DNA of 64,000 nucleotides, from assembly GCA_018894105.1 (NCBI GenBank), contig CM032127.1:8107395-8171394 (forward strand), read 5' to 3'. Below are positions 1-64,000 of this stretch, in pieces. A program made the position numbers and the translations under genes. The stretch is from Jacaranda mimosifolia (Eukaryota > Streptophyta > Magnoliopsida > Lamiales > Bignoniaceae). The notes beneath the pieces were generated by a model. That model searched no databases. It saw only the letters and a program-made list of their open reading frames with translations, and was not told the DNA's origin. The first letter of the stretch is position 1. Each line of letters starts with the position of its first letter.

Positions 1-189
1 CAGGGGAAACCTCAAGAGATTCACGTCAGCATTGAAGAAAACACGCCTACGAACCCGCCGCCCCTGGAGTTGAAACATGAGGACTTCCTAATCAACAAGG
101 AGGTTTTTTTCGAGATGAGCGGAGACGGCCGGCGTATCACCCATACCTTTTACGAAGCCAAAGTAGAAACCGGCATTCTTCCGGTTTAA
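1..189 (+). CDS. 3' terminal exon of an unidentified host gene (partial)
   Basis: Frame 1 is open from the first base to a TAA at 187-189 and gives 62 residues ending in ETGILPV. The exon is clearly coding: its base composition is balanced against the AT-rich DNA that follows, and its residue mix is mature, with a proline-rich stretch (TPTNPPPLEL) followed by KHEDFLINKEVFFEMSGDG. I see no transmembrane segment or catalytic motif and I do not recognise the family. The start, the upstream exons and the promoter lie outside the window. A pyrimidine-rich tract with TCTCTC repeats follows from about 202 and is probably 3' UTR. The gene runs towards the 3' end of the flotillin pseudogene, so the two are convergent. 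Confidence 0.7.
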   Translation, partial: QGKPQEIHVSIEENTPTNPPPLELKHEDFLINKEVFFEMSGDGRRITHTFYEAKVETGILPV

Positions 190-1908
190 TCTACTGCGGT
201 AATCTCTCTATCTCTCTCTCTTTGGCCTTCTCTGTGCTTTCCCTATACATTTGGTCCGTAGGTATAACCCATGGTTCCCCAGAAAGAGATTAACTACCAT
301 TGTCATTTTTCTGCTCAAGTCATTCTTCCATCTAATTAATTGTGAATGTTTGAGAATGAAGAATGACAGGCGCAGATGCTTGTTTGGCAGGTCTGAGTTC
401 TTGGGCAGCATTGGGACCTGAAGGAAACGAAATCCCTCAGGCTGGTCTAAAGTGGGTTGAATGGCGTGAAGTAGTTTTTGTTGGTTTTTGCCCTTCTTAT
501 ATTTAGGGTTTGTTATTGCACTGCAGTCTAAGAGAAATGATGTGTGTTTGGTGTGAGATTAGGTTTCAGTTTGTTGTGTGTACTCGTGTGTTAAAAAAAA
601 AAAAAAGGAGTTACTATAGTGTGTTGGACATTCATGTTGTATTTGTGTCTCCAATCCAAAAAAAGAAAAATATATATGTATATATATATTGTATTTGTGT
701 CATTTTAAATCATTGAATATTTAGTTATATTTTTTGTGTGATTTGGAATAATGAATTATTAAAGAATATAAAAGTTGTATTTTGGTATATTTGTTTATGT
801 TTTGAGGGAAATATTTTTTTACTGTAGCAGTCAAATTAATACTTTTTTGTTGGATTTTTGGGATGAAAATGGAATTGAATAATTTTTTATTGTTAGAATA
901 ATAATAAAATATATAATATAATATATATGTATATATTGAAAAATGAAAATTTTGGAGAAACAATGAGGATATATTTGATTATATTTTATCGAACAATTGT
1001 GCTATGGGGAAACATAACCAAACATTCTCCATGATTATGGAATAATGCATACAGTCATACACCTTTATTGATATTAGAAATTGGATAAGAATTTGGAAAA
1101 ATAAGAGAATCTCAAAATGCTTAAAAGAAATTTTTGAATCAACATCATGAAGAGGACTTCCTTTCTTTTTTCACACACACACACACACACAAAACAACCT
1201 AAAAATGGTAGGCTTAATTTATTGAACATATATGTATATATATGATTATACATATCCAGGAACCTATTATTGTATTACATGTTTTTGGTTCTCTATTACA
1301 TTATTATTCCTAAATAAATTGAATATTACGTAAGGACTGACTCAAAAATACTCAAAAATAAATGATTGTTGGTGTTATTCGCAACCACATAATATATACC
1401 TTGCAACTATCATCGTTAACATCATTTAACAGTAAATAGAGTAAGAATCTTATTAGAACTTAACAAGCTACTATTGTCTATTAAGATTGTAGCAAACAGG
1501 AAAAGTGCCCCATCTAACATGGATTTTTCAACTCAAAGGATTAAAATTGAGAAATATTATACTAAATGTGTGAGAAATTAGAAAATAATGAATTAAATAT
1601 ACTAATTCTCAAACAAAATGTACTAAAAAAATAAAAATGGAGAATAGTTGAAAGACTAAAACTGCAACTTTCCTATGAATAGAGTAAAATAATGAATTGA
1701 ATATATTAATTCACAAATAAAATGTAATGAAAAAATAAAAATAAACAATAGTTGAAAGATTAAAATTACAACTTTCTTGGAACATTACGAACTTGTAAGC
1801 ATTTATATATGTCCCACCAAATCACAAATATAAAAGCATACGAACAATTATAATAAAGCGAGCAGCTTGTAAATATCAATTGTTTGTAAGGTGATCAGGA
1901 GATTAAGA
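190..1908. other. Intergenic stretch, AT-rich, no gene seen
   Basis: This lies between the two convergent gene ends. Roughly the first 200-300 bases may be the 3' UTR of the upstream gene. I see an A-run near 593-606, a short (CA)n tract near 1,173-1,190, and the tandem MULE-end duplication at 1,581-1,781 listed separately. No coding frame has recognisable homology. Confidence 0.6.
1581..1781. repeat. Tandem duplication of a MULE-type terminus (two copies, period about 104 bp)
   Basis: The sequence from 1,581 (GAAAATAATGAATT...) recurs from 1,685 with about 85-90% identity by eye. Each copy ends in ATAGTTGAAAGA(C/T)TAAAA(C/T)T(G/A)CAACTTTC. That ending closely matches the terminal inverted repeat of the autonomous MULE at 32,915-39,152, whose right end reads ATAGTTGGTGGACTAAAATTGCAACTTTCCC across its last 31 bases. 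No matching opposite terminus was found nearby, so these look like solo ends left by deletion or abortive transposition. Confidence 0.5.
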
Positions 1909-4900
1909 CTAACTTCCCATCCATGTTAGGGGCAGCATCCCAGTTTGCTCGTGCACCGTCTCGAATAACGGCGGCGACATTTTGTAAACCCCGGCAACTT
2001 GTTTCGGTGCACTAGCACTACTACTAGCTAGTCCCATGATCAGCCGCACAAGCACTTTCTGGATCCGTAGTACTTCCATTACTGTTTGTGCAATTAATGC
2101 TGATGTTGGGCTGCATGCCGTCTAGATGTAGGGCTTCAGCGTTGATCTTGGCTACGTGTTGATACATTCGGCCATCAATCATCAAGTAATCCCTCAAGGC
2201 CGCATAGTGTCCTCCCAGTGCATCAAGAAGGGTGCGTATGTAAGTCCCCTGGGCTTCTGCCTCTTTCTCCTTTTGGTAGAGGTATGCTTCAGCGGCTTTT
2301 TGTTTCTTATAGAGCTTCCAATTGCCCCCTTGCGCCTTTAATTTGTTTTTGGTGAAAAGAGAAGAGTCAGGACATTAATAAAGTACTTGGCTTAGAGATT
2401 TTTCTGCCTTCTGATTTAACAGTTAATTATTAACGATTGATCCACGACATCAATATTAAGCTGCATGCTTCAAGAAGATATATAGAAATTGAACTACACA
2501 CATATATATTACTATTATATATACATATAGACGAGGAATGCGTGTGTGAATAGTACCTCGGCGCGTGAGCTTTTTTTCTCCTTTTTTTTTTTCAATTTAC
2601 TTGTACAAAACGACAGTGTTTATTGAGTTACTGCTGATGGAGTTTGTACTTTAAACTATCAGATTTGTATGTAGTTTTGTTTTTAGTGGGTTTAATGGTG
2701 GGCCCCTCAAATGGTCAAAAGAAAATTAGGGTTTTTTTAATTTTTTTTTCGAATGGAGTTTTCTGTTGTGGGTTTGTACCTAATTGTGCTACATGAGTTG
2801 TTTATGGATTTTTTAAGTAAGTGGATTCATGGCGGGGTCGACCCACATGGGTAGAGGGAAAAGGGCATGTTTGGGTTGTATATAGATTTCATTATGGATT
2901 AGGTAGGCTTGAAAGAGCATTTCGTAATTCATGGTAATCTGGAATATGGCTTTTTGTATAAATATATTTCATCTTGTCAATCAATCTGGTTGTCCACTAT
3001 CACTTAAACTTTATCTTCCAACATGTATTTTATCCTCATATTCAAGACCGTCTCAATAAAATTGAAGGTTTAAGGCGAAACATTAAAATGAGGCATTTAA
3101 TATATAATAAAAAATTAAACTTTTAATACATATATCTTTTTAGTAATCATTTCGTATTGTACATAAAAAAAACTTCTCGTGTAAAGCATTATTATCTAAA
3201 TTTTATTCTCTAACTTTATTCAGATGCAAGATTATTAATTATATTTTTATAATTAATTTAACTTAACAACTTTTTTTAATTGATCAGCATAGTTAGTGCA
3301 GTTTATCTTTCTTGAGACGTTGACAGATTTTATTAATTTTAATTTTGAAAAACTTATTTTGAAAAAAAAAATTTAGGAAATAAAAAATTGATTTATAATA
3401 AAAGAGAATTAACACTAATATTATTTAGTGATTAGTGTTGAAAAAGAATGAATGAGATAAGGTTTTGATAAGAAAAAGAATCAAAATTAAAAGGATAGTG
3501 GAGATTTAGGAGAATCAGATGTAATAAATTTAAATTTATATTTTTAATTAATTACTTATTGTAAGTTTAACTAATAAGCTTTTTTTGTATGATTTGTTAA
3601 TAATGTGGAAGTTGTAGTTAGAAATTTCATGACATTTGAGAATTTTAAATGTTAAATATTTTTTGTTATAGTAAATATATAATCTCTTTGTACTTTATCT
3701 ATGAAAATAGCTTATATTAGGTTATTAATTATTTGATAACTAATTCAATAAGTAGTTTGTAACATACAATATCTATAAAATATCTCATAATATTCCATAT
3801 AACTATGATAAGTAAAATTTATTTATTTTTATTTATATATGTAGTTATTTTATTATTTTTGAAATGATCAATTAACATATATTATGTACATGAATGAAAT
3901 AATAAGTAAACTTTCAGTATTCAGTTTAAAATAAAATATCAATCTCTCATAATTTGTTTTTTAAAATTAGAATATAAAAATTACAAATAATTAAATGGAC
4001 ACTTACTTTCAATCAATTTTTTTTTTATCTCACATCATTAATCCATGTAAAAGTATTTTTATTTTTACAACCTATTATAAGTACAAATATTAAAATAAAT
4101 GTACGCGATAAAATTATAAAATAATGTAATTAAATATATTGAAAAATATAAAAATTGATATCATTTGCTATTTAAGTGGTCATTAATCAAACTTTTAAAA
4201 AATTTCAATTATGTTAACTATATATATGTCCCATATAAAAGAATTTACTTCAAGTAATTGAAAATAAATTTTACATTATTATATTGCTAAAAAACTAAAA
4301 TGATTTAAATAAATAATATGAAAATAAAATTTAGAATTTATAGTTGTTGTAGGAAGTAACTATTATATTTGAAACAAATTCTTCAATGAAATTACTTGTT
4401 ATATTATATATATATATTATATAATTCTATCTAAAAATATTTTACATATCTAAGAATATTATTTTAAATATAATTGAATTTTTAAAAAGTTTGATAAATT
4501 GAGGACTTGTATATCAATTAATTGATAATTATTTATTTCTCAAACTTCTAACTCTTTAATAAAGAAGTGATTTGATATTTTACCTAAATATTTGTTTATC
4601 TTTTTGATAAACAACAAATAAGTTGTAAATTTTTTTATGTAAGTCACGATATTAAGAGATAATTATGATTGTTAAATATTTTAATTTTACTTTTGAAGTT
4701 GTCTAGAAAATAATTATTTAGTTAATAAATAAAAATAATTTATTTGATCAAAAGTATTTAAATATTATTTATTTATTTATTAATTTTTTAATTAGAAATA
4801 ATAGCATATTGTATTTCTTCAACTAAAAATAATGTGATTGTATCTATATAAATACAAAAAAGTTTATTAAAATAAAAAATTGGTTGTTGTTTTGAAATAA

Positions 4901-6399
4901 CTTAGTTATCAACTACTTTTTGGGGATAAAGTTTAAGATTTTTTTGGATAAAAATGTATAATTAAATTGAAAAGAAAAAAAAAACTCACTCTTTAAATAA
5001 AAAATAAGTTAATATTTATTAGAGCTGATATTTATTAGATGAGTTCATTACCTTGTATATCCATTTAATTTTTGATAGTTAATATTGTCAAAGTGAATAT
5101 AAATTACTTAATATGAAATATATCAATTGTGTAAAAGTATTTACTTAGCAATAAAATTTTGATTTTTAGTTGTATATACATAATTTATTTATTGAAGAGA
5201 AATACATAATTTTCTTATAAAAAATATTAGAAATAAATACAGATTCAACCAATCAAAATAAACTTATCAAAGTACGTGATATTATATATAAAAAAAAATT
5301 CTTTCTTATATGCACATAATTAAAAATGGGAAAATCAAGTGCTAATAAATTTAATGAATATTTTTTATAAAAAGATATATAGTATTTCTTCATTCATTGA
5401 TAAGAAAATTGGAATAATTTCTGCAACTTAATAAAATTATAATATTCTTAAATATTTCATATCATCACATTATTCGAAGTACATTATTCAAATATGCAAT
5501 TTATATAATTTTTTTCATCTAGATAAATCGAGGGAGCTACAACTAAAATAATAGTAAATAAAAATTCAATATCAAATATAAATTCTTATATGAACATACA
5601 AAGATATTTGAAAATAGTATTAAAAATAAATATATAAAATAATTAATTGAAATGAAAAAGTACTGCATGCAAATACTTTAAGTAATATAAAAATTACAAT
5701 CCTAAGTTAGAAACAAAAACTTTAATTTTAAATAAATATTGGGAAAATAATAAAGTAATAAAATTGATAAAATATTTAAATATATTAGAAAAGTATCTAA
5801 TTAATTTAGAATAAAAACTAAACAAAAACAATTTAAAGATGTATTTAAAAAAATATTAAAAATTTCTATGAAATGAACTTTAAATTAATTAAAAAGAAAA
5901 AAGAAACACCATTATATCATGCTAATTGAGGAAAGAAGTCCTACAATTAAAAATATAGAATTGTACTAGGAATAATGAATAATGTAGAAATAAAATGTAA
6001 AAGAAATAATTGTAGAATAACAAAATTTATTTATATAACAAATCAAATATTTATCTGTTAATCTTGGGATAAATTAAATTTATAAGATAGAATTTGTGAT
6101 TAGAGTACTTAATATGAAACTTATTAAATATTTTTTAAATTATAAACTTATTGAGTAAGATAAAAATATGATTATAGATATTTTTTAAATTATCTTATGA
6201 GATAAAAATCTATATTGCAATTTTAGATAAACATAACATGATATTTTAGTTATAATAGATAAATTGATCATATTAAAATGAAATATAAAAGTAAATAAAC
6301 AACCAATGAAAAATTTTCAACTGAACTAAAAAACTCATAATTTTAAGAATTTGACATTTGGCCAAAATTACACAATTAGAATTAAATTGCACAATTGTA

Positions 6400-6435
6400 A
6401 GTTCCACACTATTGTGCTATATATAATAGTATAGA
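6400..6435 (-). mobile_element. Helitron-like 5' terminus (minus orientation), partner not found
   Basis: Read on the minus strand from 6,435 the sequence begins TCTATACTATTATATATAG. This is the typical start of plant Helitrons (TC followed by an AT-rich consensus), and it is preceded by A as expected for insertion between A and T. The element would extend leftwards into the AT-rich intron. I found no CTRR end with a hairpin on that side. Confidence 0.4.
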
Positions 6436-6466
6436 TGCGAGATTGGCTTGATTAATTCCTTCGGGC

Positions 6467-7647
6467 TGTGTTTGGTTGCAAGGATGAGAATGGGTGTGAT
6501 AAGATTGAGATAGAGATGTAAGTCATATAACATGTGAATACTAGCTAATATTTTGTTTGGTTGTTAGGTTTGAGAATATGGATATCCCAACAAAATACAC
6601 TTTTGTTGTTTGTTTGGTAAGTATTGATAATGTAGGATATACTCAAATTTACTAAAATAACCTTATGCTCTATTGTGATGACTAAAATGTCCATCTAAAA
6701 CTTTAAATAATGTAAGATGCATTTTGCGTACAATACCAACAACCCTCATTCACAAGAAAATATCAGACTAACCCACATTTGAAGTTTGAATTAGGCGGAG
6801 CAAGTTGAAATGGTAAGTTAATTTTGAATTTTCTACATAAATGATATGTTTCATTCAAGTACAAATGCAACTAAACTTGAAGGGATTGTTTATAGTAGCA
6901 ATTTTGGCACACTCGATGTATTTGTTAAAATTTTATAGTAGAAAATAAATAAATTATTTATTTATTTTTTATATATTACTAAAATTTTCAATATTCTCAA
7001 TACATTTATTTAAATTTTAGATGAGTAAAAGAAAAAAAAATTAAGATAGAAGGAAAAAGAAAAAAGTAAGTATTTGAAGTGAAAAATATTAGAGAAGAGA
7101 AAAGAAGTTCAAAAATAATAATGAGGAAAATTCACTAAAAAATATACCCAAATAGGGTATGTGCTTTTTATAAAGTATAGATATTTTATCATTTAGTGCT
7201 TAACCACTTCACTAGACAAAGTTCATATTAATAACATTTTTTTTTAAGTTAAATGTTTTAAAATTCCAAATATGCCTACATATGAAATAGATGACATATA
7301 TTTATTAGGTAATTTTATATTTTTTAAATAATTGACCTAAATTATATACCACATGCAAAAAATTAACGAAAATCATATATTTAATAATTAAATAATAAAA
7401 TAAAACTTGTGCACTAACTAATACAATTTATAATCAAGGGACAAATATGTCTTTTAATATTTTTATAGTTGGAAATATTGACCTTGATACCACATCCCAC
7501 CTCCTAGGTGGGATTCACAATCCCTTACCTTGTTGGATTGGAAACTGGGCCACAAAATTATAAAGGACCCAACATTTTTGAACCAAACAAAAATATTGGG
7601 TTAGATAAACATTATATCCAACCAATCATAGCAACCAAACGGAGCCT
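6467..7647. mobile_element. Possible PIF/Harbinger-type non-autonomous element
   Basis: The left end GGCTGTGTTTGGTTGC and the complement of the right end, GGCTCCGTTTGGTTGC, form an imperfect terminal inverted repeat about 1.18 kb apart. The flanking trinucleotides (TCG and TTG) do not match, so the boundary or the element class is uncertain. No transposase is visible inside. Confidence 0.35.
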
Positions 7648-9104
7648 TGATGAATTTCTATTTTCTGATTCTCTTTTCTTTCTTTTAGTTTGAGAAGTTA
7701 TAGAGGAGTTTACGCTCCTCCCCAACATTTCCACCTTGATGATGTAATCTCTTCTTTGGATTATTAGTATACAAGTTGGGATCCATACCTAATTCCCCAC
7801 TTTTAGTGGGGGGTTTTTTCCCCCAAAAACAAAAAGAGTTTCATGCTATCTATATCTTTTGAAAGAGTCCTTTTCTTTCTCCACATATTTAGCTTAAGTA
7901 GCATAGAGAAATTGAGGATAGTTCTAATAGAGTCTTCTAGCTGCCAACTGTCCCTTTCTTCATACACATGCCCATCAAACTTAAGTTTTAGTGGCTGAGA
8001 TTATATATACTTTGTGAAAATTGAGGCTTTTAGCAAACTTTAAGTGTTAGGTTGTGCAAGTTGGGATAAGAAATCATATCTAAAATATTTTAAATTAAGT
8101 GTAGATTAAAATGTCTACAAATAAGATGTTTATTTTCTTAAAATAAAAGCCAAGGTTTATCAATTAGTCGTTTTTAAAGTTTCCTTTTCTTGTTATTACT
8201 GGATAAGATAAAAGGTTAACTTATGTGCATTGAGTTATGTGGCATCTGAATCTTCTCAACTTTGCTGACAGTTAACCTGCAAGAGTGGGCGGTTTTAACA
8301 ATTTGCAAGGGTGGATGACTAAACAATACTAAATTTTGAAGTTTAAGACCTTGTTGTGTATTGTTAACTTTTAAGTGAGAATTTACTTTCTTCCTCAAGG
8401 TAGCCAAGTATTTTAGGTATTTCTCTTTGTATTTACTCATGACTACTGCCCTATTGTTCCTTGGGACATGAGTAAGGAGTTTGATTGAGAAGATAACCAC
8501 TTTAATGTTCATGTGGATTATTTACATTAATTTTCTTTAAAAAAAATAGTTTTTGTATGAACTTGTCTAAGTTTGTATGGTGTAGAGCAACTCCTTGCCA
8601 TTTGCTCTCTGTTTTATTAAATGATTTGTCATGCTTCGCAGAATGTATGAGACTTCATGATTTAAAATGTCATATTTTAATGCAGCACATTGGTTATGTT
8701 ATCTTGTTGCTTTTCTTAGGATTTAGCTATTTACTTTATTATTATTTTTTTCTATAATTAAGATATTTATTTTATTGGTTAGGTTATTTACTTTATTCTT
8801 GATAATCAAGATATTGTGAAAACTCTTAAAGATATGTATTTTGCTCGTGCTTATGATTTTTGTTTTTAATTCTTTCTTTGTAAAATTGAATCTTATTATT
8901 TTATATTCTTTATTTTCTTAAATTTACCATACTACTTGAACTTACATTCTTTTTTTTGTTGTACCTTTTTTATAGAAAAGTTTCTTATGTTACATTAAAG
9001 TTCTTTTAAGTTTAATAATGATTTCAAATTATATGAATTTTATATTTAATTAACACAAAAAATTAATTTTTTAAAATTATGTATAATATATAAATATATA
9101 TTTA

Positions 9105-9155
9105 AACATTCTAATGGGCACGGCACCGCACTTTGCGCGGTGCATTCTACACTAG
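9105..9155 (+). mobile_element. Helitron 3' terminus (hairpin plus CTAG)
   Basis: GCACCGC (9,123-9,129) and GCGGTGC (9,137-9,143) form a 7-bp GC-rich stem with a 7-base loop. Eight bases later comes CTAG (9,152-9,155), followed by T. A subterminal hairpin 10-12 bases before CTRR, inserted at A/T, is diagnostic for Helitrons. The 5' end was not located. The terminus sits inside the flotillin intron, about 70 bases from the splice donor. Confidence 0.65.
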
Positions 9156-10298
9156 TATATATATATATATATGTGTGTGTGTATTCTCTCGAACAATTAA
9201 GCATACATGTAGTAAATGAATACCTTGATTTCATATTCAACTCTGGCTCTGCTCAAAAGTTCGGTCTCTGTCTGTGTCAATGCGTTCATCTGCGCCACCT
9301 GCATCTGCAGTTGGGCGTCCCTCAGTGCCACGGCATTATTGGCCTCTACTTGTGCGACCTGCACCTCCTTATCCCACGCGGCCTTCTTTTTCGCTAGCTC
9401 TGCTTTAGCCTCAACCAGTTCAGCCTTCTTCTCATACTTGTACACATTAACCTCAGTAAGCACCTTATACACCTCTTTCTTTGCTTCTCCCCCCTTTGGA
9501 CCGATAAGATCTTGGTCTCTGCATCAATTTTGGCTGCATTTTAAAGAGTTTGACGTCGTCTGATCCTTTCACCGATCTCTCCCCTCATCTTAGCCTCGGC
9601 AACATCGACTTTGGCCTGGTTAGCGGCTTCCACCTGAAGTAGGAGAAATATTCGCGGCCGGCACGTCAACCAGCTGTTTAACATTTGCGTTGTAGATAAA
9701 AAGCCCGAATTAGTTCAACTCAAGCTGAACTTTCTCAAAGACTTGCTGCTTAGACTCTTTAGTCCCTTTGAAAATCTCCTCCATTGTCATGGAAGCCGCC
9801 ATAACTCGAGTCTCCCCTTCAATAATGCCCTGAACGAGTTCTTTTACGAGGGGATGAGAGAGCTTGAGCTTATTGTGGTGGGGAGGCGTGAGCTTGGCGT
9901 ACTTGAGGAGGCTGGCCTCATCATCCACACGAGGGCCGATAGTGAAGACAGCAGGGAGGACAAAAGGGAGCTTCTCGGCGCTCATGGCTTGAACCTCAAA
10001 GGTGTAGTTCACGGGAGAGACGTCAAATTTGGTGCGGGATTGACCGGGAAAGATCCATGCTTTCTTTGCGATTTTAATATCTGGGATCCCAGCGGCGGTG
10101 ATCACCAAGTACTGCGAGGTATTTGCAACTCTATACATGCTTTAATTTATTTGTGTGAGAAGACAGATCGATTTGAGGCAGCCCAAACGATGCGCGCGGC
10201 TGTGGGGAATTGGGTGAATGAATAATCAAGACTTTTACGTGCGATCGCGGTTATTTAGAGAAGGTAAATAGTAGTAGAATTTGGGTAGGATTGGGACT

Positions 10299-10306
10299 GT
10301 ATATAG
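10299..10306 (-). promoter_or_regulatory. Possible TATA box of the flotillin pseudogene
   Basis: The minus strand reads CTATATAC about 160 bases upstream of the ATG at 10,138. The interval between them is GC-richer than the DNA further upstream, as expected for a leader. A Tourist-like MITE begins only a few bases further upstream. Confidence 0.3.
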
Positions 10307-10319
10307 GGCCAGGTTGGGT

Positions 10320-10612
10320 GAATGAAAATCATCAATGTTTAGAAATTTTTACCCAATTTTATTTTTATTTTTATTTTTAAAACACATTTTTCAATAATCT
10401 ATATATATATATATATATATATATTTTAATAACATATATATTCTCTCCTCTCTATTCCATTGTTTCTACTTCTCTCTACTTAAACTTATTAAAACCAATA
10501 TAATCATTATATTTCCAATATTTCATCCAAATACAAATTTATTTTTAACTCATTTTCACTAACTAAATTTTTAAATTTTAGAAATGATGAAAATGAAAAT
10601 AAAACCAAACAG
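10320..10612. mobile_element. Degenerate Tourist-like MITE next to the flotillin promoter
   Basis: From about 10,440 to 10,612 the sequence is collinear with the well-delimited MITE at 51,204-51,536. It shares CTCTATTCCATT, TTAAAACCAA(T/C)ATAATCATTA and the right end AATGAAAATAAAACCAAACAG. The left end is eroded, so the start is approximate. A (TA)n tract lies at about 10,401-10,424. Confidence 0.5.
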
Positions 10613-10869
10613 CAATTTCTACTACTAAGTGAGTTCTTCTCTCTTCCAAATACATTAATTATCTCTTTTAAAATTAATCTTTTCAATTTAAAGCAATCAT
10701 ATAATCCCCATATCTTATTGTTACTCTTCTTTTCTTTTTCAATCACCTAATTTTACTTGGAAAATATTGTTAATCATTCCCTTTGAAAGGAATTAATATA
10801 TATATACTATTATATATAATATAACGGTATGAGATCGACTCATAATTGTGCAATATTATACTTTTAAAT

Positions 10870-11378
10870 TCTTTTTTTTTTTTAAATTCAAAATCTTAAG
10901 TTACACATAAAACTCAACACAATAATTAATCAATATTGCACCTTGATCCTTTATTTTATTTTTTATTCCAATTTAATGTATACATATCATATACATCTGA
11001 TTTCAATAAATTATTCTCAATAAAAATATTTAATAAATGTATCATATATTTATAAATGAAATAAAAAATAAAAAATAAAATAGAGAATATAAAGTATAAT
11101 CAATGGGTATCATATGTTCATAACTTTTTGATATCTTTGCTAAAAATCCTCTTCCACGAGTCCAACAGGTTGTATCTCTTTTAATGTTTTATATAAGTGC
11201 AGCCCACGTAATAACAGAAACCACTGCCGGAAAGTGATGACGCATGCATATGGGTCATGGGACGATTTGTTCGGATTAAATTGTTTGCCCATACCTTTTC
11301 CTGGTTTTTTTGATGCTGGGTGCGTACCCAGTGGGTACGCATCTCACTGTGCACGCACACACACACACACATGTATAC

Positions 11379-11416
<38 letters not shown>

Positions 11417-11700
11417 ACAGTGTGGGTATGCACCCAGCACCAACCAAACCCCATTTCCTTCCCCCCCCCCCCCCCCCCCAATCCCTGTGTGGGTATACTT
11501 CTTTTCTATCTCTGTGAAATATTTTTTCTAAAGGTAATAATATTGATATACATCAAATATGCCACAAGAGTACATTAGCTAAATTATTTTTAAAAATAAG
11601 TAGAAAAATATTAAGGTGAATCCTCTAGTCCAGTAAGTAAAATCCACCAAATTCAAGTTCTATTAATATCAGTAATTATGACAGGAAAAAAGACATTACA
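10870..11700. repeat. Recurrent intergenic module, copy R1
   Basis: This stretch is collinear with 14,370-16,160. Shared landmarks are the AAACTCAACACAATAATTAA block, AGAAACCACTGCC(G/A)GAAAGTGATGACGCATG near 11,216-11,246, and ATACATCAAATATGCCACAA near 11,549-11,568. Its 3' half also matches modules at about 21,270 and 40,950. No protein homology is visible. R1 carries a private palindromic insertion at 11,313-11,440. Confidence 0.65.
11313..11440. repeat. Imperfect palindrome around (CA)n/(GT)n microsatellites
   Basis: The outer arms TGCTGGGTGCGTACCCA and TGGGTATGCACCCAGCA flank ACTGTGCAC/GTGCACAGT. Between them lie a (CA)n block and a long (GT)n block that are themselves complementary, so the whole 128 bases could fold as a hairpin. 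The paralogous module R2 lacks it. A C-run of about 19 bases follows at 11,461-11,479. Confidence 0.7.
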
Positions 11701-12008
11701 AGAAAAAGATAAATTGATGACAAAAATAATAAGTGACATGCAAAAGTTTTCACTAATTATGTATATTAAGTTATAAAAGATTTAGTTTTATCATCTTAAT
11801 AATTTTTGCAAACTAAATAGTGACAAAAATAATATCTAAGTTGTCAGTTGTTACCATAAATAATTAGAAATACACATATCAGGAACTCGTTAGGGCTCGA
11901 GCTCCTAACCTCCCACATTATGTAGATGAGATTGAGCGTCTCACCACAAACAACGCTACAGCATAGACCAATAACATCACACATATAGATACTATCAATC
12001 CAGACCAA

Positions 12009-12245
12009 GTGCCTGCAACAAACCAAGCTAAGCAGGCCGCGGAAGAGGATTTTAAAGCCACTGAAAATTCAACTGAAAGCTCCACAACTACATCAATGCC
12101 AAGTTTGGAAGATGGAGGTGGATGCTCATCCACCCCGATTTTGGATGGGGAAAATCAGCCGGGGTGCGATACAATACAGAAGGAACACAAACTGGACCAC
12201 CTAGTGCACCTCAAATGGGAATTGTTTAACCCCAGACAACAATGA
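12009..12245 (+). other. Short open frame of unknown meaning
   Basis: A 78-codon frame encodes a polar, Ser/Thr-rich peptide (for example STESSTTTSMPSLEDGGG) with no transmembrane segment and no recognisable motif. It lies about 220 bases upstream of a diverged fragment of the membrane-protein family. It could be a remnant of that copy's N-terminal region, but no residue similarity supports this. It may be chance. Confidence 0.2.
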
Positions 12246-12439
12246 CGACAACACATTGCTTTGTGTTAAGCTGGAGGCTTGTTTATGTCTTTCTTGTATG
12301 GTTGTCTTCCTTGAGTTTTTTGTGATAAATTTATAATTTGAAGAATGATAAAATTTAATACTTTAAAATTTTCAATATAAAAAATTAAGTTGTAATATTT
12401 GGAGGGTGTGGTTGCCCTGCAACCCCCCGCCCCTGCCTC

Positions 12440-12605
12440 TGTCTTTCCTACTCCATGATACAGGGGTGACAATCCTCCTGGCCATCATAAGGGCTACTCC
12501 TCTCAGTTAAATGCCAATTTTTTTTTTTGTTGTCCTTTTGTTGTCTCTTAGTGAGCCATTCTCAATTTTGGCACCTTATTAATAATTGCAGACAAGAATA
12601 AGGAA
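12440..12605 (+). pseudogene. Diverged fragment of the 3-TM membrane-protein family
   Basis: The nucleotide sequence aligns with the TM1-TM2 region of the copies at 39.4 and 52.2 kb. Shared blocks are CTCAGTTAAATGCCAA (CTCACTTAAATGCCAA in the others), a pyrimidine-rich run ending TGTCTCTTAGTG, and TTTTGGCACCTTATTAATAATTGCAGA. The upstream codons read roughly Y-S-M-I-Q-G, matching YHFVYQG. Frames are broken (the Lys of SLKC is lost and there are indels) and no downstream TM3 is visible. This shows the family existed here at least 20 kb outside the tandem array. Confidence 0.65.
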
Positions 12606-14369
12606 TTCTTGAATCAATTAGATTATTAAATTCTAAATTCTAATTGAATTCTTAGATCAATAGTGTGATAAAATTCTAATTGTTCATCCACAAAAAGAGA
12701 AAAGCCTGGTGAACAACTATTTTGATATTGTTTAGTTTTTTTCATTTTTGTACTCGCCAATCTAATTACTCTACCTAAATGATTCCATGTTGCAACTAGG
12801 TTAATTCCTACTGGTGTCAGGGGAGAATAAAGTGGCGGTAAATGAAATTAAAAGGCAGATTAGAAGTAAAAATTGAGAGAAAAGTGGAGCAGAATCTCAA
12901 AATGAGATGAAGTGTTTACTGACTCTTTGAAAGAGCATTGGATTTTTTATTTCATTCGGTGTTTTATCACTTATTTTAATGCACTGTATATATGACAAGT
13001 GTATCTGATTCTCAATTAATTATTTTTATAAGAAAATATTTAATACACGTATTATATATCCATACAGTGGAATAGAGGATGAAACATAAATTGAAATAGA
13101 GAATCTAAACTGAAAAGAAAAAGCTCTTTAAGAAACTTTTCACTCAACTCAAACTCTACTATTTTTCTTTTTAAATGAGGACCCACCCCTTATTTATCTT
13201 TCTACCTCCTTAAATGGGCGGTGATAATCTAAAACATCCACAATTAGAGAAGTTCTCTAAAACTCTAAAAATATTTGAAGTTTCTATATCACTCTATTAT
13301 ATCCCACACTTTTTATAACTTTCTAAATCTTTCTTCTAATTTTAAAAAGGTGGAGATATTTTGAAACATTCTAAAAACGTTGAAAATATTTTAGACTCAT
13401 TTAGACTTTTTAATAACTCTTTATATCCTTTTTCAATGCATCTAAAAAAGAGAAAACGCCCCCTTTTAATATCTAAACTCTAAGTGCAATAATAAATATA
13501 TTCAAACAACACCATACATTGGGCTTAAACTGCAATCCGTTGCATAAACTTTCCTCATACAAGAGGAGATCAATCTTGCAGACTTTTAGTCCACATTTTT
13601 TCTTTTCAATTTATAATAAAAATATAAATAATTAATTAGAAAAATACCTCTAACCATGCTCGTCCAAGTTTGATTGTTGAACGAAGCCTGTTAAGCTAGA
13701 ACTTCCTCAGTGCCACTTGATTATATCTCACATATCATCTTATATTTCATAACATTTTCTAGTCTAAGAGATTCATATATTTTTCTATACTAGCGATCAT
13801 TGCATGTAGAGACGTGCATACATATAACTAGCTATAAGATTTTTTGTGCAAATTTTTGTTAAAATATCATTTTTGTTTTATAATACATTTCTTAAATAAA
13901 TAATTGCTACTTTTTTAATTGTTTAGTTTGAGATGGCTTTTCATAACTACTTAAACCCAAAAAATGATCAAGTCTTTTATAGGAGGGGGGAATTGTCACA
14001 GTTTTCTTTAAATTAAGTAGTACTAAATTTAGTTTATAAATCTTTTATATGTCCATTAAATATTAAATAACAAATATAAATTAATTGTAACCAAACAAGA
14101 AACATGAATAAATTAAAAACACTCAAATTTTACTAAAATGAACTTTAATCCGAACTTGATTAAATTCTACACTTTATTCAACACATGTCTAAAATTAAAC
14201 TACTTAGTTTATTACTGCATAAGATAAGATAAAATTATGTTGAAGATAGTCTGAAATTTAGATTTTATTATCAGTTGCTTTTCTAAAAACTATTAATTAG
14301 AAAAACTGGAGCTACATTTAAAAATACTCAAATTCTATATAATTTATATTATATTTTCAAATTCTTTTT
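12606..14369. other. Intergenic stretch, no gene seen
   Basis: It is AT-rich with no supported coding frame. Around 12,945-13,105 it contains a copy of a short AT-rich repeat (TATTTAATACACGTATTATATATCC type) that also occurs inside modules R1 (about 10,930-11,100) and R2 (about 14,425-14,600). This is probably a small MITE. Confidence 0.4.
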
Positions 14370-16160
14370 TCATTCAAAATTTTAAATTATACATAAAACT
14401 CAACACAATAATTAATCAATACTATTGCACTTTGGATCCTATATTACATTCTCTATTTCATCTTCTATTCCAATTTAATCTATACATATCATGTGTATCT
14501 GGTTCGAATCAATTATTTCTATAAAAAATAATTTAAAAGACTTGTTATGTATATATAAATGAAATAGAAAATAAAATAAAAATAAAATAGAGAATATAGA
14601 CTATAATCAGTCGGTATCATGTTTTCATAACTTTTTAAGTTTATCGTACTTTCTCATGTCACACGAATGAAAAGGGTGTTCATTTTTGTGTGCCCTTTTA
14701 TTTTTCTTTTCTTTTATTTTTCGCATTCTTTTTACAAAATATCCTCTTCTACGAGTCCAATAGCAAGGTTGTCTCTCTTTTAATGTTCTATTTAAGTGCA
14801 GTCCTTGTAATTACAGAAACCACTGCCAGAAAGTGATGACGCATGTAGTGCTATAAATATGGATATTTGAAAATTCATCGATCGTCCGTATTTGAATTTA
14901 TTTATACAAAATTTACCATTATCTATTTAAAGCAAATATTATTCGTATTCGATTAGTAGATATTCAATTATAAATGGATACAGACATAGTAAATGCTTAT
15001 CCGATCCGTTTAATATCTGCTCTAAATATATATTTATTAATTAATATATTATTTATATTTTTCAATAAAAATTTCATAATCCATATATGTGTATATATAA
15101 ATTATAATTGAAAAATAAAGTTAATCAGCAAAATTATTAACTTTATAATTAATATACTCAAATGTCATTATTATTAATTAGTACTAATAACCAATTATAA
15201 AGTCAATTATTAATTAAAAATTATATTATTTATTTGACTGCTTTCTTTTTAATGAAATTGCATCTTTTTCTAATTAATTAAAACATGTATTTGTTATAAA
15301 TTCATATATTTAGGTATTTGTTATAAATTCATAGATTTAGGTATTTGAACATTTGTAAATAAATATTTAAATAATTATCACTGAATATGAATATCAAAAA
15401 AATAATTTGAATACTTATAAGTTTAATTAAATATAAATACATCTACATAACGATAATTGAATACGAATATATTCGAATTCGATTGATATTCAACATATAT
15501 GAATTTGGATATCATTTTTAAATATCCATTAAATTTGTATCTATATCCGAATATTCAAAAAGTTAAATAGATACGAATATAAAAATAATGTACCCAATTC
15601 ATTTAATATCCGTTTACCTAGACGCATGCATGTGGGATGATTTATTTCAGATTAATTTTTTGTCCATACCCTTTTCCTTCTTCTTCTTCATTTTTTTTTT
15701 GTTTTTTCGTTTTCTTTAATCCCTGTGAGGGCATATTTCTTTTCTATCTCTATGAAATAATTTTTTCTTAAGTAATAATATTGAGATACATCAAATATGC
15801 CACAAGAGTACATTAGCTAAATTGTTTTTAAAAATAAGTTAAAAATATTAAGATGGATCGTCAAGTTCAATAAATACAATCCATCAAATTCAAGTTTATA
15901 AATACCAGTACTTATGATAGAAAAAAGAGCGGGTTAGTTCATTGTCTCCTTGAACAAATTTTTGAACATACACATTCTTAAGTTAGAAATTAACCATTTA
16001 TAACATTCAATTGCTAATTTTTGAAAATAACTTGTAAATTTAAATTTAAACTCATTACGTAGACTATGATTTCATGCAGGATTAATAAATCTTTTGTATT
16101 TGAGTTTTGCTGTAGATTTTCATGTAAGGAACTACAAGAAGGGCAAAGGGCGGACAAAAC
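14370..16160. repeat. Recurrent intergenic module, copy R2, split by a hAT-like element
   Basis: This module is collinear with R1 at both ends but interrupted at 14,846-15,620. After the insertion it continues with ATACATCAAATATGCCACAA, TCGTCAAGTTCAATAA and GGGCAAAGGGCGGACAAAACAG. It shares the last part with the copies near 21.3 and 41.0 kb. No coding potential was recognised. Confidence 0.65.
14846..15620. mobile_element. hAT-like non-autonomous element with 8-bp target duplication
   Basis: GACGCATG occurs immediately left (14,838-14,845) and right (15,621-15,628) of the insert. The paralogous module R1 has a single GACGCATG at this point (about 11,239-11,246), so it is an empty site. The ends begin TAGTGCTATAAATATGGATATT and, on the other strand, TAGGTAAACGGATATT, an imperfect short inverted repeat of hAT type. 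The 775-bp inside is AT-rich without a transposase. Confidence 0.75.
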
Positions 16161-16165
16161 AGTTA

Positions 16166-16610
16166 GTGCCCATTTGGTTTTGTTTTCAAAATTTCTTTTT
16201 ATTTTTTTTAAAAATTAAAAATAGAAAGCTATCAATTTCTCTCTCATTTTTACAAATATTTTTATTCTCAACACATTTTCCCATTTTTATATCTTATTTT
16301 CACAGACAATTTACTTTTTCTTATTTTTACAACAATTACCTCATCTTTATGTCTTGTGTGGTGTCATATTTCTATTCATATGGGAGGGTGTTTGTTTTTT
16401 CCTTTTTATTTTTTATCTTTTGTCTTTTCCTTTTTTTTTTCCCCCCCTTTTCCCTACTCAACATTTATGCACTTGAATGATTCATAATCAAACTAAAGAC
16501 ACTAAACTCAATGGAACACTTTCAATCACGCGTGTATGAGGGGTTAAGCTGCTACAAATGCAATTTTTCAATACTATATTTTAATGAAAAATAAAAATCA
16601 AGAACCAAAC
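16166..16610. mobile_element. Tourist-like MITE, right end uncertain
   Basis: The left end TTA|GTGCCCATTTGGTTTTGTTTTC matches the right end of the MITE at 43,958-44,305 read on the other strand, and similarity continues inward (GAAAGCTATCAATTTCTC, ACAAATATTTTTATTCTC). The opposite terminus is not clear; a candidate lies near 16,590-16,610 (AAGAACCAAACA). Confidence 0.45.
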
Positions 16611-18253
16611 ATATATAATAAAAAGGGTTTCACATATGCCCACCTTTATGTTTTTCAGACCCTAAGTTTATATATGAGTTTCTGTCAAAGTTCACATTTT
16701 TGAGACCTAAGTCTTCTCTTATGAATTTCTTTCAATTCGCAAGTACTCCAAGTTAATCAAGTCCTTAATTTGGTAAAAAATATAGTGTTCGTTTTCTTCT
16801 AGCAAATAATTAATTGACTATTCTTATAAAGTCCTCATAGCACTGGTGCATCTATTATTAATCTCGTAAAGATATGATCATATATATATAGAGAGAGCGA
16901 GATATGTAATTATGTATTTGAATAAGTTTACGCAACAGAAAATAAATAAACTGCAATGTACATGTAATACGAAGGCTGTGGAGACAGTAATTTATTACTC
17001 TTGCCAATTAATAATAAACTTCGACTAAGTCGCACATTTATACATATATACACGTATTCATATATTTTTTTCTTTAATAAGAAAAAATGGGACATGGATA
17101 ATTAAATATCAATTTTTTGGATTAGCCATAAAAATTCTTTAGTAAATAATAATCATAACTACTGTTCAAATAATGAATTTGTCACTCTTTTCTCACTTCA
17201 GTATCAATTTAAAGCTTTCTCAACTCAAGGAAGGAGTTTAAGGGTATAAGATGAGTCAAGAAATTATGAGCATCACGAGCTGGCTCAATTATAGTTTGAC
17301 TTGAGCTTGAACTTTATAATGAGTCGAGCTTGACCCTTGATTCAGTTGTTCAAAAGCTTGCGAGCTGGCTCGTGGGGTTTTCTCTATTTTTAAATATTTG
17401 TATATATTAATGAAATAATTAGTATATATTAATAATTTAATTATTTTTATTTTTAAATAATTTCTATATATTAATTAAATTATTATTTATATCAATAATT
17501 TATTTTTTTATTTTTAAATATTTTATATATAATATTAAACCATTATTTTTTATTAATAACTAAATTTTATTGAGCTGAGCTCAAGCTTAAGCTCAAAATA
17601 TTGGACTTGAGCTCAAGCTCGAGCCTCTAAGAGGAGGCTCATCGAGCTTGAGCTCAATATTTTGGGCTCGAGCTCAAGCAGGAACATACAATTTTTTTCG
17701 AGTTCGATTCATTTACACCTCTAAACAAATTTGTCAACATAGTTTTATTAGAACGTCAATCATAATGAAATGACTTTCATAATATAGGTGACCGATTCAT
17801 GAATTATTACCTCGAGTTGGTAATTGAACAAATGATTTTCTTATAAGAAATTGTGGGTCAAGCCAATCAAACTATTATTTTAGTGATTGCACACACATAA
17901 TAATTATGTACATATCTAACTGATTATATGATAAGAGTTATTACATATATAAGGCGATTTGTCATTTACTTTTAACCTTTTCATAGGCACAAAACAAGTA
18001 TAATTCTCTCATTGTTTAATTTATTTTGATTCATTCATATTTAGTCCTGAGTTAGAGTTTTCTCTATAAAGGTTATAAAACACATATTGCAGACATTATA
18101 TTTAATAGTTCACTGTTTTTGGCACTCTCATAGTAAATAATTTTAGATAAAATTTTATTAACACAGTGCATGGTAATTAGGGCTACGAGAAAATAAATAA
18201 AGCCAATAGTGTAAGATGGGAAATCAGACGGATGCGTTAGATTAAAAAGGAGC
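16611..18253. other. Intergenic stretch with a GAGCTC-rich repeat element at about 17,238-17,725
   Basis: No gene is seen. From 17,238 to 17,725 there is an element rich in GAGCTCAAGCTCGAGC motifs. Its left end GGGTATAAGATGAGTCAAG resembles the complement of its right end, AGAGGTGTAAATGAATCGAA. This is a familiar style of plant MITE, but I could not confirm a target duplication. Confidence 0.45.
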
Positions 18254-18600
18254 CACTACAAAAAAAATGTCGTTTTTTCGACAAAAGTTTCAGACGAAAT
18301 ATTTTTGTCGGCAATTTCCGATACACTTACGATGGATTTCCGATGATGCAGATGGACGTTGGAAATCCACTGTAAACGTGACCAAAGAATTGGAGAAATC
18401 TGGCTCCTTTTTTGCTATGGATGTTCCGACGGAAAAATTCATCAAAATTTTTTTGAAACATAATTCCCAACGATTTTTCATTGGAATTTCTAAAACAAAT
18501 ATTTTTTGTTTAATATTAATTATTTGATTTATCGAGGGAAAATACTGACGCAATTCCGTAGAAAGTTGGTCGGAAAACTAAAATTTTTACCCCATACACC
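18254..18600 (+). mobile_element. CACTA (En/Spm) transposon terminus
   Basis: CACTACAAAAAAAATGTCG at 18,254 is the canonical terminus. It is followed by the repeated subterminal motifs of this superfamily (TTTCCGAT, GGATTTCCGATG, TTCCGACGG, AATTCCGT) to about 18,580. The matching TTTTGTAGTG end was not found in the window, so the element is truncated or very diverged. A GC-richer, pyrimidine-rich stretch (18,600-18,730) follows and may be captured gene sequence. Confidence 0.6.
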
Positions 18601-18730
18601 GTCTTTTCCTCCCTCTTTTCCGTTCCTTCTTCCCTTTCCATTTCTCTCCTTTCCTCTATACTATGATTTCCCACTGTCGCCGCAGTCAGCGCCACCCACG
18701 ACCCCACTACCGCCGTGCCCCCCACCAGTT

Positions 18731-21269
18731 TATTTTGTTTAATATGATTTATTATTCATATATATTTATTCATATGTATGTGTATATATTTATATACATG
18801 TGTATGTAAATGTATGTATGCATAAATTTATATGTGTATGTTTATGTAAATGTATGTGTGTCTATATATGCGTGTATGTGTATATATGTATGTATTTATA
18901 TTGTTTGAAAAATTATATTTTCAATATAAGTTATGTGACGGTTTTAGCTTACATATTAGAATAGTTTATTTTGTTTTATGTTTTATGCTAATATATTTAT
19001 AAATATTAAAAATAATTGATATATTATGGTTTAAAATTTTAATCTAGTAGATATTAGAAATTAAGTTGGAGTAATTTATGATGCAATCATGATTGTATAT
19101 ACTTCATATAAAGAATGTTATTTAATATAAATCGTTTGATTTAAAATGCGAAATCATGACATTTTTATTGATGATTAGTTGGCGACATAATAAAGTATAT
19201 TTAATTTTGCTACCTGTACAAACAATTGATGGTAAATTTTGAATGTATGTTGAGGGAACTTCATTTCTTAAATAGTTCCACATATATTTGGGCCATAAAA
19301 TTGGGTTTTTGATTAAATGTTGTTTCATTATTAAACCCCAAAAATATAGGATTGGCATATTTATATTTATTATATTTTAATTTCAATACATATTGTATTT
19401 TAATATATTTTCATGTATTTTTTTTTTAAATCAATGATAAAGTGATTGAATTTTCAATAAAAATGTCAAAAAAATTACTTACGATAGACATTAATATACT
19501 TAAAAAGTTATATTACAAGTTATTTTAGGAAAAGTGATAGAATTTATTCTCAATTGCAATTCTTCAAATCAATTCAAAATTCTAGCTGTGTTATTATAAT
19601 GTTTTGTATTAATACATTGGCTCACATGAATCTATATTTATATTTTAATATTATTTAAAAAACTTATTTTCATATTAGTTAAATTTTATGAATAGAAATC
19701 AATAAAAATCTAAATAATAAATGATAAATTAATAAATAAATAATTATTATTTTTATTGAATGCCCACACATCTAATTTGTATTCGATGATAGTGTATATA
19801 AATATCTAAAATATATATACATATATATATATATTTATAAATATAACCCCATCCCAACTCTCATGACCCCAAATTCCATCGGCCACGATTCCATGACTGG
19901 TGGGTGTGCTGCCCCCCCCCCCCCGGGTGTGTGTAGCTGAGTGCTGAAGTGTGCTGGAGAGTGGGTTGTGTGGTAGTGGTGGTGGGTGGTTGCCAATTTG
20001 GAAGAAACAAGATGTTTTATTTTTTAAATTTATTTATTTACTTATTTACTTTTTAATAAAAATAAATTTAATTAAGTTAAATATTTTTATTTATTATTAT
20101 CAAACATGTAACTTAAAATTATTAAAATTATATTGTATGAAATAACGAATTTAAAATTTTCTTGTTTCCAATTTTTTTACTTATTAACAAAATTTAATTG
20201 AATTTATTTTAAATGTTTGTTTAATATTATTGAATATACAAGTTAAAAGTATTAAAATTATAGTGTAGAATGATGTTATAGATTTTTCTATTTTTTTAAT
20301 TCTATATCTTAATTAATAAATAATTTAACTAAATTTATTCACATTATTTTGGACATATTTATTATTTAACATTATAGAATACATATTTGAAAATTATTAA
20401 ATTATATTATTTAAGATAATAGATTTTTATTTTTATCTTTATTTTTTTATTTTAACTTTTTTGGAAGGAATATTTACCAAGAATTAGATGTATTAAATTT
20501 TAAATACAAAAGCAATGACTTGTTGTGAAATTAACAACTATTTATTGTAAAAGGCATGTGTAATTTAATTTAAGAATAACTCATATGAGTAAGGTACAAT
20601 CTTACCTCATCGTAGACATGTCCAACTTTAAAATATAAACCTACAACTCGTTGTACAATTAACAATAACGTATTATAAAATAACACATGTCATTTATTTA
20701 GTGGTACCTCGTATAACATACTTTACAGTAGACACCCCCAACTAAGTTAGGGTTTACATTTGTTTTTATTGTTTTAATTCATTTAGTATGTATTTAGGGT
20801 TTTAGATGTTGATATTATATGCCATGTTTCATTTGTTTAATTTAGTATTTGTTCAATTTAGGAATTACTTAGTAAATTTATGAACCTTAACATCAATGTA
20901 TGCTTTAATTGGCTATTTAATATTAATTTGAAATTTTATTAGTTATCGTAGTTTATATTAAATGATGTTTGTTAATTATCACTGATTTTAAAAACTATGA
21001 TAATACATATATATATATATATATGTAATTGTGTGTCATTAATTTTTTATACTTAGAAAGTTTCATTGAATGAATTTATATATGTTCTTTAGAAAGTCAT
21101 AATTTTGCAAAAAAATACGGAAAATTTTCTATATATATATATATATTTTTTCTACAATCTTTTTTTCCTTTTTCTAAGTTGCCTTTTTTTTTTCCCCTTG
21201 TTTTCCTGCATTATCTTTACATTTTTTTTTTCTCCCCTCTGGAGAGTCCAATTGGGTTGCCTTTCTTTC
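18731..21269. other. Intergenic stretch, no gene seen
   Basis: It is very AT-rich. It contains ATGTATGTG-type tracts (18,770-18,900) and a short GC-rich island with a C-run (19,850-19,990). A loosely duplicated block at about 20,500-20,760 repeats an ACTCGTTGTACAATTAACAA-like sequence. No reading frame has recognisable homology. Confidence 0.5.
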
Positions 21270-22340
21270 AGTCCATGTTTACGCATGCTCATGGGACGAC
21301 TTGTTTCGGTTTAATTATTTTCCATACCCTTTCTTTTTTCTTTTTTTGTTTCCCTTGGCCCTATGAGGTTACGTATATATACTTCATTGCTATCTCGATA
21401 CAATATTTTTTTTTTAAAAAATAACATTAATATACGTCAAATATGTCATAAGGTACATAAATTAAATTATTTTTAAAGATGAGTTAAAAATATTAAGACG
21501 GATCATCAAGTTCAATAAGCACAATCCACCAAATTAATCCAATTTTATAAATATTGACGTTATGAAAAAAAAAAAAAAGGAGTAGGTTAATTCATTTTCT
21601 ACTGAGACAAAAATTTCAAACATATGCATTAATCTTGAGGTAGAGAACAATAATTTATAGCATTCAATTGCGAATTTTTGAAAAAAACAACCCCCTTAAC
21701 AAATTATTTTTATCCACGTAAAATGTATATATCGTTTGTCAGTTGTTAAATTGCATAGACTATAATTTCATGCAGAATTAACACATCTTATGTATTTATA
21801 TTTTGTTGTAGATGTGCATATAATGAAACTAAAGGCAACGGGCAAAGGGCAAAGGGCGAATAAAGTAAAATAAATGAGACTTGGGGTAATAGATTAATAC
21901 CTACATTCATGAAACTTGAATCAAAGGCCTCTTAATTTTAATGGGTGTGGCTTCACCTCTATCATTAGGACAAGAATGTGGCCCGGCATTGGAATGCCAC
22001 ATAGTATTTTGGTGTCAAATTGAAGTCTAATCAAAGAAGAATTATAAATATTTTTATCCACAATAAAATTTTTGGTCCTTTTGGATCAATTTTTAACGAA
22101 TTATGTTTTCATATTTGTATGACTGTACCTAGTTCACTATAAGGTTATTCTTCTTACTGCATAACTACGTAGTTAAGCTTGAAATTTTAAATTTTCTCGC
22201 AATAGTATTCTTATTAATATCATCTCTAGTAATTACTAAATTTGTTAAACTAGAATTCATATTCTAGCTAGGATTTGCTGTCGCAAAATAAATGGAAATT
22301 CTTATCCCCAAAAGTGATTTTTGGTCACAACCTATGGAAA
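21270..22340. repeat. Recurrent intergenic module, copy R3
   Basis: It is collinear with 40,940-41,970 over about 1 kb. Shared landmarks are GACGACTTGTTTCGG versus GGCCGACTTGTTTTAG, GGATCATCAAGTTCAATAAG, CATTCAATTGCGAATTTTTGAAA, CTATCATTAGGACAAGA and TCAAATTGAAGTCTA. Its first half also matches R1 and R2. No coding content was recognised. Confidence 0.6.
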
Positions 22341-22524
22341 GAGATGATAAAAAAAAAAGGTATTTAATATATTTAAAACTTATTAATATATGTAAAGTAA
22401 AATGATGTTCAATCTATTTTAAATATATTTCTTCTGTGGCAATGGATACATTACTTTCATCCCTTTTTGCCATTTCAATATATTTTCATATATGAATTGC
22501 TATCAAAATGAGCTATTTCATGAA

Positions 22525-23570
22525 GGGTAAATGGCACTTTACTCTCCCAAATTTAATTGTTTTGGTAAATTACCCTCCAAAGATAACTAAAAGTCTCTTC
22601 ACCCTCTCAATTTACAGTTATTGGAACATTTTGCCCCTCAAATTCAATTTTTTTGCAAATTATGTAGCTAGAGAAAAAGATTATTCTTGTCATTTTCACT
22701 TTTCCCCTCCTTCCTCAACATATTTATATGATACTTTACGCAATGTGTTGTATTTATATTCCCTTAAGTGAGCTGTTAGTTTGTAAAGTACATTTCTTGC
22801 TAAATTAATTGATTATGTTTGTAACCAAACAGCTGAATTAGCTATTAACCTTATATGCAGTATGTGAGCACTTCTTCCTCTTTCCTTCCTAATTAGTATG
22901 ACCATAGTTTAGAAAAATGACAAAATTAATGATTCTAATTCTTTAAAAATTGATTAGATAATCTTAGCTTTACTAAAATAAAGCATGAGTTTTACTATTT
23001 TCTGAAAATGTCTTTTATAAAATAAGAAAAAATTGTTTTATAGTAATAATAAGGTTAGTGATTTTGCTTCTTTAATGTGGTTGGCAGGGCAATTTTACAA
23101 GATAATAAAATGAATTACTGCATATATAGCCTTATGAATGGAAAACTAAAAATACTTCTAACTAAAATACATGTACTAAACCTCATTCAATTGTATTTTA
23201 ATCAATAACTAATTTCCTAAACAATAAAAGAAGGAAAACGAGCTAATTGAATGTGGGGGGGGGGGGGGGGGAGAACGCTAATATCCTATTATTCTTGGTG
23301 GATGAGTTTCTTTATTTTTGAGCTGAAAAATGTAGAAATGACAAGAGTAGTTGGATTCCATTTTGTGAGTGGAAAAAGGTGGGGGAAAATGAAAATGATA
23401 AAAATAGCCTTTTCTCTGACCATACAATCTGCCAGAAATTATATTTGGAAGACAAAGTGTTCTAGTAACTCTAATTAGTTGAAGAGGTGAAGTACCTTTT
23501 AATTATTTTTGGGGGGTAATGTGCCAAAACAATCAAATTTTGAGGGAGGGAGGTGAAGTGTCATTTATCC
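22525..23570. mobile_element. Non-autonomous MULE with long terminal inverted repeats
   Basis: The left end GGGTAAATGGCACTTTACTC and the complement of the right end, GGATAAATGACACTTCACC, begin an inverted repeat that stays recognisable for about 90-100 bases (for example AATTGTTTTGG(T/C)A(A/C)ATTACCC). The flanks TTTCATGAA (22,516-22,524) and TTTTATGAA (23,571-23,579) are a 9-bp target duplication with one mismatch, as expected for Mutator-like elements. No transposase is inside; there is a G-run of about 18 bases near 23,253-23,270. Confidence 0.75.
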
Positions 23571-23688
23571 TTTTATGAATAAGACAAAGATATTAAATTA
23601 ATTAATTTTTTGGTAACTTCATATTCAATGTTGAGTAATTAATAATCAATATATGTACATATGTGATTTTCCATAGTAACTTTTGTAG

Positions 23689-23724
<36 letters not shown>

Positions 23725-23759
23725 TAGTTTATGCAATGCACGCATGGAATAATTTTTTT

Positions 23760-23809
<50 letters not shown>

Positions 23810-24067
23810 TTAAATTATGTTATTAATGGTCAATTTGAGTACGTATGAAGATTCATATATTCATTCCAAATTTTTTATTTATTTAATAAATTCAGACATT
23901 GAACTTCTACACGAAGAATGACGAAAAGCAATTTTTTTCAGAAGCAATTCTATCACAGCTAATCTCGAAATTGATTTTGAAATGGGTAAGATTTTCATAT
24001 GTTTAATATTTATAGTTTTATAGAGTCAATTATAATTTACATACAATTTACATATAAATTAAACCAC
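23571..24067. other. Short intergenic stretch with (CT)n microsatellites
   Basis: Two long CT tracts (about 23,689-23,710 and 23,762-23,806) surround an (AT)n block. The sequence then runs into the left target duplication ACCAC (24,063-24,067) of the Ty3-type element. No gene is seen. Confidence 0.6.
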
Positions 24068-25296
24068 TGATGGGTGTCGAATCCAACAAAAATAAATATA
24101 TACTCTAGAAATATGATTTGTAATTAATGGGAGTAGGGTCGTATTCTATAGGGACTGGTAAGTTTTGTTTCTTTCAAATTTACTGAATAAAATAAAATAG
24201 AATGGGGAGGATTTTTATGAAATGGAAGACTAAAATATTAAAAGTAAATAAATCACAAATAAAAATAAGAAATCAATAGGAATGGAATCTAGCCTAAGGT
24301 AAAATCTCAGTTTGGTTCACAGATCTGATTATTGATGCAAAGATTAATTTCTCTTTTCTTGAATAGACTAGTTATAGTTACTTGAACGCCCTAATAACCA
24401 ATATCTCATTAATATTTCGATAACTAAGAGAAGCTCGTTAGTTATTCACTTGCCAATAAACAACCTTAAAGAAATGCTCCTATGATTTAATTTATCAACA
24501 GCATTAAAAATTAGAGAAACCCAGCCCTAGCCAACAAACACACTCAAGTGGGGTTCATTTAGACTAGATTATTTATCCACATAACATAAATCACGCATGT
24601 GATCACCACACATAACCATGTTATTTGCCACAAATACTAGAACAATTAAACAATTACGGATTTAATGTTCTAATTGACAGGACAATTATTCTAAGCTATC
24701 AAATTTGGGCCCTAAATTCAATGAACCTGAATAATTGTAACAAAACGAAAGTTAAACAAATACTCAAGGAATAAGAAAAACAATTAAATCAATTAGATCT
24801 CACAAATACTGAAGAACCAAAACTTCGATAATTCCTTAGGCTAGAAGAAGAGTTTAGCAACTCATGTCTAAGAGAAAAAGTACAGGAAACTAAAATATGC
24901 TAAATAAAATAATGAACAACCCCTTATGAAAGATACCTAGTTCCCTATAAATAGCCTACTACTTCTAATGCAACTAGAAAACTAAAAAGAGTCATACTAG
25001 AATATGAAAACTAAAATTATCCTAATTAAAGAAATAAAAATTAAAATATTTCAGGAATACACAACTGTCAAAACATGTCTGCACTTGAATTATTTCCTTC
25101 TTTCATTTCTCATCTCCTCGGGAATGCGATCTTTGTTCCAAACATGTCAAATGCTCGATTTTCAACTGCATAAGCCCGAATCTTTAATTTGCTTCACAAA
25201 ATATAAAATGAAAGTTAAAACCCGACAATTAAGCATTTTCACTATTAATCACAAGGGAAAATTATATGAATAAAAAGACAAAAATGCAACTTAACA
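24068..25296 (-). repeat. 3' LTR of the Ty3-type element
   Basis: This direct repeat partner of 29,126-30,355 has many scattered substitutions and a few small indels between the copies. The LTR carries TATA-like ATAAATAG (about 24,948-24,955 on the plus strand) but no gene. Confidence 0.9.
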
Positions 25297-25719
25297 AATT
25301 CCGCCAGACTTAGACAATACTTGTCCTCAAGCATACAATAGTTCCAATATATCAATCTTTCTCACAATCCTTCTTCTTATTTCTCAACTTGTCCCCAGAC
25401 AATTCAATTATCATATTTTGGATGGCCGAATTAAGACACAAGTAAGAACATGCACTTTGTAGAAAGAACCCTTATAAATCACACAAATAACTTGTCACCG
25501 TGGCAGTCTCTTCGAACTTCAAATGTAAAAGGAATTTAACACTTTTTCATTAAGTTCAATTCAAGTCAAGACATAGAAGGACAACTATCAAAAACATGCA
25601 ATGATATCACATATTCATGGAAGAATAGCAAGTTGAATGCAAGAAAACATAAAGGATGAAAGGGAAAACCCTTATTCGATCTTTCTTCTCTTTTTTTTTT
25701 TTTTTGTGGATACTAAATT

Positions 25720-25880
25720 CAGTGCGTGGACCAACCTTTTTACGTAAATACAAACATTGGTGATGGATGCACCCGATTACTCAATCAGCCACAATTTGTC
25801 TAGAATGTTATCCGACTTTTTTACGTGAATATAGACATTGGTGATGAATGTACCCGATTACTCAGCCAGTCACAAACCTA
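25720..25880. repeat. 81-bp tandem duplication inside the retroelement
   Basis: TTTTTACGTAAATACAAACATTGGTGATGG (from about 25,738) and TTTTTTACGTGAATATAGACATTGGTGATGA (from about 25,818) head two copies, both continuing through CACCCGATTACTCA-like sequence. It lies in the untranslated 3' interior of the element. Confidence 0.6.
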
Positions 25881-26494
25881 GATGATTATTATCCCTACTC
25901 ATAATCACTTTATTTTAGTGATTAGCGGAGTAATCAAGTTAATGCTTTTTTTATTATTATTATAAAGAGAGGTTAAATGGTTAAACCCAGTCATCTTTAT
26001 TGTCTTAGTACATTCAACTCAATAATTCTATCCAAATATGTTCATCAGGCAAATTCAAAAAAAGTTAACCCACTATGCATGATAATTATTAGGGTGATAG
26101 GCATTAATTCCCTCATACATTTTTCATCCAAATCAACCAACACGATGACAAGTCAAAGTGCAATAAACAAGAACTTAACTACTCATGTCATTCTTACAAT
26201 GTGTCCTAATTTAACCCAATTATTTAAGTGTTACCTCAAGGACAAGCATTGAAAAAAGACAAAAGGTCAATGAGAAAAAGATTAACAAATCAAGAACTAA
26301 AGCACACTTTGAAAGCAAAAAAGAAGAATAAAGAGTTATTTCATGCATGTTTGAGAATGAATCTAAATTTCCACCCCCTCCCCCACTTAAACCAAGCATT
26401 GTCCTCAATGTTTCAAACTAAGAATGCAAATGTGTAAGAAAAGTGGAAAAAGGACTCCCCTGAGAAGATGAGGCCCGTATGGCTTTAAAGATGT

Positions 26495-26770
26495 GGCAAA
26501 ACAAGGCATGGTCATGGGTAGATATGAGAGTACTTCTGTCAAATAATTCTAATGGTGCCAAAAGAGGTATTTCAACAAAGCGTGGGCATGGCTAGATTGA
26601 AGAGCTTTCCTTGTCAAATAATTCCAACATGCCAGAAGAGGTCTTTGAACAAGGCGTGGGCATAGATAGATTGGAGAGCTTTCCTTATCAAATAATTCTA
26701 ACATGCCAGAAGAAGTCTTTGACCAAGGCGTGGGCACGACTAGATTGAAGAGCTTTCCTTGTCAAATAAC
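26495..26770. repeat. Minisatellite, four copies of a 74-bp unit
   Basis: CGTGGGCA recurs at 26,581, 26,655 and 26,729, with a diverged first copy at about 26,506. The unit includes TAGATTGAAGAGCTTTCCTT, GTCAAATAATTC and CATGCCAGAAGA. It lies between the protease frame and the polypurine tract of the Ty3-type element. Confidence 0.75.
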
Positions 26771-26956
26771 TACACCCACAGGCCAATTTAAAATGTTTCC
26801 TGCATCAGAGAAAAATAAAACTAATTAAAGAAATTTTTTGTTTTGCCCCCCCCCCCCCCCTTTTTTCTTTTGAAAATATAAACAACAAATTGAAAGTTTG
26901 GATTGTCTCCCAAAAAGCGCCTCTCTTTGACATCTTTGGCTAGACGTAGCTATTCC

Positions 26957-28045
26957 TCATGTCACAAAATTATCATTATTCAAATTCAAGGTTTCGTGAG
27001 TCAAAGTATCAATATTGTCCAGAACTAGAACACAAGACTCGTCACTAGAATATTTCATGGCATCATAAATATTGAATTTAATCATATTACCATCAAACTC
27101 CATAGTGAGTGTACCATCATGCACATCAATTTTTGTCCTAGAGGTTCTAAGGAAAGGTCTTCCCAACAGTATTTGTGACGAATTAGGAGAGTTATCTTCA
27201 GAAATGTTAAGTACATAAAAAACAGCAGGAAAAATCAATTCATTAACTTGTAATAACACATCCTCTAGGACTCTCTCGGGATATATAACAGACCTATCAG
27301 CAAGTTGAAGGACTACTCCTATTTCTTTCAAAGGACCAATATTTAATGAAGAGTAAATGGAAAGAGGCATGATATTAATTGAAGCACCAAGATCGCACAT
27401 ATCCTTTTCAATTTTAATTTTTCCAATCTTGCAAGGGATAGTAAACATACCTGGGTCCTTGCATTTGGGGGGCAATTTTCTTTGTATCACTGCTGAGACA
27501 TTTTCCCCCACACTTACTCTTTCATTACCCTTTAATTTTCTTTTATTTGTGCACAATTCCTTGAGAAATTTAGCATACCGAGGTATTTGCTTGCTTGCTT
27601 CAATTAATGGGATATTTACCTCGACCTTGCAAAAAATTTCAAAAATCTCCTTTTCCTCTTCATGCATTTTGGATTTAGCAAACCTTTCAGAAAAGAGAGG
27701 GTGTATAACCAATAAGCTTGTCACCTTACCGTTGGTTTCATGTGAATGTTTAACAGAATCTTGAGGTATGACAATCTTTCTCTCCACTTTTTCCACAATA
27801 GTGTTTTCTCCTGTCTTCTTGCTGGGTTCCTTCAGCTCCTTACCATTCCTCAGAGTAATCGCGCTAACGTTCTGCTTGGGATTGACAACTGTCTGAGACG
27901 GTAGCCTCCCTTGGGATTCTATCTTGCTCATTGAGGTGGCTAACTGACTCATCTGATTCTCCAGGTTTTGAATGCTTGCTCGCGTTTCCTGTTGAAATTG
28001 TTGAGTTTTAGCTGCAAGGGATTTAACAATCTCTTCGAGAGACAT
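26957..28045 (-). CDS. Gag C-terminal region with retropepsin-like aspartic protease domain
   Basis: A 362-codon open frame of the Ty3-type element. The N-terminal quarter has a coiled-coil style heptad region (QQETRASIQNLENQMSQLA) and the phrase SAITLRNGKEL typical of plant Ty3 Gag-Pol. From about residue 190 follows the protease fold: KCKDPGMFTIPCKIG, the active-site stretch CDLGASINIMP (plant elements usually have DLGAS or DTGAS) and the flap-side ILLGRPFLRTSRT. The frame ends in a stop where a complete element would continue into reverse transcriptase, and no such sequence follows. An ATG start here is arbitrary, because upstream gag continues on the same strand with a shifted frame. Confidence 0.85.
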   Translation of the reverse strand: MSLEEIVKSLAAKTQQFQQETRASIQNLENQMSQLATSMSKIESQGRLPSQTVVNPKQNVSAITLRNGKELKEPSKKTGENTIVEKVERKIVIPQDSVKHSHETNGKVTSLLVIHPLFSERFAKSKMHEEEKEIFEIFCKVEVNIPLIEASKQIPRYAKFLKELCTNKRKLKGNERVSVGENVSAVIQRKLPPKCKDPGMFTIPCKIGKIKIEKDMCDLGASINIMPLSIYSSLNIGPLKEIGVVLQLADRSVIYPERVLEDVLLQVNELIFPAVFYVLNISEDNSPNSSQILLGRPFLRTSRTKIDVHDGTLTMEFDGNMIKFNIYDAMKYSSDESCVLVLDNIDTLTHETLNLNNDNFVT

Positions 28046-28049
28046 ACCT

Positions 28050-29041
28050 GTATTTGAAAAAGATGGTTGCTATGAAAGGGGCGGCTTTTGTTGGAAGTAT
28101 TAGTAGTTTTACGATCTTCTTCCGTAACTGAAATTCAGATGATCCTTCCATCCTAGGTTGTAGGTATTTGAGTAAGGATCGTACTTTCTTTGCGGTGGTC
28201 CAGGGAATCCTCCTACTGTATTGGTTTGTTTGCAGAAATTCTTTTGGAGCATAGGACACATATCCGTAGGATGACCAACATTAGCACAAATCCCACAAGA
28301 CTTAATTTGCTATGTATTTCCTACAACCAATTGTTGAACAAAAGAAGTTAAAGTAGAAATTTGATGCTCAAGAGATGAACTACTTACCTTATTGACCCTT
28401 TTAGGAGGGTCCAAAGAGTATTCAAATTGTTGGGAATTGGCAGCCATTACAGAAATCAATTCTCTAGCTTCGCTTGGAGTTTTGTTCACTATGACTCCTT
28501 GACTTGCTGCATCCATCATTCTCCTTTCCATTGGTAGAAGTCCTTCATAAAAGTATTGGATGAAAAGATGCTCAGTAATACCATGTTGTGGGCAGCTTGC
28601 ACAAAGTTGTTTAAACCTTTCCCAATATTCATGAAGATTCTCTGTATCTCTCTGTCTTGTCCCGCTGATCTCCTTCCTAATGCTGGTAGCGCGTGAAGCA
28701 AGGAAAAACTTCTCAAGGAATAGTTTTGCCATATCCGTCTATATATCGATCGAGCCAGGAGGTAGATAGAACAGCCAATCCTTAGCTTTATCTGCTAAGG
28801 AAAACGAAAAAGCTAGTAGCTTTACTTGCTCCTCAGATACTCCCTGGGGTTTCATGGTTGAGCATACAACATGCAGTGCCTTTAAATGCTTATGTGGATC
28901 TTCATTCTCTAAGCCGTGGAAAATGGGTAATAGATGGATTAACCCAAATTTTAGCTCAAAAGGTGTATCTAACTCTGGATAAAGCGGTTGTTGAGCCAAA
29001 TCCAGTTCAGGTAACTCCCTTAAAGTTCTTTCACAAGCCAT
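28050..29041 (-). pseudogene. Gag of the Ty3-type element, broken frames
   Basis: The gag start ACERTLRELPELD at 29,041 runs to 28,739 and includes FELKFGLIHLLPIFHGLENEDPHKHL and SLADKAKDWLFYLPPGSI, the typical retrotransposon gag core. After a stop, the frame continues at 28,732-28,310 with FLASRATSIRKEISGTRQ and RDTENLHEYWERFKQLCASCP. A zinc knuckle (CGICANVGHPTDMC, CX2CX4HX4C) lies at about 28,260-28,300 in line with the following protease region. Breaks between these blocks show the coding region is no longer fully functional. The gag would form the virus-like particle. Confidence 0.8.
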
Positions 29042-29094
29042 TGAGGTTCACCTGTACTAGAAAATAGAGGTATTAAAAGAAACAAAATTATTTG

Positions 29095-29122
29095 ACATCA
29101 ATCCCCAGCAACGGCGCCAAAA
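29095..29122 (-). other. Primer-binding site, tRNA-Asp type
   Basis: On the minus strand the sequence directly after the 5' LTR is TTTTGGCGCCGTTGCTGGGG. It differs by about one base from the common plant site complementary to tRNA-Asp used by Athila/Tat-type Ty3 elements. Confidence 0.8.
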
Positions 29123-29125
29123 ATT

Positions 29126-30355
29126 TGATGGGTATCGAATCCAACAAAAATAAATGCCTACTCTAGAAATATGATTTGTAATTAGTAGGAGTAGGATCGT
29201 ATTCCACATGGACTGGTACGTTTTGTTTCTTTCAAATTTACTAAATAAAATAAAATAGAATGGGGAGGATTCTTATGAAATGGAAGACTAAAATCTTAAA
29301 AGTAAATAAATCACAAATAAAAATAAGAAATCAGTAGGAATGGAATTTAGCCTAAGGTAAAATCTCAATTTGGTTTACAGATCTAATCATTGATGCAAAG
29401 ATTAATTCCTCTTTTCTTGAATAGACTAGTTATAGTTACTTGGATGCCCCAAAAACCAATCTCTTTTTACTATTTCGATAACTAAGAGAAGCTCATTAGT
29501 TATTTTCCTTGCCAATAAACAACCCTAAAGAATGCTCCTAGAATTTAATTTATCAACAACATTAAAAATTAGAGAGACCCAGCCCTAGCCAACAAACACA
29601 CTCAAGCCGGGTTCATTTCGACTAGATTATTTATCCACATAATATAAATCATGCATGTGGTCAATACACATAACCAAGTTATTTGCCACAAATACTAGAA
29701 CAATTAAACAATTACAGATTTAATGTTCTAATTGATAGAACAATTATTCTAAGTTATCAAATTTAGGCCCTAAATTCAATGAACCTGAATAATCATAATA
29801 AAAACAGAAGATAAATAAATACTCAGGGAATAAGGAAAACAATTAAATCAATTAGATCTCACAAATACTGAAGAACCAAAACTTCGATAATTCCTTAGGC
29901 TAGAAGAAGAGTTTAGCAACTCATGTCCGAGAGAAAACGTGCAGGAAACTAAAATATGCTAAACAAAAGAATGAACAAACCCTTATGAAAGAAACCTAGT
30001 TCCCTATAAATAGCCTACTACTTCTAATGCAACTAGAAAACTAAAAAGAGTCCTACCAGAATATGAAAACTAAAATTATCCTAATTAAAGAAATAAAAAT
30101 TAAATTATTCCAGGAATATACAACTGCCAAAACATGTCCGCACTTGAATTATTTCCTTCTTTCATTTCTCGTCTCCTCAGGAATGCGATCTTTGCTCCAA
30201 ACATGTCAAATGCTCGATTTTCAACTGTATAAGCTCGAATCTTCAATTTGCTTCACAAAATATAAAATGAAAGTTAAAACCCGACAATTAAGCATTTTGA
30301 CTATTAATCACAAGGAAAAATTATACGAATAAGAAGACAAAAATGTAACTTAACA
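29126..30355 (-). repeat. 5' LTR of the Ty3-type element
   Basis: It is the direct repeat of 24,068-25,296, with TG...CA ends on the minus strand. The duplication ACCAC follows immediately at 30,356. Confidence 0.9.
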
Positions 30356-30360
30356 ACCAC

Positions 30361-31339
30361 GTTTTAAGGTAACATAGTCATTTCAAATAAAGTAAAATGA
30401 TGGCTAATTTATTTTAAAAATAATAATTTAAAAATAGTATATGTTAAGAAATTTTAAAAACCTTATTTGTGATGAGCACCATATGGCGTTGTCATTGTTG
30501 CTTTAATCATCTAATGACAACTGTTAAGTATGCTTTGTGAACTTGAAGTATTCTACTGTCCAAATCTTATTATGTACATATATTCCTTTATGTGAGGATT
30601 GTAAATATATTTTTAATATGAGCCATTAAATTTAAAATCTAAAATCATAGTCATTCTTTTTACTAATTCCATGGCTGGAATGACCCAAGGTATTCAATTT
30701 AAATACATGCTCATGGTCATTTATATATATATACATATAAATGTGAGTTGATGTCATTAAACTAATTAACTACTCCATGGCCATAGTTAGTTGTGAACAA
30801 ACCTCGGAAGAAATACTCATGATAATTCCAATCCATGATGCCTTGTGTTATTTTCATGTTTGGGCTGCAAGGGATTTACCCATGATCAAGAGATGTTTGT
30901 CCCTCCAAGATTTTAATGTTTGGTTATGTTTTATAAATATTTTTAGTATATGTTTTGAGGAAATAAATTTTGAGAGTGAGGTTGGGAAATGTGATGTATT
31001 TATATTAATATTTTAGAAAATAGTTTAAAAAATATTTTGGAGAGTGTTTGTATGTTTGTTAATATTTTGGGAGGGAAAATTTTTACTATCAACATCAAAT
31101 CGATTGCTTTTTTGTCTGGTTAGCAAAAAGAAATTAGAATTCAATATTGATGGTTGGATATAGATTTGGAATATTTTGTAATCATTGGTTAAATAATGAT
31201 GTTGGAGATAAGGATTGAGAAGTTTTTGGTAAAATAATTAAAAATATGAGAGATATTTTTAAAATATTTTAAGAGAAAAATCTAGTAAATGTTTGAAAAT
31301 ATTTTGAGAGAAGAATTTTGTTTTCCCAAATATAACCAA
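30361..31339. other. Intergenic stretch, no gene seen
   Basis: It is AT-rich. A 79-codon frame at 30,777-31,016 has no recognisable motif and is probably chance. The first duplicated segment of the membrane-protein array begins at about 31,340. Confidence 0.5.
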
Positions 31340-32683
31340 GCACCCCAAATATTTTGTGGAGCACTATTAAAATCAATAAGCATCTAGTTACTCTAGCACA
31401 TATATGGGAGAAAAATATACAAGATTTACTGTATGTGGGTGTCATATAATTACACCTATCTTTTCTTCAAATAAATAAAATGAATTTATAAGCAATTGGT
31501 TGCCTTTTTCTGTGTTGCATATGTTATTAGTTTTTACCTATTTCTACATTTAAGATATTTTGCAATTTATAAAATATTGATCTTAATTTCAAAATAAGTT
31601 TTTATTTTAAAAATTTTGTAAGTACATGATATCTTATATTTTGGCTATTAAATATTTTATCACATATTTTAGCAAATCATAAGCCTTAAGAACTTATGAT
31701 TCAATCAAATGTTCTCCCATATGAACACAAATATAATACAAGACATAATAATGAGGTCATTTTTGTGAAAATAGATTGACTCAGTAAAATGTTAGATAAA
31801 TATGATTAAAAAATATTACTAGGCCTAGAATTAAAATCAATAAAGCCTAGTGATATTAGCGGTTAAGCCTATGAGTCTATAATCTACCCTATAGGTTTGC
31901 TAAAGCTTTTTGACTTTGAACCATTCGCCATCTCGTGAGTAGTTGTCCCTAGTCTGGTGATCAAGTACAAGAAAGAAGGGACCCAACGACAACCAACCAC
32001 GGACAAATCCGAGGGCAGAGAGACTCAGTCCCACTTATGATTAGCAATCAAGATTCGTGATGCAACCATTGCTTTATTAGATCCAAAGGTTTTTTCTTAA
32101 CCTAGCTAACCTTTGTCACAAGAACCTTCGGACTCACCCCCAAAGGCTAAAGCAAAATACCTCACATGGGCTATTAAATCAAAACAAATCTACAAAACAC
32201 ATAGGCTTGTTGGCTTTACACATAGGAGAAATAACCAAGTAGGGTAATACTAAAATGTCAATAATTTTCAAGTTATTGTAATACTGTAAGTATTTAAGTA
32301 ATGAGCCCACCTACGGTATAAAATTTAAAAAAGAAAAGAAAAAAGAATAAAATGATAAGTTAAATTAAAAAGAAGAAAATATTAATAAGCTTAGTTAGAA
32401 AAATGAAAGCCAAAGGTTGCTGGCTATGGTACATGTCGATTGCCAATGAAATTAATAAAAATTTTGGTGTAGTATACTAAAGTTATGGTCCAAAAATATT
32501 ATATTAAATAAAAAATAATTCAAATTATAAGATATTTGATAACTAAAATAGAAATGATGACTAACTAAAATCACGCCCATCACATGTTCCTCTGGCAAAA
32601 GAAATATTCTTTCTTTCTTTTTTTTTTTCCAAATCATTACCCAATTTTAATTCTTTCTTTCACTTGTAAGTAGTGATTATTGC

Positions 32684-32690
32684 TACAAAA
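32684..32690 (+). promoter_or_regulatory. Degraded core promoter of gene copy 1
   Basis: The flanks of copies 1 and 2 are nearly identical here. Copy 2 has TGCTATAAAAAAGG and copy 1 has TGCTACAAAAAAGG, 50 bases before the ATG. The T-to-C change would weaken the TATA box. Confidence 0.35.
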
Positions 32691-33469
32691 AAGGCATTCA
32701 AAAATAAATTTTTATCTTCTCTTCAATTTCACTATGTCATTAATTCCTGGTCTCCTTCTTCTATTGAGTGGTGTCCCTATGGATGATCAGGAAACACATG
32801 AGGGGGAGGAAGAAAAAAATTCAAGCAATTCTACCGATGCGGTGGAGGCAGCAAATGAACACATGAGGAGGGAGGAAATCAAAATAATACCGTGGCAAAT
32901 GAAATACATAAGGAGGGAAAATTGCAATTTTAGTCCACTAACTATTGCCTGTTTAGATTTTACTCCATTTTAATATGGTGTTAGTAGAGTTAGTCCATTT
33001 AGTCCATTTTGCACTAAAAATTAGCACATTTAGTCCATTTATTTGCAAATTTGGTTCATTGGGCTGAAAATTTTTTAATTGGGCTAGAAAATTGTCTCTT
33101 CAATATCGATTGAGCCTAAATATTAGGGATTTTGCAACGTTTGTCAAACAGTTCGACATTAGCATCCACCTTAGTCGCCAAATCAACAAAATGGCTAAAA
33201 TCCAAAAAGGAAAAAAAAAAAGAAAAAATGTTGTGGGAAAAAATAAAAATAAAAATAAAATACAAAACAGCGCCCCAAAAAAATCCAAAAACAAAAACGC
33301 TAATGCTACTGTGAGAAAATTGAAATTGCTAGAACAATAAAAAATATGTATCTTCTTTAATTTTCACAAAAGACAGCATCTCTACTCTCTCTCTTTCTCT
33401 CACAAATATTTCTCTTTGTTTGTTGGCCATTTTTCTGCAGAAGACAGCATCTTCTTTTATTTTCGCACA

Positions 33470-33914
33470 ATGGCAACTTTATCTCCAACTTCTTTGAGGC
33501 CCTTTGAATGCTCATGTGGTGATAGATGCCTGGTGAAGACCGTTTGGATTGAGCAAAATCCTAGTAGAAGATTTATGTCTTGCCCAAAATATAATGCAAG
33601 TATAAAAAAATTTTAATGGGTATTTACATTTTTGGGTGAAATATTGATTTTTACCTAAGATTTGTGTTCATTTTCATTTTTAGAGGAGTAGGTGTGGTTT
33701 CTTTAAATGGGTTGACCCACCCATTTGTGCAAGGTCAAAATGTATAATTCCAGGTCTAGTTTGGAAAATAAATGAAATCAAGATGGAGAATGCAAGATTG
33801 GAGGCAGAGAATGCTAGATTAAGGAACCACTAACTGAATTGGAGAAAGGGTTTGAAGATTATAGTTGTCATTGTTGCTATGTTTTGGTTGGTATTATTTT
33901 TCTGGGTTATGTAG
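33470..33914 (+). pseudogene. GRF-type zinc finger protein with coiled coil and C-terminal membrane segment (MULE cargo)
   Basis: Exon 1 (33,470-33,595) encodes ECSCGDRCLVKTVWIEQNPSRRFMSCPKYN. Exon 2 (33,684-33,833) continues RCGFFKWVDPPICARS, then a short coiled coil (KMENARLEAENARLRNH) and TAA. Together they form a GRF zinc finger (C-x-C...C...C with F-x-W-x-D), a nucleic-acid-binding module. The intron fits a GC-AG pair (AAT|GCAAGT...TTTTTAG|AGG) in phase 0; a GT donor one base later would shift the frame. The frame stays open past the TAA (33,831-33,833) and encodes KGLKIIVVIVAMFWLVLFFW, a clear transmembrane helix, to TAG at 33,912-33,914. The original protein therefore probably had a C-terminal anchor. 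Similar small GRF proteins are common in plant genomes and often travel with MULEs. It is divergent in orientation to the transposase. Confidence 0.7.
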
Positions 33915-35872
33915 GAATGCTAGATTGAAGTTGTTATGTTGCTTCACTGGAATAGGGTGGTTTCTTCCTTTTGTTCTTCTGTAAGATGGTTTATCTTGTG
34001 TACTTAGAGTACTTAGGTTACTCCATTCGGCTATATTTGTAATATGTTTGTAACAAAAAGAAACATAAATGCAATATATGTAGGTTTATGTTGGATTCAA
34101 TCTGTCTTTTATTTGTCTTTGGTTTAAGTGTTTTTATTTTGTTATATGGTTTTTTATGAGGCATGTGGGATACGAATTGGTCAAAAGTGAGTGCATATGT
34201 GGTAATAGGAAAAATTTATATTTTCTCTGCTTAAAAAACATATGTTAATATGTCAAAACAAGAGAATTACATTCCACTGTTACATTCAAGCAGGAGAACT
34301 AAAGCAAATTTGATAAAATTCCATATTTATATTCAATATGTCAATAGCATCTCAAAAGGCAATTTTGTTATAGAATTGTAGCACATAAACAAGAGTTTGT
34401 TTCCATGTCCTAAAAAAAATCACAAAACCCAACTTCAAAGCAAACTAAATCTGGCTTGAACACATTAAAAGTATTCAAATGTTTATTGCCTAAAAACTCA
34501 GTGACAAAATACTAATGCTAACTGTTTCAATTACATAACACAACTAGAAAAGCAATGCAGTTCCACTTCTTGCCAACTTTCTTCTTATTCTTCTTCCCAT
34601 GCAGTTGATCCATTGCTTCTATAATGTTGCTGAGGTGAACAAATTTCTTGTTGCCTTGTACAGTGGTCACGTTGCTTCCACTTTGTGACATTTGATGCGG
34701 TTGGTACATGGATGGTCCAAGTACCTTCTTTGATGGTTGAACTTCATTTGTGTTGTTTTCCTATATGTATACCCCAAAAGTATGTTTATGTAATATTTGA
34801 TAAAAGTGCAAAAGTATTAGTGAAGGTAAGATGTATACCTTTGCTTTACCCTTTGCTTTTGGAGATCTTCTAAGTCCAATACTCTCTTAACCACAAGTTG
34901 GAACCTACATAAATAATAGAAAAATTAGCCATCTACATTACAGGACTCAAATACGCATAACTTGACTACCTTTGATGGACCTCCTTGAGATTTCCTAATA
35001 GCACCTGCAGTGCTTGTCCTTATGTTTCTCATGACCTATATTTCATACATTATCTCAATAATGCATTCGAAAAACACACATCAAACTGAGTTTATCTTAT
35101 CCTACACGCCTTATCCTACAACAACTCACTTGAATCACCAATGTTTTGCCTATGACTCCCTATACCAACCTTTCTCTTCCCCTAAATGAACGTAGTGAAT
35201 ATTATTAATCTAGGAAAACTTTGTAGTGCAAAAACAACCCAAAGTACACACCTTGTCCTGCTATGTATTCATTTATTCCTGCTTGTCCTTTGTTGAAGCA
35301 GCCTCTTCTATATAGGTTGATGATGCAGCCTGTCTTTGAACTTAGAAACATAAACGACTAAAATTAATAAGGTGCAAGTAGTAAAACTAACTAAACAAGC
35401 CAATCTTTAATGAAGAGAAAAGCATATATTTATGTTACTTGATGGGGTTTGAGATGCTTGAGTACTAAATTGTTGAACCAAATCCTCTTGATCAATACTG
35501 ATATCTGTGATATGATCATCCAAAGGATTTAACTTCAAAGGACATTTCCTTTGGTTGGTTGTGTCCTTATTGCTTACATAGTCTGCACTTTAAAGCTTTA
35601 ACCCTTTTCTTCAGTTTTGTAGCTTCTTTTCTTATTCTTCTCTACAGTCTCTTTATTCCCTTTCCTTCTTGTTTTAGTTGGCCTTCCTTTCTTCTTCAAG
35701 AAGTTTGGAGGTAATGGATGTATGTAAATGGTATCTCCAATATAGCTTAACCATTTACACCCATAATTGCATTTTCATATACCCTTTGATAGCATGCAAC
35801 ACTATACCAAGGAGAAACATATGACTCGGGATCTTCCCTTTTGCAAATTGCACAGCATGCATGAAGATAAGA

Positions 35873-36003
35873 AATCCCTATTAAATCCCATCTCCTACAG
35901 CTACAACTCCATACCTCCAGATCTACACAATATTGCCCCTATATATTGTGTAGATCTAGAGGTATGGAATTGTAGCTATGGGAGATGGGATTTAATAGGG
36001 ATT
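35873..36003. repeat. 131-bp near-perfect palindrome inside the MULE transposase gene
   Basis: The arms 35,873-35,933 and 35,943-36,003 (61 bases each) are complementary with only a few mismatches, around a 9-base loop. They begin and end AATCCCTATTAAATCCCATC / GATGGGATTTAATAGGGATT. It lies between the catalytic core and the zinc knuckle and corresponds to no known protein domain. It could be an inverted local duplication or a small hairpin element. Confidence 0.85.
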
Positions 36004-37571
36004 CCTTACCTTCGTGATAGATGTGCAATCTCTATTTTTTTGAAATCGTATCACGATATACTCTCTTATCCACTCAAGCATTGTTAAAATTGATTTCTCT
36101 AGCTTATATGGTTGAACTATCGAATGACTCACAAAAATTATTTAATACCATGTCACATTTTGGATTAGGAGTGAAATGGGATTTACTCCATTATTAGGGT
36201 AGTTTGTCACTAAACCAAGAAGTTATCATAGGATTAAGGTCTGACATAACTTGTATTTAGATTTTAAACTAACCTACAGTAGTGCTATTGGCAGCTTTCC
36301 CCAACACATCTTAAACTTTAATCCCTTAAAGCCAACACTCATGAAATTTTTCCATAGATGCCTAACACAAAATCTATGTTCTGCTCCAGGAAAAACCTCA
36401 TCAAATGTTTGAATTAACCCTTTTTGCTTATCTTAAATGATTGTGAATTCATGTGATTGATTGATTTGAAGATCTTGTTTGAGCGAGGTTAAAAACCATC
36501 CCCATGTATCACCAACTTCCTTATTAACCACACCATAGCCCACAGGGTATGGCTTATTATTAGGGTTAATGCAAGCAACAGTTAGAAACACTTCTTTGTG
36601 GGAGCTAGTCAAATGACATTCATCTACTCCTAGAATGGGCCTACAACCAGCTAAGAGCCCATTTTTTAATGCCTTAAAACAGCAATAGAAGTGTGTGAAA
36701 GTGTTGTCTCCATTACTATCCTCCATTCCCAATATGATAGTGGAACCAGGGTTTGTTGTTCTTAACTCTGCACTGAAATCCCAAAGCTTGGCAAACTATA
36801 CATTAGAATCACCCTCTATCATTTCAAATTCTCTCTTCTTGGCTCTATAGGCTTGATGCTAAGAGACACTAACCTTAACATCTATTTCAAGTTCTTGCCT
36901 AAATCCCTCATTTCTTCTTATTGGATGTATTTTCAACTTATTCACAAACCTCTCAGCAAGGTATGTGGATTTGACATTAGAGACATCATAAGTGAGTTGA
37001 CATGTATGTGTAGGAATATAGGTGTTAAATTGGAACGTGAACTCATTTTCAACCATATATGCATGGAGCTTCCACCCATACTCCTCAGACTCACACCCTG
37101 CATACACTCTTTCTCTATCATTTCTCTTAATCTTGATATTCCTTATTGTTTGAATAGCATCAGCATGGACAATTTTCCTAAAGTCGATTTTGTTCTTGAA
37201 TTTTATGCCTAATTCAAATGCTGGGGTAAGTTTTCTACTATAATTGAAAGAATGTGCATGAGAGCTATGTGAATCTACATTTGAGTCAACCTCACTATCT
37301 AAAGAAACATCACTATCACATCCAATCCCTTCTTCACTATACTCACTTTCACTGTCACCTTCCTCCAATCCTATCTCCTCTATAATTTGGTCATTTAGTT
37401 CATCAATCCCTATATACTCTACCTCAGGGTCAACATAATTCTCAAAATGCAAATCATCCTCTGCCCCATCAGTATCTACCTCAAAATCATATATAGGATC
37501 ATTGTCACTACCACAACTTAAATTGGCTTTATCATCACTTAACACAACAGGCAAGCTCACCCTCTCAATGG

Positions 37572-37884
37572 TTAACCCCAACAACCCTCTTTGGTTTTGG
37601 TTTTGGTTTTAGGTTTGTGTTTGAGACTAGCTTTGGAACTTTGTATGAGATCATGTTTTAGTTTAGGTTTATTTTTGAGACTGTGTTTGACAATGTGTAG
37701 AAGTTTAGGCTTGTCTTTGAGGTTGGGATTGGACTTGTGTTTGAGATTGACTTTAGGACTACATTTGTGATTGTGATTAGGCTTGGTATTGGGCTTCAAG
37801 TTGGGGTTAGGCTGCAAGTTTGAGCTAGTATTAAGATGTGGATTTAACTTGAGGATGGGATTAGGATGGGCCTTCATTTACATC
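37572..37884 (-). repeat. Degenerate short tandem repeats coding a Lys/Pro/Asn-rich stretch
   Basis: On the plus strand, GTTTGAGATTGGGGTTAGGC-like units of about 6-18 bases recur. On the minus strand they give peptides such as NPHLNTSSNLQPNPNLKPN. It sits between the N-terminal region and the DNA-binding domain of the transposase. Length variation would stay in frame when units of three codons are gained or lost. Confidence 0.6.
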
Positions 37885-40800
37885 GCCAATTGTCTCTATA
37901 TATATCTCAACCTCCCTATGCTTAGCATTAGCTAGTCCAACTTGTCTTAGTTCACTTTCATTAGCAACCGGCTTAAACGTGTCATCTACTTTCTAATAGA
38001 ACTTCCTAGGATATATAATGTGTATAATGTCACAGAGGTAGTTCACAATCCTAAAATTTAATTCATCTAACAAACATTGGTCAAATTTTGCTACTTTCCC
38101 ATTTTTATATACACAAGGAAAATCATGGTCATATTCATCATCATAAAAAATTGCAATTGTTATTTTTCCAGAGCCTTTCTTTACACAAAACTGATATACA
38201 AGGAAATAAAAAATTATAGCAGGTTTTGAGCACTCATACAGAGTTAAGAAACCAAGTACCGCACTATAAACACCTATTGACCCACCCACACACATTTGTA
38301 GATCCAACCAACTATTATTAAATAGTATAGCCAAAGGTACCCAACATATGTGACCTATAACTTCACTTTCACATATGCAACTATATGAATATTCTCACAA
38401 AGAGATAGTACATAATATAGATATAAGAGTCAATATTAAAAAAGAAAACCCTCCAATTAACCAACATTTATGACCCATACCTCATTTCAACATATGTGAA
38501 CTCAGAGAATATTTTTCAAAACACAGAACACCAGATGATCCATAACACCACATGCTAGTCAAAAGAGTGCACAAGCCCACTAACGAAGACTTTATTAACA
38601 TTAGAAAAAAATTGGATAGGGACCACTAAAAACAAAAAATAATATCAAAGAAGCATGCTTCGAAATCAATATTTAATAGGAAAAATCTAACATTGTAGTC
38701 CTACAAATAAAGACCTAACACCCTCTATACTTAAACCCTTACTTACCATAAAGAGAGGCTGGAAAATGCAAGTCTGTTGAAGCAGGCTCAAACATCTTCA
38801 ATCACCCAACCTAGATCCATAATCTTCTCTAGCGCACCAACTTCTGCGTCGCTTGAAAAATTAGGGTTTTGGGGTTCAACTAAATAACAAATATTTTGGG
38901 TTTTCTAGCATCCAACATAGGCGGGGATATAGTTGCTCAACTTTTCGATTAATGGAGATAGGTATCTTCTACAGATTACTTAAAAAGATTAGGAATACGG
39001 TTTGCCTTTGCGAATTTTTTGGTCTTACTGGTTTCAAACTTGGAGCACCTTCTTCATCGATTTTTCTCCTTCCCTCTTCTTCTTCTTCCAATTTTTGAAT
39101 GGAGTAAAATCAACACAAGTAATAGTTGGTGGACTAAAATTGCAACTTTCCCTACATGAAGAAGAAGGAAATTCAAACAATTCTACGGCGGTAGCAAATG
39201 AAACACATGAAGGGAGAGGAAATCAAAATAATGTTGCGGCACCGTGCGGGGGTAGGAATAGCCATTGTTGAATGAGATAATGACTGACCTAAGAAAAGTA
39301 ATTGAGAAAAATAAGGAGCAGGTCTTTAAGATCAAGGGAAATGTTTTCCAACTCGTCAACTACCATTTTGTTTATCAAGGAGTGATACTAACTGTTGTCA
39401 TTACTAGCTCACTTAAATGCCAATTTTTTTTGCTTCATTTTTCTCTTTCTCTAGTTGGAGCAATTTTAAACTTTGGCACATTATTAATGGTTGCAGAAAG
39501 GTAAAAAAATCTTTAAATAGCCTGGACAATAGTATCCTAATCTTCTATCAATACATGTACCCAACTGTATCCAACATGTTGCACCAAAGGTACCAAAAGA
39601 AGAAATCTGTGAGAACTGTGATTCTAATATTGACAATGTTTCTCTTTCTCATTTTCTCCATCCTTATTCTATATGCTACTTGGACTATTCCATGCCACAA
39701 CTGCTAGCTACAAAAGATTAAATTCTTTCTAGAGTCAAATCATCTTGATAGGTTTTTGTTCGATCCAAAAGTCTGTTCTATTGTACCTTTTCTATGTTTA
39801 CTTTTGATTTTCTGGATTGCTAGTGTATTTTCATTTTTGTTTAAGAAGGTGTATAAACAAAGAAATAAATTGGATTCGGAGTAAAAATCTACCTTTGTGG
39901 TATGAATTTTGTTATACCTTTACTTTTCCTTTTTTTCTCTAAGCAATACATTTTTCTAATTGACATGCAAGTTCATTGAAACTTTATGACATTATGCAGC
40001 GTTCGCAAAATAGATTTGTGGATTTTCTTTCTTGGTTAACTAAAGAATTATGGAATTTCTTTGATATGAATACAATGAAATATTGCATTGATTAAGTATG
40101 AGTCTGGTGGTTGAATTCAAATATAAAAACTAACTATAAGATAACAATTGTGAATGTACTTCTGAAATTGTATAGTCAGGGTATTTACATAATATTATTA
40201 AAATAAAATTTTATGAATTGATGTATCTGTAAATTGAGATATTGCCATGTGTTCTAATTGGTCACTTGTAGTTTTAATGAGGTTAATAACACCCAACCCA
40301 TATTTTTAACATTATTTATTCTAATTTTACCATATCACTTTGGTTGGTGATTATGAGTAGTGGCAAAAACGGTAGGATATCATTAGTCAATTCCAATTAA
40401 AATTTTGATATTCTATTTCATATTCTAAATAAACATCAAGCATATAATATTTTATAAATCTATATTTGGTCAATTACACACATTTACACACATGCAGTTC
40501 TTAAAGTGAAATATATATTAAACATAATTTGAAATAAAGGTTGGAAAATGACCATTAATTATATATAATTGCTTTTGATGAAGTTGTAGATATGGATTGA
40601 TATTGCAGTTCAAAGTAAACAACGAAGTATTCAACTCTTAGATTATAATAAGAGATTTGTGTCGAAATTATCAAACTTTCCAATTTATTTTGTGCTCTAT
40701 GCATTTGAGAGAATTTATATGATACTATTACAAGCAGTATGTAAGCAAGTATTTTTGTTTTTCCTCAAATTTTTAACTCTTTTATTATTTCACATTTGGC

Positions 40801-40939
40801 TATTTCATTCTGTCAAAGTATGTGGCTTTCTTCTACATAATTATTGGTGTTGGTTATCGCATGACGTTTATCATTCCACCAAATTGAATTCTTGATTTAG
40901 CCTAGACTTCTGGCAATGACTGTTTCAATTCTATATGCC

Positions 40940-41970
40940 TATCATAGGCCGACTTGTTTTAGATTAATTATTTTCCCATACCACCCTTCCCCCACCCCCC
41001 TGCCTAAACTTGATGTACCTTAAATATGTCACAAGGATATATTAATTAAATTATTTTTAAAAAGTAAAAAATATTAAGCTAGATCGTCAAGTTCAATAAG
41101 TACAATCCACCAAATTCAAGTTCTACAAATATTAGTACTTATGACATAGAAAGAGCGAGTTAATTCATTTTCTACTTGGACAAATTTTTTGAACATGCGC
41201 ATGCTTGAATTAGAGACCAAAAGTTTATAGTATTCAATTGCGAATTTTTGAAAACACCCTCCAAAAAATTTTTATCCACATTAAAGATATATATAATTTT
41301 TTGGTTGTAATTTTAAATTTAAACTCATTATGTAGACTATAATTTCGTGCAGGATTAATAGATCTTTTGTATTTGAGTTTCATTGTAGATTTGCATTCTA
41401 GAAACTACAATGCAAAGGGCAAATGGCGAACAAAACAGTTATTATTTTTTTCTTTTTATCCAATACACATGTCAAAATTTTTGGGGTTTAAATCCCAAAT
41501 AAAACTTTGATCTAAGAGCATTTCTTGTTTATTCCTTCTTTTGGAGCAATAGATTAATACCTACATTAACAAAACCTGAATAAAAGACCTATTAGATTTA
41601 ATCCACGAGTAATCAATTCTATCATTAGGACAAGATTTTGGCTCAACATTGAGCAACATAGTACTTTGGCATCAAATTGAAGTCTATTCAAAAGAAGAAT
41701 TACAAACATTTTTCGACATAATAAAATTTTTAGTTCATTTTGGATCACTTTTTAATGAATTTATGTTGTCATATTTATGTAAAAATACATTTTCACCATA
41801 AGTTACGTAATCCTTTTTATAGCATAACTACTTTCTTGTGCTTGAAATTTGAATTTTTTCATAATAACTAAATTTGTTAAATCAAAATTCATATTGTAGG
41901 TAGCATTTGCTTGGCAACACAAATTAAAATTCTTATCCAAAAAGTGACTTTTGGTCATAACTATGTAGAG
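40940..41970. repeat. Recurrent intergenic module, copy R4
   Basis: It is collinear with R3 (21,270-22,340) throughout, and its first half matches R1 and R2. It lies between duplicated segments 1 and 2. A C-rich tract (40,982-41,002) and an A-run (41,978-41,995) bound it. No gene was recognised. Confidence 0.6.
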
Positions 41971-43439
41971 AAATGAAAAAAAAAAAAAAAAAAAGATATA
42001 TTGGTGAAAAAGATACAAGATTTATTGTACATGGGTGCCATACAATTACACCTATCTTTTCTTCAAATAAATAAAATGAATTTATAAGCAATTGCTTGCC
42101 TTTTTCTATGGTACGTATCTAACAAGTTTTCACCTATTTCTACATTTAAGATATTTTGTAATTTATAATCTCAATTTCCAAATAAGTTTTTATTTGAAAA
42201 ATTTTATAAGCACATGATATCTTATATTTTGAATTTTAAATATTTTATCACATATTTTAGGAATATCGTAAGCTTTAAGAACGTATGATTCAACCAAACG
42301 TTCTCCCATATGGACACAAATATAATACAAGACATAATAATGAGGCCATTATCGTAAATATAGACTCAGCAAAATGTTAGATAAATATGATTAAAAAATA
42401 TTACTAGACCTAGAATTAATATCAGTAGAGCCTAGTGATATTGATGGTTGAGCCTATGGGTCTATAATGCACCCCAAGGGCCAAAGCAAATACCTCACGT
42501 GGGCTATTAAATCAAAACAAATCTGCAAAACACATAGGCCTGTTAGCTTCACACATAAGAGAAATAATCAAGTAGGGTAATACTAAAATGTCAATAGTTT
42601 TCAAGTTATTATAATACTGTAAGGCCTCATTTGATAAGCGTTATAGGATTACACGGGATATGTTTGACATGGGTTGTGGTATCCAATATTAATTATGAAT
42701 CCTATGCATTTCGTTGTTTGGTTGCATATAAATGTTAGTGAGATATCACATGATATATCCAACTTGCATTTGATTACTTGGTTATATTGAATGTGATTAC
42801 ATTTGTAATTTCATAAATATCCCTACCAAATTGGTAAAATTACATTTATATGTATATATATATGAATATATATTTTGTTTCTCTTCTTTTCCTCTTTTCC
42901 AGCAATCAATTTCTCCCCAAAATGAAACCAAACTACTCAATTTTCTCCCACAATCAATTTCTCCCCAAATAAAGCCTCATCTCCTACACCTATTCTACCA
43001 GAACTCAAATCCTCCAGAATAACAACACTGAGAGAATATCACAACTGAAGAAGTTAATAGAAAGATGAGCCAAGGTTTGAAGATGTGCATAAACACATGA
43101 GAAAAGAATGAGGTTTGTAGAATATGAAGAATGATCGACCATTGCTTGCTACAAAGGACGAGGTATTAAATTCAATTGTTAAAATTTATTTTAAAGATTC
43201 GAAGTGAAAGAGGACCAAGGTTTTGCAGATGTCCATTTCATTTTATTTTTTTTTCAGAAGTGAAAATTTGAAGTTGTTTATGTATGATATTTCTCAAAGT
43301 AAAAATCAAAATTGCAAATAATTTGTTAGTTATAATTTGATGGTGATTCTAGCATGTGCTTATTTTTTTCTAGAATAAGGGTTTATGCTCATCTACAACC
43401 TGATGGAAATCAAAGAGTGGCCTACTAAATATTGGTGTG

Positions 43440-43881
43440 GTAGAGGGTAAATGGCCACCTTTTGTGCTGGTTCTCACACTAGGAATCCTAATAGGTACTT
43501 TTATCGATGTCCATAAAGTTTGAAACATGAAAAATCTTTTTTGTGCTATGATCTGTATCATAAGAAAGATCCAGAGGAACTTAAGCCATATTTTCTTCAA
43601 AATCAGCAACATAGCATAAGGTATTGTCCTCCATCTCATGATGCTTCTTCCTAGTACACTCCATCAAGTTCTGCATCTGCTCATACCATGCACAATACTA
43701 TATCTCAATCACAATACTCTCATCTGGCCATGTCAAATCCCACAGTAGACAAAATGGAGTTGCTTCAAAGAGATTCTATGAGGCACCAACAAGGCTGTCT
43801 TATTTTGTTGCTAGGATTAATGATGTTCATTACTTGTTTTCTTATGTTGCTTTTGTCTCTTTTTATTAGTAGGTTTGTTTA
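43440..43881 (+). pseudogene. GRF-like zinc finger remnant with C-terminal membrane segment
   Basis: One frame, with internal TAA and TAG stops, reads FCAGSHTRNPNRYFYRCP, KHEKSFLCYD, KKDPEELKPYF and then a Ser/Thr-rich linker. It ends in MELLQRDSMRHQQGCLILLLGLMMFITCFLMLLLSLFISRFV, whose last 27 residues form a clear membrane helix. The NP-R-F-Y-RCP signature and the downstream cysteine resemble the GRF finger, and the overall order (finger, linker, membrane anchor) mirrors the MULE gene at 33,470. The assignment is by motif only. Confidence 0.5.
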
Positions 43882-43957
43882 AGTTGAATCTAGGTGCATC
43901 AGTAACTACTAAAGAACTTTTAGTCATGGTTATTGCTTTTGTTGTATGTAGTACTAA

Positions 43958-44305
43958 GGGCCCATTTGGATTTATTTTCTAGAGGCATTTTCATTTTCTA
44001 GTGAAAATAAATAGTGAAAAGTTAGTTATAAATTTTAATTTGAAAATAGAATATTGCTTAGAGGTTTTATTTAACATGTAATGATTATGTAGAGTTGCAA
44101 ATGAGTTGTATTTAAAAAATATAATATTTTTGTATTAAAAGTCGTGCAAATATGAGTAGGAAAAAATAAAAAGTGAAAATGAAGGGAGAGTATAATAGTG
44201 TGTTTTGGAGAATATTTGTGAAAATAGAGGAGAAGTTGATAGTTTTCTGTTTTTATTTTCAGCAGAGAATGAAAATGGTGTTTGAAAACAAAACCCAATG
44301 GGCAC
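43958..44305. mobile_element. Tourist-like MITE nested in the Harbinger element
   Basis: The ends GGGCCCATTTGGATTTATTTTC and (complement) GTGCCCATTGGGTTTTGTTTTC are flanked by TAA at 43,955-43,957 and 44,306-44,308. It is 348 bp long with no coding content. Related to the copy starting at 16,166. Confidence 0.75.
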
Positions 44306-44669
44306 TAAGTATGTTGATGGTATTCTCAAGTTATGGAAATCTTAAATGCCTGTTTGAATTATTTCCTTCACTTAGTTTATGTTATGAGGTAGGAGGTGGT
44401 AGTTGGAATAAATTATTGCATCAAATTTTCTCTTCTTTAAATTAATTGTTGAGTTGATGTTACAAAAAAGTAGTGTACTTTTTCATTTAAAGAGGTAGTT
44501 GCTAGTCTTATTTGATAAATTTCCACTAAAAAGGCCATATACTTTAATACAAGTTAAAAGGGGTTGCTGGTAAAGTACAAAAAAAAATAGATACGCATTA
44601 AATTTATCATTTATCTATAAAAACACATTATGTTCACTTCTTTACTACCAACTATTGAATCACTAGAAA

Positions 44670-45645
44670 TATGGTAGAAAAGATGAGCACTAGTCCTCCT
44701 TTTCTTTCACAAGAGGCCTTCCTATATGGTCAATTTTGGACTAAAGAGATAGACCAACTCTTTATTCACTCACTATAACATAAAGCTAAGTTGGGCAATC
44801 TACTTAATGGGAGGTTGAAAATACATGCAATAATGAATGCACGTGATATTGTGAATGATCAATTTGGAACGAATCACTCTAATGAATATGTTGGAGAGCG
44901 ATTCAAGAAAGTGTCTTCTAGGCACTATATGTTTTCGCATATCATCAATGCTTCCAGAGTGGTTTGGGATCGGATGCCAATGTTGTTTATTCACCTAAAG
45001 AATATTAGAATAATTGGTTTAAGGTATGTCAACTAGTTGAATATTGCTTCTTGTTTATTTGTCAATATATTATTTTATTGTTTGTTAAGGACTTTTAATA
45101 TTTTTATGTTAAAATTATCAGAACATGCCATTATCAAAGGCTTACAGGCTCAAAGGAAAGCCTGAATGGGATTCGCTTGTGCTAATATTCGAGAAGCCTA
45201 TGGAGCATCAAGTTTGTGGAATAGAAAATGTTATTCATATCATTTCCTCTTATGAAGATGATACTGATGAGGATTGTAGCATGGTGTGTGACACAGTTTC
45301 AAAAATTCATCGCATCGCAAAGGCACAAGCAACCCACAAGGATGAGAGCTCCATTAATATTCTCCCAAGAATGTGTTTCTTTGCCCTAAAAAAGCAACTA
45401 CAAAAGAGATTGACCCTAGTGAGGGTAGTGTTAATAGCTCATCTGATTGTGTTGTTTCAAATCAACAGCCTCTTGCAGCCCAAGAAAGCCATGTTATTGA
45501 GCCCATCAATGAGTTTTCATTATGCATTATGTTAGACATTACTCATATGTATTTTGTTTATTTGCTTGTTTATGGTTATATGTTTGTAGTGTTGTTTGTT
45601 GTATTTAGTAGTGTTTGTTACAACCAAGTTGGTTGCAACATTTGA
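44670..45645 (+). pseudogene. Myb/SANT-like domain gene, broken
   Basis: The frame reads FWTKEIDQLFIHSL, a stop, then KLGNLLNGRLKIHAIMNARDIVND and NEYVGERFKKVSSRHYMFSHII, the pattern of the plant Myb/SANT-like DNA-binding domain (trihelix-type, three helices with spaced Trp). After an apparent intron (about 45,025-45,121) comes KAYRLKGKPEWDSLVLIFEKP, the standard continuation of these proteins. An acidic tail (SSYEDDTDEDCS) follows and a frame change near 45,380 (PKKATTKEIDPSEGSVNSSSD). It lies on the opposite strand to the element's own ORF1, so it is either a second nested element or a captured gene. Confidence 0.6.
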
Positions 45646-45649
45646 AGCA

Positions 45650-47515
45650 CCACTTTAGGTGTGCATTCTTAATTTTCCAGTCCAATGTGAGAATGCCTTT
45701 GTATGATGTGGCTGATATTAATAAAAAGGTGTTTTGTCTTATGTTAACTCTAAATTTTGTTTCAAAGAAAAAGCTAATTTAAGTTTTGTGTTGAGCCAAT
45801 TGGATAAATTTTGTATACTAGTGCTTTTAAATTTTGGTCTTTTGCTGATGTTAATGATGGTTTCCTCTTGCAATCAGTAGGCTTTGATTTTATGTATCCA
45901 TAAATTTGGTCTTTTGTTGATGTTCAATGAGTAGATGGTCTACTTTCTCCAGGAACCATGTTGTTCAGGAAGTACTGTTACTTAGAGACATTAATGTTAC
46001 AAGATATTATGTCAGCTCAGAAGTCAATTTACACGACTATCACAAAAACAAGGAGGCAGTCATGTCATAGAAGAATGCATGGAATCTTCCATCACTGGGT
46101 TAATCTTTATGGTTGAGAAAATATTAGTGTCATAAAGCACCTTTTCTACTTGCTAAAGACTAGTTTGGAAATTCTATCATTTAAATAGCTTTAAAAAAGA
46201 CTAAGGTATATATATAATTCATGTTTTACTTCTTGTATTACTAGCCTGTAATTTCTAGCATGATTTAACCACACTCATTTTATGTTTATATATGCATTTT
46301 TCCTGCTTCAAGAACTTGACTTAGGCTATGTTTATCATTCTCTTTCCAAATCCTTTAAGCCTCATTACAAAGAACTTAATAAGACCAAAGGAGGAAGGAG
46401 AGTGCTTCATCTTCTCAGAGGGTGATCTTCAACTCAAATAGAAAAGCCAATGCAAGACAATGGATGAGTTGAAGTTTGCTTAATGGACTCGTAGTCTTTT
46501 TAATTGTAGGAATATATATGAGAGTTACTATTGTAGCATTGAAAATTTTAGTTGTCTAGTGTAGTCTTTTGAATTAATTGATCACTATCTATAGCATTAT
46601 GAGGTTATGAGTACTGTACTTTACATTATTTTAAGTTTCTAGAATGATTCTGATGAAATTTTGATATGGTCATTGACATAATGTTGAAAGACTAAATACT
46701 TGAGTAGTTTGCATTTAGTTTATTTTATTAAAGATTATATATAAGGACTATATCTTGAGAGTTTTCTTATGGACTCAGTTTATTTTGCATTAGATGATGT
46801 TGTTTCAGTAATTAGAAACCGCTAGAATCAACAATTATTATCTTTTAAAAAAGATTCTAGGACCATTGCTGCTATTAGTTTTCTCTTAATATCTGTTTAC
46901 TGCTATCTTGTAAAAAAGAATATGGAACCATTTCAGCTTGACAGGTAGAGAAGAGCCATAGATACTTCGAACCTCGTAACAAAGTTAGACAAAGATTGAC
47001 AAAACTAACGACCTTGGCAAACTCGATCCTAAGTGGATTGCCTCCAATAACAAAACCTTGAAGCTCTTTTATTGCAGCAAAAGCATTTTTTCAAAGAATG
47101 CAAGCAGTTTTTCAAAATCTACTGAGTAGAACTCAATAGCATATCCTACAGTAAGTGCACCCCTAAGTAGAACAAAAAAATTGTCTGCAGCAATTGAAAA
47201 GAAGATCAGAAGAGAAACTAATGCAAAATCAATAAGGACACATTCTAGATAACACAAATATGAAATAATAGAGTATCAAACACCATAAACTAGCCATAAT
47301 TCAGTTCTGTCCTCAAAAAATAGGGCCACCATTCATATACAAACATCAACTTCCATATGATAGACAAAAGATGGTGCATATTTTGGCCGCCTAAACCAAT
47401 GCCCTCAAGTCCTAAACATAAGTGACTAATATACAAAATACTACCATATGTCATAGTTGCATAAGTTTCAGTTTCAAAACAAATTCCCAATCCAGTTACA
47501 ACCGACCAGATAACA
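45650..47515. other. Interior of the Harbinger element without recognised coding content
   Basis: This lies between the plus-strand Myb/SANT-like pseudogene and ORF1. Short frames at 47,069-47,257 and 47,290-47,490 on the minus strand have no recognisable motif. The sequence is AT-rich. Confidence 0.4.
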
Positions 47516-48549
47516 TCATTCTAACAAATTCAGATTTAGCCTCTGGTAGGAGACTAAAGAACAACTCCAGTCCTCTTTGTTCTTAACTAACGTCTTTGAT
47601 ATAGTAAGCTTCTTTGGGAGACTCAGGCCTTCAATCCCATCGACAGCAGCGTAGACCTCTTTACATGCAGCTGAAATATCATGTTCATAACCAATTCGCT
47701 TGACAAGGTCTCCTAGCCTCTCTTCAGTTTTGTCATAGAAAGTGCCTAAGAGCTCCAGAAAAGCATCTTGCCCTTCCATAGATTTTCGTTTCTTCTTTGC
47801 TTTCTTTTTAGTAGTCCCAATACTACTTATGGGTTGAGAAACTGACATAGTTTTTGTTTCATCCCCAAAACCATCAAATAGACCATCAAATTTAGGTTCA
47901 TATCTCTTCTGATTCTGAGTATCGCCATTAAGCACCTCATTAACTAACTCCAAAAGTTTTGTGCTTGTTCCCCTATAGCTCTATCTTTTCCAAATATTTC
48001 ATACCAGTCAATATAAAATGGCCAAAACTTATACCTCATTAGTCGAGCATTATTATCCACCTATTTCGATAGCAAAATTGTAAATTTTCAGCATATGAAA
48101 AAATTACAATCGTATACACACACACATGCACATCTCAGGATGCTCCAATAATTTAATAACTTAAATGAGAGGTTGGGGAAAAAACTTTCTTTTACATAAA
48201 TCTCCCCTGCATCATCTTCAGATTCAATCATCTTTATGGTGTCATTCCATATCATTCCACTTCTTGAAAGCATTGCAAAAAGACAACCATAGTATTTTTT
48301 CGACACATGAATTTTAGAGTTAATATAGGGGAGTGCTTTGAGATCTATGCCAGGAAAGGCTTTCACCATGGCTTGCTCAAGGACTTGGAGGTAGTCAATC
48401 TTAAAACCATTATCTGTTTTCCACCCATTAGCTAATATATTCTTCAAGGCAACAATAAGGACTTCCTCTTCCCTCTGACTCCACCTTTTATGGGACTTTT
48501 CTATTTTCTTACCTTTTCCCTTACTAATTTGACTACTTGAGTTGTCCAT
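47516..48549 (-). pseudogene. Harbinger ORF1: Myb/SANT-like DNA-binding accessory protein
   Basis: ORF1 proteins of PIF/Harbinger elements bind transposon DNA and help the transposase enter the nucleus. The start MDNSSSQISKGKGKK is at 48,549. The domain reads HKRWSQREEEVLIVALKNILANGWKTDNGFKIDYL, with further helices to SGMIWNDTIKMIE. The next block (about 48,062-47,960) reads NARLMRYKFWPFYIDWYEIFGKDRAIGE after a likely intron. A one-base change near 47,955 shifts the frame into ELVNEVLNGDTQNQKR. A basic stretch (TKKKAKKKRKS) fits a nuclear signal, and the C-terminal helical region (FYDKTEERLGDLVKRIGYE) is the usual end. It lies about 290 bases from the transposase C-terminus. Confidence 0.75.
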
Positions 48550-48834
48550 GATAACTTCTGTTGATTTCAGAAAGCTGTATGAATATGAAATTATGCATGA
48601 AATAATTATTAGCCGCATGTGGGAATATCTCTAAACAATTAAAAGTTTCAATAAGACTTAATTGTATTAAAACAATTGTTTTTATTTGAAGTTAACAAGC
48701 TGGCATGCAAAAATTTTATTATTCATCAGTAATTTAAATAATTAGCAATATTTAGCCTCCACAAGTATGTACATGCTACAACTTAAAATAGTACTAATTG
48801 ACAATATGTACATGCTACACCTTTAAAATTTCTC

Positions 48835-50151
48835 CTAATGTTGTCTCCACTCATTAAACATGGAATGAGCTAAGTTATCTCTCCAATTGTTCCAGTCACG
48901 GGGGAATTCCGCATTGTGCATGTACTCTGAATCATCTTCAGCATCATCATTGTGCTCGTCCAAATCTTCTATAAGATGTTCTAGTGGATCTATAGCCATT
49001 TCTGATCTAATAAAATTATGTAGCAAAGCACAAGCCATGATGATTCGATTTTGAACCTTTATAGGGTAAGACGAATGAGTTATTAAATCCCCTACCATCC
49101 CTTTAATAAACTAAAAGTTCACTCTATCACATTGTGGGCTTCGGAATGCTTTATATTAAGGTGTTCTTTTTCATTTTGAGGAATGCATGAGCCCTCACCC
49201 CACTCATCAAGATGGTATCTAATACATTTATATCAGTCAAAAATCTTTCACTATTTGTGTAACCATTATCACACAAAGAATAATTTTCTGCGAACATAGG
49301 TTAAAAAAAATCTTATAGGATTTAAAAATAAAGTTGTAATTACACATTACACACAAATAAGTCATGAAGCTATACCCTTTAGCACTTTCAATCCATTAGG
49401 CCTATTAACAGCAATGCGAAGGACTTTAGCATCTGCACCAGAACCTTCCCAACCATGTAACAAATAAATAAATTTCATATTTTTATCACATACCCCGAGC
49501 ACATTAACCGTTATATCCTGTTTCTAAATCTTGGCTTGTCTATTTGAAATAATTTCACTTTAATATAAGTTTCATCTAAAGCTCTTAGACAACCCTATTA
49601 CATGAAAGTAAAAGAACAAATGATTAGAAATATATAAATTTTTATAAAGCTAATATTAATATGTAATATATATGCCATGTGACCTTCTAAAAATTGCTTG
49701 AAGGATATTTTACCTTATAAGATTTATATCTAAGGTTTGTACAATCATCTGATACAGGCTTTGGATCAACAAATAGAATTGAATGTAGCTACAATCAGGA
49801 CAACATTGAAGTGCTTGCTCATTGTTTGCCCAAATCTTATGACGTCATGCTTCACTATTCTATTTTTTTATGATGGGCCAAAATAGCAAAGAACTTTGCT
49901 ACCTTTTTAGGAATGTTCACATATTTAGAGTCTTCAAGACCACCTACATGCTCTAACAAGTAATATAACCTACCAAATGCATTTCTACTCATTTTTAAAT
50001 TGTTGATACATGCCTCATCTGTATATTCAACTAGTCTGCTCAAATTTTTTATTTGATCAGGTATCCGTTCAATCATTGTATATATGCCTTTGTTACATCT
50101 CTGCCTATGTTGTTGCTCAATTCTTCGAACATATTGCACAATTAAGTGCAT
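48835..50151 (-). pseudogene. PIF/Harbinger DDE transposase (HARBI1-like), broken
   Basis: The N-terminal block (50,151-49,855) includes ACINNLKMSRNAFGRLYYLLEHVGGL. The catalytic block (about 49,600-49,380) reads GCLRALDETYIKV (first Asp), then DITVNVLGVCDKNMKFIYLLHGWEGSGADAKVLR (second Asp) after a TAA-containing frame break. Next (49,300-49,110) come LCDNGYTNSERFLT, YHLDEWGEGSCIPQNEKEHLNIKHSEAHNVIE (final Glu) and a TGA where the family has Arg. The C-terminal block (49,098-48,835) has NRIIMACALLHNFIR and EWRQH. All three acidic residues can be seen, but stops and frameshifts make it inactive. Confidence 0.82.
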
Positions 50152-51203
50152 AAAACATAGTTTGCAACATTATCTCCCCAATTACCAAAAACACCTCCAT
50201 ATTTTCATTGAGATTATCAACCATCAAAATAGCAATAATACGATAACAAATCACATATTAAAATAATTTCCTAGTCTAAGCATGGGTATTGTTTGCTAAG
50301 ATAAAGAACTAGAACATAATGTCTAATATGCACATATATTCGTTAAACAAATATTGATACATTACAATACTCAATAAAATAAAATATTATAATACTTAAC
50401 AAAATTAGTCTAAAGTAATTAAACTCCATAGATTTTTTTTTCAATTGTAATTGGAGAAACAAAATTATTTATGAAAAACTTGGTTAGAGTTTTGAAACAT
50501 AACTTGAAATTTCTAACAAGTTGGCCTAAAAAGAGGAATACAAATGATGAAGGCTTGCAGTGTGTTGAGTTGGATGTGTACTACTCCAATCAGAATTGCG
50601 ATTATTTGTAGCTCATTTCTTCTCTTAATCTTTCACCAAATGCATTTCTTATGTTAATCTTTTAACTCATTTGTTGGATGTGAATATTTAGCTAATAAAG
50701 AAGATCGGCTGAAAATGGAAAGGAGGGAAAAACGAGTTGTTAAAATGGAAAAGGCAAAGTACACCTAGATGTAAGAATTTGATTTTAGGGTTTCACTCTT
50801 TGCTTAGAATAAAGGGCAAAATCATCATTCCATTTGGTAATATGGGCTGCCATTTTTAGCAGGATTACACATCCAACCTCTAGGGCTTGATCCACTATCG
50901 AGGAGCTAATTGGATTAGGTAACGAGCTCATAATCTATATTGAGCCTAAATTTTGCCAACCAAACAAAGATTTGGCCTATATTAGGCATCTATCGTGCCC
51001 AATCAAGGTTACCAAATGAGGCCTAACTATTTAAATAATGAGCCCACCTACAGTGTAAAATTTAAAAAACAAAAGAAAAAAGAAAAAAAACTAATAAATT
51101 AAATGAAAAAGAAAATATTAATAAGATTGCTTAGAAGAATGAAAGCCAAAGCCTGCTAGATATGGTACTTGCTGATTGCCAATGAAATCAATAAAAAAAC
51201 TTA

Positions 51204-51536
51204 GGCACCGTTTGGTTTCATTTCCACACCCCATTTTCACATTTTTACTATTTCATAAATAAAAACCATCACTTTTTACACATTTTCACCCAACATCATT
51301 TTCATTTTTATTTTCAAAACTCATTCTCCAATAACCTATATATCTACTATCTCTATTCCATTATTTCTCACTCTCTTTCTCCACCTACAACATATTAAAA
51401 CCAACATAATCATTACATTTCCAAACATTTCATCCAAACACATTTTCATTTTCACATCATATCACATAACTAATTTTCATCAAAATGAAAATGCTAGAAA
51501 GTAAAAATGAAAATGAAAATAAAACCAAACAGTCCC
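51204..51536. mobile_element. Tourist-like MITE, 333 bp
   Basis: The ends GGCACCGTTTGGTTTCATTT and (complement) GGGACTGTTTGGTTTTATTT are flanked by TTA at 51,201-51,203 and 51,537-51,539. Segment 1 lacks it (about 32,462, TTTTGGTGTAGTATAC), giving an empty site. A degenerate relative lies upstream of the flotillin pseudogene. Confidence 0.85.
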
Positions 51537-51747
51537 TTAGTGTAGTATACCAAATTTCTAGCCAAAAAATATTGTATTAAACAAAAAATAATTCAAATTA
51601 TAAAAATTTTTATTACTAAAATAGAAATGATGACTAACTAAAACTGCATCCATCACATGTTCCTCTAGCAGAAGAAATTTTCATTTTTTTTTTCCAAATT
51701 ATTTCCCAATTTTAATTCTTTCTTTCACTTGTAAGTACTAATATTGC

Positions 51748-51756
51748 TATAAAAAA
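51748..51756 (+). promoter_or_regulatory. Likely TATA box of gene copy 2
   Basis: TATAAAAAA lies 50 bases upstream of the ATG at 51,798, inside a flank conserved with copy 1 (TTTCACTTGTAAGTA upstream, GGCATTCA(A/G)AAATAAATTT downstream). Spacing fits a short leader. It is the intact form of the box degraded in copy 1. Confidence 0.45.
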
Positions 51757-51797
51757 GGCATTCAGAAATAAATTTTTATCTTCTCTTCAATTTTACT

Positions 51798-52509
51798 ATG
51801 TCATTAATTCCTCTTCTCTTTCTTCTATTAAGTGGTGTGCCTATAGGTGAACAGGAAACACATGAGGGGCGAAGGAATCATAACAATGCGATGGCAGCAA
51901 ATGAAATACATGAGGAAGAAGGAAATTCAAACAATAATGAGGCTACAGTGGCTGCAAATGAAATAGATGAGGAAGAAGGAAATCCAAACAATGTTGTGGC
52001 CAGGGGCACCAGCAAATAACACACGAGGGGGGGGCTGCTGCGCTAGTGCATGGGCTAGCACGGCCATTATCAGATGAGATAATGATTAATTTAAGAAAAG
52101 CAATTGAGAAAAATAAGGAGCAGGTCTTTAAGATCGAGGGGAATATTTTCCAACTCGCCAACTACCATTTTATTTATCTGGGAGTGATTCTAACTATTGT
52201 CATCACTGGCTCACTTAAATGCCAAACTTTTTGGCTTCTTTTTTCTCTTTCTCTAGTGGGAGCAAATTTAAACTTCGGCACATTAATAATTATTGCAGAA
52301 AGGTATAAGAAAGCTTTAAACAACCTAGACAATAGAATGCTGATCTTCTATCAATATTTGTAACCAACTGTATACAACTTGTTGCACCAAAGCACTAAAA
52401 GAAAAAATCTATGAAAATTGTGTTTCTGGTATTGACAGTGTATCTCTTTCTTATATTCCCCACCCTCATTCTATCTGTTTCTTGGACTATTCCATGCCAT
52501 GGCCACTAG
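51798..52509 (+). pseudogene. 3-TM membrane-protein family, copy 2
   Basis: The ATG at 51,798 opens a hydrophobic start (MSLIPLLFLLLSGVP). Acidic Asn-rich repeats follow (QETHEGRRNHNN, NEIHEEEGNSNNN, NEIDEEEGNPNN), the unit being NE(I/T)HEEEGNxNN. The frame then breaks near a G-run at 52,027-52,034. It resumes as LRKAIEKNKEQVFKIEGN, FQLANYHFIYLGVILTIVITGSL (TM1), LFSLSLVGANLNFGTLIIIAE (TM2) and NNLDNRMLIFYQYL, where TAA (52,361-52,363) replaces the Tyr codon of copy 1. A further one-base shift near 52,405 leads to KIVFLVLTVYLFLIFPTLILSVSWTIPCH (TM3). No catalytic motif is seen; the protein was probably an integral membrane protein of about 230 residues. Function unknown. Confidence 0.75.
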
Positions 52510-52686
52510 CTAGTGAAGATTCAATTCTGACTTTAGTGAAGATTCAATTCTGCCTAAAGTCAAATCATTTTGGCAAGTTTTGTTCGATCCAAATGTCTAT
52601 TCTATTGTACCTTTTCTATATTTACTTATGATTTTCTCTATCGTTAGTGTATTTTTTATTTTGTTTGGGAAGGTACATAAACAAAG

Positions 52687-53272
52687 CGTTAAGAATTGGG
52701 TTGGTTTTTGGACTCTTGACCTAATAAGACATCCATATTTGAATTAAATCGTATTTATATATATAAGTAATAGTAGTTCTTGTTGGATTAGAACTCTTTC
52801 TTGTGAAGAAATGTGGATAGATAATACTCATCCATATCTAGGAGAATAACTCTCCATGTGTGGGATAGACATTATCTAGATCTTCTAGTTGGAATGGACT
52901 CTTGGAAAACTCACTTGTAAACAAGCACTCTTCGTAGGATTTTAATACACATAACTTGAGCATTCATTCATAAAAGATTCTCTTAAATTCATAGTTAATT
53001 TTCTAAGTCTTTCTTGGGGTATCACCAAAGAGTCCCAAAGGCTTGAAGTGTGTAAGCTTGTAGACGCTCTGGTAGCAACCCTTCAAGGTGAGAAGAAGAA
53101 ATCAAGAGAAGGCCATTCGAATTCAATGAACATGAAGTTTATATGCATTCAAGGCTTGTAGACAAGTGTTGATCCAAGGTGGTATTCATAAGTTTTTTGC
53201 CAATGAAAAGGTAATATTAGACCACCATATTTGATATCATGAATTATATGCTTAAATCGTGATTTTTCAACA
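52687..53272 (+). repeat. 5' LTR of the copia element
   Basis: Direct repeat of 59,218-59,802. The sequence after it (AGTATTGGAGC, about 53,275-53,285) resembles a decayed initiator-tRNA-Met primer site. Confidence 0.88.
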
Positions 53273-54249
53273 ATAGTATTGGAGCTAAAAGGGTTCGATC
53301 TCGCATTTTTAGTCGATTGAATGCATTAAATTATTTGATGCTTGAACATTGAAATTCGCATAAAAAATATTCATGAGCTTCTGCATTACAGAATGCTTGA
53401 TTGGCTAATACTTCAAATTTGTTGTGAACAATAATTTTTGAGATATTTGATTAATTAGAGATCACTTAGTTTCAAAGGATTTTTATAAATAAATAAATAG
53501 AGCAAAATAAATTTGATTGCACTACTTAATCCATGGAAATCAATTTGAGGCTAAGTAACATTGTTCTTTGTGGGCTTATGCCAAATGACGTGTTGGATTT
53601 AATTTTTTATTTCAGTTAATGCAAATTACACGTGTTCTTCCAATGAGAATTACATTAATACAGGTTACATATATTTTTGTTTTAGGTAATGTAGATTGCA
53701 TTAATTCATATTTCTTTGGATTTTTTCGAACTTAAAAATGCTAGCAATTTGTTGCTATTTAATTGAATTCAAATGCATGAAAAGTCTTTTATGATTTTTG
53801 TAAAGGAGTGAATATAAGCAATTTGTTACTATTAATGGTTGGGATCATTCAAGATTGATACCATTAATTGTTAAAATTTGAAAGCTATATAATTTGAATT
53901 ATTATCTTTGATGTGAAAAATTATATGTGATTTTTCATGAAAGATCATGAGATTTCTTGAGCATGCAATTTAATTAATGGAATTCTATTTTTATTAGAAT
54001 TAAATTATCTATGTGATTACGTAAGTTTCTTTGAAATTGTAAAAGCTCAAATTATTTGTTTACAGACATAATGTTATTTTATTTCTGGATTGGTAATTTT
54101 ATTAAACTCTTTACTTCAGTGGGAGATGATTACTAGCTTTAGTGGTGAAACTTTCAATTTCACTGAATTAAAGAGAATAATAAAACTTACTTGGATCCGA
54201 AATAAAATATTAGACTAGTACCTAACATAAATAAGCATGCCATACAATT

Positions 54250-57200
54250 ATGAAGACCCAAACAGCTTTTTCTAACCTTCATTGTAATGGCAAACTTGAT
54301 GGCCAAAATTATACAATGTGGTATAGAAAAATTCAATATTTATTGCACAAAGAAAAAATCCTTGATCATCTCACCACTTTCATGCCTGAACTTGTTAAGC
54401 CAGAATGGATAAACTACCTAATATCATCGCGATTTGATGCATACAATAAGTGGGCGGATCAAGATATGAATGCACAGTGTACTATGCTGAGCTGCCTGCA
54501 CAATAATTCGATTCGTGAATTTGAGAAATATCCTATGGCTAAAGAGTTGTGGGAAGTATTGAAGATCACGTATAATAGTAGCTCGGCTACTACACTGCAG
54601 GCACTCTCTTTCAAGTTCAATCAGTATGTTCTTGATCTGAAACACTCAATGATCCAACATCTTGATGTGATGAAAGATATGATTTGAGAACTTCAAAGTG
54701 TTAGATATAAGCTCACAGACAAATAATAGGTTCTGGCTGTCCTTATGTCGCTACCTGAGCAAACTTCAGGAATATTAAGCTTTTGCTAATGTATAACAAG
54801 CAAATAAAGACGTTCAACAGTGTCGCCAATGATTTTAAGTTTGAGGCTGACCGAAGAGAGTCGGAACGTGCACAAGCAGCTACTCTTATCACATATGCTG
54901 GTCAATGTAAACCAAATAAAGGCAAGCATGGGAACAAGTAGGCTAGTGCTAGACAAAAGAATAATCAAAGTCAAAACTTGACCCCACAATGCGACAAGGC
55001 TATGAAGCATCATCGAGGAATGAGGGGTGGAAAGAAAGACCCAAGTAAGGTTAACTGCTTTAACTACAAGAAGATAGGTCACTTTGCTCCTAACTGTACT
55101 GAGCCGAAAAAAGTAAGTTCTATACAAAGCTCTCTCAATTCTTTTGTTTGCTCACATGTATTAGTTATAATTCTCTCCCTGGTTAGATTGCAGACACAGG
55201 AACAACAAAACATGTGACTAGAGATCGAACAAAATACGTAGATTACCAGTGCCAGCATGCAGCCACTACATTGCTCTAGGGAGTAGCGCATGAGAGGAAG
55301 TCCTTAGAATTGGTACATGCCAGCTTAAGCTTAGCATTAGGCATGAGCTACTTGTTAGTGATGTGCAATATGCACCTGGCATTCGATGTAATTTAGTTTC
55401 AGTTAATGCATTTTTGAGATATGATTTTTCTTTTCTATTTGAGAACACTAGTTTGTCTATTTTTCCTGATAAAGAACTTTATAGAGTAGGTTTTATGCTT
55501 AATGGACCTTTCGTTTATTTCTTCTACTATAGATATTATTTCTGATTCTATTAAATGGCATGCAAGATTGGGACACAGGGGGAAAGAGAAGATGATTAGA
55601 TTACCTAAAGCAGGCATATTGGGGCCCCTTGCTGAAGTCAATCTTCCTGTGTGTGAACCATGTTTGGTAGGAAAAGCCTGCTGGAAGCCTTTTGGAAAGG
55701 CTAAGAGAGCTACTTATTCCCTAGAGTTAGTCCACTCAGACATATGCAAACCCATGAATGTAAGGGCACAACATGGTGCATACTACTTCCTCACATTCAT
55801 TAATGATTATTCACGCTATAGATCAGTATATCTCTTATCTCATCGATCAAAAGTGCTTGATTGTTTTAAGTGATTTTTGGCAAAGGTTGAGAATCCAAGG
55901 GATAAAAAAACTTAAGGTTTTACCTACAAACAAAGGGCGAGGATATTTATCTAATCAGTCTAGACAAATATGTAAGGAAAAGGATATAATAAGACAATTA
56001 ATGATACCACACACTCCACAATAAAATGGAGATGTAGAAATGAGGAATCAAACACTTCTGGATATGGCCAGATCAATTATGGTGCAAGCAAATCTTCCAA
56101 TATCATTTTAGGGAGATGCAATTTTGACTGTCGCTTATATTTTAAACCATGTGCTGTCTAAGTCAATTCCTTCAACACCATATAAATTTTGGCACGGGAG
56201 AAAACCTAATTTAGAGATGTTGCGACCCTGGGGTCAGTAGGGCTTGTTCATAGTACTTCTCACAAGCATGGGAAGCTTGGTCCTAGAGCAAGTAAACATT
56301 TCTTTATAAGATATTGTGATTATGTACGGTGAACACCCTAATGGAGGAATGATTGAGATTGAGTCCTGTGATGTGGATTTCCTCGAAGAGAATTTCCCAA
56401 CTATAGGAAAAGTAAAAGATAATCTAACTATATGAGTTTTTAGACCATCAAGGCGGCTCATCTATCTCTAATAATGGTAAGGGCTTCCAACCTAATTCAG
56501 TAATTGATATGGATGATGAGAGCAACCCTAAATCCAATGGGAGTGTTTCATTAGAAGAAGACTCAAAATCTTCAGTTACAAAGAAGTAAACATAAAACTA
56601 TACCCCATCGACGATATGAAATTGAAGGGGAATCTTTCACAAGTGCTTCTATGGATATTGATGAGCCAGCTACTTATAATGAAGCTTTAACTTCTCCTAA
56701 CACAAAAGAATGGATAACTACTATGGAAGAAGAGATAAGCTTAATGGTTAAGAACCATGTTTGGAAGCTAATTGATCTTTCAACTGGACGTAAGAACATC
56801 GCGAACATATGGGTTCTAAAGGTGAAGCAAAAGGCAGATGGATTGATCGACAAGTGTAAAGCTCAACTTGTGGCGAAGTGTTATACTTAAAAAAAAAAGG
56901 CGATAAACTATAAAGAAATATCCTCATTAGTAGTGAGGTTTACCTCTATTTGCTTAATCTAGCCATAGTCGCCCATTTCGATCTGGAATTAATTTCAAAT
57001 TGATGTTGAGAAGGCATTTCTCAATGGAGAACTAAATGAAGAGATCTATATGGATCAACCCATAGGTTTTCAAGAAATAGGATAGGAGCACAAAATTTAT
57101 GACTTAAAATGTTCTATCTATAGGCTGAAACAATCGTCCAGACAATAGTACCATCGATTTCATCAAGCTATCATATCGACATACTTCACGATGATCCAGG

Positions 57201-58137
57201 AAGATCACTATGTGTATGTCAAAAGAAATGGGAAGAGTTTTTTATGCTCTCACTATATGTGGATGATATTTTATTAGTTGTAAATGACATGGAATTGATT
57301 GTCGCTACTCAGAAGTGGTTGTCCTCTGCATTTGAAATGAAGAAAGGACATAGGGGAAGCTGAATACATATTTAGTGTTAAGATACACTAAGATCGTTCT
57401 AGAAGACAATTGAATTTATCTTAAGAGACTTACATCAAGAGAATTATAGAATGATTTCCTATGCATAATGCTAACCTAGTAGACATACCCATGGATAAAA
57501 GTTGGTTCTTAGCAAAGAAATGTGCCCAAAGATAGAAGAAGAAAGGAAACGCATGGCTAAGGTTCTACATACAAGTACTATAGGAAGTTTGATGTATGCT
57601 ATGACGTGTACTCGGCCAAACATGTGCTTTGTAGTTGGGATGGTGAGTAGATATCAAAGTAATCCTGGACCTAACTATTCGATAGTGGTCAAAAAGATAC
57701 TTAGATGAACGCAAATCCACATCGGGATATGCATTATTACTAGGAGACGCCGCTACCACTTGGTGTAGTAAGAAATAGCCTTGCATTTCTTTGTCCACAA
57801 TGAAAGCAAAATACGTTGCTTGTATATCAGCAATGCAAAAGGCTATTTGGTAAAGGAGATTTATGCAAAGTTTGTGCATTTCAGTGCATGTTGATGATGC
57901 ACTTGTTATTTATTGTGATAACACAGCTGCTTTGGCATATGCTAAGGACCTTAAGTACCATGAGAGGACCAAGCACATAGATACCAGATATCACTTCATT
58001 CGAGATAGTATCACGCAAAGATAAGTAGTTCTCAAGCATATTCCTACTAACGATATGGTCATTGATCCATTTACCAAGCCTTTGTGTGGAGATGTGTTCC
58101 AAAGGCATGTTAGTAGTATAGGACTTCGTAGGATTTG
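54250..58137 (+). pseudogene. Copia gag-pol polyprotein, many stops and frameshifts
   Basis: Gag (54,250-54,687) has KLDGQNYTMWYRKIQYLLHK and WEVLKITY. The nucleocapsid knuckle at about 55,050-55,095 reads CFNYKKIGHFAPNC; its second Cys is Tyr, so metal binding is impaired. Protease: about 55,187-55,250, ADTGTTKHVTRD (the active-site Asp is present). Integrase: WHARLGHRGKEKM, PVCEPCLVGKA and HSDICKP, with INDYSRYRSVYLL (55,530-55,873). Reverse transcriptase: NTKEWITTMEEEI through WVLKVKQKADG, then YVDD at 57,256-57,267. RNase H: AKYVACISAMQKAIW, CDNTAALAYAKDLKYHERTKHIDTRYHFIRD and VVLKHIPTND to 58,137. Stops within gag and between all domains show it cannot be translated as one protein. Confidence 0.85.
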
Positions 58138-59208
58138 ATTATTGACTTATATGAGTGTTTTTTATTGATTAATGAAATTATGGTGTCTTTTTACATTTCT
58201 ATGTTAATGTATTGGGTCTATGATATGTACGAATGTCACCAGGCTTTGATTGACTCACTCAATCGTCCTGGCGCTTTGATAGCGAAGAAGATGAGACTTA
58301 TAGATCATGTATATATTGTTAAAATGTATATGAATGACTGCCTTCATATTTTGAAAAAATAAGGAAGGTTAAAATATAACTTAAAGTTGCCTTAGCTTGG
58401 AGGCTAAGATGAAATCATATTTGATTGATTATGACAGTATGTCCAACTTCATAAAAACTTATTTGTAGCCGAATGTGTGAAATACTGGAAGGCATTTTAG
58501 GAATGATTGTCTCGTGTTGTGCAAATTAGGCTCTTGAATAGCAACTGGACTAAGGTTTGTATGATGTTAAAAGTGTGACATGCCTAAAATTGAGTGGGAG
58601 CTCCATCATAGCATGTATTCATATTACATGGGCTATGCGATAGCCTCTAAGGAGAGTGATTGAATGGGTCCCTGTGTCGTCACTGTGTAAACCTTTATTG
58701 CTACACCATTTGGGACTCTGGACCATGTCATGAAGTGTAAGTTTGATGACACTACTTTAGCATGCCTCTAATGGCTATGATTAATTCGGTCTGTCAAAGC
58801 ATGACTAAGAAAGTTGTCAACACAAAGCAAAGAAAGCTGTCAACACCAAGCAAATTGGCATGAGGTGCTGAGGAAAAACTAAGGTTGGTAACACACTCTT
58901 GTTCCATGGCTCATAGGCCAGCCGACTAAGTCAAAAGTGTTTGACATAGTTATGAGCATAGATATATAGTGGAAATAGTCAAGCATGCTCTACTTGATAC
59001 TGAGGGATCAGAGATGCTTGATCTACTACGACCACATAGTTTGGGGTACTTAGAGAGTTTTGAGTTGTAGGGTTATATTACTTTGGTGGTGGTTTAATAT
59101 AACTTTCCTCACTTGATTTCTTCTCACTTGGTCGCACGTCTTATTCCCTGTATGAAAGAAAGTACGTGAAAGTTTATGAATTCGATGACATTGACTCAAA
59201 TATGTATG

Positions 59209-59217
59209 AGTGGGAGA
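59209..59217 (+). other. Polypurine tract of the copia element
   Basis: GAGTGGGAGA lies immediately before the 3' LTR start TGTTAAG, the expected place for plus-strand priming. Confidence 0.75.
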
Positions 59218-59802
59218 TGTTAAGAATTTGGTCGAATTTTGAACTCTTGACCCAATAAGACATCCATATTTGAATTAAATCTTATCTACATCTATAAGGA
59301 ATAGTAGTTTTGTTGGATTAAAACTCTTCCTTGTGAAGGGATGTAGATAGATAATTCTCATTCATATCTAGAAAGATATCTCTCTCTTATGTGGGATAGA
59401 CATTGCCTAATTCTCCTAGTTGGATTGGACTCTTGAAAGGTCACCTATAAATAGGCCCTCTTACTAAAAGTCTAATACACACAACTTGAGCATTCACTCA
59501 TAAAGAATTCTCTCAAATTCATAGTTAATTTTCTAAGTCTTTCTTGGGGTATTATCAAATAGTCCTAAGGGCTTAAGGTGTGTAAGCTTGTGGAAGCTCT
59601 GGTAGCAACCCTTCGAGGTGAGAAGAAGAAACTGAAAGAAGGTCTTTCGAGTTTAATGAGTGTGGAGTTTATACGCATTCAAGGCTTGTAAACAAGCTCC
59701 GATCTAGGATGGTATTCATAAGTCTTCCAATAATCAAAAGGTAATACTGGACCATCCTATTTGATATCATAAATTATATGCTTAAATCATAATTTTCGAA
59801 CA
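59218..59802 (+). repeat. 3' LTR of the copia element
   Basis: Direct repeat of 52,687-53,272 with scattered differences (for example CACCTATAAATAGG here and CACTTGTAAACAAG in the 5' copy). That site is the likely TATA box of the LTR, intact only in the 3' copy. Confidence 0.88.
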
Positions 59803-62574
59803 TAAAGAAATAAACTGGATTCAACATAAAAATCTATCTTTGCATTATTACGTTTGGACTTTACATGCTCGACTAGAGGAAGCATTTTCTCTTCGATACT
59901 CTGTTGGTTTTGTCGATGTGGTTTGTTTGTTATGGTGGAGTTTGATCTGCATTAGAGATCTGCAGAAGGCTATTGTAGGAAATACTGCTGCCTGAGACTA
60001 TCAGTTTGGTTATATCTTTACTTTTCCTTTTTTCTCTGAGCAATACTTTTTCTAATTGACATGCAAGTTCATAGAAATTTTATGACATTATGAAGCAATT
60101 GCTTTTTGAATAAATGATAGATTTGTGAATTTTCTTTCTTGGTTAACTGAAGAATTGTGGAATTTCTATGATATGAATCCAGTGGTTGAATTCAAATACA
60201 AAAAAGAATAATAGGATAACAATAGTGAATATATTTTTGAAACTGTATAGTCAGAATATTTATAGAATGTTATTAAAATAAAATTTTACGAATCGTTCTA
60301 TGTGTAAAATTGAGATATTGCCACGTGTTTTAATTGGTCACCTATAATTTTAACGACATTAATTATCACCCGACCCAAATTTTTAACATTGTTTATGCTA
60401 ATTTTACCATATCAGTTTGGTCGGTGATTATGAGAAGTGGCAAGAACTATAGGATATCATTAGTCAGTTCTAATAAAAAAATTTATATTCTATTTCGTAT
60501 CATAATTAAACATCAAGTGTGTGTATATATATATATATATTTATTTAATAAATCTATGTTTGGTGAATTACACACATTTACGTACATTCATTTCTTAAGT
60601 GAAATATAAATTAAGCATCATTTGAAATAGAAGTTGGAAAATGAACATTAATTATATATAATTGCTTTTGATGAAGTTGTAGATATGGATTGATATTGCA
60701 GTTGAAAGTAAACAACAAAGTATTCAGCTTTTATATTATAATGAGAAACTTGTGTCGAAATAATTCAACTTTTCAATTCATTTTGTGTTCTACGTATTTG
60801 GGAGAACTTATATGATACTATTACCCATAGTATGAAAGGAAGTATTTTTTTTCTTTTTTTTTTCTCATCAAATTGTTAAATTTTTTATTATTTCACATTT
60901 GACTATTTCATTCTGTCAAAGTATATGGCTTTCTTCTGCGTGATTATTGGTGTTGGTTATCGCATGAAGTTTATCATTCCACCAGATTGAATTCTTGATC
61001 AAATCCGTAATCTTTTTTAGTAATTTTTTTTTTTTTCTTTTTTAGCCCCTAACAAAGGTGCACTGCCATAAAAGTAATGCATTTTACATAAGGATAAATT
61101 TGATTATAATGTGTCTAGCTCCATTGATATCCAGTGGTAGAAGCAATAATTCTCTACAATACTGAAATAACATATTCAAATATTTTATACTTGGTAAGAT
61201 ATTATTGAATTTGTGAAAAATTGAAAGAAGCTATTTAATTGACAACACATGCAGTACTGATATTGTCAAAGTCTTGTCTTAGACTGCTCATTTTTTGTCT
61301 TTCTTAAATTAATCATTTTGGCACGTCATTCTTATAGTAGGTTATTTTGGGAGCATGGCTGAGGAGAGGGGAGTCATGTACAAAAAGATGAGAAAAATTT
61401 ACAAAGGGGTATATGTAACTTCAAACCACTAAATAAAAATTATTTTTCACAATGCTGACTTATGGACGTATGAAGGATCCAAACTTCTTTACTAGAGCTC
61501 TTGCTTGTGAGGGCGCTTACCTTTGACGCGCGAAAAATAAAAAATAAAAAAGACTTTCTCTGTAGAATGAACTAGTTAGACATGTTCAAGCAATTCTATC
61601 CTTAAAAAGGTAGTTAGAGGACAAGATAGCAACCCATATCACTATCGCCATTCATAGTGAGTGATCTAAGATCTAAGTTTATCTATTAATCTAACTTGGA
61701 CTTCTAGCAGTGACTCTGTTTCAATTCTATTTGCCAGATCTCTTTATCTACTTAGTTCATTGTAAAAGCCTTTATGACTGTGTATGACTTAACTGATGAG
61801 TTATCAGTTTTGGAATTAGTGAGTTATGAGCCTACTTTCTCAATCTACAATCTACCGTGGAAGGATTTTTTTTCAAGCTAATGAGCTACTAGTAAGTCAA
61901 TTAGAGAACTTGAATTGAAATGAAAAGTTAGATGTCTACTATAGATATGAATTTAGGATTATCACTCCAAGATTTCAATATTTTCTGTAGCACTTTTAAA
62001 ATCAATAAGCTTCTGGTACTTAAATGGGAGAAAAAGATACAAGATTGATTGTACATGCGTGCCACATAATCAAATGAGTTTATAAGCAATTGCTTGCTTC
62101 TTTGTATGTTGCACACTAATGTATCTTACAAGTTTTTACCTATTTCTATAATTAAGATATTTTTACAACTTATAAAATATTGATCTCAATTTTAAAATAA
62201 GTTTTTATTTTACAAATTTTATAATTCATAACATCTTATTTTTGAGTTTTATAAGTGTCAACCTTACGATTCAACTAAGCATTCTCCCCATATGAAAACA
62301 ATGATGATACAATTGTTGTAAAATAAGCATTAATAAATTGTTGGATAAATATGACCAAGAAGTATGATGCCAATTGCCAATGAGATTAATTAAAAAGGAG
62401 TAGTATACTAAAGTTCTGGTATTAAGAAATAATTTCAAATCATCTAATCTTGCTAGGGTTTTTATTTCTGTCAGACAGTTCAGTTAGAGTTTTAATTATT
62501 TTGTTAGTTAGTTGCCCGTAGTTGCTTTTCATTTAAAGAGTTTCTATCAAGTTTTTCTCTTTTCTAGCCACTTG

Positions 62575-62582
62575 TATATAAA
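62575..62582 (+). promoter_or_regulatory. Possible TATA box of gene copy 3
   Basis: TATATAAA lies about 70-100 bases upstream of the recognisable coding sequence of copy 3. It does not align with the box of copy 2, so copy 3 may use another core promoter. Confidence 0.3.
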
Positions 62583-62639
62583 CATTGCACAGCTCTCGAG
62601 AAATAGAATCAAAGTCTTTTCTTCTTCCTTAGTTTTCTC

Positions 62640-63162
62640 TCGATCTTCCGCCTCAATAACCAGCACGGCAAATGAAACAAACCAGCTCGGAGGAAGCCGA
62701 AACAATGCGGCGGTGCAGACGGCAGAGGCAGAAACATTCAATGATTTAAGCACAGCAATTCGAAGAAAAAAGGAGATTTTTGGGATTGAATTCTGGCTAG
62801 CAAATTACCACTTACTTTTTCAAGGATTGATTCTCTATGCTATGCACACCGATTCACTTTAATGCGAAATTTTCTGGATTCTTTTTTCTCTGCCGGTCAG
62901 TGGCATGATTTTCAATTTTGGTGCATTACTCATTGTGGCGCACATGTATAAGAGGTCCTCGGACATCCTGGAGGATAAAAAGTTGCGTCTCTATCAGTAT
63001 CTGTACCCGAATACGTACCGGATGATGCAGAAGGAGCACAAGAAAGAGAAAGGACTTGGAACAGCAGTTTTCGTGTCTATAATGCTTGTCTTTCCAATTA
63101 TCTCCATCTTCATTCTGTTTGTTGCTTGGAAAATTCCATGCTATCGCAGCCAGCTAGCTTAA
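62640..63162 (+). pseudogene. 3-TM membrane-protein family, copy 3 (one in-frame stop, no start codon seen)
   Basis: One frame carries the whole conserved part: TANETNQLGGSRNN, LSTAIRRKKEIFGIEFWLANYHLLFQGLILYAMHTDSL (TM1), TAA at 62,860-62,862, then CEIFWILFSLPVSGMIFNFGALLIVAHMYKRSS (TM2). It continues YQYLYPNTYRMMQKEHKKEKG and GTAVFVSIMLVFPIISIFILFVAWKIPC (TM3), ending RSQLA. The TAA replaces the Lys of the SLKC motif (one-base change from AAA). No ATG lies in this frame upstream of TM1; the first downstream ATG (62,672) is out of frame. There are no indels elsewhere, so this copy decayed later or is read through, spliced to an upstream exon, or under different constraint. The family is unrecognised. 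Confidence 0.7.
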
Positions 63163-64000
63163 ATTCCTTCTGGGTGCAACTCATCTCAGGCAGGTTTCTG
63201 TTTCGATCTAAAAGTCTGTTATATGTTGCACCTTTTCCACGTTTACTTTTATTTTTCTCGATTATCAGTGTTGTTTCTGTTTTTGTTAAAGAAATAAATT
63301 GGATCAGTGTAAAATCTACCTCTACAGTATTATGTTTGGACTTTACATGCTCGATTGGTGGGAGCATTTTCTGTTTAATACTTTGGTGGTTTTGTTATTC
63401 TGTGTCTGCATACTCCGCTCGAGAGTTCATAATGGATTGATGATGAAAATACTTTATTGAAATAGAATAAAGAATGTAGCAGTTCGGTACTTCAATACAG
63501 AAGGAAGCTGTTTGTAATCGAACAGGCCGATCTTCACTATTATGATTGGGCCAAGTTGAGAATGCTAAATGGGTCAAAAGCCCAAGCACTTGCCCTTGCT
63601 GCGATTCTTTCTAAACAGAGAAAATTGTAATATTCGTGATTGAACCTAAAAAATATTGCTTGAATTCTCCTTTAAAAATATTATAATAATAAGATTAAAA
63701 TAGTACTTTTTATAAAATTTACTAATCCATTATATACTTACAAAAATCGCCCAACAATGCCCACAAATACTTATAACAATTGTACCTTCAACTCCACACA
63801 ATTTGATCCTTTATTTGAATATCAGAAGTATCATATTATTTAAATGTTCAAAAAGTATTTATACACACGAAATCGCATATAACAACTGTGAGTAAATACT
63901 AAGTGAACACATCTAAAATAGAAAATATCCAAAAAGATAAAGGTAAAATCAGCACAACAATTATCAATGGTATTCCACCTAGCTAACACCACTGGTCTCG
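63163..64000. other. 3' flank of copy 3 and intergenic end of the window
   Basis: To about 63,400 it is the duplicated 3' flank (AAAGTCTGTTATATGTTGCACCTTTT, shared with copies 1 and 2). Beyond that no coding frame with recognisable homology and no clear repeat is seen. Confidence 0.5.

Follow-up and report, generated by a model that had tools for sequence, protein, structure and literature searches.

Broken copies of a clustered eudicot small-protein family, with a predicted three-helix membrane architecture, in the genome of Jacaranda mimosifolia

Birth-and-death tandem gene clusters of plants are a described setting close to the locus analyzed here, which resembles them in its many local duplicates, its mixture of intact and broken copies and its richness in transposons, and differs from them in that its product has no assigned function. 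At the protein level, the best PDB sequence-profile match is TMCO1, the calcium load-activated calcium channel (6w6l chain 6, E 0.0019), a lone weak hit that covers part of the profile. TMCO1 has a coiled coil between TM1 and TM2, whereas in the present family, according to the model and alignment, the coiled coil precedes TM1 and the long loop separates TM2 from TM3. The closest relatives are eudicot proteins, among them P0002 from Buddleja, P0004 from Sesamum, P0005 from Erythranthe, P0027 from Prunus, P0016 from Trifolium and P0069 from Fagus, which share the helix layout, the TM1 motif and usually a cysteine in the first loop and another near the C terminus. Against these we compare a window of 64,000 nucleotides of J. 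mimosifolia DNA. We conclude, with a probability of about 0.85, that its repeated segments are broken copies, from two subfamilies, of a eudicot small-protein family that is clustered and interrupted by transposons and whose subfamily C is constrained.

In the window, the same small gene lies on three units of the same direction, with coding cores at 39.15-39.71, 51.80-52.51 and 62.67-63.16 kb. The first-pass annotation had placed the copies at 31.3, 42.0 and 61.97 kb; the three units are real, but 31.3 and 42.0 kb mark 5′ flanks, and the exact cores of copies 1 and 2 (Table 1) lie far from these flanks because transposons split the first two units, with an insert of ~6.2 kb in unit 1 and inserts of 8.4, 0.33 and 7.1 kb in unit 2. 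The sharing of DNA and of a coding core across the three direct-orientation units is far beyond chance (BLASTN of the copy 1 against the copy 2 core, E 2.5e-144; second half of the copy 3 core searched by tblastn against copies 1 and 2, E 1.5e-14 and 5e-15). The expected motifs NFG, YQY and W(T/K)IPC were found in the copies, and SLKC ends TM1 in copies 1 and 2 but reads SL-stop-C in copy 3; the TM1 motif itself carries substitutions in all three (LVNYHFVYQG, LANYHFIYLG and LANYHLLFQG in copies 1, 2 and 3). A fourth, heavily decayed relic was found at 12.50-12.80 kb, and all four copies are broken. An element interrupts copy 1, in which the frame changes once before the insertion and twice after it, and the lesions of copies 2 and 3 are given in Table 1. 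The window's transposons are the breakers of copies 1 and 2.

Table 1. Features of the window, in window coordinates
Feature	Position	Strand	Evidence
Copy 1 (subfamily A), 5′ flank of repeat unit	31348..32733	+	DNA identity to copy 2 and copy 3 flanks: 31400-31883 vs 41996-42468, 87%; 32138-32290 vs 42472-42623, 92%; parts vs 61977-62251, 73-83%
Copy 1, reading-frame start, hydrophobic stretch and acidic repeats, cut by insertion	32734..32913	+	Translation; 68-79% DNA matches to intact L014
Mutator-like TIR element in copy 1	32914..39153	.	63-bp inverted-repeat ends, 86% alike (32914-32976/39091-39153); target copies TACATAAGG/TACATGAAG, read by eye; MuDR domain PF03108, 36862-37584, minus strand
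Copy 1, remainder with two frame changes: acidic repeat, charged helix and TM1-TM3	39154..39707	+	
Copy 1, 3′ flank of unit	39708..40939	+	Match to 59999-60999 (39901-40896, 81% identity, 1036 columns)
Copy 2 (subfamily A), 5′ flank	41996..42622	+	Matches copy 1 flank
PIF/Harbinger-like element in copy 2 5′ flank	42623..51023	.	GGCCTCATTTG ends and TAA target copies, read by eye; Myb/SANT-like domain PF12776, 48091-48618, minus strand
333-bp MITE-like insert in copy 2 5′ flank	51204..51536	.	TTA target copies, by eye; part of sequence matches 10321-10612
Copy 2 gene, with two frame changes and an in-frame TAA; covers the hydrophobic start, NE(I/T)HEEEGN-type repeats and TM1-TM3	51798..52509	+	
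Copia LTR element in copy 2 3′ flank	52688..59802	+	LTRs 52688-53272 and 59219-59802, K2P 0.192
Copy 2, 3′ flank resuming after Copia element	59803..60999	+	
Copy 3 (subfamily B), 5′ flank	61977..62671	+	Parts 76-80% to flanks of intact L009 and further B copies; also similar to copy 1
Copy 3, B-type gene; start codon and core in different frames, in-frame TAA at 62860-62862	62672..63162	+	Translations; 88% DNA identity to intact L009 over core
Copy 3, 3′ flank	63163..63395	+	80-85% to B-locus 3′ flanks; related to 39635-39847 and 59803-59913
Fourth copy, heavily decayed, TM2-TM3 region	12502..12797	+	63-64% identical in DNA to copies 1 and 2; genome search also gave a protein match here, E 3.6e-5

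That a real but unrecognized family underlies these copies, as first proposed, is borne out by the intact frames in 8 of the 21 copies read and by the database relatives, of which 16 were found at first and 169 later at the thresholds used (E≤0.01 for the 169). Among the matches listed (120 of 169), many come from named eudicots, which we take to represent about ten orders, and these mostly lack a functional name. Intact homologues thus exist and are not confined to the inside of transposons, which instead interrupt copies 1 and 2. No score shown in the Pfam profile searches reaches its cut-off, and a search of open-licence papers by motif letters and locus tags returned none on the family, which we name here by its TM1 signature, LANYYFVFQG. 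Its proteins are small and are read from single open frames; they carry the motif F-x-L-A-N-x-x-F-V-F-Q-G by which we define the family, and A69, N70, F75, Q76, G77 and N110 are invariant in all 89 aligned rows (5 from this genome and 84 of 122 database proteins, with fragments and near copies left out). Over the aligned part, the intact C gene L020 is 46-68% identical to ten named proteins that are presumably all from Lamiales. Subfamily A departs from the eudicot relatives in its added acidic Asn-rich repeats and hydrophobic start, as does the window in that all its copies are broken. The acidic Asn-rich N terminus, with its hydrophobic start and NEIHEEEGN-type repeats, had been ascribed to all three copies and holds for copies 1 and 2 only, copy 3 belonging to another subfamily. 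When translations are aligned by eye, VPMGDQERHE of L014 falls with GPMANVGGQEIHE of L017, and family members may usually begin downstream of the hydrophobic start.

The tandem array proposed for the window is indeed an array, but one of ~30 places over 1.25 Mb and not of three. Across the 707-Mb genome the family was found at 35 places, and 30 of these fall in a 1.25-Mb stretch of a single contig (C11:7.22-8.47 Mb), in a census that combined a copy 3 query (24 matches) with an intact C query (47 matches) merged at gaps of ≤2.5 kb; tighter merging gives 36 or 40 places. The full-length intact frames lie in the same contig region, and 13 of the 21 copies read (18 fetched loci and window copies 1-3, the relic not being counted) are broken or truncated; intact-looking dispersed members occur on C3 and at C11:12.45 Mb. 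Copies 1 and 2 represent subfamily A, and copy 3 subfamily B, which forms a long branch in the tree. The subfamily in which constraint can still be seen in the Jacaranda genome is C, with proteins of 157-187 aa and intact frames in six of the eight copies read. The cluster probably grew through repeated local duplication and loss. Dosage-tolerant, environment-facing roles are seen for many plant tandem clusters, and lineage-specific expansion with frequent loss would, by analogy, suggest such a role here.

The three membrane segments that had been read from the sequence correspond to three long helices, of which TM2 and TM3 are clear but TM1 is weakly hydrophobic, its best 19-residue hydropathy being at least 1.6 in 14 of the 89 aligned members, at least 1.2 in 71 and 1.06 in L017. 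An AlphaFold2 model of the intact L017, a relative of the window copies, has a mean pLDDT of 82.4 and places helices at 28-86, 97-139 and 141-186, giving three long helices with an N-terminal coiled-coil extension. Foldseek returned no match at E≤0.001, and a sequence search for a solved relative gave none that was convincing. Cysteines 93 and 185 are both present in 67 of 89 members, both absent in 18 and split in 4, a pairing that amounts to ~3 independent changes (sign test p 0.25). Loop charges make for a weak topology rule: the TM2-TM3 loop is net positive in only 59 of 89 members, and 38 have a positive TM1-TM2 loop. We tentatively picture a membrane protein that oligomerizes and has a coiled-coil stalk in the cytosol, a prediction that may well prove wrong. 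The acidic N-terminal coiled coil and the TM2-TM3 hairpin would form a cytosolic helical stalk under the three membrane helices, placing the short TM1-TM2 loop and the C terminus on the luminal or outer side, where the two cysteines may form a disulfide; self-assembly could then produce a scaffold or pore.

Transposons fill the window and four elements interrupt units 1 and 2, which would accord with units that were carried by a transposable element, or were the decayed remains of part of one, and with a "gene" that was a transposon ORF and had multiplied by transposing. We find this scarcely credible, since the four elements lie within the units and each has ends and target copies of its own, the family places are concentrated in one region and not scattered, and precomputed Pfam annotation among the 120 relatives listed is free of transposon domains, PF24838 (three) and PF00124 (one) being the only entries. 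The earlier suggestion that the core was once under selection agrees with dN/dS between window copies of 0.50, 0.30 and 0.37, all with intervals below 1. Among recent duplicates, the CDS of intact genes has fewer changes than the flanks (5/1038 sites versus 123/9312, one-sided Fisher p 0.0087), a difference not seen for broken ones (27/1159 versus 124/6474, p 0.85); taken singly, the intact pairs are each marginal (p 0.029 and 0.061), the two having been pooled afterwards, and the same pattern could arise by gene conversion. For pairs within C, dN/dS ranges over 0.40-0.84 (0.84, 0.53-1.53, for L017/L019), with an interval that reaches at least 1 in 9 of the 14 pairs with an estimate, and we see a weak indication of recent constraint on the family. 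The breadth of these intervals, the predominance of broken or truncated copies and a core divergence that about equals flank divergence within A and within B are what would be seen if all copies were non-functional, the intact-looking ones included, and the open frames were recent and had survived by chance or gene conversion. We consider this improbable in view of the eight full-length frames, the paucity of CDS changes in intact but not broken pairs, the six residues invariant in all 89 relatives and the intact-looking dispersed members, and we retain the reading of broken copies of a family in which C is constrained.

As to what that family is, it could be a plant branch of 8xMP, the octameric membrane protein (PF24838), working as an octameric membrane assembly. 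The likeness is a recurrent sub-threshold match over most of the profile: PF24838.2 matches 21 of the 89 members at E≤0.01 (best 3.4e-6), often across profile positions ~20-134 of 136, and the newer PF24838.3, which may include some relatives, is precomputed on P0004, P0008 and P0069. This identity nevertheless seems unlikely to us, because the best PF24838.2 score (27.4 bits, P0008) falls under the 30-bit curated cut-off, and a whole-genome search with PF24838.2 matched nothing in the Jacaranda genome and, among 14 control genomes, Bacteroides ihuae only; weak mutual matches are usual among hydrophobic helical proteins, and DUF1673, DUF2721 and CD20 also appear. A long shot would be to see eudicot-wide, expanding and decaying, disulfide-locked three-helix oligomers, distant kin of the bacterial octameric family, with A and B cores kept apart and flanks exchanged as at a locus of recognition or defence that is under pressure to diversify. 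Such a locus would be expected to have A and B cores far apart and flanks exchanged, and K is ~0.52 between A and B coding cores and ~0.21-0.29 between their flanks.

On the reading we prefer, of broken copies of a clustered eudicot family, the window is mostly a graveyard of a flowering-plant family that has intact copies nearby and relatives in many plants. The recent duplicate pairs, intact versus broken, constitute a natural experiment on constraint in a plant cluster, and a widespread plant membrane-protein family gains a predicted architecture, a motif by which to recognize it and a putative disulfide that can be tested.

Self-comparison of the window, which lies at 8,107,395-8,171,394 of C11 (a 36-Mb contig of the 707-Mb genome, whose repeats and relatives identify it as a plant's), reveals three units in direct orientation, each a family gene with its flanks, and one decayed relic of the TM2-TM3 region. 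All three genes are broken: copy 1 carries an insertion, with one frame change 5′ and two 3′ of it; copy 2 has an in-frame TAA and two frame changes; and copy 3 has an in-frame TAA and a core that lies in a different frame from the start codon. After copies 1 and 2 separated, divergence of the core (K2P 0.164) kept pace with that of the flanks (0.125, 0.078 and 0.144), which matches the expectation for dead genes. Bootstrap medians of dN/dS (Nei-Gojobori, in-frame pieces) were 0.50 (0.28-0.98) for copies 1 and 2, 0.30 (0.14-0.50) for copies 1 and 3, and 0.37 (0.20-0.61) for copies 2 and 3; the older divergence of copy 3 from copies 1 and 2 thus took place under constraint.

Features of the window, with positions in nucleotides unless marked kb
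Feature	Position	Orientation or strand	Remark
Unit 1	31.35-40.94 kb	direct	self-comparison
Unit 2	42.00-61.00 kb	direct	self-comparison
Unit 3	61.98-63.40 kb	direct	self-comparison
Relic	12.50-12.80 kb		self-comparison; decayed fragment
Copy 1 gene	32,734-32,913 + 39,154-39,707		two pieces around insertion
Copy 2 gene	51,798-52,509
Copy 3 gene	62,672-63,162
Copia element	52688-59802		in copy 2
LTR retrotransposon	24068-30356	minus	gag domain PF03732; LTRs 93% identical, K2P 0.074
Cys-rich stretches	33470-33720, 43400-43650		degenerate; within inserted elements
Band 7/SPFH (flotillin-like) gene fragment	9713-10138	minus	PF01145, E 4e-12; near relic
Further repeat family	11480-11693, 15718-16165, 21379-22358, 41005-42002		throughout window; partly immediately 5′ of copy 2

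Unit 1 is interrupted by a 6.2-kb element with a MuDR domain inside and 63-bp inverted ends that are 86% alike. Three insertions interrupt unit 2: an 8.4-kb element that is flanked by TAA target copies and carries a Myb/SANT-like domain, a 333-bp MITE-like insert, and a Copia element with 84% LTR identity. At a K2P of 0.192, against 0.08-0.16 for the split of copies 1 and 2, the Copia LTRs look older than that split, yet copy 1 lacks the element; perhaps change is quicker within a silenced transposon. The Cys-rich stretches look like possible GRF-type zinc fingers.

Matches across the genome, many of them fragments, numbered at least 24 with the copy-3 core as query and at least 47 with L017, an intact relative. 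Merged at 2.5 kb, the two query sets together give 35 places, 30 of which fall within C11:7.22-8.47 Mb (31 of 36 at 1 kb; 35 of 40 at 150 bp). The 21 copies that were read, 18 of them loci outside the window, form three subfamilies.

Subfamilies of the copies read
Subfamily	Copies	Full-length intact frames
A	copies 1, 2, L014, L015, L024, L025	1/6: L014, 309 aa
B	copy 3, L009, L010, L011, L012, L013, L016	1/7: L009, 157 aa
C	L017, L018, L019, L020, L021, L022, L023, L026	6/8: L017, L018, L019, L020, L022, L023; 157-187 aa

The intact L018 lies 5.1-5.6 kb upstream of the window, and the B locus L012 also contains a partial C-like piece. A quick tree places A (L014) and B (L009) as sisters (SH-aLRT 96) and flags the B sequence as a long branch. 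The blocks C11:7320908-7362479 and C11:8005904-8034175, each containing A, B and C copies, match at 96-98% identity, either because a segment was recently duplicated or because the assembly includes it twice. Two dispersed members look intact, one on contig C3 (L027; 69% to a Sesamum protein) and a divergent one at C11:12.45 Mb (L028; best match about 29%).

Recently duplicated stretches, aligned for two intact pairs and for three stretches from two broken pairs, provide a natural test of constraint. One intact C pair showed 0/564 coding changes against 35/5311 in the flanks (p 0.029), and the other showed 5/474 against 88/4001 (p 0.061); pooling the two after the fact gave 5/1038 against 123/9312 (p 0.0087, one-sided Fisher test). 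The broken A/B duplicates showed 27/1159 against 124/6474 (p 0.85). Within C, pairwise dN/dS of 0.40-0.84 gives a weak signal of constraint, and for 9 of the 14 pairs its interval extends to 1. Between subfamilies, it was 0.25-0.33 for A versus C and 0.46 for A versus B. Core and flank are alike within A (core K 0.145, 3′ flank 0.198), as they also are within B (0.158 versus 0.174 and 0.152). Between A and B, across L009, L010, L013-L016, L025 and window copies 1-3, mean K was 0.52 in the core (25 pairs) versus 0.21 in the 5′ flank (10 pairs) and 0.29 in the 3′ flank (25 pairs), the flank pieces having been picked where BLAST aligned, which biases them towards conservation. The low flank values may reflect this choice, or the subfamilies may have exchanged flanks.

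A profile of eight intact members matched 16 database proteins, and a 19-row profile matched 169 at E<=0.01 among 7,995 scored. Sources among the 120 matches listed include Sesamum, Buddleja, Erythranthe, Paulownia, Handroanthus, Forsythia, Abeliophyllum, Salvia, Solanum, Cinchona, Actinidia, Vitis, Prunus, Rubus, Trifolium, Quillaja, Fagus, Castanea, Acer, Pistacia and Ricinus, which span about ten eudicot orders; no Brassicaceae or monocots were seen among these 120 of 169, many of unnamed source. Neighboring locus tags in Handroanthus (CDL12_13798, 13800, 13801, 13802) and Prunus speciosa (CerSpe_050460, 050510, 050580, 050590) suggest that these plants have tandem clusters as well. Most relatives are labeled "hypothetical," "uncharacterized" or "transmembrane"; the few records named ATP-dependent RNA helicase ddx56, RaiA or partial photosystem II D2 are probably misannotations or chimeric predictions. 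The ddx56 name stands on P0056, P0095, P0114, P0116 and P0121 (Quillaja, Fagus and Actinidia records) and is probably a misannotation in the course of spreading.

An 89-row alignment combines five proteins of this genome with 84 of the 122 from databases, fragments and near copies omitted. The resulting AlphaFold2 model of L017 (pLDDT 82.4, pTM 0.65) has long helices at 28-86, 97-139 and 141-186 and agrees with an earlier, less confident 19-row model (pLDDT 71.8). Residues A69, N70, F75, Q76, G77 and N110 are invariant in all 89 rows. Hydropathy backs TM2 and TM3 as membrane segments, the best 19-residue value reaching at least 1.6 in 87/89 rows for TM2 and in 83/85 for TM3; its support for TM1 is weak (at least 1.6 in 14/89, at least 1.2 in 71/89). 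Cys93 and Cys185 occur together in 67 rows and are jointly missing from 18; the remaining 4 rows have just one of them, with a gap at 185 in two of these rows. The pattern amounts to about three independent changes. Searches of solved folds found no convincing match. The most recurrent Pfam model, PF24838 (8xMP), hit 21 of 89 members at E<=0.01, with its cut-off reached by no score shown. We tentatively propose, with a probability of about 0.3, that the family encodes a membrane protein that associates with itself, has a helical stalk in the cytosol and a disulfide on the luminal side, and would serve as a scaffold or pore.
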